A stretch of DNA of 64,000 bases from Henricia sp. BOLD:AAB3569. Lineage: Eukaryota; Echinodermata; Asteroidea; Spinulosida; Echinasteridae. Below, in pieces: positions 1-64,000 of this stretch. A model generated the notes under the pieces. That model was not told the origin of the DNA. It saw only the letters and a list, made by a program, of their open reading frames with translations, and ran no database searches. Where the stretch lies: positions 806,001 through 870,000 of the forward strand of contig JBBELK010000105.1 in the NCBI GenBank assembly GCA_037783545.1, written 5' to 3'. A program made the position numbers and the translations under genes. Numbering within the stretch: the stretch's first letter is position 1; every line of letters begins with the position of its first letter.

Positions 1-165
1 TAAAAATGCCTTCAAACCATATTTTTATGAATTGTATTTTATGTAATCACTCTTTGAAATAGAAGGCATTTAAAGAATATGTCCTGAATTTACAAAATAC
101 AACATTTTACAAGATGTCTGATGTAACGGGGACAGAAAAAGTGGACCCCAAATTTATAGAATAAC
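1..165 (-). repeat. Dispersed repeat copy, cut by the left window edge
   Basis: The first 165 bases reappear in reverse orientation at about 21270-21440, including the AAATGCCTTCAAACCATATTT and GACCCCAAATTTATAGAAT stretches. The longer copy has the TATAAATTTGGGGTCCA motif at both ends in opposite sense, as in a terminal-inverted-repeat element. Confidence 0.7.
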
Positions 166-178
166 TCAGAAAGTCAAG

Positions 179-429
179 ACCTGGGGCCAATTTCATAAAG
201 CTGTTTATTAGCAGAAAAATTTGCTTAATCCAAAATTTGTTTGCTTTATAAAAATGGGTTAATAGTAAAAATTATATCTCAACTTGTATTTTTAGCAAGA
301 ATAGCAGAACACCAGTCAATTGTAATACACATCACATAAGATTTTGACTGCTAACCATTTTTATAAAGCAAACAAATTTTGGATTAAGCATTTGGTTTTG
401 CTTAACAGCTTTATGAAATTGGCCCCAGG
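179..429. mobile_element. Foldback/MITE, CCTGGGGCCAATTTCATAAAG termini
   Basis: The left end ACCTGGGGCCAATTTCATAA is mirrored by TTATGAAATTGGCCCCAGGT at the right, and inner segments (TTTGCTTAATCCAAAATTTG and its complement) pair too. There is no coding capacity. A related element with GGGGCCAATTTCATAGAGCT ends lies at 57510-57793. Confidence 0.75.
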
Positions 430-540
430 TCAAGCATCACAAATACTGACTCTTGAGAGTCATTTCTACATTAAGTTGTATGAATCTTCTCACCAAATGA
501 TCATACTTTGCAACACTCCGAGTTAACCGCTCTGTGACTA

Positions 541-870
541 TTTACATTGCTAGAACTCAATATTTTTCTCTCATCCCAAGTTTGGTTGTTTCATTTTAAT
601 GGTGGTGAGGCATATACCAGATGTTGTGTTCTTTACTTTGCCCAGTTGCGCCACCATGCAACACGAGAGAAGAATTGGGTCTATAGGGAAAACCTGAGGG
701 AGTACACCAACTGTGCCTCAGCTGGTAGAGCCTAGTGAGTCAGAGGTCTCGGGTTCGAATCCCGATAAGGCCCTTACGATTTTTCTCTCATTCCAAGTTT
801 GGTTGTTTCATTTCAATGGTGATCAGGCACCATACCAGATGTTGTGTTCATCTCAATATTAAGACAGACT
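541..870 (+). mobile_element. tRNA-derived SINE, B-box copy
   Basis: Contains a tRNA-like stretch with CTCAGCTGGTAGAGC followed by GGGTTCGAATCCCGATAAGG, flanked by ctctcatcccaagtttggttg modules. The same composite recurs at 7418-7606, 11300-11690, 23500-23880, 29340-29450 and 40950-41470, so it is a dispersed SINE family and not a working tRNA gene. Confidence 0.7.
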
Positions 871-1234
871 AGAGTAACTTTGAAAGTAAAATCTTAATAA
901 CTCAAACTTGGAGGCCTCAAAACCTTGTTTAGCTTAAACCAAAAATATGCCCAACAAAGGTCTAACAAGTTCTAAAAACTCTGCTTAACTCAGCATAAGC
1001 TTAGTTGCCTTCAGACTTGACTTAGCAAGATTTCAATCTGCTTACGTGCGGTCAGATATGCTGTAATGCCGACCGCCCGGTGAGAATTGTTGAACAAAAA
1101 TCGCCTGCAATCATGCAAAAGAAATGAAAAGGCACATCAGTATTATATTAGTATTAGAAAGATTACTCTCTGGTGGGAGTAACAATGATTTACATCAAAA
1201 AGAGGCAACAAAATTATTCTCAAACTGCCATGTT

Positions 1235-1655
1235 GGTCTTTCCACACTAAGGGGGAATTTTGGCAACACAGACCATATTTTCAAGGAAATACCTTTGTCT
1301 GGTCTCAAAATAAAAGAAACAGGTTTCAGTTGTTCTGAAGAGATAACTTAGGCCCAAAAAGAGTTACAAATAGTGTGGCCTTTCTAAAAACCTTGTGTAC
1401 AAATTTCCAATATACGCACATAACCAGGACAGACACTTGTGTTACATTTTAGGCCGTCCCGGTATATTGGAAATTTTTACAATGGGTTTTTAGAAAGGCA
1501 TGTACGTTGTCACACTATTTGTAACCCTTTTTGGGCCTGGTTTATATCTTCAGAACAACTGAAACATACTTCTTTTATTTTGAGACCAGACAAAGGTATT
1601 TCCTTGAAAATATGGTCTGTGTTGCCAAAAATGCCCCCTTTACTGTGGAAAGACT
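1235..1655. mobile_element. 420-bp foldback element (two about 200-bp arms)
   Basis: The left arm GGTCTTTCCACACTAAGGGG through ACCTTTGTCTGGTCTCAAAA is mirrored in the right arm, which ends ACTGTGGAAAGACTC. Single arms of the same family occur at 5393-5625, 10030-10265 and 44745-44965. No protein is encoded. Confidence 0.75.
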
Positions 1656-1803
1656 CACTTGAGGGTTGGCTTATGAGATGTCTTCAAAGGTGGTACAAGC
1701 AAGGTAAAGTGACTTATGACAGTGAAGTGACTCGACTTGTGACTGTGCCAATGACCAACGATTCAGCTAGTTGTTGATAGAGACTGCAGGGGAGTTTTCT
1801 TAC

Positions 1804-3374
1804 CATTTAGTACCTGGGTGTGGTCTGAAGAGTGCCATGATTGGGTTGAAGAGGCCCAGAAATGTAGCGATGATTCCACACACTGCATGGGCCATGGCCA
1901 CCTTATTCTAGGAATAAGAAAAAGGAATATTTTATTTCATTGAGACTGTGGACTAGCGAACAAAGGATGTCCACACTTGGTGGGAGAAGTTAACATTATG
2001 TGGACTAGCACACGTCCACAGTCGGGTTGTCCAAGCTTGAAAAATAGGGTTATGGGGGCGGGTAGGTTAAGGGTTTAAATAGGGTATAGGTAACAGTTTA
2101 GGAGAGAACTGTTTTGATTTTGGTATAATTTTGTTTTTCATTTTGAAGTTTTCTTAACTACACGAGAATAAAGGAATGTCCACAGTTGGTATGGAATGTA
2201 CTGTGTGTGTATACAGCCATATTCCCAGGGCAGGTCTATATAGTTTACAGGAGGCCGCCCCTTCTTGGAGAACATTTGGCTCATGAAAACTGTGTACAAT
2301 CTATAACCATGTAAATAAGAGGCCACGGGGACTTTCCATAACATAATAGATACATTGCAACAATGAAGAACAAAGCATTGGGACCTAAAGTTTCGACTGT
2401 ATGTAACAAAAATTATTTTCTTCTGGTGAGGCATCTGAGTCCGCATGCAGCTTTGATCATAGCAGCTAGTCTTTTAAAAAAAAAAAAAAAAAAAAGCACA
2501 AAATTTGCTTTTTACAGACGATTATCAACTTACATTTGTATCAATAAAACCGTCAACGTAGACGAATATCAGTATAAAGCCGAGAATGAAGAAAACAGCA
2601 CAAGTCTGCATGCAAGTACGGTGAATCTGAAGAAATGGACACAATGTCAAATACAGATTCAACATATTAACAACAGAGAGTGGACTCAAAGTTTTACTTG
2701 GACATGCAAGTACTCGTACTCGTATGTTGAAGTACTCGGCACTCTGACAAAAATACTCGGGCCTAAATGATACTTGACTATCTCAGTACTCGACAGTACT
2801 TGGTACTCGGATAATAGTACTCAACAACAACAATGTAAAACTAAAAGAACTGTTTGAAAAAAAAGAGCAAAAAAAAGTAACATCAAAATACAGTTAAACC
2901 TCTCCTGCCTATTAAAACAGGTGAAACTGTCAATGCAATTACACCAGTAATATCAGTGTGCCTCATAGCTAGGCTGGTTGAGCATCTAACCGGCGAACGA
3001 GAGGGCTTGGGTTTGAATCCCACTGAGGACAGGGATAAAGGAAGTAAAAGAGGAGGCAGAGGGCGACGGGAAGGGTGTAAAGACTCAGGTTTACTCACCA
3101 CGAACAAGACTTTGTTGCCTAGTGGAGCATCTGCCCAGTGTGTGAGAGGGCGTGGGTTAAAATCCCAATGGGAACAAGGGACAAAGAAAGGAAAAGAGGG
3201 GGAGGGGAAGGGGAGGAGGAGGGGGCCGGAAGGGGTGTAAAAACTCAGGTTGACTCACCATGAACCAGACTTTCTGACCTGCAATTTTGGAGGAGGGCCA
3301 CATAGGTTTGAGGTACCGAGCCATGATAAGGCCTACGCTGGCAAAACCCATCCAGGCTATCACCATAAAAGAGG
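1804..3374 (-). CDS. Gene A cytochrome b561 core, helices 1-3
   Basis: Helix 1 exon 3259-3374 encodes SFMVIAWMGFASVGLIMARY then LKPMWPSSK and GQKVWFM. Helix 2 exon 2534-2626 opens IHRTCMQTCAVFFILGFILI. Helix 3 exon 1804-1907 contains KVAMAHAVCGIIATFLGLFN, PIMALFRPHPG, and ends in phase 2. The His residues of IHR (helix 2) and AHA (helix 3) sit where the heme-ligating His of the b561 family are expected. Gene B carries the equivalent exons with the same sizes (116, 93 and 104 nt) and phases. The helix 4 exon (in B containing FNWAHWGVGTTAH) was looked for in 1-1803 and not found, so the gene continues beyond the left edge. Confidence 0.9.
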
Positions 3375-6300
3375 CTATTACCAATAAAGAATGTGAATAA
3401 GATATAAACATTACCAGTCAACAACTGATTAAGTAAATATGATGGTTCAATTAATAATGGTTAATTCTTGTATAGCACATGTCTATTCTGCAGGATACTC
3501 ATGGCACTGTTGCCATTATTATCGCTGCCATCATTTCGCTTCAATTAGGTGGCTGCCTGGCCAAAACACACAACCTTATCAGCAGTTAGATTGTGGCATT
3601 TTCCCTACAGGGTACTCCTGGCACTGTTGCCATTACTATCGCTGCCATCAGGGAATCACCAGAACCATTTTGCTTCAACTATATAGGTGGCTGCCTGGCC
3701 AAGGCACACAACCTTATCAGCAGTTAGATTGTGGCATTCTCCCTACAGGATACTTCTGGTGCTGCTGCCATTATTACCGCTGCCATCATGGAATCACCAG
3801 AACCATTTCGCTTCAACTAGGTGGCTGTCTGGCCAACTTGCACACAACCTATTGTGGCATTTTAAAAGCTCCCCAAATAAGATTAACTGTCTTGCCCATG
3901 GACAAAGAAACCATGTTGCCACCAGTGAGATTAGAACCCACAACTTCTCGATAATGAGAAGAGCTGTGTACCCACTATAGACCAATGTAAGAAACGAACA
4001 TTTATGTTGCAATCTGACAAAGTGTAAAATAGAAATTAACAGAGTAGTATAATTAAAAAGATTCTTGTCCAGAAACTCTTAAAATAACAGTGAAAATGAA
4101 CTCACCATGGGTCTTTGCAAAAGCAACATTTCTAGCCGCTTGACTAATTATTGGTTTGAATTCCGTTAAGTCAACAGCGTCTGTAGTCAACCACTTGCTT
4201 ACATGACGATGGCCCTGAATGGTTCCTAAAGACCAGGAGGAAGCCATTAAATAGGATGTGAGAAGCCATTTTATGTTCAAACTATTAAGCAGCAAATTCA
4301 AATACCAATGCTGTTACTTATCCAGCGTGTTTCTACTGATTACGATTACTGTACAATTTCTGAAATGCTTCAAACGGTACCATTAATTATCCAGAGTTGT
4401 CAAATGGTTTTTAAAAATTACAACAATGTACTAAGTACAATGGCATAACAAGTTTTTGTTCCAGTGTTCACAATACATTTTTTGGGTTTTAAATTATGCA
4501 TCTTGTTTAGAGCTTAAAAAACTATGAATTGTAGGATAGGGCGACAAATCGTGTGTAAAAAAGGTATATTAGGGCGACCTGCTCAATAGGGCGACATTTT
4601 GGTGTCGCCCTAATATTTTTGAGTTTAAAATTAATTTTTTTAGGTCAAAAACCATTTTTTTTAGGTCGAGAACCATTTTTATAGGGACTGGAGCTGTTTC
4701 TCTTCGGTCTGCGACCATTTTTGGAAGCTTTGGGTAAAAAAATAAGGTGTCATTTTGAGTGACTCTTGCCGAAATTTCGGTGGTCTCCGGTGAGAGTCTT
4801 CCCGAAGTGTCGCCCCATTGCGGCATTCAGCGTTCTTTAAAGTACTGTTATAACTTTTTTTTAGATGTATGCCTATTGATTGTCAAAAGTGGTCAAAATT
4901 ATCTTTAAACGGTTTTGTTATATTAAAAAAGTATGTTAATACTTGCCATCAGCATTAACTTTGTCGCCAACTCCCAACAAGAGGTAGTAGCTATTTCCAC
5001 TGCTCAGGTTGTAAAACTTGTCATTATTCTCAATGCTCGATTGTCTAGTAAACGTGCAGGTTATCTCATTACCTTGAGTTTCTATTGATTCCGTCTCGAC
5101 GGCTCCCTGAAGACAAACGATATTTCAAACACATATCCTCAAAATGAGTTTTAACGCCCTGTATTGTACGGTAGCATCTTGATTGCAAGCACTTTGACAC
5201 TGTGTGCCAAACATGAGTAAAATCTGGTACTTATGAAGTGTATTCCATGTTTGTCAACATCTCAATGCGCTTTACAACTATTAGAAATCACCCAAACATC
5301 AAGATACATAGGTTGGTGGCAGTCCGTGCCACCTTCGACAGGCAAGCCTGAAACACTGGAGAAATCTCCTTCTCTTTACTAATTAATGCTCTGGGATTAC
5401 ATTTTAGGCCGTCCCGGTTTCGAGCGTATATTGGACATTTGTACATAGGCTTTTTAGAAAGGCATGTTGTCACACTATTTGTAACCCTTTTTGAGCCTAA
5501 GTTATCTCTAATTCAAAACAACTGAAACCTATTTCTTTTATTTTGAGACCAGACAAAGGTATTTTCTGGAAAATATAGTCTGTGTTGCCAAAATGCCCCC
5601 TTTACTGTGGAAATTTAAGACTCAGTTACAAAGAATCAGAGAAGAACATGTAGTATTTGGAGCACGTGTGGTTTAGTGGGTATACAGCCGTGCTCGTGAT
5701 CGAAGGTTTATGGGTTCAAGCCCCACTTGTGCCAACGTGTTTGTGTCCGTGGGCAAGACAATTAATCTCAATTGTCACAATCTAACTGCTGATAGGGTTG
5801 TGCGCCTTGTCCAGGTAGCCACCTAGTTGAAGTGAAATGGTTCTGGTGATTTCCTGATGGCAGCGGTAATAATGGCAACAGTGCCATGAGCACCCCCAAA
5901 GGGTGAACATGTGCGCTATATAAGTATCCACCATTATTACTATTATGTACTTACATCAGGGAGTGTCCTGGTGAGTGAATCGCGACCTTCGTTTTCCGAC
6001 CATAAGACCTTATCGCTTCCAGATGTGCATGCATATACGTCAGCAGGGGACTGAATCACAAGAAAAAAAGACCTTATCTCAAACAGTTATTGCAATATGT
6101 TTCATAAATAACAATTGGTATGGGATACCATGGCCAAGCGGTGTAGCATGTTGAATCCAAGACTATGGTAAATCCACAGGTCGTGGGTTCGAATCCCATA
6201 CCGGCTTGACCATGGTGCTTGTGCTCTTAGGCAATTAGGCACTTTGCCATGAATTGCCTCGCTCCACCCATGAGGAAATAGGTACCTGCGAGGGTAGAGA

Positions 6301-9300
6301 AAGCTAATGTGTTTGATTAGTCCCTGTGCGCATAAGCAGCACGGGACTGTATACTCCCCAGCAGCCAATTTCACGAAACTTTACGCAATTGCGCAAGTCC
6401 ACTTACGCCATTACTTGCGCAATAATTTATGGCGTAAGTGAACTTGCGCAATTGCGTAAAGTTTCGTGAAATTGGCTTCAGGGAGCTGAGAAGGATTAAA
6501 AGGAATGATATTACTGAGCCCAATGACCACGGGTAATAATGCCAAAAGTGCATTGAGAGATCCAGCGGATCTGTAATGTGCTATAAAAGAACTGTCTATT
6601 ATTATTATTATTATTATTTTTATTAGACCATATCAAATAGCTGCTATATCTTGTAGGGCAGTTTCATTGTTTGTTGAACACATGCAGAATTGTACATCTA
6701 AGTATCAAAAGTAACAACATGAGATGACAGCTATTTGATATGGTCTATTATACAAATAATGAATGTTTTAATTTGTGCAATGGGAGGAATATTTTCATGA
6801 GGTGAAAGATGGAATGTTCCATCCATTGAGGCGAAGAAGAGTTGAATAGAACACAATTACATCTTTCACCGAAAGATTTAGGCATACAAAGAGTCAAAAT
6901 GTCATATTACAATTAAACGATCAAAGGATGTCGATCATGAAAATATCAACTGTTGGACAAATGATCTTATACTTTACTCATTCGCTTTGCAATACTAGTA
7001 CATAAGAGTGTCATCTTTTTAAAATCTTTGCCATTTTACACACAGAAATCACCAAAAATATAACTTTAATGAAATCCTAATTTGCTCTTACCATTCCTGA
7101 ACTGGAGCCCAGTCCCACGGCAACCCAGGCAATTCCCCCTGACCTTTGACCTTTTAGGGTAAACCTGATACGCCCATTCTCAAGCTTCTGATACGTCACG
7201 TGCGACGTGCAGTCGCCTCCACAACGCGCTTCTGGTCGGAAACAGCCAATGGTCTTTCCACATTCCGATAACTGCAAATAGATGACTTTGCCATCAATAC
7301 CCAAGAATTGTCACGTAATACCTGGTAGCATGTTCATTTTTTTTAATCAGAAATTAAAGCACACCGGGCTTTTACCCAAAAAAACATCTTGGTGCGAGAG
7401 TAAATTTGTAGCATTGTTCCTCACAATGAACAGCTTGTAACATTAACTACACACATTTCCTTTGCATTGATTTTTCTATTTATATAACGCAACATCTGGT
7501 ATGGTCCATAATCACCATTGAAATGAAACAACAAAACATGGGATGAGATAAAAAAATCCTGGGGGGTGCACGTGCCCGCCCACCCCCCCCCCCCCCCCCC
7601 CCCCCACACTTTGCAATAAAATTGACTTAGCCACTGGTTTAAGACCGGTCGTTTATAGCCGCCTATCCAACTTAGCCAGTCTTGGCTTAGTCACTGGTTT
7701 AGCCCATTGGAATAAACCAGTCTAACTGAAGTACGGCTGCGCCAGCAGAAAAACACCCACACCTTAACGGAAAGTGATGCAGCCGACTATACTTGCGTGA
7801 TTTCAAGCCAAACAAACGTCCTCACAAAGCCACTTGATGATGCTTGTGTGGTGCAGTTTTTGCAGAGAAACTGACCGCGAAAGTTATCAAATAGCACTAA
7901 AAATGCTCGAATGGGCACAATGTGCATTTTGTTCGTCTGTTTTCATGCAAAATTACAAGATGTAGCGCGGTGTCCAAAAATTATAGCCTGCTCGCCACGG
8001 GCTTAAATTTTAAGACTGGTCTAACTTTAAGACAACGATATTGCAAGCGGGCTATAATTATAGACCAGTCTTAGTGGATGCCGCGTTAGCCAGCTAAGCC
8101 TATAGACCGGTCTTAGACCGCATATTGCAATCCACCCCTGGAGTAAAGTTTAGAAACATGGATTAGGAAAAAATTGGGGTGGATGAGGGAAGAATTTGGA
8201 GAAAACAATGATTTTCCGACCAATTCTCTTAAGTGCACGAATACAAAGAAACGTCCACAGTGCGTACGTAATGTACACATGTGTGCCCCCACAGAAAAAT
8301 CCTGATGCATGTTTTTTTTGTATTGCCCTGTAACTTACTGCATGATGTCTGCCGAGGGTGGTATATATGCCCTGACTATGCATGCATGTATGCACGTGGT
8401 GGAACGGGAATTAAGAGGACACCCATCTCATGTTTTCTCTCATCCTGTGTTTGGTTGACTTTATCAAGAAAATTTGGGCTTCTTCAAAGCCGAGCTCAAA
8501 CTTACGCCAGAGTCTGGAGTTGCTGGGACCGTTATAACAGAAAAATCCATTAAGTCAACAGCGTCTGTATTCAACCACCTGCTTACATGATAATGGCCCT
8601 GAATGGTTCCTAAAAACAGGAAGAAAATGTTAAATATGATGTTAGAAGCCATTATAGGGCAATTCCTGAAATTCAGATTTACATATTTCAGAAACTTGAG
8701 GGCTTGTCATGCTTCACGTATTCAAGTTGTTTGTTCTAGTTATAGCTTGGGTGAGCAGGCTTTAGGGCTACAGTGTTTAGGTTCACTTTTGCTTACCCTG
8801 GCCGGCTTATGTCCTAGTTCACTCCTGTCTATTTTTCTCTGCATTATTCAGTATTACATCGTAATTTGCGCTTTCTCTGTAACTTTTGTTTATTGTTCAC
8901 TGCATGTAATTTGTGTGTGCTTGTTTTTTTGTATGTATTGGCCGAATAAATAATAATAATAATAATAATAATATTAAACACATGTTCTTCAAGCATCCTT
9001 GATGGAAGTGTAATTCCTGAAAAATTGATTGTAATGCCATTCTCAATAAGCGAGGTACGTTAAAAAAAACCTCGGTTTCGAACGTACTCAATGAGTACGT
9101 CTAAAAGCGAGGGTTTTTTGGACTAGTATTTTGCTTGTTGAGAATGGGATCACAAAAGGATTTTCAGGAATTACACTTCCATCAAGGATGCTTAAAGAAC
9201 ATGTGTTTAATATCAAACAACTTGAATATGTGAAGCATTACAAGCCCTCAAAGTCTATGAAATGCAAATCTGAATTTATGGAATTGCCCTAAATAGGATG

Positions 9301-12300
9301 ATTACCGTACCATTTCTGAAATGCTTCAAATGGTACCATTATCAAGAGTTGTCTAATGCTTTTTAAAAATTACAACAATGTACAATGGCATAACTATATA
9401 AAGCTGTTCAAAAAAACAAAGTTTTTTCCAGTGCGCACAATACATTTTTTTTAAAATTCTGCATCCTGTTTAGAGATTAAAGTTTTTTTTTTTTTTTAGA
9501 TATATTGACTGTCAAATTTGCTCATACGTCAAAGTGGTCGGAAATTATCTTCTAAATTTTTATTTTAAAAGTCTATTAATACTTGCCATCAGCATTAACT
9601 TTGTCGCCAACTGCCAACAAGAGGTAGTAACTATTTCCACTGCTCAGGTTGTAAAACTTGTCATTATTCTCAATGCTCGATTGTCTAGTAAACGTGCACG
9701 TTATCTCATTATCTTGAGTATCTATTGAGTTTGTCTCGACGGCTCCCTGAAGAGAAAAGGTATTTCAAACAAATCATCCTCAAAATGAGTTTTAATGCCC
9801 TGTCTTGTACGGTAGCCATCTTGATTGCAAGCACTTTGACACTGTGTGCCAAACATGAGTAAAAGCTGGTTCTTATAAAGTGTATTCCATGTCTGTCAAC
9901 ATCTCAATGCGCTTTACAACTATTAGAAATCACCCGAACATCAAGATACATAGGTAACTACCTACGGCAGTCCGTGGTACCTTCGTCAGTCAAGCCTGAA
10001 ACACTGGAGAAATCTTCTTCTCTTTACAAATTATTGCTCTGGGATTACATTTTTGGCCGTCCCGGTTACGAGCGTATATTGAAAATTTGTACACAGGGTT
10101 TTTAGAAAGGCATATTATCACACTATTTGTAACCCTTTTTGAGCCTAAGTTATCTCTTCAAAACAACTAAAACTTATTTCTTTCATTTTGAGACCATGCA
10201 GACTAAGATATTTTCAGGAAAATATAGTCTGTGTTGCCAAAATTTTCCCCTTTACTGTGGAAAGACTCGGTTACAAAGAAACTTAACGTTGTAGAATCAG
10301 AAAAAAGAAAACGTAGTATGTACTTACATCAGGGAGTGTACTGGTGACTGAATCGCGACCTTCATTTTCCGACCATACGACCTTATCGCTTTTAGATGTG
10401 CATGCATATACGTCAGCAGGGGACTAAATTACAAGAAATTGCAATAACAAAAAAAGACAGTATCTCAAACAGTTATTGCAATATGTTCCATAAATAACAA
10501 CAGATGTATAGACCATATCAAATAGCTGCCATCTTGTAGGGCAGTTTCATTGTTCCTTGAGGACATACAGAATTGTACATCTAAGTATCAAAAGTAACCA
10601 CATGAGATGGCAGCTATTTGATATGGTCTATTATACAAATAATGAATGTTTTAATTCGTGCAATGGGAGGAATATTTTCATGAGGTGAAAGATGGAATGT
10701 TCCATCCAACGAGGCGAAGAAGAGTTGAATAGAAAATTTAGGCATACAAAGAGTCAAAATGTCATATTACAATTAAACGATCAAAGGATGTCGATCATGA
10801 CAATATCAACTGTTGGACAAATGATCTTACACTTTACTCATAAGAGTGACTGCATAAAAAAGTGTCATCTTTTAAAAATCTTTGCCATTTTACACACAGA
10901 AATCACCAAAAATATAACTTTAATGAAATCCTAATTTGCTCTTACCATTCCTGAACTGGACCCCAGTCCCACGGCAACCCAGGCAATTCCCCCTGAACTT
11001 TGACCTTTTAGGGTAAACCTGATACGCCCATTCTGAAGCTTCTGATACGTCACGTACGACGTGCAGTCGCCTCCACAACGCGCTTCTGGTCGGAAACAGC
11101 CAATGGTCTTTCCACATTCCGATAACTGCAAATAGATGACTTTGCTATCAATACCCAAGAATTGTCACGTAATACCTGGTCGCATGTTTATTTTTTTTAA
11201 TCAGAAAAGCACACTTTTCCCCAAAACAATCTTGGTGCGAGTTTGTAGCATTGTTCCTCACTATGAAAAGCTTTAAACATTTCCTTTGCATCGATTCTTC
11301 TATTTATAAAATGCAACATCTGGTATGGTTCCTAATCACCATTGAAATCAAACAACAAAACATGGGATGAGAGAAAAAGAATCATACGGTCCTCTTCAGA
11401 ATTTGAACCCGAAACCTCCGACTCACCAGGCAGATGCTCCACTACCTGAGATACAGTATATATGACACAGTAATGGGGTATACACCTTTGTGTTTTTCTT
11501 GTGAACCACATTTTCTCTCAGTGATACATGAGTGTGCTACTGAACAAAATAATAAAGCAATACCAAGAGGAAAAACTGAGGGAGTATACTACTGTGCCTC
11601 ATAGCTCAGCTGGTAGAACATCTGCCCAGTGGGTCAGAGGTCTCGGGTTCGATCGAATCCCAATGAGGCCTTTCTAATGTGTTCCCTCATCCTGTATTTA
11701 TCAAGAACGTTTTGGCTTCTTCAAAGCCGAGCTTAAACTTACGCCAGAGTCTGGAGTTGAGTCACTAACAGTTGGGACTTGAGTCACTAATGGCGGCGGT
11801 TCCGTGGCAACAGGAAAATCCTGTTGTAATTGATAGGATTCAGATGATGACCAAGCACCTATATGTCCAGAACCCTCAATCCTTCCTGATAACAAAAAAA
11901 ATCAAGACAACGGAGATTTTGACAGGTGCAGCTCCCAAACCAAGTATCTTGTCTAGGTGGAAGACAAGTGCAAATCAGCTAGCGGGCCGTGAAATGAAGT
12001 TCAATAAATGTATTACGATGTGCAGCACACATGAACATATAGTCAAATGAAATATGCATCATAGAAATGTAATGGCTAATAATTAATAATGCATTTGAAT
12101 AATCAGTCAATGCTTACCCCAGTTGACGACACTACCGCCAACTGCCAACAAGACGTAATATGTGCTGGCCCCACTGATGTCATAGAACTTGTCGTAGCCC
12201 GTAGCATTTGGTTGTCTGAGAAACGTACATGTGACCATTTTGTCATCCGAGCAGAACGATTCGAGCATGATTGCATCCTGTATCAGAACAGATGGTAGCA

Positions 12301-15300
12301 GTTTTAATCGAGAGCTGCCAACCCTCCCGTATTTTGCAAAAACAAAATCCTTGAAAATTACCAATCGCGGGACTCCAATCACAGATAAAAATTGAAGACA
12401 GGAATGTACTTACATTTGGTATGTCCAATTCTACTGAATCGGGTATTCCATCTTCTTTGATGGTGTTTTCTGAGCGTTGAATGACTGTTTTTCCACGAAT
12501 GCAATAATACACCTCTGCAGGAACCTGATACGAGAAAATTACATGTAATATGCAAATTATGTTTTACTGGCAAAATTTGTAACAGCTGCAACAAGCCACA
12601 AAGTACGAACACAAACAACAGAATGCTACGTTGAAGTTCACTTAATTACGCAGGCTTTATTAAAATAAAGGGTATAGGCCTTGGGGGGGTGCAGATGAGT
12701 TCTGTCTTGCAAGAAAATTGTTCTCCCAAAATGCAATTAGTTCACGAAAATCTCCACTGGTGTACAGCCAAACCACAGACTAATCACCCAACTGGGCGAC
12801 CTTCGCTTTAGGGGGTGCAGGCTTTATGCGTACGCTCCCTCGCTCAAATGCCAGGAGTTGGAGTTCCTTTCATGAAACTCGTTTCAATCCTCCAAACCCA
12901 TCCCACCTGACCCCTGCACCCCCACGGCCCCCAATCAGTGTCTTGTACTTTTAATAGACCTTTGCACTGGCTGTCATGACAGGGGGAGATTTTCATATTT
13001 AAATAATGTGACAATAGATCCACAAACTTCCTACTCGTGCATGACGCACAGTGACAATGTGACGTACTGCCCCCATCATGGCCGCCGGTGCAAAGGGTTT
13101 ATATGACACTACCAGTCAGCATTGTGAGGAGCGATGTCTTCATTACCATTTTAGTAGTAGTGTTAGATGGACGGAGCCCGAATGCCACCCAACCCAACTT
13201 GCCCGAAGTCTCAGCCCTCAGCGAGAATCTTGTGTCTCCACCAGCTGCATTTTCCCAGGTAACAAATGCATTGCAGGAATTGTCAGGACAATACTGACTG
13301 ATACATCCTCTGGTAGACCCACAGCCTTCAAGCTGAAATATACGGACCAATGAGCTTCAATGTTTGATTTTGTGACAGAATTTTGACAAACATTTTCTTT
13401 TTCTTAAAAAAAACAACCAGTCAATCTTAGAGTGGAATTTTCAGCACACATGAGCTTTATGCAGTAATGAGTAATGAAGCTGTTAGGTGAATATTTCGAT
13501 CAAAAAAAAAATTACAAATTTTGATTCAACTGAAAAATTGTGTCTTTTGTTGCTTGCAGTTTGAATCACATGGGCTAATGTTGATAGCGTATAATCTATT
13601 TACACATCTTGGCGGCACCATGTGACACCATGGTGTGTGTGTGTTGTGTGCTTTTGGGATAGGCACTTTGCCATGAATTGCCTCTCTCCACCCAGGAGTA
13701 AATGGGTACCTGTGAGGGCAGTGAAGGTGATGTGTTTGATTAGCTCACTAGTGCCTAACAGGCAGCTGGGAGCTGAGAAGGCTTAATGTAGTGATAATTG
13801 AGCCCAGTAACCAGGGGTAATAGTCTGAGTACACTGAGCTCCTTGCTTGAACTAATATCTTGTCCTAGCCCTTTAGAGGTAAACGGACATTAATTAAAGG
13901 TCGCACAACAATCTAGTAATATTACACATATAAGCTGTCATTTTCAAAAGCTGCTCAAGCTATGCACGTTTTCGTGAAATTGGCTGTTGGTTAGATCTAG
14001 ATCTGTACGTGAGCTGTCCAAAGTTGTCAACATTTTCACGGTTCTTCAGAGCGTAGTATTTTTCAAGACCCCTCCCCCTCTCTTCCCCAAAATACTACTT
14101 AGCAACATTTCTTTTGGGGTCACTGTCGTGAATGTAAAGTCGTACGTGGCCCTCGACCCCCTTCCCCCTCTTTGGATGGCCCCTAATTGACGTTGTTATG
14201 AAGATAGCATCAATTTGTCAATGAAATAACTGAATAATTTAAGCTTTTTTGTCTTACCCCTGGCATAGGAGGCGGTGTGCCCACTGGTGCTTGCGTTGCT
14301 GGGATACGATCACTTGCTAACCTCACAGTGTAAGGACTCACCCAGTATTTATAATGATGGTGGCCTTCGATCGTTCCTAAAAATAAAAATTAAACAGACA
14401 ATCTGGATTCAGTGAAAAGCAACTTGGCTCCACCAGGATTCGAACATCTCTACCAATTTAGCTATGAAGCCAACTGGTGGTCTCGAATCACGATATTGCA
14501 GTTGTTAAAACCGCCCTATTAAACATTTTTTTGTTAAAAATTAAATCAAGTCCTCTTACTACTCACCATCATCGTTGACTGCATCTCCAATTGCCAGAAT
14601 AAGATAATAATCATTGTCTCCACTGATGTTGTAGAACTTGTCGTTATCATCATCATCATCAGAACTCAGAGCTCTAGTGAATGTACATGTGATCACGTTA
14701 TCTTCAGAACTGTGTGAATCTGTTGTGACAGTGTTCTGTAATGGGAAACGATGAAAAAATAGCAATAAGATATTAACAGAGTTTAATTGTCTTGCCCTTA
14801 CCAGGCGCGGATCCAGAGGGGGGTTTGAGGACATTGTCTCTTGTTGCAAAACAGTTGCATTTTGTCGAACAATTGTCATATTTTGAGAGAACGTGCGTAT
14901 ATTAGGGTGCTCTATTATGCGTCATGAACACACACTGTCTAAGAACCTTTGCATCAGCAGAATTGACAGGGGGCAGGTTAATTTCAAATTTAAATGATGT
15001 GACAATAGATCCACAATGTGCCTACTTGTGTATGACACACAGTGACAATGTGACTGCATGCCCTCTGTCATGACTGCCCGTGCAAAGGGTCCGTCTCTTG
15101 TCATGGCATATGGAAAAGAAAAGAAAATCTTGATATACTTACATTAGGTGCCGTCCGTTTAAATGAATTATGGCCAATGTTTTCTGATCTTTGAACCTGG
15201 TTGCTCCCAGTTGTGCATGCATATACATCAGCCGGGTCCTATAGTACAAATTATGCACACAAATTGTACATGAGAAAAATAAGATGGGACGTCGTCTCAA

Positions 15301-16738
15301 AGTTATTGCAGTAAACGCTTGCAGCACCGTTCCAATGAAAATCCAAATTAGTATTCAAAGTGCACACTGCAAATCCCCTTAACTCTTTTACTAAGGATTT
15401 TTTTCAAGGTCTGTGATGTAATGGCCTGGCGAAACTTTTCGGTACTTCCACTGGCGCCCTCCCACAGTAGCGTCTTGCCCCCCAGTCGCCCCTATAGAGA
15501 GAACCCTTTCTGGCGAGGAGTAGAATCTTGAGCCACTGCGAGCAGCACGCCATAATTCCTTTATATGTATGTTCACTAATTTTTCGCAAATTGGATGCAA
15601 AACCCAGATTTAGCAGTTACTAAAGCATACATGTACAGTTGAAGTCAGAAGTTTACATACATGTACATAGGAAGTGAACCCACCTCCCACTGCGGACGTC
15701 CCATTGTTCCTCTTTTGTTTGGACTTAGTTTTTTTGGCGACTGCTCTCATTTGTTTTGCACACGATTCTAAATCGCGGACGTCCTTGGCAATCAAGGACC
15801 CTATTGTTCCTATTGTTAAACGTCCCCCATTTGAATACAGAAACCCGCACACCACTACCATCATCACCCAAAATGGTAAACAGGACTACCCGAACCATTG
15901 CAATGTGTGCAAGCTATGTTTTAAGTACCGCAAGCACGTGAGGAATTCCACAAAATCACGACTTTAGTAAAGACTGTTACAAAAATGGTGACAACGCAAG
16001 TTTAAGCACACCAGTTTTAACACAGTTGTATGTAAACTTCAGACTACAACTGTAGTCACTTGGAAACTTGGGAAAAAAATGTAAAGGCATATGTTTTGCA
16101 CACAAGATCTTACATGCAAGTGTTGCCCGAGTAAGGAATTATTACCATTCCGCTGGTGACGTTTGACGGTCTGAGCCCGAGAGCCACATACTTCACACCT
16201 GCCGGTCGCTCCACCCTCAAAGAGAACTCCATTCGTCCACTGACCATTTCCCAGGTAACAGATGCGCTGCAGTCATTGCAGGGACACCCACGGCTGAAAC
16301 ATCCTTTGGTACCGCATCCCGACAGCTGAAACAAGTAATTTAAGGCTTCATAGGCTTCAATTTTAATCAAAGTCATTAAGTCCACTGTGGCCTCACAATC
16401 TTCTGAGATGGCCATCAAATTTCCTTTAAAAGCTAAGAAATTAGCCATGCTTCAGTAATCCTCCAATGCTTTTTTTATAATTCTTGAATAATCATGACCT
16501 ACAAAATGCAACCTTAGTTTTGTTTTATTCATATTCTAATTTGCATTTAATTATTAATTTCTAATTTGCATTCTAAAAAGCAGTCCTGTCTTTTGGGGAA
16601 AGACATTTTCTTGGAAACTTTCAGACATGTGTTCTTGTACAATACTTACATCTTGGCCTAATGATGCCTGAAGTGACACTGTTAATACAACTAATACGAG
16701 GACCAATCTTCCATTCATTGTAGTCTTCGCCATTCAAC
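1804..16738 (-). CDS. Gene A: tetra-DOMON cytochrome b561 (FRRS1-like), 3' part off the left edge
   Basis: Multi-exon gene assembled from 20 coding exons, in transcript order: 16733-16650, 16325-16146, 15238-15143, 14735-14567, 14376-14258, 13332-13147, 12524-12414, 12277-12118, 11885-11743, 11125-10946, 10423-10328, 9746-9587, 8609-8506, 7271-7092, 6050-5955, 5106-4947, 4225-4106, 3374-3259, 2626-2534, 1907-1804. They total 2657 nt, 885 codons plus two bases, with every junction in frame. Residues 1-28 are a signal peptide, about 29-216, 217-416, 417-596 and 597-781 are four DOMON modules, and the b561 core starts near 782. Exons for helices 4-6 and the tail are not in the window. Expected to be a membrane-bound, heme-binding transmembrane electron carrier with its DOMON chain outside or in the lumen; this is by homology to FRRS1-type proteins. 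Exon limits rest on consensus sites and paralogue alignment, not on transcripts. Confidence 0.9.
2975..3285. repeat. Tandem duplication of about 150 bp carrying a copied splice donor
   Basis: Two units, about 2975-3120 and 3121-3285, each hold a tRNA-like GAGGG..TGGGTT..AATCCCA segment, a purine-rich run, and ACTCAGGTTTACTCACCA followed by the tail of the helix 1 exon. The inner copy therefore has a second GTGAGT donor (3093-3098) lying inside the intron. Confidence 0.65.
3482..3960 (+). repeat. SINE-like cluster with three tandem about 120-bp units
   Basis: The units contain CTGGCACTGTTGCCATTA, GAATCACCAGAACCATTT and GGTGGCTGCCTGGCCAA. A tRNA-like AGATTAGAACCCACAACTTC ends the array. Single copies in either orientation occur at 5800-5900 and 62370-62470. 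Confidence 0.65.
4106..7271 (-). CDS. Gene A DOMON module 4 (four exons, joined to b561)
   Basis: D1 7092-7271 (60 codons, LSECGKTIGCF to GLGSSSGM), D2 5955-6050 (PADVYACTSGSDKVLWSENE), D3 4947-5106 (GAVETESIETQGN ... DKFYNLSSGNSYYLLLGVGD), linker 4106-4225 (TIQGHRHVSKWLTTDAVDL ... NVAFAKTH). Unlike modules 1-3, this linker ends one base into a codon and carries the AKTH sequence that leads into the first b561 helix. D3 again ends in a GC donor (GCAAGT at 4941-4946). The introns hold SINEs at 5650-5935 and 6110-6360 that the module 3 copy lacks, so those insertions are younger than the duplication. Confidence 0.9.
4500..4835 (-). repeat. Dispersed GGGCGAC-type repeat, copy 1
   Basis: The sequence shares blocks (GTCGCCCTA, TTTGGAAGCTTTGGGTAAAA, CCGAAATTTCGGTGGT) with 30150-30350, 37170-37480 and 41826-42110. 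Repeated GGGCGACA motifs lie near one end in both senses. It sits in the linker-D3 intron of gene A module 4; the other copies are in gene B introns. Confidence 0.65.
5650..5935 (+). mobile_element. tRNA-derived SINE
   Basis: A tRNA-like start (GTGGTTTAGTGGGTATACAG ... ATGGGTTCAAGCCCCACTT) is followed by GTGGGCAAGACAATTAATC and the CCAGAACCATTTC body in reverse. It is absent from the corresponding intron of gene A module 3. Confidence 0.7.
6110..6360 (+). mobile_element. tRNA-Leu-like SINE
   Basis: Begins GATACCATGGCCAAGCGGTG and contains GTCGTGGGTTCGAATCCCAT, then a body with GGCACTTTGCCATGAATTGC. The body recurs at 13620-13860. A distinct Leu-like SINE with GTTATGGCCGAGCGGTC and an (AAAT)n tail is at 26206-26440. 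Confidence 0.7.
6363..6478. repeat. Near-perfect 116-bp inverted repeat
   Basis: The arm AGCCAATTTCACGAAACTTT plus ACGCAATTGCGCAAG is mirrored by CTTGCGCAATTGCGT and AAAGTTTCGTGAAATTGGCT, around a short centre that is itself palindromic (TTACGCCAT/ATGGCGTAA). A small foldback transposon is likely. Confidence 0.75.
6624..6748. mobile_element. Short MITE with AGACCATATCAAATAGCTG termini
   Basis: The left end AGACCATATCAAATAGCTG is mirrored by CAGCTATTTGATATGGTCT. An orthologous copy is at 10508-10630 in gene A module 3, so it was inserted before the module 3/4 duplication. Confidence 0.8.
7640..8115. mobile_element. MITE-like element with TAAGACCGGTC termini
   Basis: TAAGACCGGTC at the left pairs with GACCGGTCTTA at the right; inner copies of AGACTGGTCTAA and CTATAATTATAGACCAGTCTTA also lie in opposite sense. 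It lies between gene A module 4 D1 and module 3 linker. No ORF fits a transposase. Confidence 0.55.
8506..11125 (-). CDS. Gene A DOMON module 3 (four exons, near copy of module 4)
   Basis: D1 10946-11125 (LSECGKTIGCF ... GLGSSSGM), D2 10328-10423, D3 9587-9746 (GAVETNSIDTQDNEITCTFT, DKFYNLSSGNSYYLLLAVGD), linker 8506-8609 (TIQGHYHVSRWLNTDAVDL ... VPATPDSG). The D3 donor is GC (GCAAGT, 9581-9586 read on the minus strand) rather than GT. Introns as well as exons match module 4 (4.1-7.3 kb), so this is a block duplication of the whole cassette. The linker ends in phase 0, so it joins the next module's D1 directly. The linker-D3 intron carries a large foldback with a retrotransposon tail inside it (8656-9290). 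Confidence 0.88.
8656..9290. mobile_element. Nested foldback with a retrotransposon-tail insertion
   Basis: Outer arms (AGGGCAATTCCTGAAATTCA at left, its relative GAATTTATGGAATTGCCCT at right) enclose inner arms (AAACACATGTTCTTCAAGCA / TGCTTAAAGAACATGTGTTT). The left side is interrupted at about 8735-8975 by an unrelated segment ending AATAAATAATAATAATAATA, which resembles the 3' tail of a non-LTR element. Confidence 0.65.
10508..10630. mobile_element. Copy of the AGACCATATCAAATAGCTG MITE
   Basis: Same terminal inverted repeats and body as 6624-6748, at the equivalent place in gene A module 3. Confidence 0.8.
11743..13332 (-). CDS. Gene A DOMON module 2 (four exons, the most divergent module)
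   Basis: D1 13147-13332 starts LEGCGSTRGCI and ends RPSNTTTKM. D2 12414-12524 contains PAEVYYCIRGK; at 37 codons it equals gene C D2 and is longer than D2 of the other A modules. D3 12118-12277 starts DAIMLESFCSDDK, contains DKFYDISGASTYYVLLAVGG, and ends with a normal GTAAGC donor. Linker 11743-11885 starts RIEGSGHIGAW and has a long Pro/Thr/Ser hinge ending STPDSG. The G-D residues at the end of the last strand, GD in other modules, are GG here. The module is as complete as its neighbours, but the sequence is the least similar of the four. Confidence 0.87.
12955..13100. mobile_element. MITE family with TAGACCTTTGCAC termini, copy 1
   Basis: Opens TAGACCTTTGCACTGG and closes CCGGTGCAAAGGGTTTA, with AATGTGACAATAGATCCAC inside. 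Related copies are at 14943-15092 and 25690-25832, and partial ones at 30535-30600, 37800-37880 and 43690-43770. Confidence 0.7.
14258..16325 (-). CDS. Gene A DOMON module 1 (four exons)
   Basis: D1 16146-16325 starts LSGCGTKGCF and ends GLRPSNVTSGM. D2 15143-15238 contains PADVYACTTGS. D3 14567-14735 starts NTVTTDSHSSEDN, contains DKFYNISGDNDYYLILAIGD, and has a run of five Asp. Linker 14258-14376 starts TIEGHHHYKYW and ends in a Pro-rich hinge, GTPPPMPG. Phases are 0 into D1, 0, 0, 1, then 0 out. The Cys-rich start, PA(D/E)VY motif and GD(N/D)xYY(L/F) strand are shared by all nine modules in the window. The D3 opening NTVT matches gene C (NTIT) and B module 1 (NTVT), unlike the later modules that open GAV, so this looks like the ancestral N-terminal type. 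A Tc1-like element sits in the D1-D2 intron. Confidence 0.88.
14943..15092. mobile_element. MITE family with TAGACCTTTGCAC termini, copy 2
   Basis: Opens AACCTTTGCATCAGC and closes CCCGTGCAAAGGGTCC, with the same AATGATGTGACAATAGATCC core, in the D2-D3 intron of gene A module 1. Confidence 0.65.
15636..16052. mobile_element. Tc1-type short element (417 bp) with TA target sites
   Basis: The left end CAGTTGAAGTCAGAAGTTTA and the right end TAAACTTCAGACTACAACTG match the terminal inverted repeats typical of Tc1/mariner elements of the Sleeping Beauty type. TA dinucleotides at 15634-15635 and 16053-16054 flank it, as expected for that insertion style. The interior has an open frame (15674-15967, +) that does not look like a transposase; see the finding. 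Confidence 0.85.
16650..16738 (-). CDS. Gene A first coding exon: signal peptide
   Basis: The ATG at 16733-16731 opens a 28-codon exon reading MAKTTMNGRLVLVLVVLTVS and ending LQASLGQD, then a GTAAGT donor in phase 0. A second ATG five codons later gives the more compact start MNGRLVLVLV and may be the one used. The hydrophobic run followed by Ala-Ser-Leu-Gly-Gln is a typical secretory signal with cleavage near the exon end. Gene B has a matching exon (43819-43887) ending in SGQD, which supports the call. A TTTAG acceptor at 16739-16740 leaves only a 5-nt leader in this exon, so an upstream 5'-UTR exon is expected. A weak candidate ends at the GTAAGTAAG donor near 18510, but I could not confirm it. 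Confidence 0.85.
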
Positions 16739-18116
16739 CTAAACAGAAGACAAGAAATTAACATGAATACATATTAACGATTAAATGACTAAAAATTACA
16801 ATAAACAGTCTTTATTTCGCACAAAAAGAATAAAATACCAAATACAAAAAATTAGGTGTGTCTTGACCTCTGACACACAAACAAATGCTCTACCAGGTGA
16901 GCTATGAGGCACAGTGGTGTACTTCCTCAGGTTTTCCCTAAGACCTCTGCCACACCGGGCAGCTTCTCTACCAGCTGAGGTATAAGGCACAGTGATATAC
17001 ACTATCTCAGGACCACATTTTCCTTATAGTGTTACATGGATGCATAGCTTGTATATATACATGTTGTAGGTTTGACCAGGTTCAACTCTAACTTCTTTCC
17101 CTAAACCACTTCAAAATTTCCCAACAGAAATGGTTTACTTTAGTCTAATAACAGATTTAAAACAGACTTTGTACATCACAGCACTTGAACTACAACCGGC
17201 ATTCGATAGCTCAGGATGGTCAAATGATTAATTCTGGTGATCGTGATACGCACTACGCTAATAAATAATAACTCATTTGTTGGCCTAAATAGCTTCGTTA
17301 AGTTTGTCAGATTTTTTTCCCGTCCAGAAATTGGACGATGATCACAATTTAATATATCTGGTCAGTGGCAACTTTTTGCTTTTCTTTTTAACTTTAATGC
17401 ATAGAAACCATTGAAAGGTGCATAATACAATGAGCCTTTTAACTAAAATTAAAACTAAAATTTACATGAATTACAGTTGCAGAGACGTACAGTCGATATG
17501 AAGTACTGACAGTCACTTCTTCTATAAATGATGCTGCTGCTGCTGGGTCGTTAAAGCTGATCCTTCCCTTACTGCTGAAACTTGCTGTTATTACTATGGA
17601 CAAACAAGCTGTAAAATGTCACATCTTTCTCGTCAAAATAGCTACATCTACCACTGGGTATTGAATACCGGGGTGGAGTCCACATACAAATAGACCAAAG
17701 TCCAGTTCGGACAAGCAAGCATTTCCATTCAATAAGACAGTACGTGGTTTTTATTGATACACTAAACTAGTTAAATAAAAATAACTCTACAGGATTCTTA
17801 TCAGTGACGGTCTCACGATAACTCCATGGTGCTTGTGTGTAACTGGTATATGAAGCTTAGATTACAGACAACACCCTGGGGATTCGTACCAGGACATGTC
17901 ACCAAGTCCGTTTGCTTGGAGTTCGAGTACCCGAAAACAAAAACGGAGATCTGCCCATTTAGCAGTCATATTTCATGGGCCCGTTTACAAACAAAGTAAT
18001 AATTAACTTAACAACTCTACGTAAATAATATTAAACAAATGCACACTGTACTAATAAAACAAGCTGCCTTTTCAATTTGTAAAACACCCCGTGGTTAAAC
18101 AAAAATGTATTTGTAT

Positions 18117-18250
18117 TAAAGGCACAGGCTCGTAAGCAATGCGCGTGCGACGATATTTATACGCAGCTCCATAGCAAAGACATGGAGCTGCGTATTTCGT
18201 GGCACGCATTTGGCGCACGCGCATTGCTGATGATGAGCCTGTGCCGTTAA
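18117..18250. mobile_element. Foldback element with GCACAGGCTCG termini, copy 1
   Basis: TTAAAGGCACAGGCTCG pairs with GAGCCTGTGCCGTTAA, and inner ATACGCAGCTCCAT pairs with ATGGAGCTGCGTAT. A second copy of the palindromic core is at 18679-18790. Confidence 0.75.
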
Positions 18251-18678
18251 GAAGCCCCGAAATAGTTTTTGGTAAGAAGAAACAATTTCCATAAAAAAAA
18301 TTTCTTTCAGGCTCCTAAGGTTGCACAAAAACAATTGAAATGATTCACAATTTCAACTGCATGCACACATCCAATAAACCTTTTTACACCGACTTACAAA
18401 GACCACGAAGATTTTGTTTAAAAGGCATCGATTATATACAATCTTGTTTCAACTAAAATATAAATTTACAAGGATACATTTGACAAACTTCTCTACAGAT
18501 CTTACTTACTCGAGACATATCGTCAGAACCCCTAAATCCACGCGGTCTATTTCTACGCACTCACCTTAATGTTTACCGGCCAATGCGCGCACGTGCATAA
18601 GTGTAAGTTGCGCAGATTATGGAGGATCGAGGATACTTATACAATTTAAACTAAAGACTTTGCACTGAAACAGTTCCT

Positions 18679-18790
18679 GTAAGGCGCCCGCCAAATTTGT
18701 GCTCGAAACACGCAGCTCCATGCCTTTGCTATGGAGCTGCGTATTGCGTGGCACACATTTGGCGGGCGCGCATTGCTGACGAGCCTGTGC
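18679..18790. mobile_element. Foldback element with GCACAGGCTCG termini, copy 2
   Basis: The core GGCGCCCGCCAAATTTGTG / CACACATTTGGCGGGCGCG and ACGCAGCTCCAT / ATGGAGCTGCGT form a hairpin. The right flank GAGCCTGTGCCGTTAATGA matches copy 1, while the left outer end is lost. Confidence 0.7.
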
Positions 18791-19121
18791 CGTTAATGAA
18801 AGACTCCTTAAACACATAAAAGGCATTGATAACGATATACCACTTTGTTCCAACTAATACATATATAGAAAAATAGAACAATTATTTGTGTGTGCTATGC
18901 GACTCCGTACTTTGCCCTAAAAAAATTCCTTTCTGCAGATAAACAGTACTGTAAACAAACTAACAACAACTACGCATACAGTAAACTCTTATAAGTGGCT
19001 TTCAAATAGCTTACACCAAAATACACAGGTTTTGAAAGACATGATTCCTTTTGTCTATGAAATTCTTAACAAAACAAAATTTCACTGGGACGAAAGTGTA
19101 GCAGAACTTGAAATGTATAAG

Positions 19122-19279
19122 CACCTTTTTATAGGTTCGTTTTTCATAATCATCCGTCTTGCGTGCGTTGCGTTTACGCTGTGCTGCGCTCATCCGTCTT
19201 TATCGGTCTGTGGAGCAATTCAGATGCAAACGCAACACACGCGCAAGACGGATGAAAAAGAGACCTATGAAAAGGCGGC
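19122..19279. mobile_element. Foldback element with CATCCGTCTTGCG arms, copy 1
   Basis: The left arm CCTTTTTATAGGT..CATCCGTCTTGCG is mirrored by CGCAAGACGGATGAAAAAG..ACCTATGAAAAGG. A related copy is at 39041-39208. Confidence 0.75.
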
Positions 19280-20226
19280 TTATTATGACTATTGCAATCA
19301 GACTCAAAAGCAATCACAACGAAAATGATTAAAATAATACAACTTTATAAAATCGTGAAAAAGATGCGACATGATTCCTTTAGTCCAAGATATTCTGTTA
19401 AAAAAATTGACACTATAAGGGTGACCAAAATGGTGCGTGTAAAAGGCATCGATGTCATGGTTTACAACTACAACCACCGACGTCTCTTAATTAATCGCAA
19501 TGAAAATGACAAAAACAACAACAAAGGCCAAAACGCACAAGATGTAGATGGAAAGAAGAACCGACTTGGCTGTTGCACCCTGCACGAAACAACAAAATCA
19601 CACAGATTGATGAGAACATTGGTAAAAAAACCCTGTAATAACCAGAACGAAATACAGTGGAACTTGTCTATAGTGGCCACCCTCGGGACCGTAAAAAACT
19701 GGCCTCTATAAACAGGTGGCCTCTTTATAGAGGTTGCTTAAGCATTATACAAATGGCAGTTGGGACCAAAGAAAGGTGGCCAGTATAAGCAGGTGGCCTG
19801 TTTATCAAGGTGGCCTTAATAGCAGGTTTCACTGTAATCAGACACAAAGTGTGAAAAATGAGGTGTGTCCTCATTGAAAATCAAACCTCTGACACACAAG
19901 TAATTTTAAAGATGCTGTATAACCCTTAACAAACCGTAAAGTCTGTGGACAAGTGGTCCCAGAGGGCAGGCTGAAACATTTTAGAGAGGACAAACCAACA
20001 ATACAAACTGAGATTTTCACGTTGAGTCTGTGGGCTCAAATTGAGAAAGGCCAATGACTGCCTTCTGACTTGTCATCAAATTCTTGTCGTGAAATAATCA
20101 GATCGGGTTCCTGAACTAGGGTGTGACTTTGCTCCACAATGACATAACTTCCAACTGACAATAATTTAACACACTATTATCTATATTTATACATATTGCA
20201 TAGTTTACAGATATTTTATGAGTTAT

Positions 20227-20605
20227 ATTCACCAGACTAGGATTGGATGAACAGGCTTCCGAGCCACAGTGATCTCCACTTTTGTTAATCATATAGCCAT
20301 CTCAGTTTGGATTGTCTTTGACCCATCCCGCAACACACCCCACTCCCCTCACCACCCTCTCCCTCCCCTAATCCCCTCAAACGCCCCCGCCATACCTCCG
20401 TGCCAGCGTGCCAGCCAGCCAGCCAACCCCCCCCCCCCCCCCCCCCCCCCCCGACCCCAACCCTCATAATGCTACTTTAATTTATACAGTTTGCTTTGAC
20501 CTTTTTGTATTTATTCCATTGTTTTGTATTCCCTTGACTGTAAGTTTGTTTTGATTGTCTTGTTTTGGCTTAATAAATAATAATAATAATAATAATAATA
20601 GTGAT
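20227..20605 (+). mobile_element. Possible 3' fragment of a non-LTR retrotransposon
   Basis: An AT-rich 3' end reading TGGCTTAATAAATAATAATA with an (AAT)n tail, preceded by a segment that partly resembles 8735-8975 (GAACAGGCTT..CACTTTTG). A shared tail with truncated 5' ends fits LINE insertion. No reverse transcriptase remains, so the class is unproven. Confidence 0.45.
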
Positions 20606-20627
20606 ATTGAAGAAATAAAGACTATTT

Positions 20628-23131
20628 TCATGTAAAAAGGGTCCTTGTCAGGACCGGGGGAAACTTGTCATTGTGACGTTGCCTGGTTTGGCTTGAACTT
20701 TTGTGGGGGAGGGGGAGGACACCCTGTGGAGAAAAGAAGCATATGACTTACGGCTGGTGGTTCGGGATCCCCTGTTGACAGTTGTTGAGTGGAGTTTGTC
20801 CCACCTGCAGATCTCATTGGGATATCGTTGTTGCGATCTTAACACATAAAACAAATGGCGTTTATAGCATTTGGTGCATGATATGAGACCAGGTAACTCC
20901 CCTCTTCCGTTGTTCCCCATTGTGTGTCAAACATCCAACGAATTTCCTTTCAGGTTTTAGAGGGGAGTCATGCATTAACCGCCCCAAGGACACTCAAATT
21001 GCCAAATCTGTATTCGTGTAGCGTTTACACTACAAGCGACCTTGACAATTGCGGGGTTCAACCCTACCCCAAAAGTGACTTGAAAAAGGTGAATCAGACC
21101 CGGGTCTGATCCGCCTTTTTCAATTCACCTTTTGCGTTTACACCTAGCGCCTACCCGGCTTGAACTCCCCTTTTTGGAAATTGCAGAGTTCGATTCGGCA
21201 AAGGCAAATCAAGTGTAAACGGGCCTTTACAAAACATAAATCTTGAGTAAACTTCACATCCACGACACATGGGTCATTCTATAAATTTGGGGTCCACTTT
21301 TTCTGTCCCCGTTACATCTGACATCTTGTAAAATGTTGTATTTTGTAAATTCATATTCTTTAAATGCCTTCTATTTCAAAGAGTGATTACATAAAATACA
21401 ATTCATAAAAATATGGTTTGAAGGCATTTTTAATGACACTTGTATGGCAAATAGCAGTATGTCAGGTGTAACAGGGACGGAAAATTGTCACACGTTGGAC
21501 CCCAAATTTATAGAATGAACCATATCACAACAAATTACAACAATTCAGAAAAGGTATGGAAATTCAAGTGATTTTAGAGGGAAAACACACTTTTGGTGAA
21601 ATGGATAGACAGAATTAAGGCTGAATGTGCAGACACAACACTCAATACACACAAATGAAATAAATGAACATGTTTGCATGTAAGGAATCTGAACAGACAT
21701 CAGAATACCATACAATGCCTGTGACCAATGTTTTGGATCTCAGATGAGTATGGTATAACCTTAAAATCAAGTGAAGAATGATGACTAAGCTATGACTAAA
21801 CTGTTCAGCAAACCTTTTTGTTCAAAAAAATGTTGAGACAACACACAAATGTTAAGCATGAATAGTACACAGCATCTAATGGAATTTGCATGAATATGTC
21901 CATCATATGATTTAGTTACCAGGATTGTAACGAATCTCCCTCTGCTCGAGTCCCAAGTCAAGTCAAGTCAAGTCAAACTGCCCTCGTGTCCCAAGTCAAG
22001 TCGCCTTTGAATCCGCAGTTAAGTCAAGTCAAGTCAGGCTTGTTGGTCAAGTTGGGTCAAGTCAAGTAGTAATGAAAGTAAATTTATTTAAACTAATTTC
22101 AAAGTGAGTGTAAATGCTGAAACTACTTTTGTTGTTCTGGCCAAGAATGCTCCATGTTAAAACAAAGCTCAGTCTCTATCTGTAGTGCTGAAATACAATT
22201 TGATCCTCAAAATGACAACAAAATTGCATAAAAGTTCAGTTTCATTTTTTTTGCAGACTCAAGTCAAAAAGTCAAGTCAAGTCGAGTCATTTGAGGCCGG
22301 AGTCTCAAGTCAAGTCATTTGAGGTTTGAGTCTCAAGTCAAGTCGAGTCATTTGAGGCCGGAGTCTCAAGTCAAGTCATTTGAGGTTTGAGTCTCAAGTC
22401 AAGTCGAGTCATTTGAGGCCGGAGTCTCAAGTCAAGTCATTTGAGGTTTGAGTCTCAAGTCAAGTCGAGTCATTTGAGGCCGGAGTCTCAAGTCAAGTCA
22501 TTTGAGGCCGGAGTCTCAAGTCAAGTCATTTGAGGTTTGAGTCTCAAGTCAAGTCGAGTCATTTGAGGCCGGAGTCTCAAGTCAAGTCATTTGAGGCCGG
22601 AGTCTCAAGTCAAGTCATTTGAGGTTTGAGTCTCAAGTCAAGTCGAGTCATTTGAGGCCGGAGTCTCAAGTCGAGTCATTTGAGGCCGGAGTCTCAAGTC
22701 AAGTCATTTGAGGTTTGAGTCTCAAGTCAAGTCGAGTCATTTGAGGCCGGAGTCTCAAGTCGAGTCATTTGAGGCCGGAGTCTCAAGTCAAGTCATTTGA
22801 GGTTTGAGTCTCAAGTCAAGTCGAGTCATTTGAGGCCGGAGTCCCAAGTCAAGTCATTTGAGGCCGGAGTCTCAAGTCAAGTCATTTGAGGTTTGAGTCT
22901 CAAGTCAAGTCGAGTCATTTGAGGCCGGAGTCTCAAGTCGAGTCATTTGAGGCCGGAGTCTCAAGTCAAGTCATTTGAGGTTTGAGTCTCAAGTCAAGTC
23001 AAGTCAATACAACACTCAGTTAGAGAATGGTAACTGAGCTCACAGAATGCAGGATGCATGCAATAAATGTGAGAATGTTGGGGTACCTGGTTTATCAGGG
23101 GGTGGCTGCGCAGCAGGCTCCGGCCCTACCA
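20628..23131 (-). CDS. Gene B cytoplasmic tail (three exons) and stop
   Basis: Exon 23087-23131 encodes VGPEPAAQPPPDKP, between a TTTTAG acceptor and a GTACCC donor. Exon 20752-20837 encodes RNNDIPMRSAGG, then a Thr/Ser/Gln stretch ending DPEPPA, with a GTAAGT donor. Terminal exon 20628-20723 begins GVLPLPHKSSS and ends RTLFT before TGA. Sizes 45, 86 and 96 nt fit phases 1, 1 and 0 exactly, which is the main support because the sequence is low-complexity and not recognisable by family. Frame-neutral Pro-rich tails are common after b561 cores. A minisatellite fills most of the intron 20838-23086. Confidence 0.7.
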
Positions 23132-26100
23132 CTAAAATTTGGTTTAAAAAAAGGAACTTGAAATGAGGTATGCATAAACTTGAGATACAGCAAGCAGGAG
23201 GTCATGGGTTCCATCCCGTCTGAGCATGCCATGAGTTTTTAGAATGTTACTTGAGAAAAGCATTTTGTGCATAATACATACCTTGTTTTATAAGAGTGAA
23301 TAAATTTGTTTAAAAAAGAAACTGTAAAATATGGGTTTAATTCTTGGCATTTGGGTATTGTATTGTAAAACATCCAAATTTGTCAGTCTTGATTTGTTTT
23401 TTACCATAAACAATATAATAAGAAATATCTGACGAGTGGTAACATAAACTCATCAGATATGCCTTATGATCTAGTGTAGAAAAGATTCAAATTTGGGATG
23501 AGCGAAACATCATATGGGCCTTATCAGGATTCAAACCCAAGACCTCTAACTCACCGGGCAGACGCTCTAACGGCCGAGCTATAAGGCACAGTGGTATACC
23601 CTCTCAGGATTTCCCTATTTCCCTTTTTCTCTTGGTGTTGCATGGGAGCGCAAAGTAACAAATTAAATATTTTGTATGATGCCTAATTACTACTGAAATT
23701 AACCCTTTAAACCCTAAATTTTTTATGCGCAATGACACCGGTTTGTCAACCGGTTATGAAGACGTCACTCAAAAATCACAATAGTGGCTCATCGGGTTAT
23801 TCCTTGTTCACAGGGAAGTCACAAATGTGACATTTAGGGTTCAAAGGGTTAAACAACAAATCTTGGGATGAGAGAAAAAATGTCAAGGCCAACAAATGAA
23901 AATTTTAGGAAAATTTCATTCAAGTCTTATTTTTGTTGTGAGCAGGATAGAAGAATCATCTGCAAACTGTTCTTACTGGCTTGTGGTTCCTGGGGCAGTG
24001 AATAATCCCTACCTTTATTCTCAGTCATGCAAAGCTGAACCTGGAATATGATCCAAGCTACCGCATGGAAAGCTACAAAACCAATCATGATGAAGAACAA
24101 CGATTTGGGGAGCCCCAGAAGGGGTGCGTTGTAGTTCAATCCGAGCAAAATGGTTGCCACTGTTACAGAAAAAAAAGTAAAAAGAAAAATTTTCAAAAGT
24201 TGTAAAAACGTTCATGATTCTACAAAATGTAGGATAAGGGGAGGGAGTCAAGGGCCGTGTAGGACTTTACATGCACTGTAAATTTTGGGCGGTTCCTAAA
24301 GGTACCATCAATTGATTGCTTTCCGGTGATGTCACGCCTTTCATCCATGGTTGTCCTTTTTCATGACGCACGTGGCTCGAGTGATAACCGGCAAAAAGAG
24401 CAAGAAAAGCGCATTGGTTGCACTTACCTCTTATGTTGCTTAACCTTGCTTTATGTTGTTGTGCCATGGCTGTCGTATCGATAAAGATAACAATTTATTT
24501 CTTCAGGCTAAAAATCGCGATCAAGTAGAAGCACTTTTTTCCAAGCTGAGTGCATGCTCAATAATTTGAACGTATCGCAGCACGCGCGTGCGGCATCTTC
24601 GAATGAAAATACGCTGATGAGTATTTTTTTACGCGTGTTCATGTGCGTCTTTTGGCGCACGCGTGTACGCGCGTGATCGTTGACCACCAAACATTCCCGG
24701 ATGTTCTACGTCACGGAAAGCAATCAATAGACCATATTCAAGCATAGACAATTTGCCCTCAATTAGAAACGCCCCGTGAGACTGCCCTGTGAAACTATGG
24801 TTGTAAGTCAATGTGTTAAGCTGTACTGCTATTATATGTTGTGTACAAATCTTACTTACTTGCAAGCAGATGCGCTGTGGTACCAACACCCCAGTGGGCC
24901 CAGTTGAAAATAGGTCGGCTGTAGTCGTCAAAGAAAAAACAAAATAACATATTTAGAACATTAAATTATGTCCAGATTAAGTAAAGGTAGAGTTGATTTT
25001 TACACAAAATACATACTACACTACAGATGTTGTCTGTCATATTTATACAGAGAGATACAGAATAGCTATAAATTAGTCTCCCATGAGTGTTGTGCCAAGA
25101 TATTTTCGCTATTAGTTAGACAAACAAATCATGGTCTGGTAATAAATAGGTTAAACAAAGCCTTTGGCACTGCAGGGCGGTCGGGTTGGCATAGTGGTTC
25201 TGATACAAGTTGTTGCGAGGTTTTCTTTTTTTTTCTTTCTTTCCATCTTTTTTTTCTCGGCAGGGGTGTGGGGTTGGGGGAGTGAGCCTTTGGTTACATA
25301 ACCAAAGACTTAGCTCGATTCTTGACAGGGTTTAAGACATTTCATACTTAGGGGTTCCTGGGTGTGGTCTGAAGATGGCCATGATGGGGTTAATGATTCC
25401 CAAAGCTGTCACGATGATCCCACAGATGGCATGGGCCAATGTTGTTTTAACCTGAGGAAGAAAACAAAAAGGAGTTTTAAACAAACTTTAGATCACATAC
25501 TGGACATTAATTTGTTTCTGATTTTCCTTATCTTGACCGAATTGCAAATACAATATTCTCACCAGCAATGTTTTTATTTCAATTCAAACAGGGTAGGAGT
25601 GTAATGTCAGTGATTGGGCACTGCCATCTTTGTGTTTCCAAAGGGCACCTTCACTGGAAAATCACAAAGTAGCTTATGAAGTGCATTTATAGACCATTTG
25701 CACAGCGGCCATCTTAGGAAGCAGCCATATGATCCCCGTGCATCATGCATAAGTAGGTGCTCTGTGGATTTATTGTCACATCATTTAAATAAGAAAACCT
25801 GCTCTCTAATATGGATGCTGGTGCAAAGTGTCTACACCCTTGAAAAATAAATATTTAGGTTTTCCCCGGTTTTTGTACTTCAAAAGAGAAATGTTCAAAT
25901 TTAGTTTTTTTGTCCACTTACTGCAGTATTAACAAAACCACCCTTGTAGACAAATATCAGGACGAAGGCAGCAATGAAGCACGAAACACAGGACATCATG
26001 CATATCCGATGGATCTGAAATAACAAAAATTGAAAATAATGCAATGCAGCAGAGATGTTGATGAAAATACTAGAACTATAACACTCGCCGGTTCTTTTCA

Positions 26101-29100
26101 GAACCACACATATACAAATGAGATTCACATGGTGCTACCGTAAACCCATACACACGTTGATTTCCACCATGCATAGCCTCAAATCTTACTTATAACAATT
26201 AATTGTGGGGTGTTATGGCCGAGCGGTCTAGTGCGTCAAACTTAAGTTCCTGTGCTAGTACTAGAATGTAGGTTCGATTCCTGGCCGTGACGGGTTGTGG
26301 CACCTGTGCCCCCGAGCAAGGCACTTAACCACACTTGCTCCCATTCCTGTAATTGGCGGTCCCTCCGCTGTTGGATGTATATAAATAAATAAATAAATAA
26401 ATAAATAAAAAATAAATAAATAAAAAATAAATAAATATCTCAAAATTATACACTACTTAAAAGTTAACTAAAAATAAAAAGTGTGTGAGCTTTCGCAGCA
26501 GCAACTACTTCATCGGATGGAATATGTAATATACAATCCACAGTTTGTTTAACCCTTACCCGCCGTAACTTGACTAGCACTGTATGTATACTCAGTGCCT
26601 TCCCGAGACACCATAATAAAAACCTTGTGTTTTCTCTTAAGAAAAATGTGTTTTTCTCATGTTTGTGTTTAAAAACTTGTGTTAATTGTGATTTTACTTT
26701 ATGGCTTTTGGCAATGCATAGTTCCGAGATTGCCCAGTTAACCCCGTCCCTTAGATATTGGTGCTATGTGCTCACAAGCCATCGCAAAAAATGGCGACAC
26801 ACAACGTACAAAGCAACGGGACTCGGCATGGAAAGCACAGATTCATTGGAGAAAACTCAAAGGTATTTATGTTTTAGGGTCGACAGTAACTGTAGCACAC
26901 ACTGAGCGAAAGGCTAGTAATGCAGGGATGACATATATTCATAAAAATGCACTTTCCTACCAAAATTCACCCGGTCACTGGCGCATACAACATACAAACT
27001 GTATGGGCAGAAAATCGCGTAATTGTGTAATTATTGCATTACTTTGACCTATGTGGGCGCCGTCTGCTAGCTCTGTTGTGATTGGTCGGCGGGTTCGGCT
27101 TGATTGACAGGTCGGAACTATGCATTGGTGACAAGGTCAATACTCCTGGCAAGTAGCAATAAGTTCCTTTTAGCAGAAAATGAAATGAAACAACTACCAA
27201 AAAAGTCTACATTTTAATTTTGTTCTCGGTACATGTCACAAATAGAACAGACCTCTGTGTCTTTTATCAAGCTTAACCCTAACTCCCAAGGGTGTATGTA
27301 AAATCATATTGATTTTGGAGGATTGAGTTGTGTTAGGGTTAAGGAATCATCAGCAATTTGCTTTTAACACCTAAGATTCGTGTTTACTCACCATAAACCA
27401 GACTTTTTGGCCCAGGAGTTTTGAGGAAGGCCACATGGGTTTGAAGTAACGAGCCATTGTGATACCAATGCTTGCAAAACCCAACCAGGCGATCAACATC
27501 AGAGAAGCTGGGAAGTAAAAAAAGGTAGAAATTTAGAGCTGATAAATCAAGGGTTGGTAGAGGAATATGTCCGTTGTTAAAGGTAGTCTACTTGTTTGGT
27601 AATTGCCCTCAACATTTGTTCTTAATTACATGTATTATCTTTAAGCTTACTTGTTATCAAGATGGTAATGATAGTAATCATCCTGTGAAATTATTTCGTC
27701 TGAATTTCTCCCATTCATGAGAAAAATTACAAAACTATTTGAATCTCCAAAGATCGCCTGTAGGCAATCTTTGGAGCCATTCATTCATGCACAAAAACCG
27801 TACTTGGATTTTTCATGTTTTCTGAACTATTGCTGCATCTATGTGGCTGAAATGTCTCGACCTATGCTTTCAATTACCAGTGGGAATCACGCCGTTTTTA
27901 ACACTTTACCAAACAAGTATACTACCTTTAAGAGCATCAGAGAACATCTTAGGTGACTGTTGAGCAAAAACTACCAAATGAATGATGCAAACGATATAAA
28001 AATTCAGACATTCCTGATTATCTAGAAGTTTGTGATTTGTATAAACTTTCTCCACTGTCTGTTAGGCGTACCATCAATGACTCTTTATTTCTGTATAAAC
28101 ACTTTCATAACCATTTCAGCTTGACCAACCCTTTCAGTTTGTATATATGCCTGTGCGACGGACAAAGCTTGCCAACGAACACATCTTACATATCCCACGG
28201 AGTCGCGTTGAGGTCACAAAACGTGGCTTTGTTTCCAGAATTTCTTATTTCGTATGGAATGACAGGTTCAGCACAGACTCACATTTTGTGGTGTTTGCTG
28301 CATATTGGTAGTATTTTTTAAAACCAAACTCGAATCTGTTAAGGATCATACACAAGAAGCAGTAGCTTCTCCTTTTTTGTTAAGAGGATGTTATTTTTGT
28401 CAAGGAGTTCCTTTGAGCTCATATCAGAAAATTTCTTTAAAAACTCAGACAACAAAAATGAAAAGCAGAAAACACAGTATCTTGAATGTTTACCCCTAAA
28501 GGCCCTATGTATCATTTGCAAGATAAGATTCATGGAATAAGAGTGTAACATATCTAAGGAAGAATGTTGGTAAACTAGCCTAAAGACATTTTAGCTACTT
28601 AGATGCATCAATGCTTCAGAAAACCTTGAAAATCTATATATGAATTTTGTGTACAAGTAAAGGGTAAAAAAGTTCCTTGCACGGGTTAGAAAACCACCTT
28701 CGGTTGACAATTTCCAGCATGAAATACAATTTTGGACGGAAATAAATTCATGTGGTGTTTTGTTACCATTGCTATCAACACTTTGAGTACGGTTTTTCTT
28801 GTCAACTCATGAAAAACAAAGTTGGGTCATTGCAAAAGATACAATGGGCCTTTAATAAAGCAATCTTACCATGAGCCTTGGCCAATGCAATGTTTTGGGA
28901 TCCCCCAGTAGCTGCATTAAACTCATTCAAGTCCACAGATTCTTGTGCTGCCCACCTGTTTTTATGCTGATTACCCTGGATGGTTCCTGAAAACCAAGAA
29001 AGAATCATTTTTACTAGGGGTATGACAGGCCATTTAAAGTATAATTCATAAATACCTTAGGCAGTTTACGCATCCCTTGAGAGAACGTCACATGGGTAGT

Positions 29101-32100
29101 CTTAAACTAGCGATAATGACCAGTGATAATGCCCGGCCGGCTGGCTCGTGTTTGTGCCCTAGTCAGCGCGTATACAGAACATGCACATGCACACAGAAAC
29201 TGCACTCGCCCGAAAGCAAATTGTGCACTTACATCCGGTCGTGTGCGTGCGCGCGCAACACGCCTGCGTGCGCGCGCAACACGCCTACGTTACGCGTAGC
29301 ACGCACGATCGAACAAAAACAACATGACGCACAGCTAGCTGTATGGGAGCACAACTGAGCAAAATAAGGAACACAATATTTGGTATGATTTCTAATCAAG
29401 ATAAGACCCAAATGATTTTTTTCTCATCCCAAGTTGGTTGTTTCATTTCATTTTCTGCTAAAAGGAACTTATTGCTACTTGCCAGCAGGAGTATTGACAT
29501 TGTCGCCAATTGCCAACAACAGGAAATATTTATTGCCGCTTGTGATGTCGTAGAATTTGTCATCAGCTCCTGCAACGGTTGCTTGTCTAGTGAACGTGCA
29601 GGTTATCATGCCATTCATAGCTTCTATCGAATCCAATGTGACAGCTCCCTGCAATGGAAAAGAACAAAAACATGGTTTGTAATTAAAGGAAAATGTTGAG
29701 ATAAGGGGCCATCTAAAGTCGTCAACATTTTCACAGTTCTACAGAGCATATTTTTCAAGACCCTCCTCCCTCCCGCCAAAAACTAATTTTTTTCACAACA
29801 TTTTACAGTGCATGTAAAGTCGTATGCGGCCCTTGATGGAAGGGGTGACGTCACCGGAGAGCAATTAATAGTGTTTTGCGATGAAACTCTTCATATTCTG
29901 CATCATGTATGGGCAAATTACATACACATAATACTGATGTACTTACTGAGGGTATCGTCCTGGTTACAGAATTCAAACCACCAGCTGCAACATTTTCTGA
30001 TCGTTCAACCTGTTCTCTGCTTGTACATGCATATACATCTGCTGGAGTCTAAAAAATAAAGGATAAAAGTGTGCTAATTTCTGTAATTTTAAACAATGCC
30101 AAAACCCTTTACACATATACTGGTATCCCATTTAAAAGCTGAATACTATTAAAACTAAAATTATTTATTTAGGTCAAAAACCTTTTTTTTTAAATCGAGA
30201 ACCATTTTTATTAGGTCTAGAACTGTCTCGCTTAGGTCTGAAAGCATTTTTGGAAGCTTTGGGTAAAAAAATAAGGTCTTTTGGAGTGATTCTTGCCGAA
30301 ATTTTGGTGGTCCCCGGGGGAGACTTCCCGAAATGTCGCCCTATTGCTGCATCCAGAGTTCTTACAATTATTATTATTTCTTTCTGGTATTCATACCAAG
30401 GATTCCTCTAAAGTGCCCATTGCACTGTCACGTGGCTCGAGCGATAACCGGCACAAGCATCCACAATAAATAGACACTTTTCACTGGCAGCCATGTTAGG
30501 TGAAGGTTTTCAAATTTGAATGCTGTCACGATAGATCCACAAAGTGCCTACTCTTACATGATGCACTTTTCCTTAAGATGGCCGTCCATGCAAAGTGTCT
30601 ATTGTGTGGATTGTGGATCTTCACCACTTTACTGAAGCACTCCAATTCTAACATTAAATCCAATCACAGCAGCAAAAGAAATGTAAAAATTTGTCTACTT
30701 TTTAATATAAAAAAGCAGTCAGTCTAAAGCGGGTCTCCCACTGTGCGATTTTCGCCACGAATTTCCTATGATTGGGTACGATTGTGTGAAGAGTCTATAG
30801 ACGGTCTATGGTAATCGTACCAATTCTTAGGAAATTCGTGGCGAAAATCGCACAGTGGGAGGCCCGCTTAAGAGTGGAAATTTTCAGCACACTGACATTT
30901 AATGCAGTAATGCACAATGAAGCTGTTACAAGAATATTTCTATGTCAGCTTAATTACAAAAGAAATTTTTAAAATTTTGCTTAAACTGTGAATTTGCATT
31001 TCTTTTACCACTGTGTATAAAAGAGAAATTCCTACCATTCCCGAGGCTGTACTAGATGGACGCAGTCCCACGGCGACCCAGGCAATTCCTGCTGACCTTT
31101 GACCACTTAGAGTAAACTTGACCCGCCCATCATCCTGCATCGCATACATGACAGATGCCTTGCAGTCATCACCTCCGCAGCCTGCGTCAGGCATGAAACA
31201 GCCAACAGTTTGACCGCATCCATCCAACTAGAAAAATGTGTAGCAGATGAAGAACTAAATTCAAATGTTTCACAATAGAGAATGTTCATTGCTAAAGCAC
31301 AGGGAAACAGTTTGCTGGTTTTAAACTATACTCACAATAAGTTAGGGAATACTAGTATGTTGTGTTTTTTTATTTTTTTCTTGAAATGCCCGTTTTCACC
31401 TATTCCTGTGACAAGGTGTGTCTGTCATGCAGATACAATTGTCTAATCATATACAAAATCATTCAAGCGGAATGCATACCCTCAATAAAATATCTGCGTA
31501 CACCCCACAATATCCCTGACTTTTCTGAGTAGTGTAGTGTAGTGTAGTGTAGTGTAGTGTAGTGTAGACACACAAAGGGTGACGTTTTAGTTCTCTATAA
31601 TCTTGGGTTTTTTTTTCCCCTTAAAGAGCAAAATATAACTTACACCTTGCGCTGGCATCTGTGTCCCCATTGGTGGTTCAGTAGCTGCATTAAGCTCATT
31701 TAAGTCCACAGATTCTTGTGCTGCCCACCTGTTTGTATGCCGATTACCCTCTATGGTTCCTGAAAACCAAGAAAGAATCATTTTTACTAGGGGTGTGACA
31801 GGCCATTTAAAGTATAATTCATAAATACCTTAGGCAGTTTACGCATCCCTATTGGCTGAGAGCACGTCACATGGGCAGTCTTAAACTAGCGATAGTGACC
31901 AGTGATAATGCCCGGCCGGCTGGCTCGTGTTTGTGCCCTAGTCAGCGTGTATACGGATTATGCACATGCACACAGAAACTGCACTCGCCTGAAAGCAAAC
32001 TGTGCACTTATATCCGGTCGTGTGCGTGCGCGCACAACACGCCTACATTACGCGTAACATGCGCGATCGAACAAAAACAACATGATGCACAGCTAGCAGT

Positions 32101-35100
32101 TGTACGAACGCGGTGTTGATACTGTGGGTGTAAGAAAGTGAATGTAAAACATGGCAAATAGAGCTAATTTTGGCGAGTTTTACCAATTTACACGAAAAGG
32201 AATGTATGAACGGTGGCGGCTCGGGCATTATCAGTGCCCAGGACCCCTAGCTGGTTTTAAACGTATGTTTAAAATTGGCCAAACCTACTTTTAATCCCTT
32301 AAAATCTTAAATGTCTCCCAAGAGAATTTAAAGAGAAAGACTTCAGCCCTAGAACGGCAACAAATTTAAAGTAAAAACCTTTGAAGTAACAAGGACATCT
32401 CTTGCGTGACATTTTGTTACTATTTGACTGTTAACAATCTCAACTGTCAACTGCAGAAATAAACATTGCTTAAGTTAGTGACACAACAATACCCGTTTCT
32501 AAGTACGCAGCGACCGTGAAATAGCAGGACTCGTATCCTATAATAAGCATACTTCTTTCACTATTAAATGCTTATGCTGCTCTAAAATTGGGCTCAGATG
32601 AGTCACTTTGTTCTTCAATAACAATGATGAATAACCTACATCTATTTCATTTCTATTTGAACTTATCCTTTCTGCTACAAGGTTTTTCCAGAGGAACCCA
32701 ATTTTACTCTCAGTGCTGTATGGGAGCACAACTTAGCATGGTTTCTAATCAAGATAAAACCCAAATAATTTTTCTCTCATCCCAAGTTGGTTGTTTCATT
32801 TCATTTTCTGCTAAAAGGAACTTATTGCTACTTGCCAGCAGGAGTATTGACATTGTCGCCAATTGCCAACAACAGGAAATATTTATTGCCGCTTGTGATG
32901 TCGTAGAATTTGTCATCAGCTCCTGCAACGGTTGCTTGTCTAGTGAACGTGCAGGTTATCATGCCATTCATAACTTCTATCGAATCCAATGTGACAGCTC
33001 CCTGCAATGGAAAAGAACAAAAACATGGTTTGTAATTAAAGGAAAATGTTGAGATAAGGGGCCATCCAAAGTCGCCAACGTTTTCTACAGAGCACATTTT
33101 TCAAGACCCTCCTCCCCCGCACGAAAATCCACTTATCAACATTTTTGTGGTCAACATTTTACATTGCATGTAAAGTCGTATGAGGCCCTCCCCCCCCCCC
33201 CCCCCCCCCCCCCCCACCTCCACCTCTTCCTACGCTTCGTAGAACCGTGAACATGTTGACAACTTTGGACGGCCCCATACTGATGTCAAAAAGGTAATTA
33301 CTGCATTGATGGACAAGTGCATTTATCTTATTTCATGTATATACAATAACCCACTGCATATTGAAACCTACTATTCCGCACCAGCAAGCTCAGTGGTTGA
33401 GTGGTTAAGATACCCGACTAGTATGCAGGAGGTCGTAGGTTTGAGTCCCACCAAAGTACACTACGAGTTTTTAGTATGATTGCAGAAAGATCACTTAGTT
33501 TATAAGTAAATAAATGCCTCCGTTCAGTGGTCGTAAACATTCGTCAAATAGATTATTGGCAAACTGTTATATCCCACAAAAAAACGTTTTACTTAAATTG
33601 GAATTTGCCACTGACTGCAGTGCTTAGTTGTAATACAAACTGGCAGTATGGGCAAATTACATCCACATAATACTGATGTACTTACTGAGGGTATCGTCCT
33701 GGTTTCAGAATTCAAACCACTAGCTGCAACATTTTCTGATCGTTCAACCTGTGCGCTCCCGCTGGTACATGCATATACATCTGCTGGAGTCTAAATAATA
33801 AAGGATTAAAGTGTGCTAATTTCTGTAATTTTAAACAATGCCAAAACAGTCCATGCAAAGTGTCTATTGTGTGGATTGTGGATCTTCACCACTCTACTGT
33901 AGCACTCCAATTCTAACATTCAATCCATTCATAGCAGCAAAAGAAATGTAAAAATTTGTCTACTTTTTAATATAAAAAAGCAGTCAGTCTAAAGCGGGCC
34001 TCCCACTGTGCGATTTTCGCCACAAATTTCCTATGATTGAGTACGATTGTGTGAAGAGTCTATAGACAGTCTCTGTTAATCGTACCAATTTGTAGGAAAT
34101 TCGTGGCGAAAATCGCACAGTGGGAGGCTCGCTTAAGAGTTGAAATTTTCAGCACACCGACATTTAATGCAGTCATGCACAATGAAGCTGTTATGAGAAT
34201 ATTTCGATGTCAGCTTAATTACAAAAGAAATTTTTAAAATTTTGCTTAAACTGTGAATTTGCATTTCTTTTACCACTCGGTGTATAAAAGAGAAACTCCT
34301 ACCATTCCCGAGGTTGTGCTGGATGGACGCAGTCCCACGGCGACCCAGGCAATTCCTGCTGACCTTTGACCTATTAAAGTAAACCTGACCCGCCCATCAT
34401 CCTGCATCGCATACATGACAGATGCCTTGCAATCACCTCCGCATTCTGCGTCAGGCGTGAAACAGCCAACAGTTTGACCACATCCATCCAACTAGAAAAA
34501 TGTGTAGCAGATGAAGAACAAAATTCAAATGTTTCACAATAGAGAATGTTCATTGCTAAAGCACAGGGAAACAGTTTGCTGGTTTTAAACTATACTCACA
34601 ATAAGTTAGGGAATGCTAGTATGTTGTGTTTTTGGATTTTTTTCTTGAAATGCCCGTTTTCACCTATTCCTGTGACAAGGTGTGTCTGTCATGCAGATAC
34701 AATTGTCTAATCATATACAAAATCATTCAAGCGGAATGCATACCCTCAATAAAATATCTGCGTACACCCCACAATATCCCTGACTTTTCTGAGTAGTGTA
34801 GTGTAGTGTAGTGTAGTGTAGTGTAGTGTAGACACACAAAGGGTGACGTTTTAGTTCTCTATAATCTTGGGGTTTTTTTTCCCCTTAAAGAGCAAAATAT
34901 AACTTACACCTTGCGCTGGCATCTGTGTCCCCATTGGTGGTTCAGTAGCTGCATTAAGCTCATTTAAGTCCACAGATTCTTGTGCTGCCCACCTGTTTGT
35001 ATGCCGATTACCCTCTATGGTTCCTGAAAACCAAGAAAGAATCATTTTTACTAGGGGTGTGACAGGCCATTTAAAGTATAATTCATAAATACCTTAGGCA

Positions 35101-37484
35101 GTTTACGCATCCCTATTGGCTGAGAGCACGTCACATGGGCAGTCTTAAACTAGCGATAGTGACCAGTGATAATGCCCGGCCGGCTGGCTCGTGTTTGTGC
35201 CCTAGTCAGCGTGTATACGGATTATGCACATGCACACAGAAACTGCACTCGCCTGAAAGCAAACTGTGCACTTATATCCGGTCGTGTGCGTGCGCGCACA
35301 ACACGCCTACATTACGCGTAACATGCGCGATCGAACAAAAACAACATGATGCACAGCTAGCAGTTGTACGAACGCGGTGTTGATACTGTGGGTGTAAGAA
35401 AGTGAATGTAAAACATGGCAAATAGAGCTAATTTTGGCGAGTTTTACCAATTTACACGAAAAGGAATGTATGAACGGTGGCGGCTCGGGCATTATCAGTG
35501 CCCAGGACCCCTAGCTGGTTTTAAACGTATGTTTAAAATTGGCCAAACCTACTTTTAATCCCTTAAAATCTTAAATGTCTCCCAAGAGAATTTAAAGAGA
35601 AAGACTTCAGCCCTAGAACGGCAACAAATTTAAAGTAAAAACCTTTGAAGTAACAAGGACATCTCTTGCGTGACATTTTGTTACTATTTGACTGTTAACA
35701 ATCTCAACTGTCAACTGCAGAAATAAACATTGCTTAAGTTAGTGACACAACAATACCCGTTTCTAAGTACGCAGCGACCGTGAAAAAGCAGGACTCGTAT
35801 CCTATAATAAGCATACTTCTTTCACTATTAAATGCTTATGCTGCTCTAAAATTGGGCTCAGATGAGTCACTTTGTTCTTCAATAACAATGATGAATAACC
35901 TACATCTATTTCATTTCTATTTGAACTTATCCTTTCTGCTACAAGGTTTTTCCAGAGGAACCCAATTTTACTCTCAGTGCTGTATGGGAGCACAACTTAG
36001 CATGGTTTCTAATCAAGATAAAACCCAAATAATTTTTCTCTCATCCCAAGTTGGTTGTTTCATTTCATTTTCTGCTAAAAGGAACTTATTGCTACTTGCC
36101 AGCAGGAGTATTGACATTGTCGCCAATTGCCAACAACAGGAAATATTTATTGCCGCTTGTGATGTCGTAGAATTTGTCATCAGCTCCTGCAACGGTTGCT
36201 TGTCTAGTGAACGTGCAGGTTATCATGCCATTCATAACTTCTATCGAATCCAATGTGACAGCTCCCTGCAATGGAAAAGAACAAAAACATGGTTTGTAAT
36301 TAAAGGAAAATGTTGAGATAAGGGGCCATCCAAAGTCGCCAACGTTTTCTACAGAGCACATTTTTCAAGACCCTCCTCCCCCGCACGAAAATCCACTTAT
36401 CAACATTTTTGTGGTCAACATTTTACATTGCATGTAAAGTCGTATGAGGCCCTTGACACACCCCCCCCCCCCCCCCCCCCCCCCCCCCACCTCCACCTCC
36501 TCTTCCTACGCTTCGTAGAACCGTGAACATGTTGACAACTTTGGACGGCCCCATACTGATGTCAAAAAGGTAATTACTGCATTGATGGACAAGTGCATTT
36601 ATCTTATTTCATGTATATACAATAACCCACTGCATATTGAAACCTACTATTCCGCACCAGCAAGCTCAGTGGTTGAGTGGTTAAGATACCCGACTAGTAT
36701 GCAGGAGGTCGTAGGTTTGAGTCCCACCAAAGTACACTACGAGTTTTTAGTATGATTGCAGAAAGATCACTTAGTTTATAAGTAAATAAATGCCTCCGTT
36801 CAGTGGTCGTAAACATTCGTCAAATAGATTATTGGCAAACTGTTATATCCCACAAAAAAACGTTTTACTTAAATTGGAATTTGCCACTGACTGCAGTGCT
36901 TAGTTGTAATACAAACTGGCAGTATGGGCAAATTACATCCACATAATACTGATGTACTTACTGAGGGTATCGTCCTGGTTTCAGAATTCAAACCACTAGC
37001 TGCAACATTTTCTGATCGTTCAACCTGTGCGCTCCCGCTGGTACATGCATATACATCTGCTGGAGTCTAAATAATAAAGGATTAAAGTGTGCTAATTTCT
37101 GTAATTTTAAACAATGCCAAAACCCTTTACACATATACTGGTATCCCATTCAAAAGCTGAATACTATTTCTCTATTTTATCCAATGGGTCGACACTTTTT
37201 GCATAGATAGCCTTATTAGGATGACGCGCCCTATTAGGTCGACAATTTGGTGTAGGCCCAATATTTTGGAAGTCACAATCAATTTTGTTTAGGTCAAAAT
37301 CCATCTTTTTCAAATCGAGAACCATTTTTATTAGGTCTAGAACCATCTCTCTTTAGGTCTGGAACCATATTCGGAACCTTTGGGTAACAGAAATTTGGTG
37401 TCCAATCGATGTCTTTTAGCCGAAATTTCGGTGGTAGTTTGGTAAAGTCTTTCCGGCGTGTCGTCCCTTTGCGGCATTAAGTGA

Positions 37485-37521
<37 letters not shown>

Positions 37522-40500
37522 TCATTCTGGTATTCATACCAAGGATTCCTCTAAAGTGCCCATTGCACTGTCACTCGCAAGCGTGAGGAAACCATGAGGA
37601 ATTAGAAATGGCCAGAGACACCAGGGAATTCCCTTGCTATTGATTGTTTTCCGGTGGTGTCACGCCTTCCATCCACCATTTTTAATGTCATTTTTCATGA
37701 CCCACGTGGCTCGAGCGATAACCGGCACAAGCATCCACAATAAATATACACTTTTCACTGGCAGCCATGTTAGGTGAAGGTTTTGATATTTGAATGCTTT
37801 CACGATAGATCCACAAAGTGCCTACTCTTACATGATGCACTTTTCCTTAAGATGGCCGTCCATGCAAAGTGTCTATTGTGTGGATTGTGGATCTTCACCA
37901 CTCTACAGTTAGCACTCCAATTCTAACATTAAATCCATTCACAGCAGCAAAAGAAATGTAAAAATTTGTCTACTTTTTAATATAAAAAAGCAGTCAGTCT
38001 AAAGCGGGCCTCCCACTGTGCGATTTTCGCCACGAATTTCCTATGATTGGGTACGATTGTGTGAAGAGTCTATAGACAGTCTCTGTTAATCGTACCAATT
38101 CGTAGGAAATTCGTGGCGAAAATCGCACAGTGGGAGGCCCGCTTAAGAGTGGAAATTTTCAGCACACTGACATTTAATGCAGTAATGCACAATTAAGCTG
38201 TTAATAGAATATTTCGATGTCAGCTTAATTACAAAAGAAATTTTCAAATTTTGCTTAAACTGTGAATTTGCAATTCTTTTACCACTCGGTGTATAAAAGA
38301 GAAATTCCTACCATTCCCGAGGATATACTAGATGGACGCAGTCCCACGGCGACCCAGGCAATTCCTGCTGACCTTTGACCACTTAGAGTAAACTTGACCC
38401 GCCCATCATCCTGCATCGCATACATGACAGATGCCTTGCAGTCGTCACCTCCGCAGCCTGCGTCAGGCGTGAAACAGCCAACAGTTTGACCACATCCATC
38501 CAACTAGAAAAATGTGTAGCGGATGAAGAACAAAATTCAAATGTTTCACAATAGAGAATGTTCATTGCTAATGCGCCAATCAATTGTTCCCCCCACCCCT
38601 CCCCCCCCCCCCCCCCACCCCTCGGGCTACCCCACCTAAGAGGTGGGTATTGTCACTTTTTGCGTGACAAAATCCCCACCCCATGGGCAACATTTAGGTG
38701 ACAAAAATCCCCACCCTCGGGTGCAAAACATGCACAAAAATGCACAGAAAATGGGCCAAATGCCCCACCCTGGGGCATGAAAAATGTGACCAAACCCCCA
38801 CCTAGGGGGTGGGGCAGCGCGGGGGGAGGGGAGGGGTGGGGGAAACAATTGATAGGTGCGGTTCGGTTACCATGGAGAAGTCCCGCTGTAATTGCATTGC
38901 CTTACTTGATGGCCAACGTGCGTTGTGTTGATTTCCTGCAATAGTTCCTGTATTAATGACAAAATGTTATTGCAAAGTTTATATTGTCAAGCAAAACGTG
39001 TAAACACATAGTACCGCTAGTAGATCCTTTATTTTCTTTAAGCCGCCTTTCCTTAGGTCTGTTTTTCATCCATCTTGCGTGTGTTGTGTTTGCGCTGCGC
39101 TCGTCTGTCTGTATTGGTCTATGGAACGCTTCGGTCTATGGAGCGATTCAGACGCAAACGGATGAAAAACGCAAGACAGATGAAAAACAGACCTAAGGAA
39201 AGGTGGCTATACAATTCATGCAATAACGACGCTGGAGTCTTATATAGTGCACATATCCACCATGCAAGGTGCTTATGGCACTGATAACATTGATTATCAT
39301 CCCTGGTCGTTGGGCTCAATTACATCATTCCTCAGCTCCCTTGGGAGGATACAGCCTTGGCTGATGGTTAAAGGCAGTACACATGATTGGTATCTCGAAG
39401 AATCAGAAATGTGCACAGATTTACACATAACTTACACGATATAAACATGACGACGGTAGAAAACGTCGCCTGAAATGGTTTTGTCTGAAGTGCTATAGCC
39501 TTTGAGAAATGAGCAAAACAATTATTTTTCGTCTCACGAGACATAAATTAAATTCGCCCCAAAACCATTTTGCCCTGGACTACTTCGTCCTGAACCACTT
39601 CGCCCAAGTGCCATTTCGCCCCAAAACCACTTCGTCGATTTGTGACGATTGCGCGTGATAGGTTTGAACACAAAACGCGCTACACGCACACGCGTTCCAA
39701 ACCGTCTGAAACCGGTTACGGTGATGTGCCATTCAAAAAGCCGTTTTCCTTCTGATTCTAAAACTGAGAAAATATTTCTTCTCTGTTGGCCCATGAGCTA
39801 AAATCCCACAGGCGCTTTTCAGTAATTGTTTCAATAGGGCTTGGGAATCGACGTCACGACGCCATTATTGACGTCATTCTCGGCCGCCATACTTCAAGGT
39901 AGTGAGTGGTTGCTATGCTAACTGGCATGCAGCATCGTCAAGTTGCGTACGGCGCCCGCACGATTCCATATCACGCAAACAACGACCTAGTCATTGAATT
40001 CCACATTCCTGCATGCGTCAATACAAAAGAAGCTGAACGTACATCGCGCACGTTACTGACACATAACATGGCGGAAACCACTGCATTGTGATGTTGCATG
40101 ACATCACATTCCCAAGCCCTTTAGACAGGCGAAGTGTGACGTGCATTGCCATGGCAATTGGCTCTAAACATCATGGCTGTTGAAAAAAGTACCATTGCAA
40201 AAGCACAGGGACACGGTTCAGTGATTTTTAGTTTAGAGCCAATGCATAGTTCCGACCTGTCAATCAAGCCGAACCCGCGACCAATCACAACAGAGCTAGC
40301 AGACGGCGCCCACAAAGGTCAAAGTGATGCAATCATCACAAACAATCCGCGATGTTCTGCCCATACAGTTTGTATGTTGTATGCGCCATTGACCGGGTGA
40401 ATTTTGGTTTCAATGTCGGGCGATTCGCTGTTCAAAGGTAGGAAAGCGCATTTTTATGAAAGATATGTCATCCCTGCATTACTAGCCCTTCGCTCAGTGT

Positions 40501-43500
40501 GTGCTACGGTAACTGTCGACCTCAAAACATAAATACCGTTGGGTTTTCTCCAATGAATCTGTGCTTTCCATGCCGAGTCCCGTTGCTTTGTACGTAGTCT
40601 CGCCATTTTTTTGCGATGGCTTGTGAGCACATAGCAACAATATCCAAGGGGGCGGGGTTAGCTGGGAAATCTCGGAACTATGCATTGCCTAGGCAACCAG
40701 CAAAAGATGACGTATTCACTTCAGCAGTCTATACCAGAAAAAAATTAATAATGTAGAAACGTACCATCAACATTAATGTTGTCGCCAACAGCCAATAAAA
40801 TGTAGTAGGCATTGTCTCCGCTGATGTTGTAGAATTTATCGTCCCCCTCCAAGCTAGGTTCTCTTGTGAAAATGCAGTTGATGACGCCATTGACATTGGT
40901 ATTAGATTCAGTTGTTACGGTGTTCTGTACAAGAAAACATGCAGCACAAGGTGTAAATACAGCAACAACACTTTTTGGGATTCTAATTCTCTTCCCAAAA
41001 ATAACCAAACTTGGGATGAGAGAAAAAACCTGAGACCTCTGACTCACCGGGCAGATGCTCTACCACCTGAGCTACATGTATAAGGCACAGTTGGTACTTG
41101 ATATTCCCTCAGGTTTTCCCTATGGACCCAATTTTTCTCTCAATGTTGCATGGTAGTGCAACTGGACAAAGTAACGAATGCAACATCTGGTATGGTGCCT
41201 GATCACCATTGTAATGAAACAACCAAACTTGGGATGAGAGAAAAATCGTAAGGGCCTTATCAGGACTCGAACCCGAGACCTCTGACTCACTAGGCAGATG
41301 CTCTACCAGCTGAGTTGGTACTTGATATTTCCTCATGTTTTCCCTATGGACCCAATTTTTCTCTCAATGTTGCATGGTGGCGCAACTGGGCAAAGTAACG
41401 AATGCAACATCTGGTATGGTGCCTGATCACCATTGAAATGAAATAACCAAACTTGGGATGAGAGAAAAATTCCTCAAAATAAGTTTAAAGTATTTTTTAA
41501 CAAATTTTCTATTTCAGAGATGTATTCATTAAAGGCAATTAGATAGAAATGCGGCCAAATGTCCATGATGCAGTGAAATTTTGATGCAGTGAAAAACAAC
41601 TTTGCTCCACCAGGATTCGAACTGTAGACCTTCTGTTTAATGTGCAGATGCCCCACTAATTGAGCATTGAAGTCAACTAACCTACATTCATAATACTTAC
41701 CATTGGTATTGTTCTGCTCTCCGAGTTAAGTCCTACATTTTCTGACCTTTGAACTCCGGAACTTGTACATGCATAAACATCAGCTGGCGCCTGGTTGGTA
41801 ATAAAGAATAATGTAAATGTAAGAACTCTGGATGCCGCAAATAGGGCGACATTTCGGGAAGACTCTCCCCGGGGACCACCAAAATTTCGGCAAGAGTCAC
41901 TCAAAATGACACCTTATTTTTTTTACCCAAAGCTTCCAAAAATGGTTCCAGACCAAAGAGAAATAGCTCTAGTCCTAATAAAAATGGTTTTTGACCTTAA
42001 AGAAAATGGTTTTTGACCCAAAAAAAAGATTTTTAAAAATGTCGCCCTATTGAGCATGTCGCCCTAATATAGCTTTTTTACACACAAATTGTCGCCCTAT
42101 CCTAGCATTCATAATTTTTGGCATCACGATAAAATATGGGCTTAAGTCCCGCCAAAAAGCAAGCTATGAAGTTTGGAAAAGGCAAACAAACTTCTAAAAT
42201 TAACAACCATTTAAAAATGGAAATGTTTTTATCAATTTTTCTAATAATCATGGCAATTGAAGGTATATATATATGACAGGATTGATAATTGAAAGATGAA
42301 TTTAGAAACATGCGAAAATTGCAGTGCCCCGACTGGGATTCGAACCCACGTTCTTGGCTTACATGGCCAATTGCTCTACCAACTGAGCTATCTGGGCATT
42401 CCGCCGGAGCACCACAAAAATCTCATGTTCGCCTCTCTTTTTCCCCCAATGCAGTGGGGCAAATCCATGCCAACACGGGATTGTTGTGGTGCTCCGGTGG
42501 GATTCCCAGATAGCTCAGTTGGTAGAGCAATTGGCCATGTAAGCCATGGACCTGGGTTCGAATCCCAGTCGGGGCACTGCAATTTTCTCATACTTCACAA
42601 ATCTCGTGTTCGCCTCTCTTTTTCCCCCAATGCAGTGGGGCAAATCCATGCCAACCAACTGGCTATTAAAAGAGAGGCAAACACGGGATTGTTGTGGTGC
42701 TCCGGTGGGATTCCAAGATAGCTCAGTTGGTAGAGCAATTGGCCATGTAAGCCATGGACCTGGGTTCGAATCCCAGTCAGGGCACTGTAATTTTCTCATG
42801 TTTCTAAATTTATCTTTCAATCATGGTAATGCACGCAATGTCCTGAACTTTATTGGGGGGGCAGTTAGGGGTTAAAACTACATACCATTCCACTGGTTTG
42901 AGTTGACGGTCGGAGTCCGACAGCCACCCATGCCAGGCCAGCTGCTCTCTCGGCCTTCATGGAGAATTTAGTGCGTCCACTAGCAGTTGTCTCCCAAGTT
43001 ACAAATGCTGTGCATGGTTCGCCGCTTGTACATGATTTGATTAAACATCCCTTGGTAACGTCACACCCCTCAACCTGGAACAAAGATAATCATGTGACGT
43101 TAATTTGTCTTTATTTTATTTTTTATTTTATTATTTTGGCACAGTCGCCACGGGTCGTGGAAAAGGCAATTATGCCCAAATTAAAATCCACTGCCCCGTA
43201 TATAAATAAAACAAGACTGAATAAAATTATACATGTACTTAAAACAACATCAGAACGATAAACAGTAAAATATAATCTAACATAAAACGTAGCAGTGACA
43301 AGTCACATACACAAACAACAGACAAAGAAAACTAAGTACAGATAAATAAGAGATTAAAACTAAAAATCCAGGGCACACACAGATAAGACTGGTTATGGAG
43401 AACGGTTAAAAACAAAGTTAACAACTATAGGTTTGAGGAAAAAAGGAATATTTAGGTTCAGAATTCATGATGTTCATTGCAATCGGAATGAATGAAGTAG

Positions 43501-43913
43501 TTTATTATGGCTTTAGAGCTTGGGTACAAAACAAATAAGACAGGCTGAAAAATAGTGTTTCCTCACAAAATGTTCTCACTCCTAAATTTGTGTTTTTCCA
43601 TCAAATCTGCACTTACCACTAATGCTTGACGAGTCATTTTAGAGAAAACAAACTCTTTAATACCTTTCTCAGTTATAGATATGTGTGAAGGGAGACACAA
43701 AGCACCTACTCATGCCAGACGTGTGGGAAGAAAGCACCTGTCTCCTAAGATGGCCGCCGTGCAAAGATCCTATTATCATTTACTAAGATGTCTAAAACTG
43801 TTCATGCATGATACTTACATCCTGGCCTGACGTCACTTGAAGTAACAACACTAATGCAACGAGAATGAGGACCAATCTTGCAACCATTGTACACGTAGTC
43901 TTCAGAAATTCAC
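20628..43913 (-). CDS. Gene B: complete tetra-DOMON cytochrome b561 (FRRS1-like), 1020 aa
   Basis: Twenty-five coding exons in transcript order: 43887-43819, 43074-42886, 41790-41701, 40924-40765, 38947-38871, 38503-38312, 37066-36962, 36265-36100, 35023-34908, 34491-34303, 33790-33686, 33001-32836, 31759-31644, 31227-31036, 30048-29947, 29648-29483, 28986-28870, 27507-27392, 26014-25922, 25451-25348, 24918-24860, 24159-24013, 23131-23087, 20837-20752, 20723-20628. They sum to 3063 nt and stay in frame to a TGA at 20630-20628. Residues 1-23 are a signal peptide, 24-195, 196-388, 389-580 and 581-772 are DOMON modules, about 773-946 the b561 core, and the rest a Pro-rich tail. A possible AATAAA lies about 110 bp past the stop. 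By homology it is a heme membrane redox protein; substrate and partner are unknown. The least certain junction is the module 1 linker donor at 38870. Confidence 0.9.
20985..21230. repeat. Imperfect inverted repeat around AAAAAGGTGAATCAGACCCG
   Basis: AAAAAGGTGAATCAGACCCG is mirrored by the TCTGATCCGCCTTTTTCAAT side, with GTGTAAACG / CGTTTACAC further out. It lies in the gene B intron upstream of its penultimate exon. Confidence 0.5.
21270..21525 (+). repeat. Dispersed repeat, longer copy of the 1-165 element
   Basis: TCTATAAATTTGGGGTCCA at the left is mirrored by TGGACCCCAAATTTATAGA at the right, so this is a TIR element of about 250 bp. The central AAATGCCTTCTATTTCAAAG matches the window start in reverse. 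Confidence 0.7.
21951..23010. repeat. Minisatellite built on TCAAGTCAAGTC, inside a gene B intron
   Basis: The main array from 22258 alternates two units: type 1, TTGAGGCCGGAGTCTCAAGT then CAAGTCA, and type 2, TTGAGGTTTGAGTCTCAAGT then CAAGTCGAGTCA. The order of types is irregular (1-2, 1-1-2, 1-2). A degenerate prelude begins near 21951. It occupies the intron between exons 23087-23131 and 20752-20837. Confidence 0.9.
24013..27507 (-). CDS. Gene B cytochrome b561 core (five exons)
   Basis: Helix 1 27392-27507 (SLMLIAWLGFASIGITMARY, FKPMWPSSK). Helix 2 25922-26014 (IHRICMMSCVSCFIAAFVLI). Helix 3 25348-25451 (TTLAHAICGIIVTALGIINP, IMAIFRPHPG). Helix 4 24860-24918 (RPIFNWAHWGVGTTAHLLA). Helix 5-6 24013-24159 (ATILLGLNYNAPLLGLPKSL then FFIMIGFVAFHAVAWIIFQV). 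Junction phases 1-0-0-2-1-1 are consistent throughout. His residues in IHR, AHA, WAHW and AFHA are in the right helices to be the two heme-ligand pairs of the b561 family. Read-through past the GTAGGG donor of the last exon would give 29 more residues to a stop at 23927; I prefer splicing because two further in-phase exons exist. Confidence 0.9.
24300..24700. repeat. Dispersed repeat with TTGATTGCTTTCCGGTGA
   Basis: Shares TTGATTGCTTTCCGGTGATG, CACGTGGCTCGAGTGATAAC and GCTAAAAATCGC with 49860-50190 and in part with 37640-37745 and 30430-30460. It lies in the gene B helix 4 to helix 5 intron and contains no coding signal. Confidence 0.65.
26206..26440 (+). mobile_element. tRNA-Leu-like SINE with (AAAT)n tail
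   Basis: GTTATGGCCGAGCGGTC and GTAGGTTCGATTCCTGGCC form a tRNA-like head, then CCCCGAGCAAGGCACTTAAC, then an (AAAT)n tail at 26380-26440. It lies in the helix 1-helix 2 intron of gene B. Confidence 0.75.
26711..27128. mobile_element. 418-bp TIR element with CCAATGCATAGTTCCGA ends, copy 1
   Basis: The left GCAATGCATAGTTCCGAG pairs with the right TCGGAACTATGCATTGG. The same element in opposite orientation is at 40238-40689. Both lie in gene B introns. Confidence 0.8.
28030..28320 (+). pseudogene. Remnant resembling the C-terminus of a non-LTR retrotransposon polyprotein
   Basis: The plus frame reads LSPLSVRRTINDSLFLYKHF and later ALRSQN and SYGMTGS. This pattern resembles the tail following reverse transcriptase in many LINE ORF2 proteins. 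It starts without a natural start codon and there is no polymerase domain next to it. It is embedded in the module 4 linker-helix 1 intron of gene B. The assignment is by motif resemblance only. Confidence 0.4.
28870..31227 (-). CDS. Gene B DOMON module 4 (four exons, joined to b561)
   Basis: D1 31036-31227 (LDGCGQTVGCFMPDAGCGGD ... SSTASGM), D2 29947-30048 (PADVYACTSREQVERSENV), D3 29483-29648 (GAVTLDSIEAMNGM ... DNVNTPAG) with a GC donor at 29477-29482, linker 28870-28986 (TIQGNQHKNRWAAQESVDL ... NIALAKAH). The linker ends at phase 1 and, as in gene A module 4, carries the ALAKAH lead into b561 helix 1. Only membrane-proximal linkers have this ending; linkers of modules 1-3 end in Pro-rich hinges instead. 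Confidence 0.9.
29060..29340. repeat. Dispersed repeat with TGATAATGCCCGGCCGGCTG
   Basis: Shared with 31800-32290, 35065-35555 and 49040-49325. The 3' half holds GCGCGCAACACGCCTACGTT, giving a stretch of alternating purine-pyrimidine. The copies in gene B modules 2 and 3 came with the module duplication. Confidence 0.65.
30150..30350 (-). repeat. GGGCGAC-type repeat, copy 2
   Basis: Contains AGGTCTAGAACTGTCTC, TTTGGAAGCTTTGGGTAAAA and GCCGAAATTTTGGTGGTCCC, aligned with the copy at 4500-4835. Lies in the D1-D2 intron of gene B module 4. Confidence 0.6.
30725..30870. repeat. Hairpin-forming repeat, gene B module 4 copy
   Basis: The arms TAAAGCGGGTCTCCCACTGT and GCGATTTTCGCCACGAATTT pair with GCGAAAATCGCACAGTGGGA and GGCCCGCTTA. 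Equivalent copies sit at 33990-34135 and 38000-38145. Confidence 0.85.
31533..31566. repeat. (TAGTG)n microsatellite
   Basis: Seven perfect TAGTG pentamers, repeated identically at 34797-34830 in the duplicated module. Confidence 0.9.
31644..34491 (-). CDS. Gene B DOMON module 3 (four exons, near-identical to module 2)
   Basis: D1 34303-34491 (LDGCGQTVGCFTPDAECGGD, one codon shorter than in modules 2 and 4), D2 33686-33790, D3 32836-33001 with a GC donor at 32830-32835, linker 31644-31759. The coding D2, D3 and linker repeat module 2 at an offset of about 3264-3276 bp. All junctions keep phases 0, 0, 1 and 0. Such close copies could also be an assembly artefact, but the D1 exon, poly-C tract and a 270-bp deletion difference argue for two real copies. 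Confidence 0.88.
33990..34135. repeat. Hairpin-forming repeat, gene B module 3 copy
   Basis: Same arms as 30725-30870; loop centre TCTATAGACAGTCTCTGTTA. Confidence 0.85.
34908..38503 (-). CDS. Gene B DOMON module 2 (four exons, near-identical to module 3)
   Basis: D1 38312-38503 (LDGCGQTVGCFTPDAGCGGD ... SSISSGM), D2 36962-37066 (PADVYACTSGSAQVERSENV), D3 36100-36265 (GAVTLDSIEVMNGM ... DKFYDITSGNKYFLLLAIGD), linker 34908-35023 (TIEGNRHTNRWAAQESVDL ending GTQMPAQG). D3 ends in a GC donor (GCAAGT, 36094-36099). D2, D3 and linker are essentially identical to those of module 3, as are the introns, which marks a recent in-frame duplication. Confidence 0.9.
37170..37480 (-). repeat. GGGCGAC-type repeat, copy 3, with adjacent (TTA)n
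   Basis: Aligns with copies 1, 2 and 4 (AAATTTCGGTGGTAG, AGGTCTAGAACCATCTC). It is followed by (TTA)n at 37485-37520. Confidence 0.6.
38000..38145. repeat. Hairpin-forming repeat, gene B module 2 copy
   Basis: Same arms as 30725-30870. Confidence 0.85.
38579..38853. mobile_element. Poly-C MITE with ATCAATTGTTTCCCCC termini
   Basis: The left end ATCAATTGTTCCCCCCACCC is mirrored by GGGTGGGGGAAACAATTGAT. The body contains CCCCACCTAAGAGGTGG and GTCACTTTTTGCGTGACAAA. A partial copy with the same body is at 59512-59740. It abuts the module 1 linker exon of gene B. Confidence 0.85.
38871..43074 (-). CDS. Gene B DOMON module 1 (four exons)
   Basis: D1 42886-43074 starts VEGCDVTKGCL and ends STQTSGM. 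D2 41701-41790 contains PADVYACTSSG and is the shortest D2 (30 codons). D3 40765-40924 starts NTVTTESNTNVNG, contains DKFYNISGDNAYYILLAVGD, and has a normal GTACGT donor. Linker 38871-38947 encodes TIAGNQHNARW and ends RDFSM. The GTAACC donor after RDFSM keeps phase 0, but past it the same frame reads VTEPHL, which resembles the Pro-rich hinge of A module 2 (VATEPPPL), and then runs into a MITE at 38853. The hinge therefore seems to have been cut short by that insertion. Introns here carry SINEs, a gggcgac-type repeat and a tRNA-like inverted cluster. Confidence 0.82.
39041..39208. mobile_element. Foldback element with CATCCATCTTGCG arms, copy 2
   Basis: The left AGCCGCCTTTCCTTAGGTCT pairs with AGACCTAAGGAAAGGTGGCT. 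It shares its body with 19122-19279. Confidence 0.75.
39835..40122. mobile_element. TIR element with GGGCTTGGGAAT ends
   Basis: AGGGCTTGGGAATCGACGTC at the left is mirrored by ACATTCCCAAGCCCT at the right, with GACGTCA motifs inside. Immediately followed by another element (40125-40245) whose parts recur inverted at 46220-46350. Confidence 0.65.
40238..40689. mobile_element. TIR element with CCAATGCATAGTTCCGA ends, copy 2
   Basis: Opposite orientation to 26711-27128, with the same body (CAATCAAGCCGAACCCGCGA, GCCATTGACCGGGTGAATTT). Confidence 0.8.
40950..41470 (-). mobile_element. Cluster of tRNA-derived SINE copies
   Basis: Three copies of the ACCAAACTTGGGATGAGAGA unit flank two tRNA-like segments (GACTCACCGGGCAGATGCTC and CGAACCCGAGACCTCTGACT), in the D3-D2 intron of gene B module 1. 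Confidence 0.7.
41826..42110 (+). repeat. GGGCGAC-type repeat, copy 4
   Basis: The most intact copy: GCCGCAAATAGGGCGACATT at one end and TGTCGCCCTATCCTAGCATT at the other, with TACCCAAAGCTTCCAAAAAT in the body. Confidence 0.65.
42325..42397 (-). tRNA. tRNA-Thr(TGT)-like sequence, copy 1, probably not functional
   Basis: Read on the minus strand it has GCTC..GAGC as D stem, TTGGC/GCCAA anticodon stem, loop CATGTAA (TGT), and a TTCGAAT T loop. The T stem GTGGG/CCCAG and acceptor GCCCAGA/TCGGGGC each have a mismatch, and one extra A lies before the anticodon stem. It is more likely a tRNA-derived repeat than a gene. Confidence 0.4.
42504..42576 (+). tRNA. tRNA-Thr(TGT)-like sequence, copy 2, probably not functional
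   Basis: The T arm CTGGG-TTCGAAT-CCCAG is perfect, and the D arm and loop CATGTAA are intact, but the acceptor TCCCAGA/TCGGGGC has two mismatches and the anticodon stem has one. Confidence 0.4.
42712..42784 (+). tRNA. tRNA-Thr(TGT)-like sequence, copy 3, probably not functional
   Basis: Like copy 2 with more acceptor damage (TCCAAGA/TCAGGGC). Confidence 0.35.
43819..43913 (-). CDS. Gene B first coding exon: signal peptide
   Basis: The ATG at 43887-43885 begins MVARLVLILVALVLLLQVTS and ends GQD before a GTAAGT donor in phase 0. A TTCAG acceptor precedes 26 nt of 5' leader. The strongly hydrophobic 15-residue core followed by Val-Thr-Ser-Gly is a classic cleavable signal. The exon matches gene A's first exon in position, phase and C-terminal GQD. 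Confidence 0.88.
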
Positions 43914-44744
43914 CTGAACAGGACAAAAACGAACATGATTAAATGTTCTTTTGGGGGACAGTCACGGAGAGTCAAAGTGCAGATTTGTGGGTTTTTGTGT
44001 AATTTTATGCAGGGGTTGTCCAAAAAGTCAAATAAAAATGGTTGGGAACTACAAACATTCACAAATAAATATATTGACGGGCAAATAAAATGGTATCTCA
44101 CTCGTTATATGGTATGCCTTGTTTACTCTTCGAGTATATTGGTTATTAAAAATATCCTAATTGCAATTAAATTTTCCCCAAACCTGGTGAATGTTCAACC
44201 AGAACGGCCTTCTGCAACGACAGAAAACATCACCCGGGACTATTGATGCATTATTATTGACCCGATTCGTTCACAAATGCCCTTTAAAAATATCACTGCA
44301 CTTGACCTAGCACAAGTACTACTTATAACATGATATATGAACACTTGACGGCTTAGAATGGTTTAATGATGTTCCCTTTTGATTAAAGTTAGTGATCAGG
44401 ACAGCTTGAGCAACAAAGGAAAGAGTTTGTTAATTCATTGTTGTGTTGTTAAACTGACAATTTGTGAGTTAAATTTCTTAAAAGAAGAAGGATGTTATTT
44501 AAAAGTCAAATGTTTTGATCTGTGGATCTTATTCATTGACTGACAAGAACAAGTTCTGTCTGGCTACATAACGACTGAGAGAATGTACGGTATGACGAGT
44601 TTCATTGCAAAATGCTATCCATTTTTGGCATTTTGAAAAAAACTGCCATTTTGTATTACAACTAAGCACTACAGTCATGGCAAATTCCAATAGGTAACAT
44701 TTTTTTGTGGGATATAACACAGTTTGCCAATAATGAGTGTTTCC

Positions 44745-44965
44745 ACGGTAAATGGGGGCATTTTGGTACAATACAGACCATATTTTCTAGAAATTACCTC
44801 TGTCTGGTCTCAAAATAAAAGAAATAAGTTTCAGTTGTTTTAAAGAGATAATTTGGGCCCAAAAAGGGTTTTAAATAGTGTGACAACATGCCTTTCTAAA
44901 AACGCTGTGTACAAATTTTCAATATACGCTCGTAACCGGGATGGCTTAAAATGTAACACAAGTCC
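44745..44965 (+). repeat. Single arm of the 1235-1655 foldback family
   Basis: Matches GACCATATTTTC..GAAAT, CTCTGTCTGGTCTCAAAATA and CAATATACGCTCGTAACC. Lies in the first intron of gene B. Confidence 0.7.
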
Positions 44966-44998
44966 AATGAGAATACAACTAAAGTTAGAATGACTGTG

Positions 44999-45058
44999 CA
45001 ATTCAATTCAATTCAATCCAATTCAATCCAATTCAATCCAATTCCAATTCCAATTTCA
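44999..45058. repeat. AATTC/AATCC pentamer microsatellite
   Basis: Runs of AATTC alternating with AATCC, grading into AATTCC. Confidence 0.85.
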
Positions 45059-45977
45059 ATTTACTGTCCAACAATAGAAAATTGCACTGTCATCAAGCTC
45101 AAACTTAAAACATTCAGTGTGGCTGGAAACCAAATATCGTATGCTTGCAACATACATATTTACCACTTGGGAAATGTCAGGAAATGCATTCAAGGAAACA
45201 ACTGCACAAATTAGAAATGCATACATGTAACAGGAAATGGCAGTGCAAGGAATCTATAAAGCCTATTGTATCATCTCTGCATGTATAACACATTCCTGGA
45301 ACGGCAGTGCTATAAACCTTTATCACGGTGCGGCCTTGTTTCCTAATTCCTATTCAAAAAAACAGAACTAGAGCGTGGCTTGCAGAAAAAATTGTTTGCC
45401 CCCGTGTTGAAAATGTTCATTGTGTGCGTCACAATGACACACCCATGGCACCATCAAGAAAACGGTAGATTATATGCGCTATCACGTGGACGCGCAGACG
45501 CTCTGCTCGTGCCCGACTGGTATCATGAGGAACAAGACAAAGATGGACGCACCGAGATAAATGTCAATTACATATCACAAGGAGAATGTCGGTAAACTAC
45601 CACAGGTACATGGGTCATTCCATGCCTGGGGCTCCAGGGTGACAATATCAGATTTTGCTAAAAATTCGACCAAATGTACCTTAATGTAATGAAAAACCCC
45701 AAAGTTACAGTGGAAAATTCTAAGTGGTTTCAATTTTGGGTGCCACACTCTTGTTTGCACTAGTGGATCGCTACACTGATTTGTGAGGGTTTTTGAAAGG
45801 CCATAACTTCATTTCTAAACATGATAGGAAGCTAAAAATTGCTACTGTGACTAATTACTGCCCATACTTTCAGAATCTGGCATAAGAATTGGGCTTTGCT
45901 AAAAAAAAAACCTGGAAGGACCCACATGACAAAAGATACATTATGTTTTCAATGCTAAACATACTTTTCAATAGAAT

Positions 45978-46500
45978 CTCAATTTACCTGTATTTACCTA
46001 AAATCCTTTTAATTTAAAGCAAGACTCTATTCCTGTCAAAACTATTGCAAACCATATACAGGAATGCAATTACTAGACAAAATTAAATTCATTAAAATGT
46101 TAGTCTATTCTCTGATTGTGTGAGTTTTGACGAGCTTCTGCTGATGATTCAAGACTGTTGAAGAGTACCAGCACTATCAAATAGACTGCCGAAGTGAATA
46201 CACCGTACGTCAGCTTTTGTTAGTTGACTAGTCAATTGGCTCTACACCAAAAATCACCGAACTGTGTCCCTGTGCTTTTGCAATGGTACTTTTTCCCACG
46301 GCCTTATGTTTAGAGCCAATTGCCATGGCAACGCACGTCACACTTCGGCTGTCTATAGAATCTCAATTTACCTGTATTTACCTACATATATGTAAAATCC
46401 TGTTAATTTAAAGCAAGACTGTTCCTGTCAAAAGTTTTGCAAACCATATACAGGAATGCATACATGTACTAGACAAAATTAAATTCATTAAAATTTCAGC
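45978..46500. repeat. Direct duplication with an inserted element between
   Basis: TCAATTTACCTGTATTTACC through AAACCATATACAGGAATGC occurs at 45978-46105 and 46360-46500. Between them, 46220-46350 is an inverted relative of 40125-40245 (GGCTCTACACC, TTTAGAGCCAATTGCCATGG). All lies in gene B's putative first intron. Confidence 0.65.
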
Positions 46501-46633
46501 CTCACATTGAATTCTCTTAATGTGTGAAGTTTGACAAGGCCGCTTTGCTGACAATTCGAGACGATAAAGAGTACCAGCATTATGATTTTATACCATTAAA
46601 TTGTAACAACACAAAAAGACAGAATATTCATAC

Positions 46634-46740
46634 CTGTTGAACACGCATAAATCCAACTTGTTGCCACTGCTGCTGCTAGTGTTGCTGTACTTGTCGTGCT
46701 GCTAGACGAATTGTAACGCTGCTTTCTTTGTCAAACTAAA
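46634..46740 (-). other. Probable 5'-UTR exon of gene B
   Basis: On the minus strand a GTATGA donor (46633-46628) follows TTCAACAG, and upstream lies a CAG/CAA-rich leader-like stretch. The acceptor at 43914-43916 begins the signal-peptide exon with 26 nt of leader, so a noncoding exon is needed somewhere upstream, and this is the best candidate. If joined, it contains a short upstream ORF starting ATGCGTGTTCAACAG that ends at a TGA in the next exon. The upper limit is a guess because I cannot see the start site. No TATA box was recognised. Confidence 0.4.
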
Positions 46741-49700
46741 CATTAATTTTGTTCACGCTTCAGTCGTCAATTGGGCGGAGTCCCCTCCTGCTGACACACA
46801 AATAATAAAATATCACAGTTCAGTTTGGATAAAGGAAGTTCATAACAACAGGAAAATGTATGCACGTGATCTGCACACACCGTTAGTAGTACTTGATCTC
46901 TAAGCATGTACAGCAGATCAGCAAACTTGACAGTTTATTGATCAGAATTTCATAATCGGTGTCAATGATTGACATTTGAAATAATACAGTTAATGGGCCG
47001 GGCCAGCGCTAAGAGCAAACAATCCTAGGTAATCACACAGCCTCGACCACACACTCTGATTATCAAAAAAAACACTGGATTTGATGAGTTTCGTGATTAG
47101 AAAAAGGCCTGCTATAAATAGTATGAAACGCTAGTACTACATTAAAGTGTTTTTTTCCGTTTGTAATTTTTTTATCTACGTAGTGTGACTGTCATAGCCC
47201 AAAAAATAAACTATTGTACAGGTCAGTCACCATGGCGAAAAAGGCAGAATTAATCGTGACACAGCACTTTTTTGTTGTGTACAAACCAGTCATGGAGTTG
47301 TAACTCTTTGGTACCAACTGTGACTTTCTGTGGGCATGTGTGACTGTGCATTCGTGTCAAGTATTAGAATGTATTTCATGCAAGCTTAAAAATTATGTAA
47401 ATTTGGATTCAGGATATGGCTTTGTGCCAAGTCTGCCTCAGTTAATTAAAGCATAAAGGAAGAAAACAAGATAATAATTGCCTAAATATCCCTTTTCACT
47501 GCAATTAACAAGCAATTAACAAGCAATTACCAACTACCTACTTAAATTATACATTAATTACTTTTATTTTAAATAAATAAAGGTCCATTAGCATTGAACT
47601 CAAAGGTTCTTGGAAAAGACTAATGGCAACCTATTAAAGGAGCGTGACCAGATTTTTCCCCCCTAAAAAAAATCAATTTCGTTCTAACCTAACAATCATA
47701 CAAAATATCTCCCCAAAACACAGTCAAACTATAGTTAAGTTAACACTCATAGTTAAGTTAACTTTAGTGTCAGCCGCCCGGTTAACCAGTTAACTGACAC
47801 TCACTGTTGAAAGGATTACAAAAAGGTTTCTAAATTAACCGTAAATTTTCATTCCTAACTGAAACTGCTCTGATCATATACACCCCTTTAAATTTTTTTT
47901 CCATGGTGAAATACAAAATATAAAAAATGTGATTCTATGATTCAACATACCAGCAATCTATCCACCCTGACGTTGGTTTTGGTCCAAAATGCCAACTACC
48001 TTTAAAATTGAGGCCATGACTGCATTGGGTTGCAACTCATACACAAAACGCTTGCAAATATCTCATTGTAACAGACTCAGTCAGACCCGAAATGGCCTTG
48101 GTCTAATTCTCATTTGTAATGAGAAAATGTTTGTCTCTATGGTGATTCATTGGAGCAGTGCATACGCCATTTATGATACACAGTGGTTTTTTAATCAATA
48201 ATCTAATGACCTTTCCGGGAGTACTTTTCCCACAGTGCCGATGAAAGGAAATCTACAGTATTGTGAATTAGAATAAATTTTACATACAAATTTCCATGAC
48301 CCGAGGTACATGTACAACCCAAAATTATAGCCGTCATCAGTGTGAAATTGACAATTATTCGTCAATTAATACATTTACTCCATTGGTCCATATGGTCTTT
48401 TCAATAGGTTTGTTTGTCCATAAAATGTACACACCATATGCATGTACTGTGTTTTATTGAGTTTAATGATACAGAGGTTTGCAGCACATTGAACATTTTT
48501 TTTTTTAAATTGTTTAAATTAAATTTTATTTGAACATTTTATTTTTAATAAAATACATGTACTTTTAATATTTTTCTGTCTCCACGAAATACCACAATAT
48601 GTAAATTGTTTTCCCTTGTAAAACAACAGAAATCACTGTCCAATCTACCGGTACGCCAATCAAACTGCAAGTGCTGCATTTTTGGTAAACAATATGAATT
48701 GCAATGCAAACAAAACTCTGCCATTGAACTAGCACGCTACAGCCTTTAGCAAACAATTCGTACCACCTTGTGCTAAGCATGGGTCAGTTCTATAGCAACT
48801 GACAAGGACCACAAACTAAATGGACATCTCATTATTATTAAAAACTGTATTCAATGTAAAAAAAAAAGCCTAAAAAGATTAAATTTGTACTAAATGGAAA
48901 GACACATGACTCAGTATACTACACATTAGAAGTGGGAGCACCCCCAGGCACAGAAAGGGTAAAAATAAACAAAAACACATCCCCTCTCCCTAAAATAAGA
49001 GAACAACATTTAACAATTTCAAATTAGCACTAAATACCAATTCATAAATACCTTGGACAGTTTACGCATCTCTATTGGCTGAGAGCACGTCACGTGGGCA
49101 GTCTTAAATTAACGATAAATAATAGTGATAATGCCCGGCTGGCTGTCCCGCGTTTGTGCCCTTGTCAGCCCTTGTTTGTTTTCTAACAAAAACAACATCA
49201 AGCAACATCAAGATCAAGATGTCCTGGGCACTGATAATGCCCTCGCCTGGCGGCTCGGGCATTAACAGTGCCCAGGACCCCTAGCTGGCTTTAAACGTGT
49301 GTTTAAGATTGGCCAAACCTACTTTTAACCCCTAATTTAAAAATTTGGATTAAAAAAAAAAAGTGGGTGACTCAAAAGAATTACATAATTTGGACACAAA
49401 ATTAAATTTTAGGAACCTCTTAGGAAATACAATTCAGTCCAGAAAATGTACATCCATGTTGTGGGTTTTCCTCACATCTAAAATTGAATGTTTCTTTCTC
49501 ATTTCTCTAAAATATCAGTCCAGACGTTATTGGCAATGTTGGTGATGCTATTGATTGTGCTGATGATTTAAATAAACTCCAACAATAAACAAAGCATTGA
49601 GAACGACATCAATGACATGTGTGGCACAGGTGGTGCGTTAATTAATGCAAATGATGATCACAATCAGAAAGAAGACTAATAATATTGACTGAATCATCGT

Positions 49701-51030
49701 CAGTGAAGCATCAGTTTTGGTTTTGTTTGCAGATCAGAATAATCATTTTTAGCAAAATGCATAATGGTTAGAAAACCTCAAGCAAAAATGGTTGGCATTT
49801 CAAAATGTGTATGGCTGAATACAGTCAAACTTTTTTTAATAAGAGGTCCTTGGAACTTTCGTATATTATTGATTGCTTTCCGGTGACGTCACACCTTCCA
49901 TCCACCATTTTGGGTGTCATTTTTTATGACCCACGTGGCTCGAGTGATTACCGGCCAAAAAAGCAAGAAAAGCACATTGGTTGCACTTACCTCTGTTGCT
50001 TAACCTTGCTTTATGTTGTTGCACCATGGCTGTTGTATCGATAAAGATAAAATGTATTTCTTTAGGCTAAAAATCGCTATCAAGTAAACGCGCGCGTGTG
50101 GCATTTTCGAATGAAAATACGCTGGAGAGTATTTTGTACGCGTGTTCATGTGCATCTATTGGATGTGCGTGTACACGCGTGACCAGTGACACCCAATAAC
50201 AGAAACCTTGTACCGGTATTATCCGGAATGAAAAACATAAACCAGGAACATAAACAACATTTATTTTTGGCTTTCCGCACTCCTGCGGAAAGTCCTTGTT
50301 TTTGTTGTGATTTTGTTTTGGCTTTCCGCAGCAGCATCTTGCGGAAAGCCTTTGTTTCTATTCTGATTTTTATTTTTATTGGCTTTCCGCACTCCTGCGG
50401 AAAGTCCTTGTTTCTGTTCTGATTTTTCTGTCAGATTACAAGCGTTTAAAATATATGGCCTTCAATATTCAAACATCTGTAAAAATTTAACCGTTTGAGA
50501 TACAAACTTTATTCCTTCGGCAATGGTCATGACTATCTAAGGTCTAAATTTCATACACAGACATTGACCTTGAATCTTGCTTCCTATTGGTCGAAAACGA
50601 GGCTGCCCTGTCATTTAAAACTGGTAGCAGATACCGAGATCGGGTCAAAAGTGTTAGTCTCAGGACCCCTTGGGCATCAAAACAATACCAAAAGTTAGGT
50701 CGTCACGCGAAAGAGCGCCCTCTAGCGGCAAGTTGAAAAATGACCAAAACGCGTTTTTAAGAGATGTCTGTGGCGAAGTTTTTGCAAATTGGCCCAAAAT
50801 TGGTGCATATGTTCACTGAGGGTCATACCTTCAAAAGTTTTATGACGTCACCAGGTGTCAAATTACACTCGGTTGAACATGCTTTCGTCTAACGGCTATA
50901 GCTAGAGAACGAAAAGACCGATGGAGGTCAAATTTTGTGTTTTAGGTTTGTTGTGACTTGCTTTAATGCATATTGTCAGGAAAATTTGGTGGCGTTACGA
51001 TGACGTCATCAAATAAGCGCTTGTGCAGCA
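46741..51030. other. Spacer upstream of gene B, proximal half
   Basis: No exon was recognised. Contents seen: a TGATAATGCCCGG-type repeat at 49040-49325, a TTGATTGCTTTCCGGTGACG repeat at 49860-50190, GCGGAAAG hairpins at 50263-50412, and a stretch 50700-51030 with several TGACGTCA-like palindromes and CGCCCTCTAGCGGC that looks like repeat DNA. Short open frames show no domain. Gene B's promoter should lie at the left end. Confidence 0.6.
50263..50412. repeat. Three tandem GGCTTTCCGCA hairpin units
   Basis: GGCTTTCCGCACTCCTGCGG then AAAGTCC occurs first and third, and GGCTTTCCGCAGCAGCATCT then TGCGGAAAGCC second. Each can fold on itself and all are joined by TTTGTTTCT-like linkers. Confidence 0.8.
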
Positions 51031-51385
51031 TAAATAATAAGCCAAGGTCGTTTGACTTGGTGCAATGTGTATTATCAGCTAAATATTGTGACGTCACGAT
51101 GACGTAATCAAATAAGAGTTCCTCAAGTATACATTAACCTAGGTTGTTTACTTCATCCATTGGTCGTATGACCTTGAAACCTAGCAGGTGACTGGACCTG
51201 GTCATTAACATGCATATGACATGCGTGATTTATTATTAAATAATAAGCCAAGGTCGTTTGACTTGGTGCAATGTGTATTATCAGCTAAATATTGTGACGT
51301 CACGATGACGTAATCAAATAAGAGTTCCTCAAGTATACATTAACCTAGGTTGTTTACTTCATCCATTGGTCGTATGACCTAGCAG
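51031..51385. repeat. Direct repeat of about 150 bp (206-bp spacing) abutting the satellite
   Basis: AATAATAAGCCAAGGTCGTT through CATTGGTCGTATGACCT occurs at about 51032-51178 and 51238-51382. The copies then differ: the first continues into ctagcaggtgactggacctg, the second into ctagcagatgactggtccag and the satellite. Confidence 0.85.
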
Positions 51386-51398
51386 ATGACTGGTCCAG

Positions 51399-54300
51399 TT
51401 TGCACAGCAGTTTGCACAGCAGTTTGCACAGCAGTTTGCACAGCAGTTTGCACAGCAGTTTGCACAGCAGTTTGCACAGCAGTTTGCACAGCAGTTTGCA
51501 CAGCAGTTTGCACAGCAGTTTGCACAGCAGTTTGCACAGCAGTTTGCACAGCAGTTTGCACAGCAGTTTGCACAGCAGTTTGCACAGCAGTTTGCACAGC
51601 AGTTTGCACAGCAGTTTGCACAGCAGTTTGCACAGCAGTTTGCACAGCAGTTTGCACAGCAGTTTGCACAGCAGTTTGCACAGCAGTTTGCACAGCAGTT
51701 TGCACAGCAGTTTGCACAGCAGTTTGCACAGCAGTTTGCACAGCAGTTTGCACAGCAGTTTGCACAGCAGTTTGCACAGCAGTTTGCACAGCAGTTTGCA
51801 CAGCAGTTTGCACAGCAGTTTGCACAGCAGTTTGCACAGCAGTTTGCACAGCAGTTTGCACAGCAGTTTGCACAGCAGTTTGCACAGCAGTTTGCACAGC
51901 AGTTTGCACAGCAGTTTGCACAGCAGTTTGCACAGCAGTTTGCACAGCAGTTTGCACAGCAGTTTGCACAGCAGTTTGCACAGCAGTTTGCACAGCAGTT
52001 TGCACAGCAGTTTGCACAGCAGTTTGCACAGCAGTTTGCACAGCAGTTTGCACAGCAGTTTGCACAGCAGTTTGCACAGCAGTTTGCACAGCAGTTTGCA
52101 CAGCAGTTTGCACAGCAGTTTGCACAGCAGTTTGCACAGCAGTTTGCACAGCAGTTTGCACAGCAGTTTGCACAGCAGTTTGCACAGCAGTTTGCACAGC
52201 AGTTTGCACAGCAGTTTGCACAGCAGTTTGCACAGCAGTTTGCACAGCAGTTTGCACAGCAGGTTGCACAGCAGTTCCCACAGCAGTTCCCACAGCAGTT
52301 CCCACAGCAGTTCCCACAGCAGTTCCCACAGCAGTTCCCACAGCAGTTCCCACAGCAGTTCCCACAGCAGTTCCCACAGCAGTTCCCACAGCAGTTCCCA
52401 CAGCAGTTCCCACAGCAGTTCCCACAGCAGTTCCCACAGCAGTTCCCACAGCAGTTCCCACAGCAGTTCCCACAGCAGTTCCCACAGCAGTTCCCACAGC
52501 AGTTCCCACAGCAGTTCCCACAGCAGTTCCCACAGCAGTTCCCACAGCAGTTCCCACAGCAGTTCCCACAGCAGTTCCCACAGCAGTTCCCACAGCAGTT
52601 CCCACAGCAGTTCCCACAGCAGTTCCCACAGCAGTTCCCACAGCAGTTCCCACAGCAGTTCCCACAGCAGTTCCCACAGCAGTTCCCACAGCAGTTCCCA
52701 CAGCAGTTCCCACAGCAGTTCCCACAGCAGTTCCCACAGCAGTTCCCACAGCAGTTCCCACAGCAGTTCCCACAGCAGTTCCCACAGCAGTTCCCACAGC
52801 AGTTCCCACAGCAGTTCCCACAGCAGTTCCCACAGCAGTTTCCCCACAGCAGTTCCCACAGGCAGTTCCCACAGCAGTTCCCACAGCAGTTCCCACAGCA
52901 GTTCCACAGCAGTTCCCACAGCAGTTCCCACAGCAGTTCCACAGCAGTTCCCACAGCAGTTCCCACAGCAGTTCCCACAGCAGTTCCCACAGCAGTTCCC
53001 ACAGCAGTTCCACAGCAGTTCCCACAAGCAGTTCCCACAGCAGTTCCCACAGCAGTTCCCACAGCAGTTCCCACAGCAGTTCCCAGCAGTTCCCACGCAG
53101 TTTCCCACAGCAGTTCCACAAGCAGTTCCCACAGCAGTCACAGTCCCACAGCAGTTCCCACAGCAGTTCCCACAGCAGTTCCCACAGCAGTTCCCACAGC
53201 AGTTCCCACAGCAGTTCCACAGCAGTTCCCAGCAGTTCCACAGCAGTTCCCACAGCAGTTCCCACAAGCAGCTTCCCACAACACTTCCCACAACACTTCC
53301 CACAACAACTTCCCACAACACTTCCCACAACACTTCCACAAACACTTCCCACAACACTTCCACAACACTTCACAACCTTCCCACAACACTTCCCACAACA
53401 CTTCCCACAACACTTCCCACAACACTTCCCACAACACTTCCCACAACACTTCCCACAACACTTCCACAACACTTCCCACAACACTTCCCACAACACTTCC
53501 CACAACACTTCCCACAACACTTCCCACAACACTTCCCACAACACTTCCCACAACACTTCCACAACACTTCCCACAACACTTCCCACAAACACTTCCCACA
53601 ACACTTCCCACAACACTTCCCACAACACTTCCCACAACACTTCCCACAACACTTCCCACAACACTTCCCACAACACTTCCCACAACACTTCCCACAACAC
53701 TTCCCACAACACTTCCCACAACACTTCCCACAACACTTCCCACAACACTTCCCACAACACTTCCCACAACACTTCCCACAACACTTCCCACAACACTTCC
53801 CACAACACTTCCCACAACACTTCCCACAACACTTCCCACAACACTTCCCACAACACTTCCCACAACACTTCCCACCTTCCCACAACACTTCCCACAACAC
53901 TTCCCACAACACTTCCCACAACACTTCCCACAACACTTCCCACAACACTTCCCACAACACTTCCCACAACACTTCCCACAACACTTCCCACAACACTTCC
54001 CACAACACTTCCCACAACACTTCCCACAACACTTCCCACAACACTTCCCACAACACTTCCCACAACACTTCCCACAACACTTCCCACAACACTTCCCACA
54101 ACACTTCCCACAACACTTCCCACAACACTTCCCACAACACTTCCCACAACACTTCCCACAACACTTCCCACAACACTTCCCACAACAGTTCCCACAACAG
54201 TTCCCACAACAGTTCCCACAACAGTTCCCACAACAGTTCCCACAACAGTTCCCACAACAGTTCCCACAACAGTTCCCACAACAGTTCCCACAACAGTTCC

Positions 54301-56784
54301 CACAACAGTTCCCACAACAGTTCCCACAACAGTTCCCACAACAGTTCCCACAACAGTTCCCACAACAGTTCCCACAACAGTTCCCACAACAGTTCCCACA
54401 ACAGTTCCCACAACAGTTCCCACAACAGTTCCCACAACAGTTCCCACAACAGTTCCCACAACAGTTCCCACAACAGTTCCCACAACAGTTCCCACAACAG
54501 TTCCCACAACAGTTCCCACAACAGTTCCCACAACAGTTCCCACAACAGTTCCCACAACAGTTCCCACAACAGTTCCCACAACAGTTCCCACAACAGTTCC
54601 CACAACAGTTCCCACAACAGTTCCCACAACAGTTCCCACAACAGTTCCCACAACAGTTCCCACAACAGTTCCCACAACAGTTCCCACAACAGTTCCCACA
54701 ACAGTTCCCACAACAGTTCCCACAACAGTTCCCACAACAGTTCCCACAACAGTTCCCACAACAGTTCCCACAACAGTTCCCACAACAGTTCCCACAACAG
54801 TTCCCACAACAGTTCCCACAACAGTTCCCACAACAGTTCCCACAACAGTTCCCACAACAGTTCCCACAACAGTTCCCACAACAGTTCCCACAACAGTTCC
54901 CACAACAGTTCCCACAACAGTTCCCACAACAGTTCCCACAACAGTTCCCACAACAGTTCCCACAACAGTTCCCACAACAGTTCCCACAACAGTTCCCACA
55001 ACAGTTCCCACAACAGTTCCCACAACAGTTCCCACAACAGTTCCCACAACAGTTCCCACAACAGTTCCCACAACAGTTCCCACAACAGTTCCCACAACAG
55101 TTCCCACAACAGTTCCACAACAGTTCCACAACAGTTCCCACAACAGTTCCCACAACAGTTCCCACAACAGTTCCCACAACAGTTCCCACAACAGTTCCCA
55201 CAACAGTTCCCACAACAGTTCCCACAACAGTTCCCACAACAGTTCCCACAACAGTTCCCACAACAGTTCCCACAACAGTTCCCACAACAGTTCCCACAAC
55301 AGTTCCCACAACAGTTCCCACAACAGTTCCCACAACAGTTCCCACAACAGTTCCCACAACAGTTCCCACAACAGTTCCCACAACAGTTCCCACAACAGTT
55401 CCCACAACAGTTCCCACAACAGTTCCCACCACAGTTCCCACCACAGTTCCCACAACAGTTCCCACAACAGTTCCCACAACAGTTCCCACCACAGTTCCCA
55501 CCACAGTTCCCACCACAGTTCCCACCACAGTTCCCACCACAGTTCCCACCACAGTTCCCACCACAGTTCCCACCACAGTTCCCACCACAGTTCCCACCAC
55601 AGTTCCCACCACAGTTCCCACAGTTCCCACAGTTCCCACAGTTCCCACAGTTCCCACAGTTCCCACAGTTCCCACAGTTCCCACAGTTCCCACAGTTCCC
55701 ACAGTTCCCACAGTTCCCACAGTTCCCACAGTTCCCACAGTTCCCACAGTTCCCACAGTTCCCACAGTTTCCACAGTTTCCACAGTTTCCACAGTTTCCA
55801 CAGTTTCCACAGTTTCCACAGTTTCCACAGTTCCCACAGTTTCCACAGTTTCCACAGTTCCCACAGTTCCCACAGTTCCCACAGTTCCCACAGTTCCCAC
55901 AGTTCCCACAGTTCCCACAGTTCCCACAGTTCCCACAGTTTCCACAGTTTCCACAGTTTCCACAGTTCCCACAGTTCCCACAGTTCCCACAGTTCCCACA
56001 GTTCCCACAGTTCCCACAGTTCCCACAGTTCCCACAGTTCCCACAGTTCCCACAGTTCCCACAGTTCCCACAGTTCCCACAGTTCCCACAGTTCCCACAG
56101 TTCCCACAGTTCCCACAGTTCCCACAGTTCCCACAGTTCCCACAGTTCCCACAGTTCCCACAGTTCCCACAGTTTCCACAGTTTCCACAGTTTCCACAGT
56201 TTCCACAGTTTCCACAGTTTCCACAGTTTCCACAGTTCGCACAGTTTCCACAGTTCGCACAGTTCGCACAGTTCGCACAGTTCGCACAGTTCGCACAGTT
56301 CGCACAGTTCGCACAGTTCGCACAGTTCGCACAGTTCGCACAGTTCGCACAGTTCGCACAGTTCGCACAGTTCGCACAGTTCGCACAGTTCGCACAGTTT
56401 GCACAGTTTGCACAGTTTGCACAGTTTGCACAGTTTGCACAGTTTGCACAGTTTGCACAGTTCCCACAGTTCCCACAGTTCCCACAGTTCCCACAGTTCC
56501 CACAGTTCCCACAGTTCCCACAGTTCCCACAGTTCCCACAGTTCCCACAGTTCCCACAGTTCCCACAGTTCCCACAGTTCCCACAGTTCCCACAGTTCCC
56601 ACAGTTCCCACAGTTCCCACAGTTCCCACAGTTCCCACAGTTCCCACAGTTCCCACAGTTCCCACAGTTCCCACAGTTCCCACAGTTCCCACAGTTCCCA
56701 CAGTTCGCACAGTTCGCACAGTTCGCACAGTTTGCACAGTTTGCACAGTTTGCACAGTTTGCACAGTTCGCACAGTTCCCACAT
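51399..56784. repeat. 5.4-kb satellite of 12-bp and 9-bp units
   Basis: Successive blocks: CAGCAGTTTGCA (51399-52265), CAGCAGTTCCCA (52270-53270), CAACACTTCCCA (53276-54183), CAACAGTTCCCA (54184-55425), CCACAGTTCCCA (55425-55620), then a 9-bp unit CAGTTCCCA with variants CAGTTTCCA, CAGTTCGCA and CAGTTTGCA (55620-56784). Indels that break the unit length cluster at 52840-53600. Units of 12 and 9 bases have no stop in most frames, which explains the 1800-residue open frames on both strands; these are not genes. Confidence 0.97.
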
Positions 56785-56879
56785 GATTTGTTGATTTATT
56801 ATGAATTTTTGAATCATGTCACTGTTCATGTACATGTACGGTATGCATTTACATTGTACAAAGTTTAGATGTAGTATTA

Positions 56880-57500
56880 TACAGCATGCAGTGTTACAGA
56901 CATACCTCTAGTTTTTTTTATTTTATTTTTTTATTTTGGCTAAAATAGACAAACACAAGTACAAGTATACAGACTACAATACACTACTACATATAAACAA
57001 GCCAAGCCAACAAGCTGTTAATAAAATGGCTTATTTCCATCAAGACCTAAAACTTTCCTTGTTATTATAAGCAGAGTGTTATTAATATTATAAGCAGTGC
57101 TCTTAAAAATGAGGTTTGTAAAGAAATGGTGAATTAATTTAGAATCACAGGTTTAACTTTCACACTCCATGAAAGAAACAAGCTGAAGATTTATTGGAAA
57201 CATTTATTAGCAATTGTCAAGGAGTTGGTTTGATTAGTTGGTGGCGTGAGACAATGAACGGCAACGTTCAAGAGGAATGTCAACAATTAAATGGGATCAT
57301 CATGTGTAATGGGCTCGCAGCACACCCACGGAAACAGCTAGTACAGAGAAGTGATGTATGGGGAACAATTTTAATTAAATTCAAATAAAGTAAAGAACAA
57401 ATTGCTGATGGAGGCCGAAACCTGTGCAGTATATAGTGTGGTTTGGTAGTAAAAATCAACTTGTGGGATAATATAAGTTTTCATCCAACAAATTTTGAAA
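56880..57500. other. Spacer right of the satellite
   Basis: AT-rich unique-looking sequence with no exon recognised; a short open frame at 57194-57388 (+) has no domain I know. Confidence 0.4.
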
Positions 57501-57509
57501 TTTAGATTA

Positions 57510-57793
57510 GACCAGGGGCCAATTTCATAGAGCTGTTTAACGGCCCATTTTCCGTTAACCGAGCGTCAGGCTATTTCATAGACATCGTTAACGGTAAGCA
57601 ACTGAAAACTTGCCTTAACCGCAGAGCCAAATTTTGCTTAATATAGTGACGCAACAATGGCGGTTTCCAAGCGCGCGCATGCTTAAGCACGCCGCGGCCG
57701 TGAAATAGCCTTAAAGTTAGTACAACTTTTCTGCTACAGTAAGCACACGTTTTCAGCTAGTGCTTAAGCAGCTCTATGAAATTGGCCCCAGAC
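57510..57793. mobile_element. Foldback/MITE with CCAGGGGCCAATTTCATAGA termini
   Basis: ACCAGGGGCCAATTTCATAG is mirrored by CTATGAAATTGGCCCCAGA. Inner GCTGTTTAACGG and GCTTAAGCAGC segments also pair loosely. Same family as 179-429. Confidence 0.75.
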
Positions 57794-58129
57794 TAATCAC
57801 AAAAATCTTTGTCAAATGACAATGAATGGAAAGAATACCAGCCACTGCCTGAAACCTCCTGCACAAAATCTGTGGGACAAGTTCAAAATATTTTGGAACC
57901 TTAGACAAATCTTGACATATTGCCCTTAGAACTAATTTCTATTTTTTACCATCAAATTACTATTTTGACATGTAGGACTAGGTCATAACAAGATGAAACT
58001 GCGGAGCACCGATCGTGTCTGTTGATAGTTCATTGTGCTATGCGAATTGGCCTGATTGTATATCGTTAAGGGCCCTGTTTTCGACGGCACGCGTTTTTGA
58101 CGCTTTACCTTTGAATTGAAGTTTGACGT

Positions 58130-58820
58130 AATAAACCTTATCGACGTTCTCAATGCATTATGGGATTGGATGACACAATTGCCCGGCCAAATGTGCATAA
58201 ACCTATGAGGCGGACACCAACTCGGCAACTTTTTTACTCATTTTCACGAAAACCAAAAAGAGTTCAAGAATCAACCTCCCACCACTTTATCTTTGACACA
58301 TATCAAACATTCTGACAAACATGTCCCGAAACAGAAATGTTGCAAATGCGAGAAATCATTGGGGATTCCCTTCGTATCGGTAGAGTCCGAGTACCACGCT
58401 CGCAGCTCGGTATGCGCTATGCAACACACGCCGTATCGGCACAGCGCTGGACGGATTGAGTGTGCTGCATACTTTGAGTCCGTGGACACGGACTCCCCCA
58501 CCAATATAAATTTTACGGCGTGTGTTGCATAGTGCATACCTAGCTGCGAGCGTGGTACTCGGACTCTACCGATACGAAGGGAATCCCCAAAGATTTCTCG
58601 CATTTGCAACATTTCTGTTTCGGGACATGCATGTTTGTCATAATGTTTGATATGTGTCAAAGATAAAGTGGGAGGTTGATTCTTGAACTCTTTTTGGTTT
58701 TCGTGAAAATGAGTAAAAAAGTTGCCGAGCTGGTGTCCGCCTCATAGGTTTATGCACATTTGGCCGGGCAATTTTGTCATCTAATCCCATAATGCATTGA
58801 GAACGTCGATAAGGTTTATT
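58130..58820. mobile_element. 690-bp foldback with about 300-bp arms
   Basis: The left arm AATAAACCTTATCGACGTTC through GCAACACACGCCGTA is mirrored by the right arm TACGGCGTGTGTTGCATAGT through GAACGTCGATAAGGTTTATT, with a centre of about 80 bp. Pairing is near perfect over the arm. Overlapping open frames on the two strands are a consequence of this symmetry. Confidence 0.9.
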
Positions 58821-59511
58821 ATGCACCAATTAAAACAACTCCGTATGACATGCTCAAACTTTGTGTTGTGTTAAATAAAATAACTTTTATTAAACTGGAG
58901 TACCCGGTACTTTTAAATTGTTTGGTCACATACACAAGATTTACTCATGCCCCGCCCCTTCCCCCACCCCCTCCCCCACCCCCTCCACTCATCCTGTATC
59001 GTGGAAGTACGAACGTAAGGCCCCCAGCGTATAAAAAAGCCGTATTGATGCCCGGAATTCTACGTGGTAACTTACAGTTATTAAGGTGTGAGGTTTTCTG
59101 GGAGCTTGTTGACACAAAAAGCAGATAAGACGATTGATTTTTCCTTTCACTTCATGCGAGCTTTACATCGCGATCGATCCGTCGTCCGCGCGCACTAGAT
59201 ATATAGTGGTCGTCCGTTAAGAGCGCCCTCAAGCAGCGCAGCACCAGCGCATACGAGTAGTCTGTGCCCTGGAACTGTGGACTTGTTTCGTAATGGACAT
59301 GATTTAGGGAACTTGTCGTATAACTAACTGCGCGATTTCTGCCCTACGTTGATAATCGTCGATCGTCGAGGGGGCGTTGTTGCTGCACACTTTCACTTTT
59401 TTTCGAGGGTCACGGTAGGTTCAAAAGAGAAGAAAATGTAATGTGTTTTTGTAACACGCATTTGTGACTGTAATCAAGGCCAGCAGCCGATTTCACGAAA
59501 CTTATGCACCT

Positions 59512-59740
59512 ATCAGTATCAATTGTTTCCCCCACCCCTCCCCTCCCCCTCCCCCCGGGCTACCCCACCTAAGAGGTGGAGATTGTCACTTTTTGCGTGA
59601 CAAAATCCCCACCCCTGGGGCAACATTTAGGTGACAAAAATCCCCACCCTCGGGTGCAAAACATGCGCAAAAATGCACAAAAATTCACAGATAATGGGCC
59701 AAATGCCCCACCCTGGGGCATGAAAAATTTGACCATAGGC
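59512..59740. mobile_element. Partial copy of the poly-C MITE
   Basis: CAATTGTTTCCCCCACCCCT, CCCCACCTAAGAGGTGG and GTCACTTTTTGCGTGACAAA match 38579-38853; the right terminal inverted repeat is missing. Confidence 0.8.
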
Positions 59741-60503
59741 CTACTCTACCTATACAAAAACCAGGATAAGAATATTGTTCACAGCAAAGCAGTACTGGTG
59801 CGTGACCTCGCTCTGTATTATTTAACGCTTCACTACATTCTTGATAAGTTCAGAAGGGTATTGAAAATTATATAAAAGAATCGTGCTGACTAAGGCACAG
59901 GCAATAGGTAGTACAAGGTTTCCTGATCCATGTCGTTCTGTAGGGTTGTTATCGACACGCCCAAAACAAGAATTTGTTGGAATTTTTAACTTCACGTCTC
60001 CTTGTATGAGTAATTTTAATCTTCTACAAACATCAATTGACTGTATCTGTAAGTTATTACACTCGCCTTTACTGATATTTTTTTGGGGAAAAAAAAAAGC
60101 TTAAATAGTAAAACTTTACTAAATCAAAATATGGTAGCTCATAAATTGTAATTCATAAGTGATGTGATTGTTCCGGGTTTTCCCGTAACTTTCTTTTGTC
60201 TCACTCTCACTCAGTGGCCTGTGATAAAGACTTTTCTGGGACAAACTGGAACAAATGACATCCCTGAATTCATACCAGCAGGAATTTATTCCCAGAACAA
60301 GTATAGTAATACTAATACCTGGGTGAAGTATGCCTGTGTGAAGAGAGGCAATTGAGACAAAGTGCTTTGTCCAAGGGCACAAAACATTGGTTGTAATGGG
60401 ACTCGAACTCACATCACAATATTCAATTATAAGTCAAGCACTGTATCTATTAAACTGCTCTTTTTGTTTTCTACAAAGGAGGTTCTACCACTGCACTTCA
60501 AGA
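59741..60503. other. Region upstream of gene C
   Basis: It should hold gene C's promoter and leader. A tRNA-like minus segment (GGACTCGAACTCACATCACA) with AAAGTGCTTTGTCCAAGGGC at about 60350-60440 suggests a SINE. No TATA box or clear leader exon was recognised; a weak TTTTCTACAAAG acceptor at about 60466-60477 could start the first coding exon. Confidence 0.45.
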
Positions 60504-63500
60504 ATGAAGTCCAAATTAGCATTTATGATCATGCTGGTTCTACTCCAGTTGACCTCTGTGACCTCCATGACCTCAGGTCAGTCAGTAAGCAGCAGACATA
60601 AACGGCACGGAGACGAAATGCGCAATCCAAATGAAGGTAGTGAGGTAAGATAAAATGTATTATCGTCCTTTATCAACACAATGTAATATTAATGAGAATT
60701 CTAAATGTTGCAAACTGTTTTTGTTTTTTGTTGACCATCTGATTTCACTCCTAATTAGCTATCTGGATGCGGGGTCACGAAGGGTTGCTTCAACCAACCA
60801 CCAATGTGTAACGGCAACGACTGTACAGCGTACGTGACATGGCAGACAATGGAAGATGGTCAGACTAATTTCACTCTGTGGGGTCAAGCTTTAGGTTGGG
60901 TGGCCGTTGGTCTCCGTCCGGGGGATTCTTCCGGTCGGAATGACATGGTATGTGTCTTGTCAAAGGATAAATAAAATGTGTTGGTTATTGTGGTTAATTT
61001 CCATGTTTTGGTGTAGGAAAGGTATGCAGTGAGGTCAAGGGTTAATTGACGAATTTCAAATTAACACTGGTAGCCACGTTTCAGATGCTGAGCCATCGTA
61101 TTACGTCACATATCTTTTCATTTGCAAATTTTATCACAAAGGAAAGCATGGGGACCCTTGTTTTTGATGAAAACTTGAATTCCTCAATTCTTACACTAAT
61201 GATATTTTAAAGATGGCAGGCACAATTGATAAAATCGCTTTCTTTAAGTATTTGAAATTTAATGACATTTTTATTGACAGATACCAGCTGAGGTATATGC
61301 ATGCACCAAGAACAATGAGGTCCGAAGATCAGAAAATATGCGAAGACAAGATAATGGTAAACTCGACTCCATGTCCAGAACTATACCCAATGTAAGCAGT
61401 GTTTGTATGTACGTGTAGTATTTTGTTATCAAAATACTACACTCATGAGCAGCCAAGAAATGAGAATTTTCAGTTTAATCAAAATTTGAAGATTTCTTTT
61501 GTAATTAAGTTGACAACATGTTCACATAAAAGCTTCATTATGCATGACTGCACAAAGCTTTTGTGTGCTGAAAATTCCTGCTCTCAGATTTACTGTATTT
61601 TAAATCAAAACGTGGAGAAAGTTTTTGCATTTCTTTTGCTGCTCAGTATAAAAAGTTGTACATTTTTCAGTAATATTTTTAAGAGTTGCGTTTACAGTTG
61701 GAGTTGGAGTCTAAAAATTTAAATTAAAAAATTCAGACTTTTTTGTTTAACTTTGGTTTTTAAAAAGGCTACATCTAAAAAAGTACATCAATAGGACACA
61801 TGAACAAGGTGTGTGATTTTAGGCAAAGATTTTGGGCATGCAATTCCATTAAAAAGGTGGCATTAAAAAAATTAAGTTAGGAAAATAATGAGTAGATTTT
61901 CGCGTAAACAAATATTTTTTTACATTAGTAAGATTTTAAAATGAAATAATAAAAGAAAAGAATATAGAGAAGCCCCTGTGAATGATATTAAAAAGTGCTT
62001 TTTAAAAGTTGTTTTCATTCTCGTATGTTTCTTTCAGAATACAATCACCGTCGAATCTGCAAAGTTTGAGGACGATGTAATTAGCTGCGAGTTTACGAGG
62101 AAACCGGATTTAGAGGGCGACAGTACATTCTACAACATCACTGGAGACAACGCATATTTCATTCTCTTGGCCATTTGTGACACAATTGGCACAAATGGTA
62201 ATTATGAATCGCTGATCTAAATCGTGGTCAATTTGTTGTTGATAGTAAGACGTCCTTTTGACAATGATAAGCATTACTAACATGTACGTTTTATACTTAT
62301 CTAATAATAATAATAATTGCAGAGCATTTATAAGGCGCACAGTATCTAACATGACTGTCATTCAAAGGTGCCGTAGCCACTATTATCACTGCCCTTATGG
62401 AATTACCAGAATCATCTCGCTTCAACTAGGTGGCTGCCTGGCTAGTTGCGCACAACCCTATCAGCACTTAGCATTCCCCTAACAGCTCCCCAATTACCGC
62501 TTGGGTCGACGAGGCAATTGGGAATTAAGTGCCTTGCCTAGAGACACTAACACGTTGACCGCAGTGGGGCTTGAACCCACGACCTCCTGATTATGAGTCC
62601 CGCTAATACCCACTAGACAACACGCATTCCCGTGTGTGGCTAATAAGGGAAATCCGTGCCTCATCATAAATGGCAAATGCATTTATTCATCAAGTTGGTT
62701 GATCTCTACATCTGAAACAGGAGCAATTGAGAAAAACGAGCACAAAGAGTTCTGGTCAACGAGTGAAGCGATCAAACTGCAGGCACACTTATCCCCAGTG
62801 ACGAATAACAATGGAGCAATCTTGAGACGAGCTCACGGTAAGGAAAGAAAGCAATGTACAACTCATCTTGGGCAGGACACTTTGGTTGAGTTTGGGTGGT
62901 CTGTTCTTGACACGAGTTAACTCGTTCTCTTGCACGAACGACAGGAACACGACCTGAGAATACTGCACTCGGAACAGGATCACACACCACCTTTACATCG
63001 AGAACAAGTTACCCATGTCTAGACACTATGAGCAACTAACAATGGAAATTGGGCACAAACCATTGTTAATAACAATAGTTTGTGCACAATTTTCATTGTT
63101 AGTTGCTTATAGTGACCGCCCAAACACGACCAAAATCACATCTGATAACTCATCTTGGGCAGGACACTTTGGTCGAGTTTGGGTGGTCTGTTCTTGCACC
63201 CGAACGATGGGAACACGCCTCAAGAACACTGCACTCGGAACAGGATCACACATCACTAATCCACCAAGAACAATTTACCCATGTCAAGAACAGACCGCCC
63301 GATAACTCGTCTGATAACTCGTCTTGTTAGCATGTCAGATTCTTAACTACAGAGAGGACAGTAGATTTACATATTCAAAACTGGTCACATGGCATGCTTT
63401 AAGCCAATGAGCAGCGGCATAGCCAGACTTTTCTAAGTGGGGGGCAAAGAGGTGGTAAAGCATTTTGGAGTGGGGCACAGCTTACACATATAGATTTTCA

Positions 63501-63868
63501 AACCCTATTGGGGAAGGGGGCGCAAGGGAGAGTGTGACACTTTTAGGGGGCGGGGGCATGTGCACCCCCAGGTCCCCTGTTGGTGAGAATAAATCAACTA
63601 TCTGATCTTGTGAAATAGCTGCCTCATATTTCTCCCATTGCCAGTTTTCCTGACAACACATACATGTACATAGGTATTTGTCATCGCCTGTAATTCGGTA
63701 ATTCTTTAAAGCTTTTCTCCCAACGATTTTTAATTTTCTGATCATATTCCAGCTTCTCTGATGGTGATTGCCTGGGTGGGTTTTGCCAGCATTGGTATCA
63801 CAATGGCTCGTTACTTCAAACCCATGTGGCCTTCCTCAACACTCTTCGGTAAAAAAGTCTGGTTCACG
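60504..63868 (+). CDS. Gene C: single-DOMON cytochrome b561 (FRRS1-like), 3' part off the right edge
   Basis: Six exons: 60504-60644, 60759-60947, 61281-61391, 62038-62197, 62721-62837 and 63753-63868, 278 codons in continuous frame. Exon 1 gives a signal peptide (MKSKLAFMIMLVLLQLTSVT) and a basic stretch SSRHKRHGDE that could be a furin-like site. D1 starts LSGCGVTKGCF, D2 contains PAEVYACTKNN, D3 starts NTITVESAKFEDD and contains FYNITGDNAYFILLAICD, and the linker AIEKNEHKEFW ends ILRRAH. Helix 1 is SLMVIAWVGFASIGITMARY then FKPMWPSSTLFGKKVWFT. There is only one DOMON module, the usual FRRS1-type arrangement without a visible reeler domain. It runs opposite to genes A and B. The remaining b561 exons lie beyond 64000. 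Confidence 0.9.
62355..62630 (-). mobile_element. tRNA-derived SINE
   Basis: GTGGGGCTTGAACCCACGAC and AGTGCCTTGCCTAGAGACAC form the tRNA-like end, and the GGTGGCTGCCTGGCTAG body matches the 3482-3960 cluster. It lies in gene C's D3-linker intron. Confidence 0.7.
62855..63330. repeat. Direct duplication with a central hairpin
   Basis: AACTCATCTTGGGCAGGACA through CACTCGGAACAGGATCACAC occurs at 62858-62985 and 63140-63252. Between them, GCAACTAACAATGGAAATTG pairs with its complement ending GTTAGTTGC (63031-63105). It lies in gene C's linker-helix 1 intron. Confidence 0.75.
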
Positions 63869-64000
63869 GTGAGTAAACCTGATTTTAGAAGTGTTTTTGT
63901 TTTTGTCTTTAGACTTGATTCTGAAGATATTGACTTGTAACTTTGGAAATAAAATTGATTAACGACTTAAAATAAACAGTAGTCATTAAGTCTCCTGCCC

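Follow-up and report, generated by a model that had tools for sequence, protein, structure and literature searches.

Organization of the locus

The DNA analysed in this study, referred to throughout as the window, is a single stretch of 64,000 nucleotides. Within it, three genes (A, B, and C) were found whose predicted products place DOMON modules before a b561 core; the coordinates are collected in Table 1. Genes A and B both lie on the minus strand, one after the other. Gene A begins with a putative signal exon, proceeds through four DOMON modules (sixteen exons) and four b561 exons, and has its last part beyond the left edge. An earlier note on this DNA started at 1804, which omits the fourth of these b561 exons (1104-1046). 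Gene B follows the same order (signal exon, four DOMON modules, b561 core) and ends in a C-terminal hydrophobic segment; its model, predicted from the sequence, keeps a single open frame through 24 coding exons (one signal, 16 module, and seven b561/tail exons). The gene had previously been described as complete at 1020 residues; its completeness is upheld here, but the length is not, the present model being 1004 aa. The weakest junction is the B1d donor (GTAACC), which was picked over one other in-frame candidate.

Gene C, absent from the earlier finding, lies head-to-head with gene B as its single-DOMON sister. A putative signal exon is followed by a lone DOMON module, divided into four exons as in A and B, then directly by the first b561 exon, and the gene goes on past the right edge of the window. 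Between B and C, positions 51396-56783 hold a strongly strand-skewed 5.4-kb satellite array whose units are 12 and 9 bases long (CAGTTTCCACAG, CCACAGTTC), and at 58129-58821 about 700 bases match their own reverse complement at 90% identity. Repeats were also observed inside gene B. In the B1a-B1b intron (42324-42784), three tRNA-like matches lie in repeats, two of them called tRNA-Thr by ARAGORN; these look like tRNA-derived mobile repeats. An intron of the gene B tail contains a minisatellite of 61- or 89-base units (22272-23006).

Table 1. Coordinates of genes A, B, and C, their exons, and the tandem units of gene B within the window.
Feature	Position	Strand	Exons and remarks
Gene A	16733 (ATG) to 1046	-	905 aa in window; last part beyond left edge
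Gene A putative signal-peptide exon	16650..16733	-	ATG at 16733
Gene A DOMON module 1	14258..16325	-	16325-16146, 15238-15143, 14735-14567, 14376-14258
Gene A DOMON module 2	11743..13332	-	13332-13147, 12524-12414, 12277-12118, 11885-11743; most diverged
Gene A DOMON module 3	8506..11125	-	11125-10946, 10423-10328, 9746-9587, 8609-8506
Gene A DOMON module 4	4106..7271	-	7271-7092, 6050-5955, 5106-4947, 4225-4106
Gene A b561 exons in window	1046..3374	-	3374-3259, 2626-2534, 1907-1804, 1104-1046; gene goes on past left edge
Gene B	43887 (ATG) to 19487 (stop)	-	24 coding exons; complete model, 1004 aa
Gene B putative signal-peptide exon	43819..43887	-	ATG at 43887
Gene B DOMON module 1	38871..43074	-	43074-42886, 41790-41701, 40924-40765, 38947-38871
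Gene B DOMON module 2	34908..38503	-	38503-38312, 37066-36962, 36265-36100, 35023-34908
Gene B DOMON module 3	31644..34491	-	34491-34303, 33790-33686, 33001-32836, 31759-31644
Gene B DOMON module 4	28870..31227	-	31227-31036, 30048-29947, 29648-29483, 28986-28870
Gene B b561 core	24013..27507	-	27507-27392, 26014-25922, 25451-25348, 24918-24860, 24159-24013
Gene B tail	19487..20837	-	20837-20752, 19579-19487; C-terminal hydrophobic segment and stop
Two abutting tandem units	30584..37123		30584-33847 and 33849-37123; 3.27 kb each, 98.3% identical
Gene C	60504..63868	+	60504-60644, 60759-60947, 61281-61391, 62038-62197, 62721-62837, first b561 exon 63753-63868

Domain content and putative heme ligands

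A domain search of the gene B protein had been proposed as a check on the four-module arrangement, and Pfam returned four DOMON stretches in each of the two predicted proteins (E 1.8e-42 for A, and 2.4e-41 for B, where an earlier 973-aa version of the model was used). When the modules were tested singly against the Pfam curated cut-off, seven of the eight passed, module A2 falling below it (29.4 versus 32.7). For b561, gene B scored 22.5 bits against a cut-off of 23 and gene A was not listed; scores of the sea-star relatives P0001, P0002, P0003, and P0006 were 20.6 to 24.3. Because the Pfam b561 model is weak, the b561 assignment rests on homology (69% identity between the gene B core and a Patiria protein) and on four histidines, located at residues 772, 813, 849, and 885 in B and present as four His motifs in A. 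Two further Pfam rows, DUF1815 and Rad9_Rad53_bind, had no passing stretch and were dropped.

In the insect and plant CYBDOMs described in PMC10691727, PMC10784544, and PMC10784552, the ligands of the DOMON heme b are a Met and a His. As determined by alignment, both residues are kept in all eight modules of A and B, and also in gene C. When the nine modules of the window were aligned, 35 of the 152 ungapped columns were invariant, the ligand Met and His among these. Across 148 DOMONs (139 from relatives and the nine of the window), the Met was found in 145 and the His in 148, the latter under a loose criterion that accepted any His within a tail stretch; two of the three entries lacking the Met are cut at the N-terminus. 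If all heme sites were occupied, each A or B protein would hold six hemes.

Thus, DOMON and b561 occur in one protein, together with the four b561 histidines and the Met/His pair of the DOMONs. The N-terminal Reeler domain of FRRS1/SDR2 proper is not listed by Pfam in A or B, and neither is DM13. Judged from their sequences, A and B are FRRS1/SDR2-like members of the CYBDOM family that lack a Reeler domain. The FRRS1-type family, with DOMON before b561, had been named earlier, and the Pfam DOMON matches, the b561 homology, and the four histidines agree with it. Knickkopf-like proteins, in which DM13 domains are combined with DOMON, had been raised for comparison; this identity was rejected, since Pfam lists no DM13 in either protein.

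Sequence searches of solved structures with one module, a module profile, and P0002 gave nothing usable, and a CIDE-A match (E 0.19) from the one-module search was dropped as chance. Among the structure comparisons, only those of predicted fold linked the modules to heme-binding DOMONs; in one of them, E fell below 0.001 for two chains only, both dopamine beta-hydroxylase, and the b561 part had no row of its own, which is uninformative either way. In the fold list, module 2 of P0002 had no heme-DOMON row of its own. With a pTM of 0.50, the predicted model leaves the packing of the domains open.

Exon structure of the arrays

Every module in A and B comprises four exons (a to d) in phases 0-0-1-0, so that a whole module can be gained or lost in frame; in the last module of each gene, exon d leaves in phase 1 into b561. 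All internal exons of both genes have AG acceptors. Donors are GT, except for GC (GCAAGT) at five of the eight exon-c ends, namely B2c, B3c, B4c, A3c, and A4c (minus-strand positions 36100, 32836, 29483, 9587, and 4947, respectively). The first exon of each gene is hydrophobic, as assessed by hydropathy only. Such a signal-like ATG exon precedes module 1 in both genes, and none was found in the six introns of A and B that immediately precede an internal module; given a background of 10 such exons per 50 kb, this pattern lends modest support. Taken together, the exon phases and the four Pfam DOMON stretches bear out the claim that A and B each join a putative signal exon, four DOMON modules, and b561 in one frame.

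Relatives with multiple DOMONs

Three protein searches yielded 10, 55, and 66 hits, corresponding to 111 distinct entries, which include isoforms such as P0003 to P0005. In the first and third searches, only the best-sharing candidates (about 8000) were scored. DOMONs were counted with a profile built from the window modules and relatives, and Pfam agreed with the counts for the eight entries checked. One DOMON was found in 94 relatives, two in nine, three in seven, and six in one, and none had four. All eight with at least three bear echinoderm names: Patiria, Acanthaster, two Asterias, and the brittle star Amphiura filiformis. The nine two-DOMON entries include what we take, from their names, to be the crinoid Antedon, an Amphiura protein, molluscs, a tunicate, and a beetle. 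No Reeler domain (PF02014) is listed for any of the 16 relatives with echinoderm names. The longest array among the relatives found is that of P0007 (Amphiura filiformis), with six DOMONs before one b561 core in 1459 aa. Brittle-star modules group separately from those of the sea stars and the window, and the arrays thus look separately amplified.

The earlier note knew of no description of this arrangement. That is partly answered by three- and six-DOMON relatives, which are present in the databases under automatic names. Four-DOMON A and B are, as predicted proteins, an extended variant of CYBDOM, of which three- and six-DOMON forms are already deposited. Multi-DOMON proteins may be described in the DOMON studies by Iyer (2007) and Aravind (2001). 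Among the literature matches listed, with subscription journals mostly outside the scope, family members with at least three DOMONs are indicated in none of the titles or abstract openings. The phrases "three DOMON" and "more than two DOMON" are absent from the main text of PMC10691727.

Duplication history and selection

That B modules 2 to 4 are recent copies had escaped the earlier note. Modules 2 and 3 appear to stem from a tandem copy of 3.27 kb, whose two abutting units have their breakpoint within the intron that follows exon a. The introns of these units differ at 27 of 2685 sites (1.0%), and the exons at 11 of 576, all in exon a. The 11 differences separate exon a at 31036-31227 from that at 34303-34491 on the minus strand (B3 versus B4), and exons b, c, and d show none. 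Gene conversion may account for this excess of exon over intron divergence. Were this copy absent, three modules would be left in gene B, as in its sea-star relatives. In gene A, the introns of the copies are 6.8 and 9.5% apart, and the exons differ less than the introns (4 of 180 sites in exon a and 8 of 160 in exon c, in blocks lacking exons b and d). From this divergence, the older copies of gene A are judged free of the doubt that they are assembly duplicates or a polymorphism.

Module trees were built on chosen rows (17 proteins in the first, 12 proteins and gene C in the second). Window and sea-star modules formed one clade (99/99 with 19 rows, 100/99 with 20 rows), so that the window most likely comes from a sea star that is remote from Patiria, Acanthaster, and Asterias. 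This agrees with the deuterostome genomes in which an architecture search had been proposed earlier. Modules A3, A4, and B2 to B4 formed their own starred clade, with 99/96 in both trees; within it A3 stood beside A4, and B2 to B4 stood together, which indicates independent copying of this module in A and in B. Support for a clade uniting all eight modules of the two genes was moderate (90/83 and 91/86). Module A2 showed a best identity of 46% and a long branch. In the b561 tree, for which 27 proteins were named and 25 used (two Diadema rows without a core match being excluded), A and B were weakly supported as sisters (62/84). Holding gene C in one clade with the single-DOMON sea-star proteins P0059/P0060 gave a p-AU of 0.354.

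For A-to-B module pairs, dN/dS was 0.25 to 0.35 in the 12 of 16 with unsaturated dS, values that are rough because dS exceeded 1 throughout. Among the newest copies, the ratio was 0.73 for A3/A4, 0.86 for B2/B4, 0.68 for B3/B4, and 0.37 for B2/B3; with these higher ratios, constraint on the newest copies looks weak.

Several other readings of these gene structures were weighed. It is very unlikely that the modules are separate single-DOMON genes joined into four-module chains by a modelling error, given that the exon phases join unbroken, that each gene has just one signal exon and one b561 core, that signal-like exons are missing directly before the internal modules, and that relatives with three or six modules are annotated as single proteins. 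Variation of module number at the RNA level, where skipping would yield a family of one- to four-module proteins, is less far-fetched but doubtful: whole modules, being symmetrical phase 0-0 cassettes, permit skipping, and GC donors occur at the five exon-c ends, but several sea-star database isoforms (P0003, P0004, and P0005) differ in their C-terminal tail and not in module number. The alternative that we take more seriously, while regarding it as somewhat unlikely, is that gene B truly has three modules and that its fourth is an adjacent haplotype copy introduced by the assembler, or a copy-number polymorphism. The near-identical units abut, the sea-star relatives found carry three modules, and intron divergence of this level can occur between haplotypes in marine invertebrates. 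A plain haplotype pair would not, however, predict changes concentrated in exon a, none in exons b, c, and d, and 1.0% in introns, and gene A reaches four modules with clearly older copies. Because gene A also has four modules, the four-module state does not depend on gene B.

Proposed function

By analogy, the function of A and B is most likely that of the family, namely ascorbate-fed plasma-membrane electron transfer to metal chelates or a partner outside the cell. The explanation that best covers the whole, which we favor with moderate confidence, is that A and B may be ascorbate-driven trans-membrane electron donors with an extended heme array. The DOMON modules would face outside; the b561 core would draw electrons from cytosolic ascorbate via two b hemes and hand them to the heme of the membrane-proximal DOMON; and the hemes of the outer DOMONs, at most four in each protein, would pass electrons outward or store several of them together. 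Electrons could end on a redox partner or on ferric or cupric chelates. A and B would each have lengthened their array independently, as symmetrical cassettes of four exons were duplicated in frame. The authors of the CRR study suggest that, through a DOMON, acceptors at a greater distance from the membrane come within reach of electrons (PMC10784552). Against this reading stands HYP1, whose DOMON-heme ligand mutants were reported as mislocalised, so that even there a requirement for the DOMON heme could not be assessed (PMC10784544).

The ligands bear on what had been suggested earlier for these modules. At the sequence level, the electron-carrier idea gains from the Met and His kept in all eight of them; sugar binding fares less well, because the pair is not conserved in sugar-binding DOMONs, according to PMC10691727. 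Linkers from the His of one module to the next module span 19 to 41 residues and some are Pro/Thr-rich, which argues against a rigid wire and for a flexible chain; the "electron wire" of the earlier note is thus a conjecture.

Such linkers would also suit a different role, in which the outer DOMONs form a multivalent binding or adhesion array, any heme they hold is structural, and the membrane-proximal module alone, if any, takes part in electron transfer. In line with this, outer module A2 is the most diverged and falls below the Pfam cut-off alone, and DOMON proteins are reported among settlement- or adhesion-related genes in a coral (PMC3204972) and in the Hydra basal disc (PMC5080974). Against it, the ligand pair is invariant even in A2, accounting for 2 of the 35 invariant columns, and neither lectin domains nor adhesion domains of other kinds are listed by Pfam for A or B. 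We consider this role improbable and retain electron donation as the preferred reading.

A broader and quite speculative extension of electron donation is that echinoderms might repeatedly extend an animal electron conduit at the cell surface with further heme-binding DOMON cassettes (to two, three, four, or six per protein), with module number setting the distance from the membrane at which, or the number in which, electrons are delivered. If true, animals would have an extracellular poly-heme array made of b-type hemes. According to PMC10691727 and PMC10784544, CYBDOMs are believed to link cytosolic ascorbate with outside acceptors via three hemes, and what the DOMON does is unsettled. One-module gene C beside four-module A and B, with all ligands kept, provides a natural set for comparing reach, electron storage, or partner binding.

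Comparison with known systems

The closest counterparts are the three-DOMON proteins of Patiria miniata (P0001), Acanthaster planci (P0002), Asterias rubens (P0003), and A. amurensis (P0006), which are annotated as uncharacterized or as putative ferric-chelate reductase 1. Like A and B, they place DOMONs before one b561 core, have no Reeler domain listed, and carry both ligands in each module; they are 47 to 50% identical to gene B over 77 to 79% of its length, and 64 to 69% identical to its b561 core. They differ in having three modules instead of four, and A3, A4, and B2 to B4 group apart from theirs in the starred clade. Amphiura filiformis P0007 (six DOMONs) and P0008 (three) likewise combine multiple DOMONs with one b561 core, at 34 to 36% identity to gene B. 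Gene C resembles A and B in exon layout, in belonging to the same cluster, and in keeping the heme ligands, but has one DOMON; the single-DOMON sea-star proteins P0059 and P0060 also keep the ligands, with one DOMON and not four.

Outside the echinoderms, vertebrate FRRS1/SDR2 and fly CG8399 are CYBDOMs like A and B, with a Met/His DOMON and a b561 core. They contain a Reeler domain and one DOMON, whereas A and B have four DOMONs and no Reeler hit. PMC10691727 reports ferric reductase activity for mouse SDR2 and CG8399, finds two DOMONs in 19 of 888 insect CYBDOM hits, and includes Acanthaster planci in its motif analysis. The plant CYBDOMs HYP1 and CRR, likened here by description and not by alignment, share with A and B a Met/His DOMON and b561, and have a signal peptide such as is predicted for A and B, but have one DOMON instead of four; ascorbate-dependent ferric reduction is reported for both (PMC10784544; PMC10784552).
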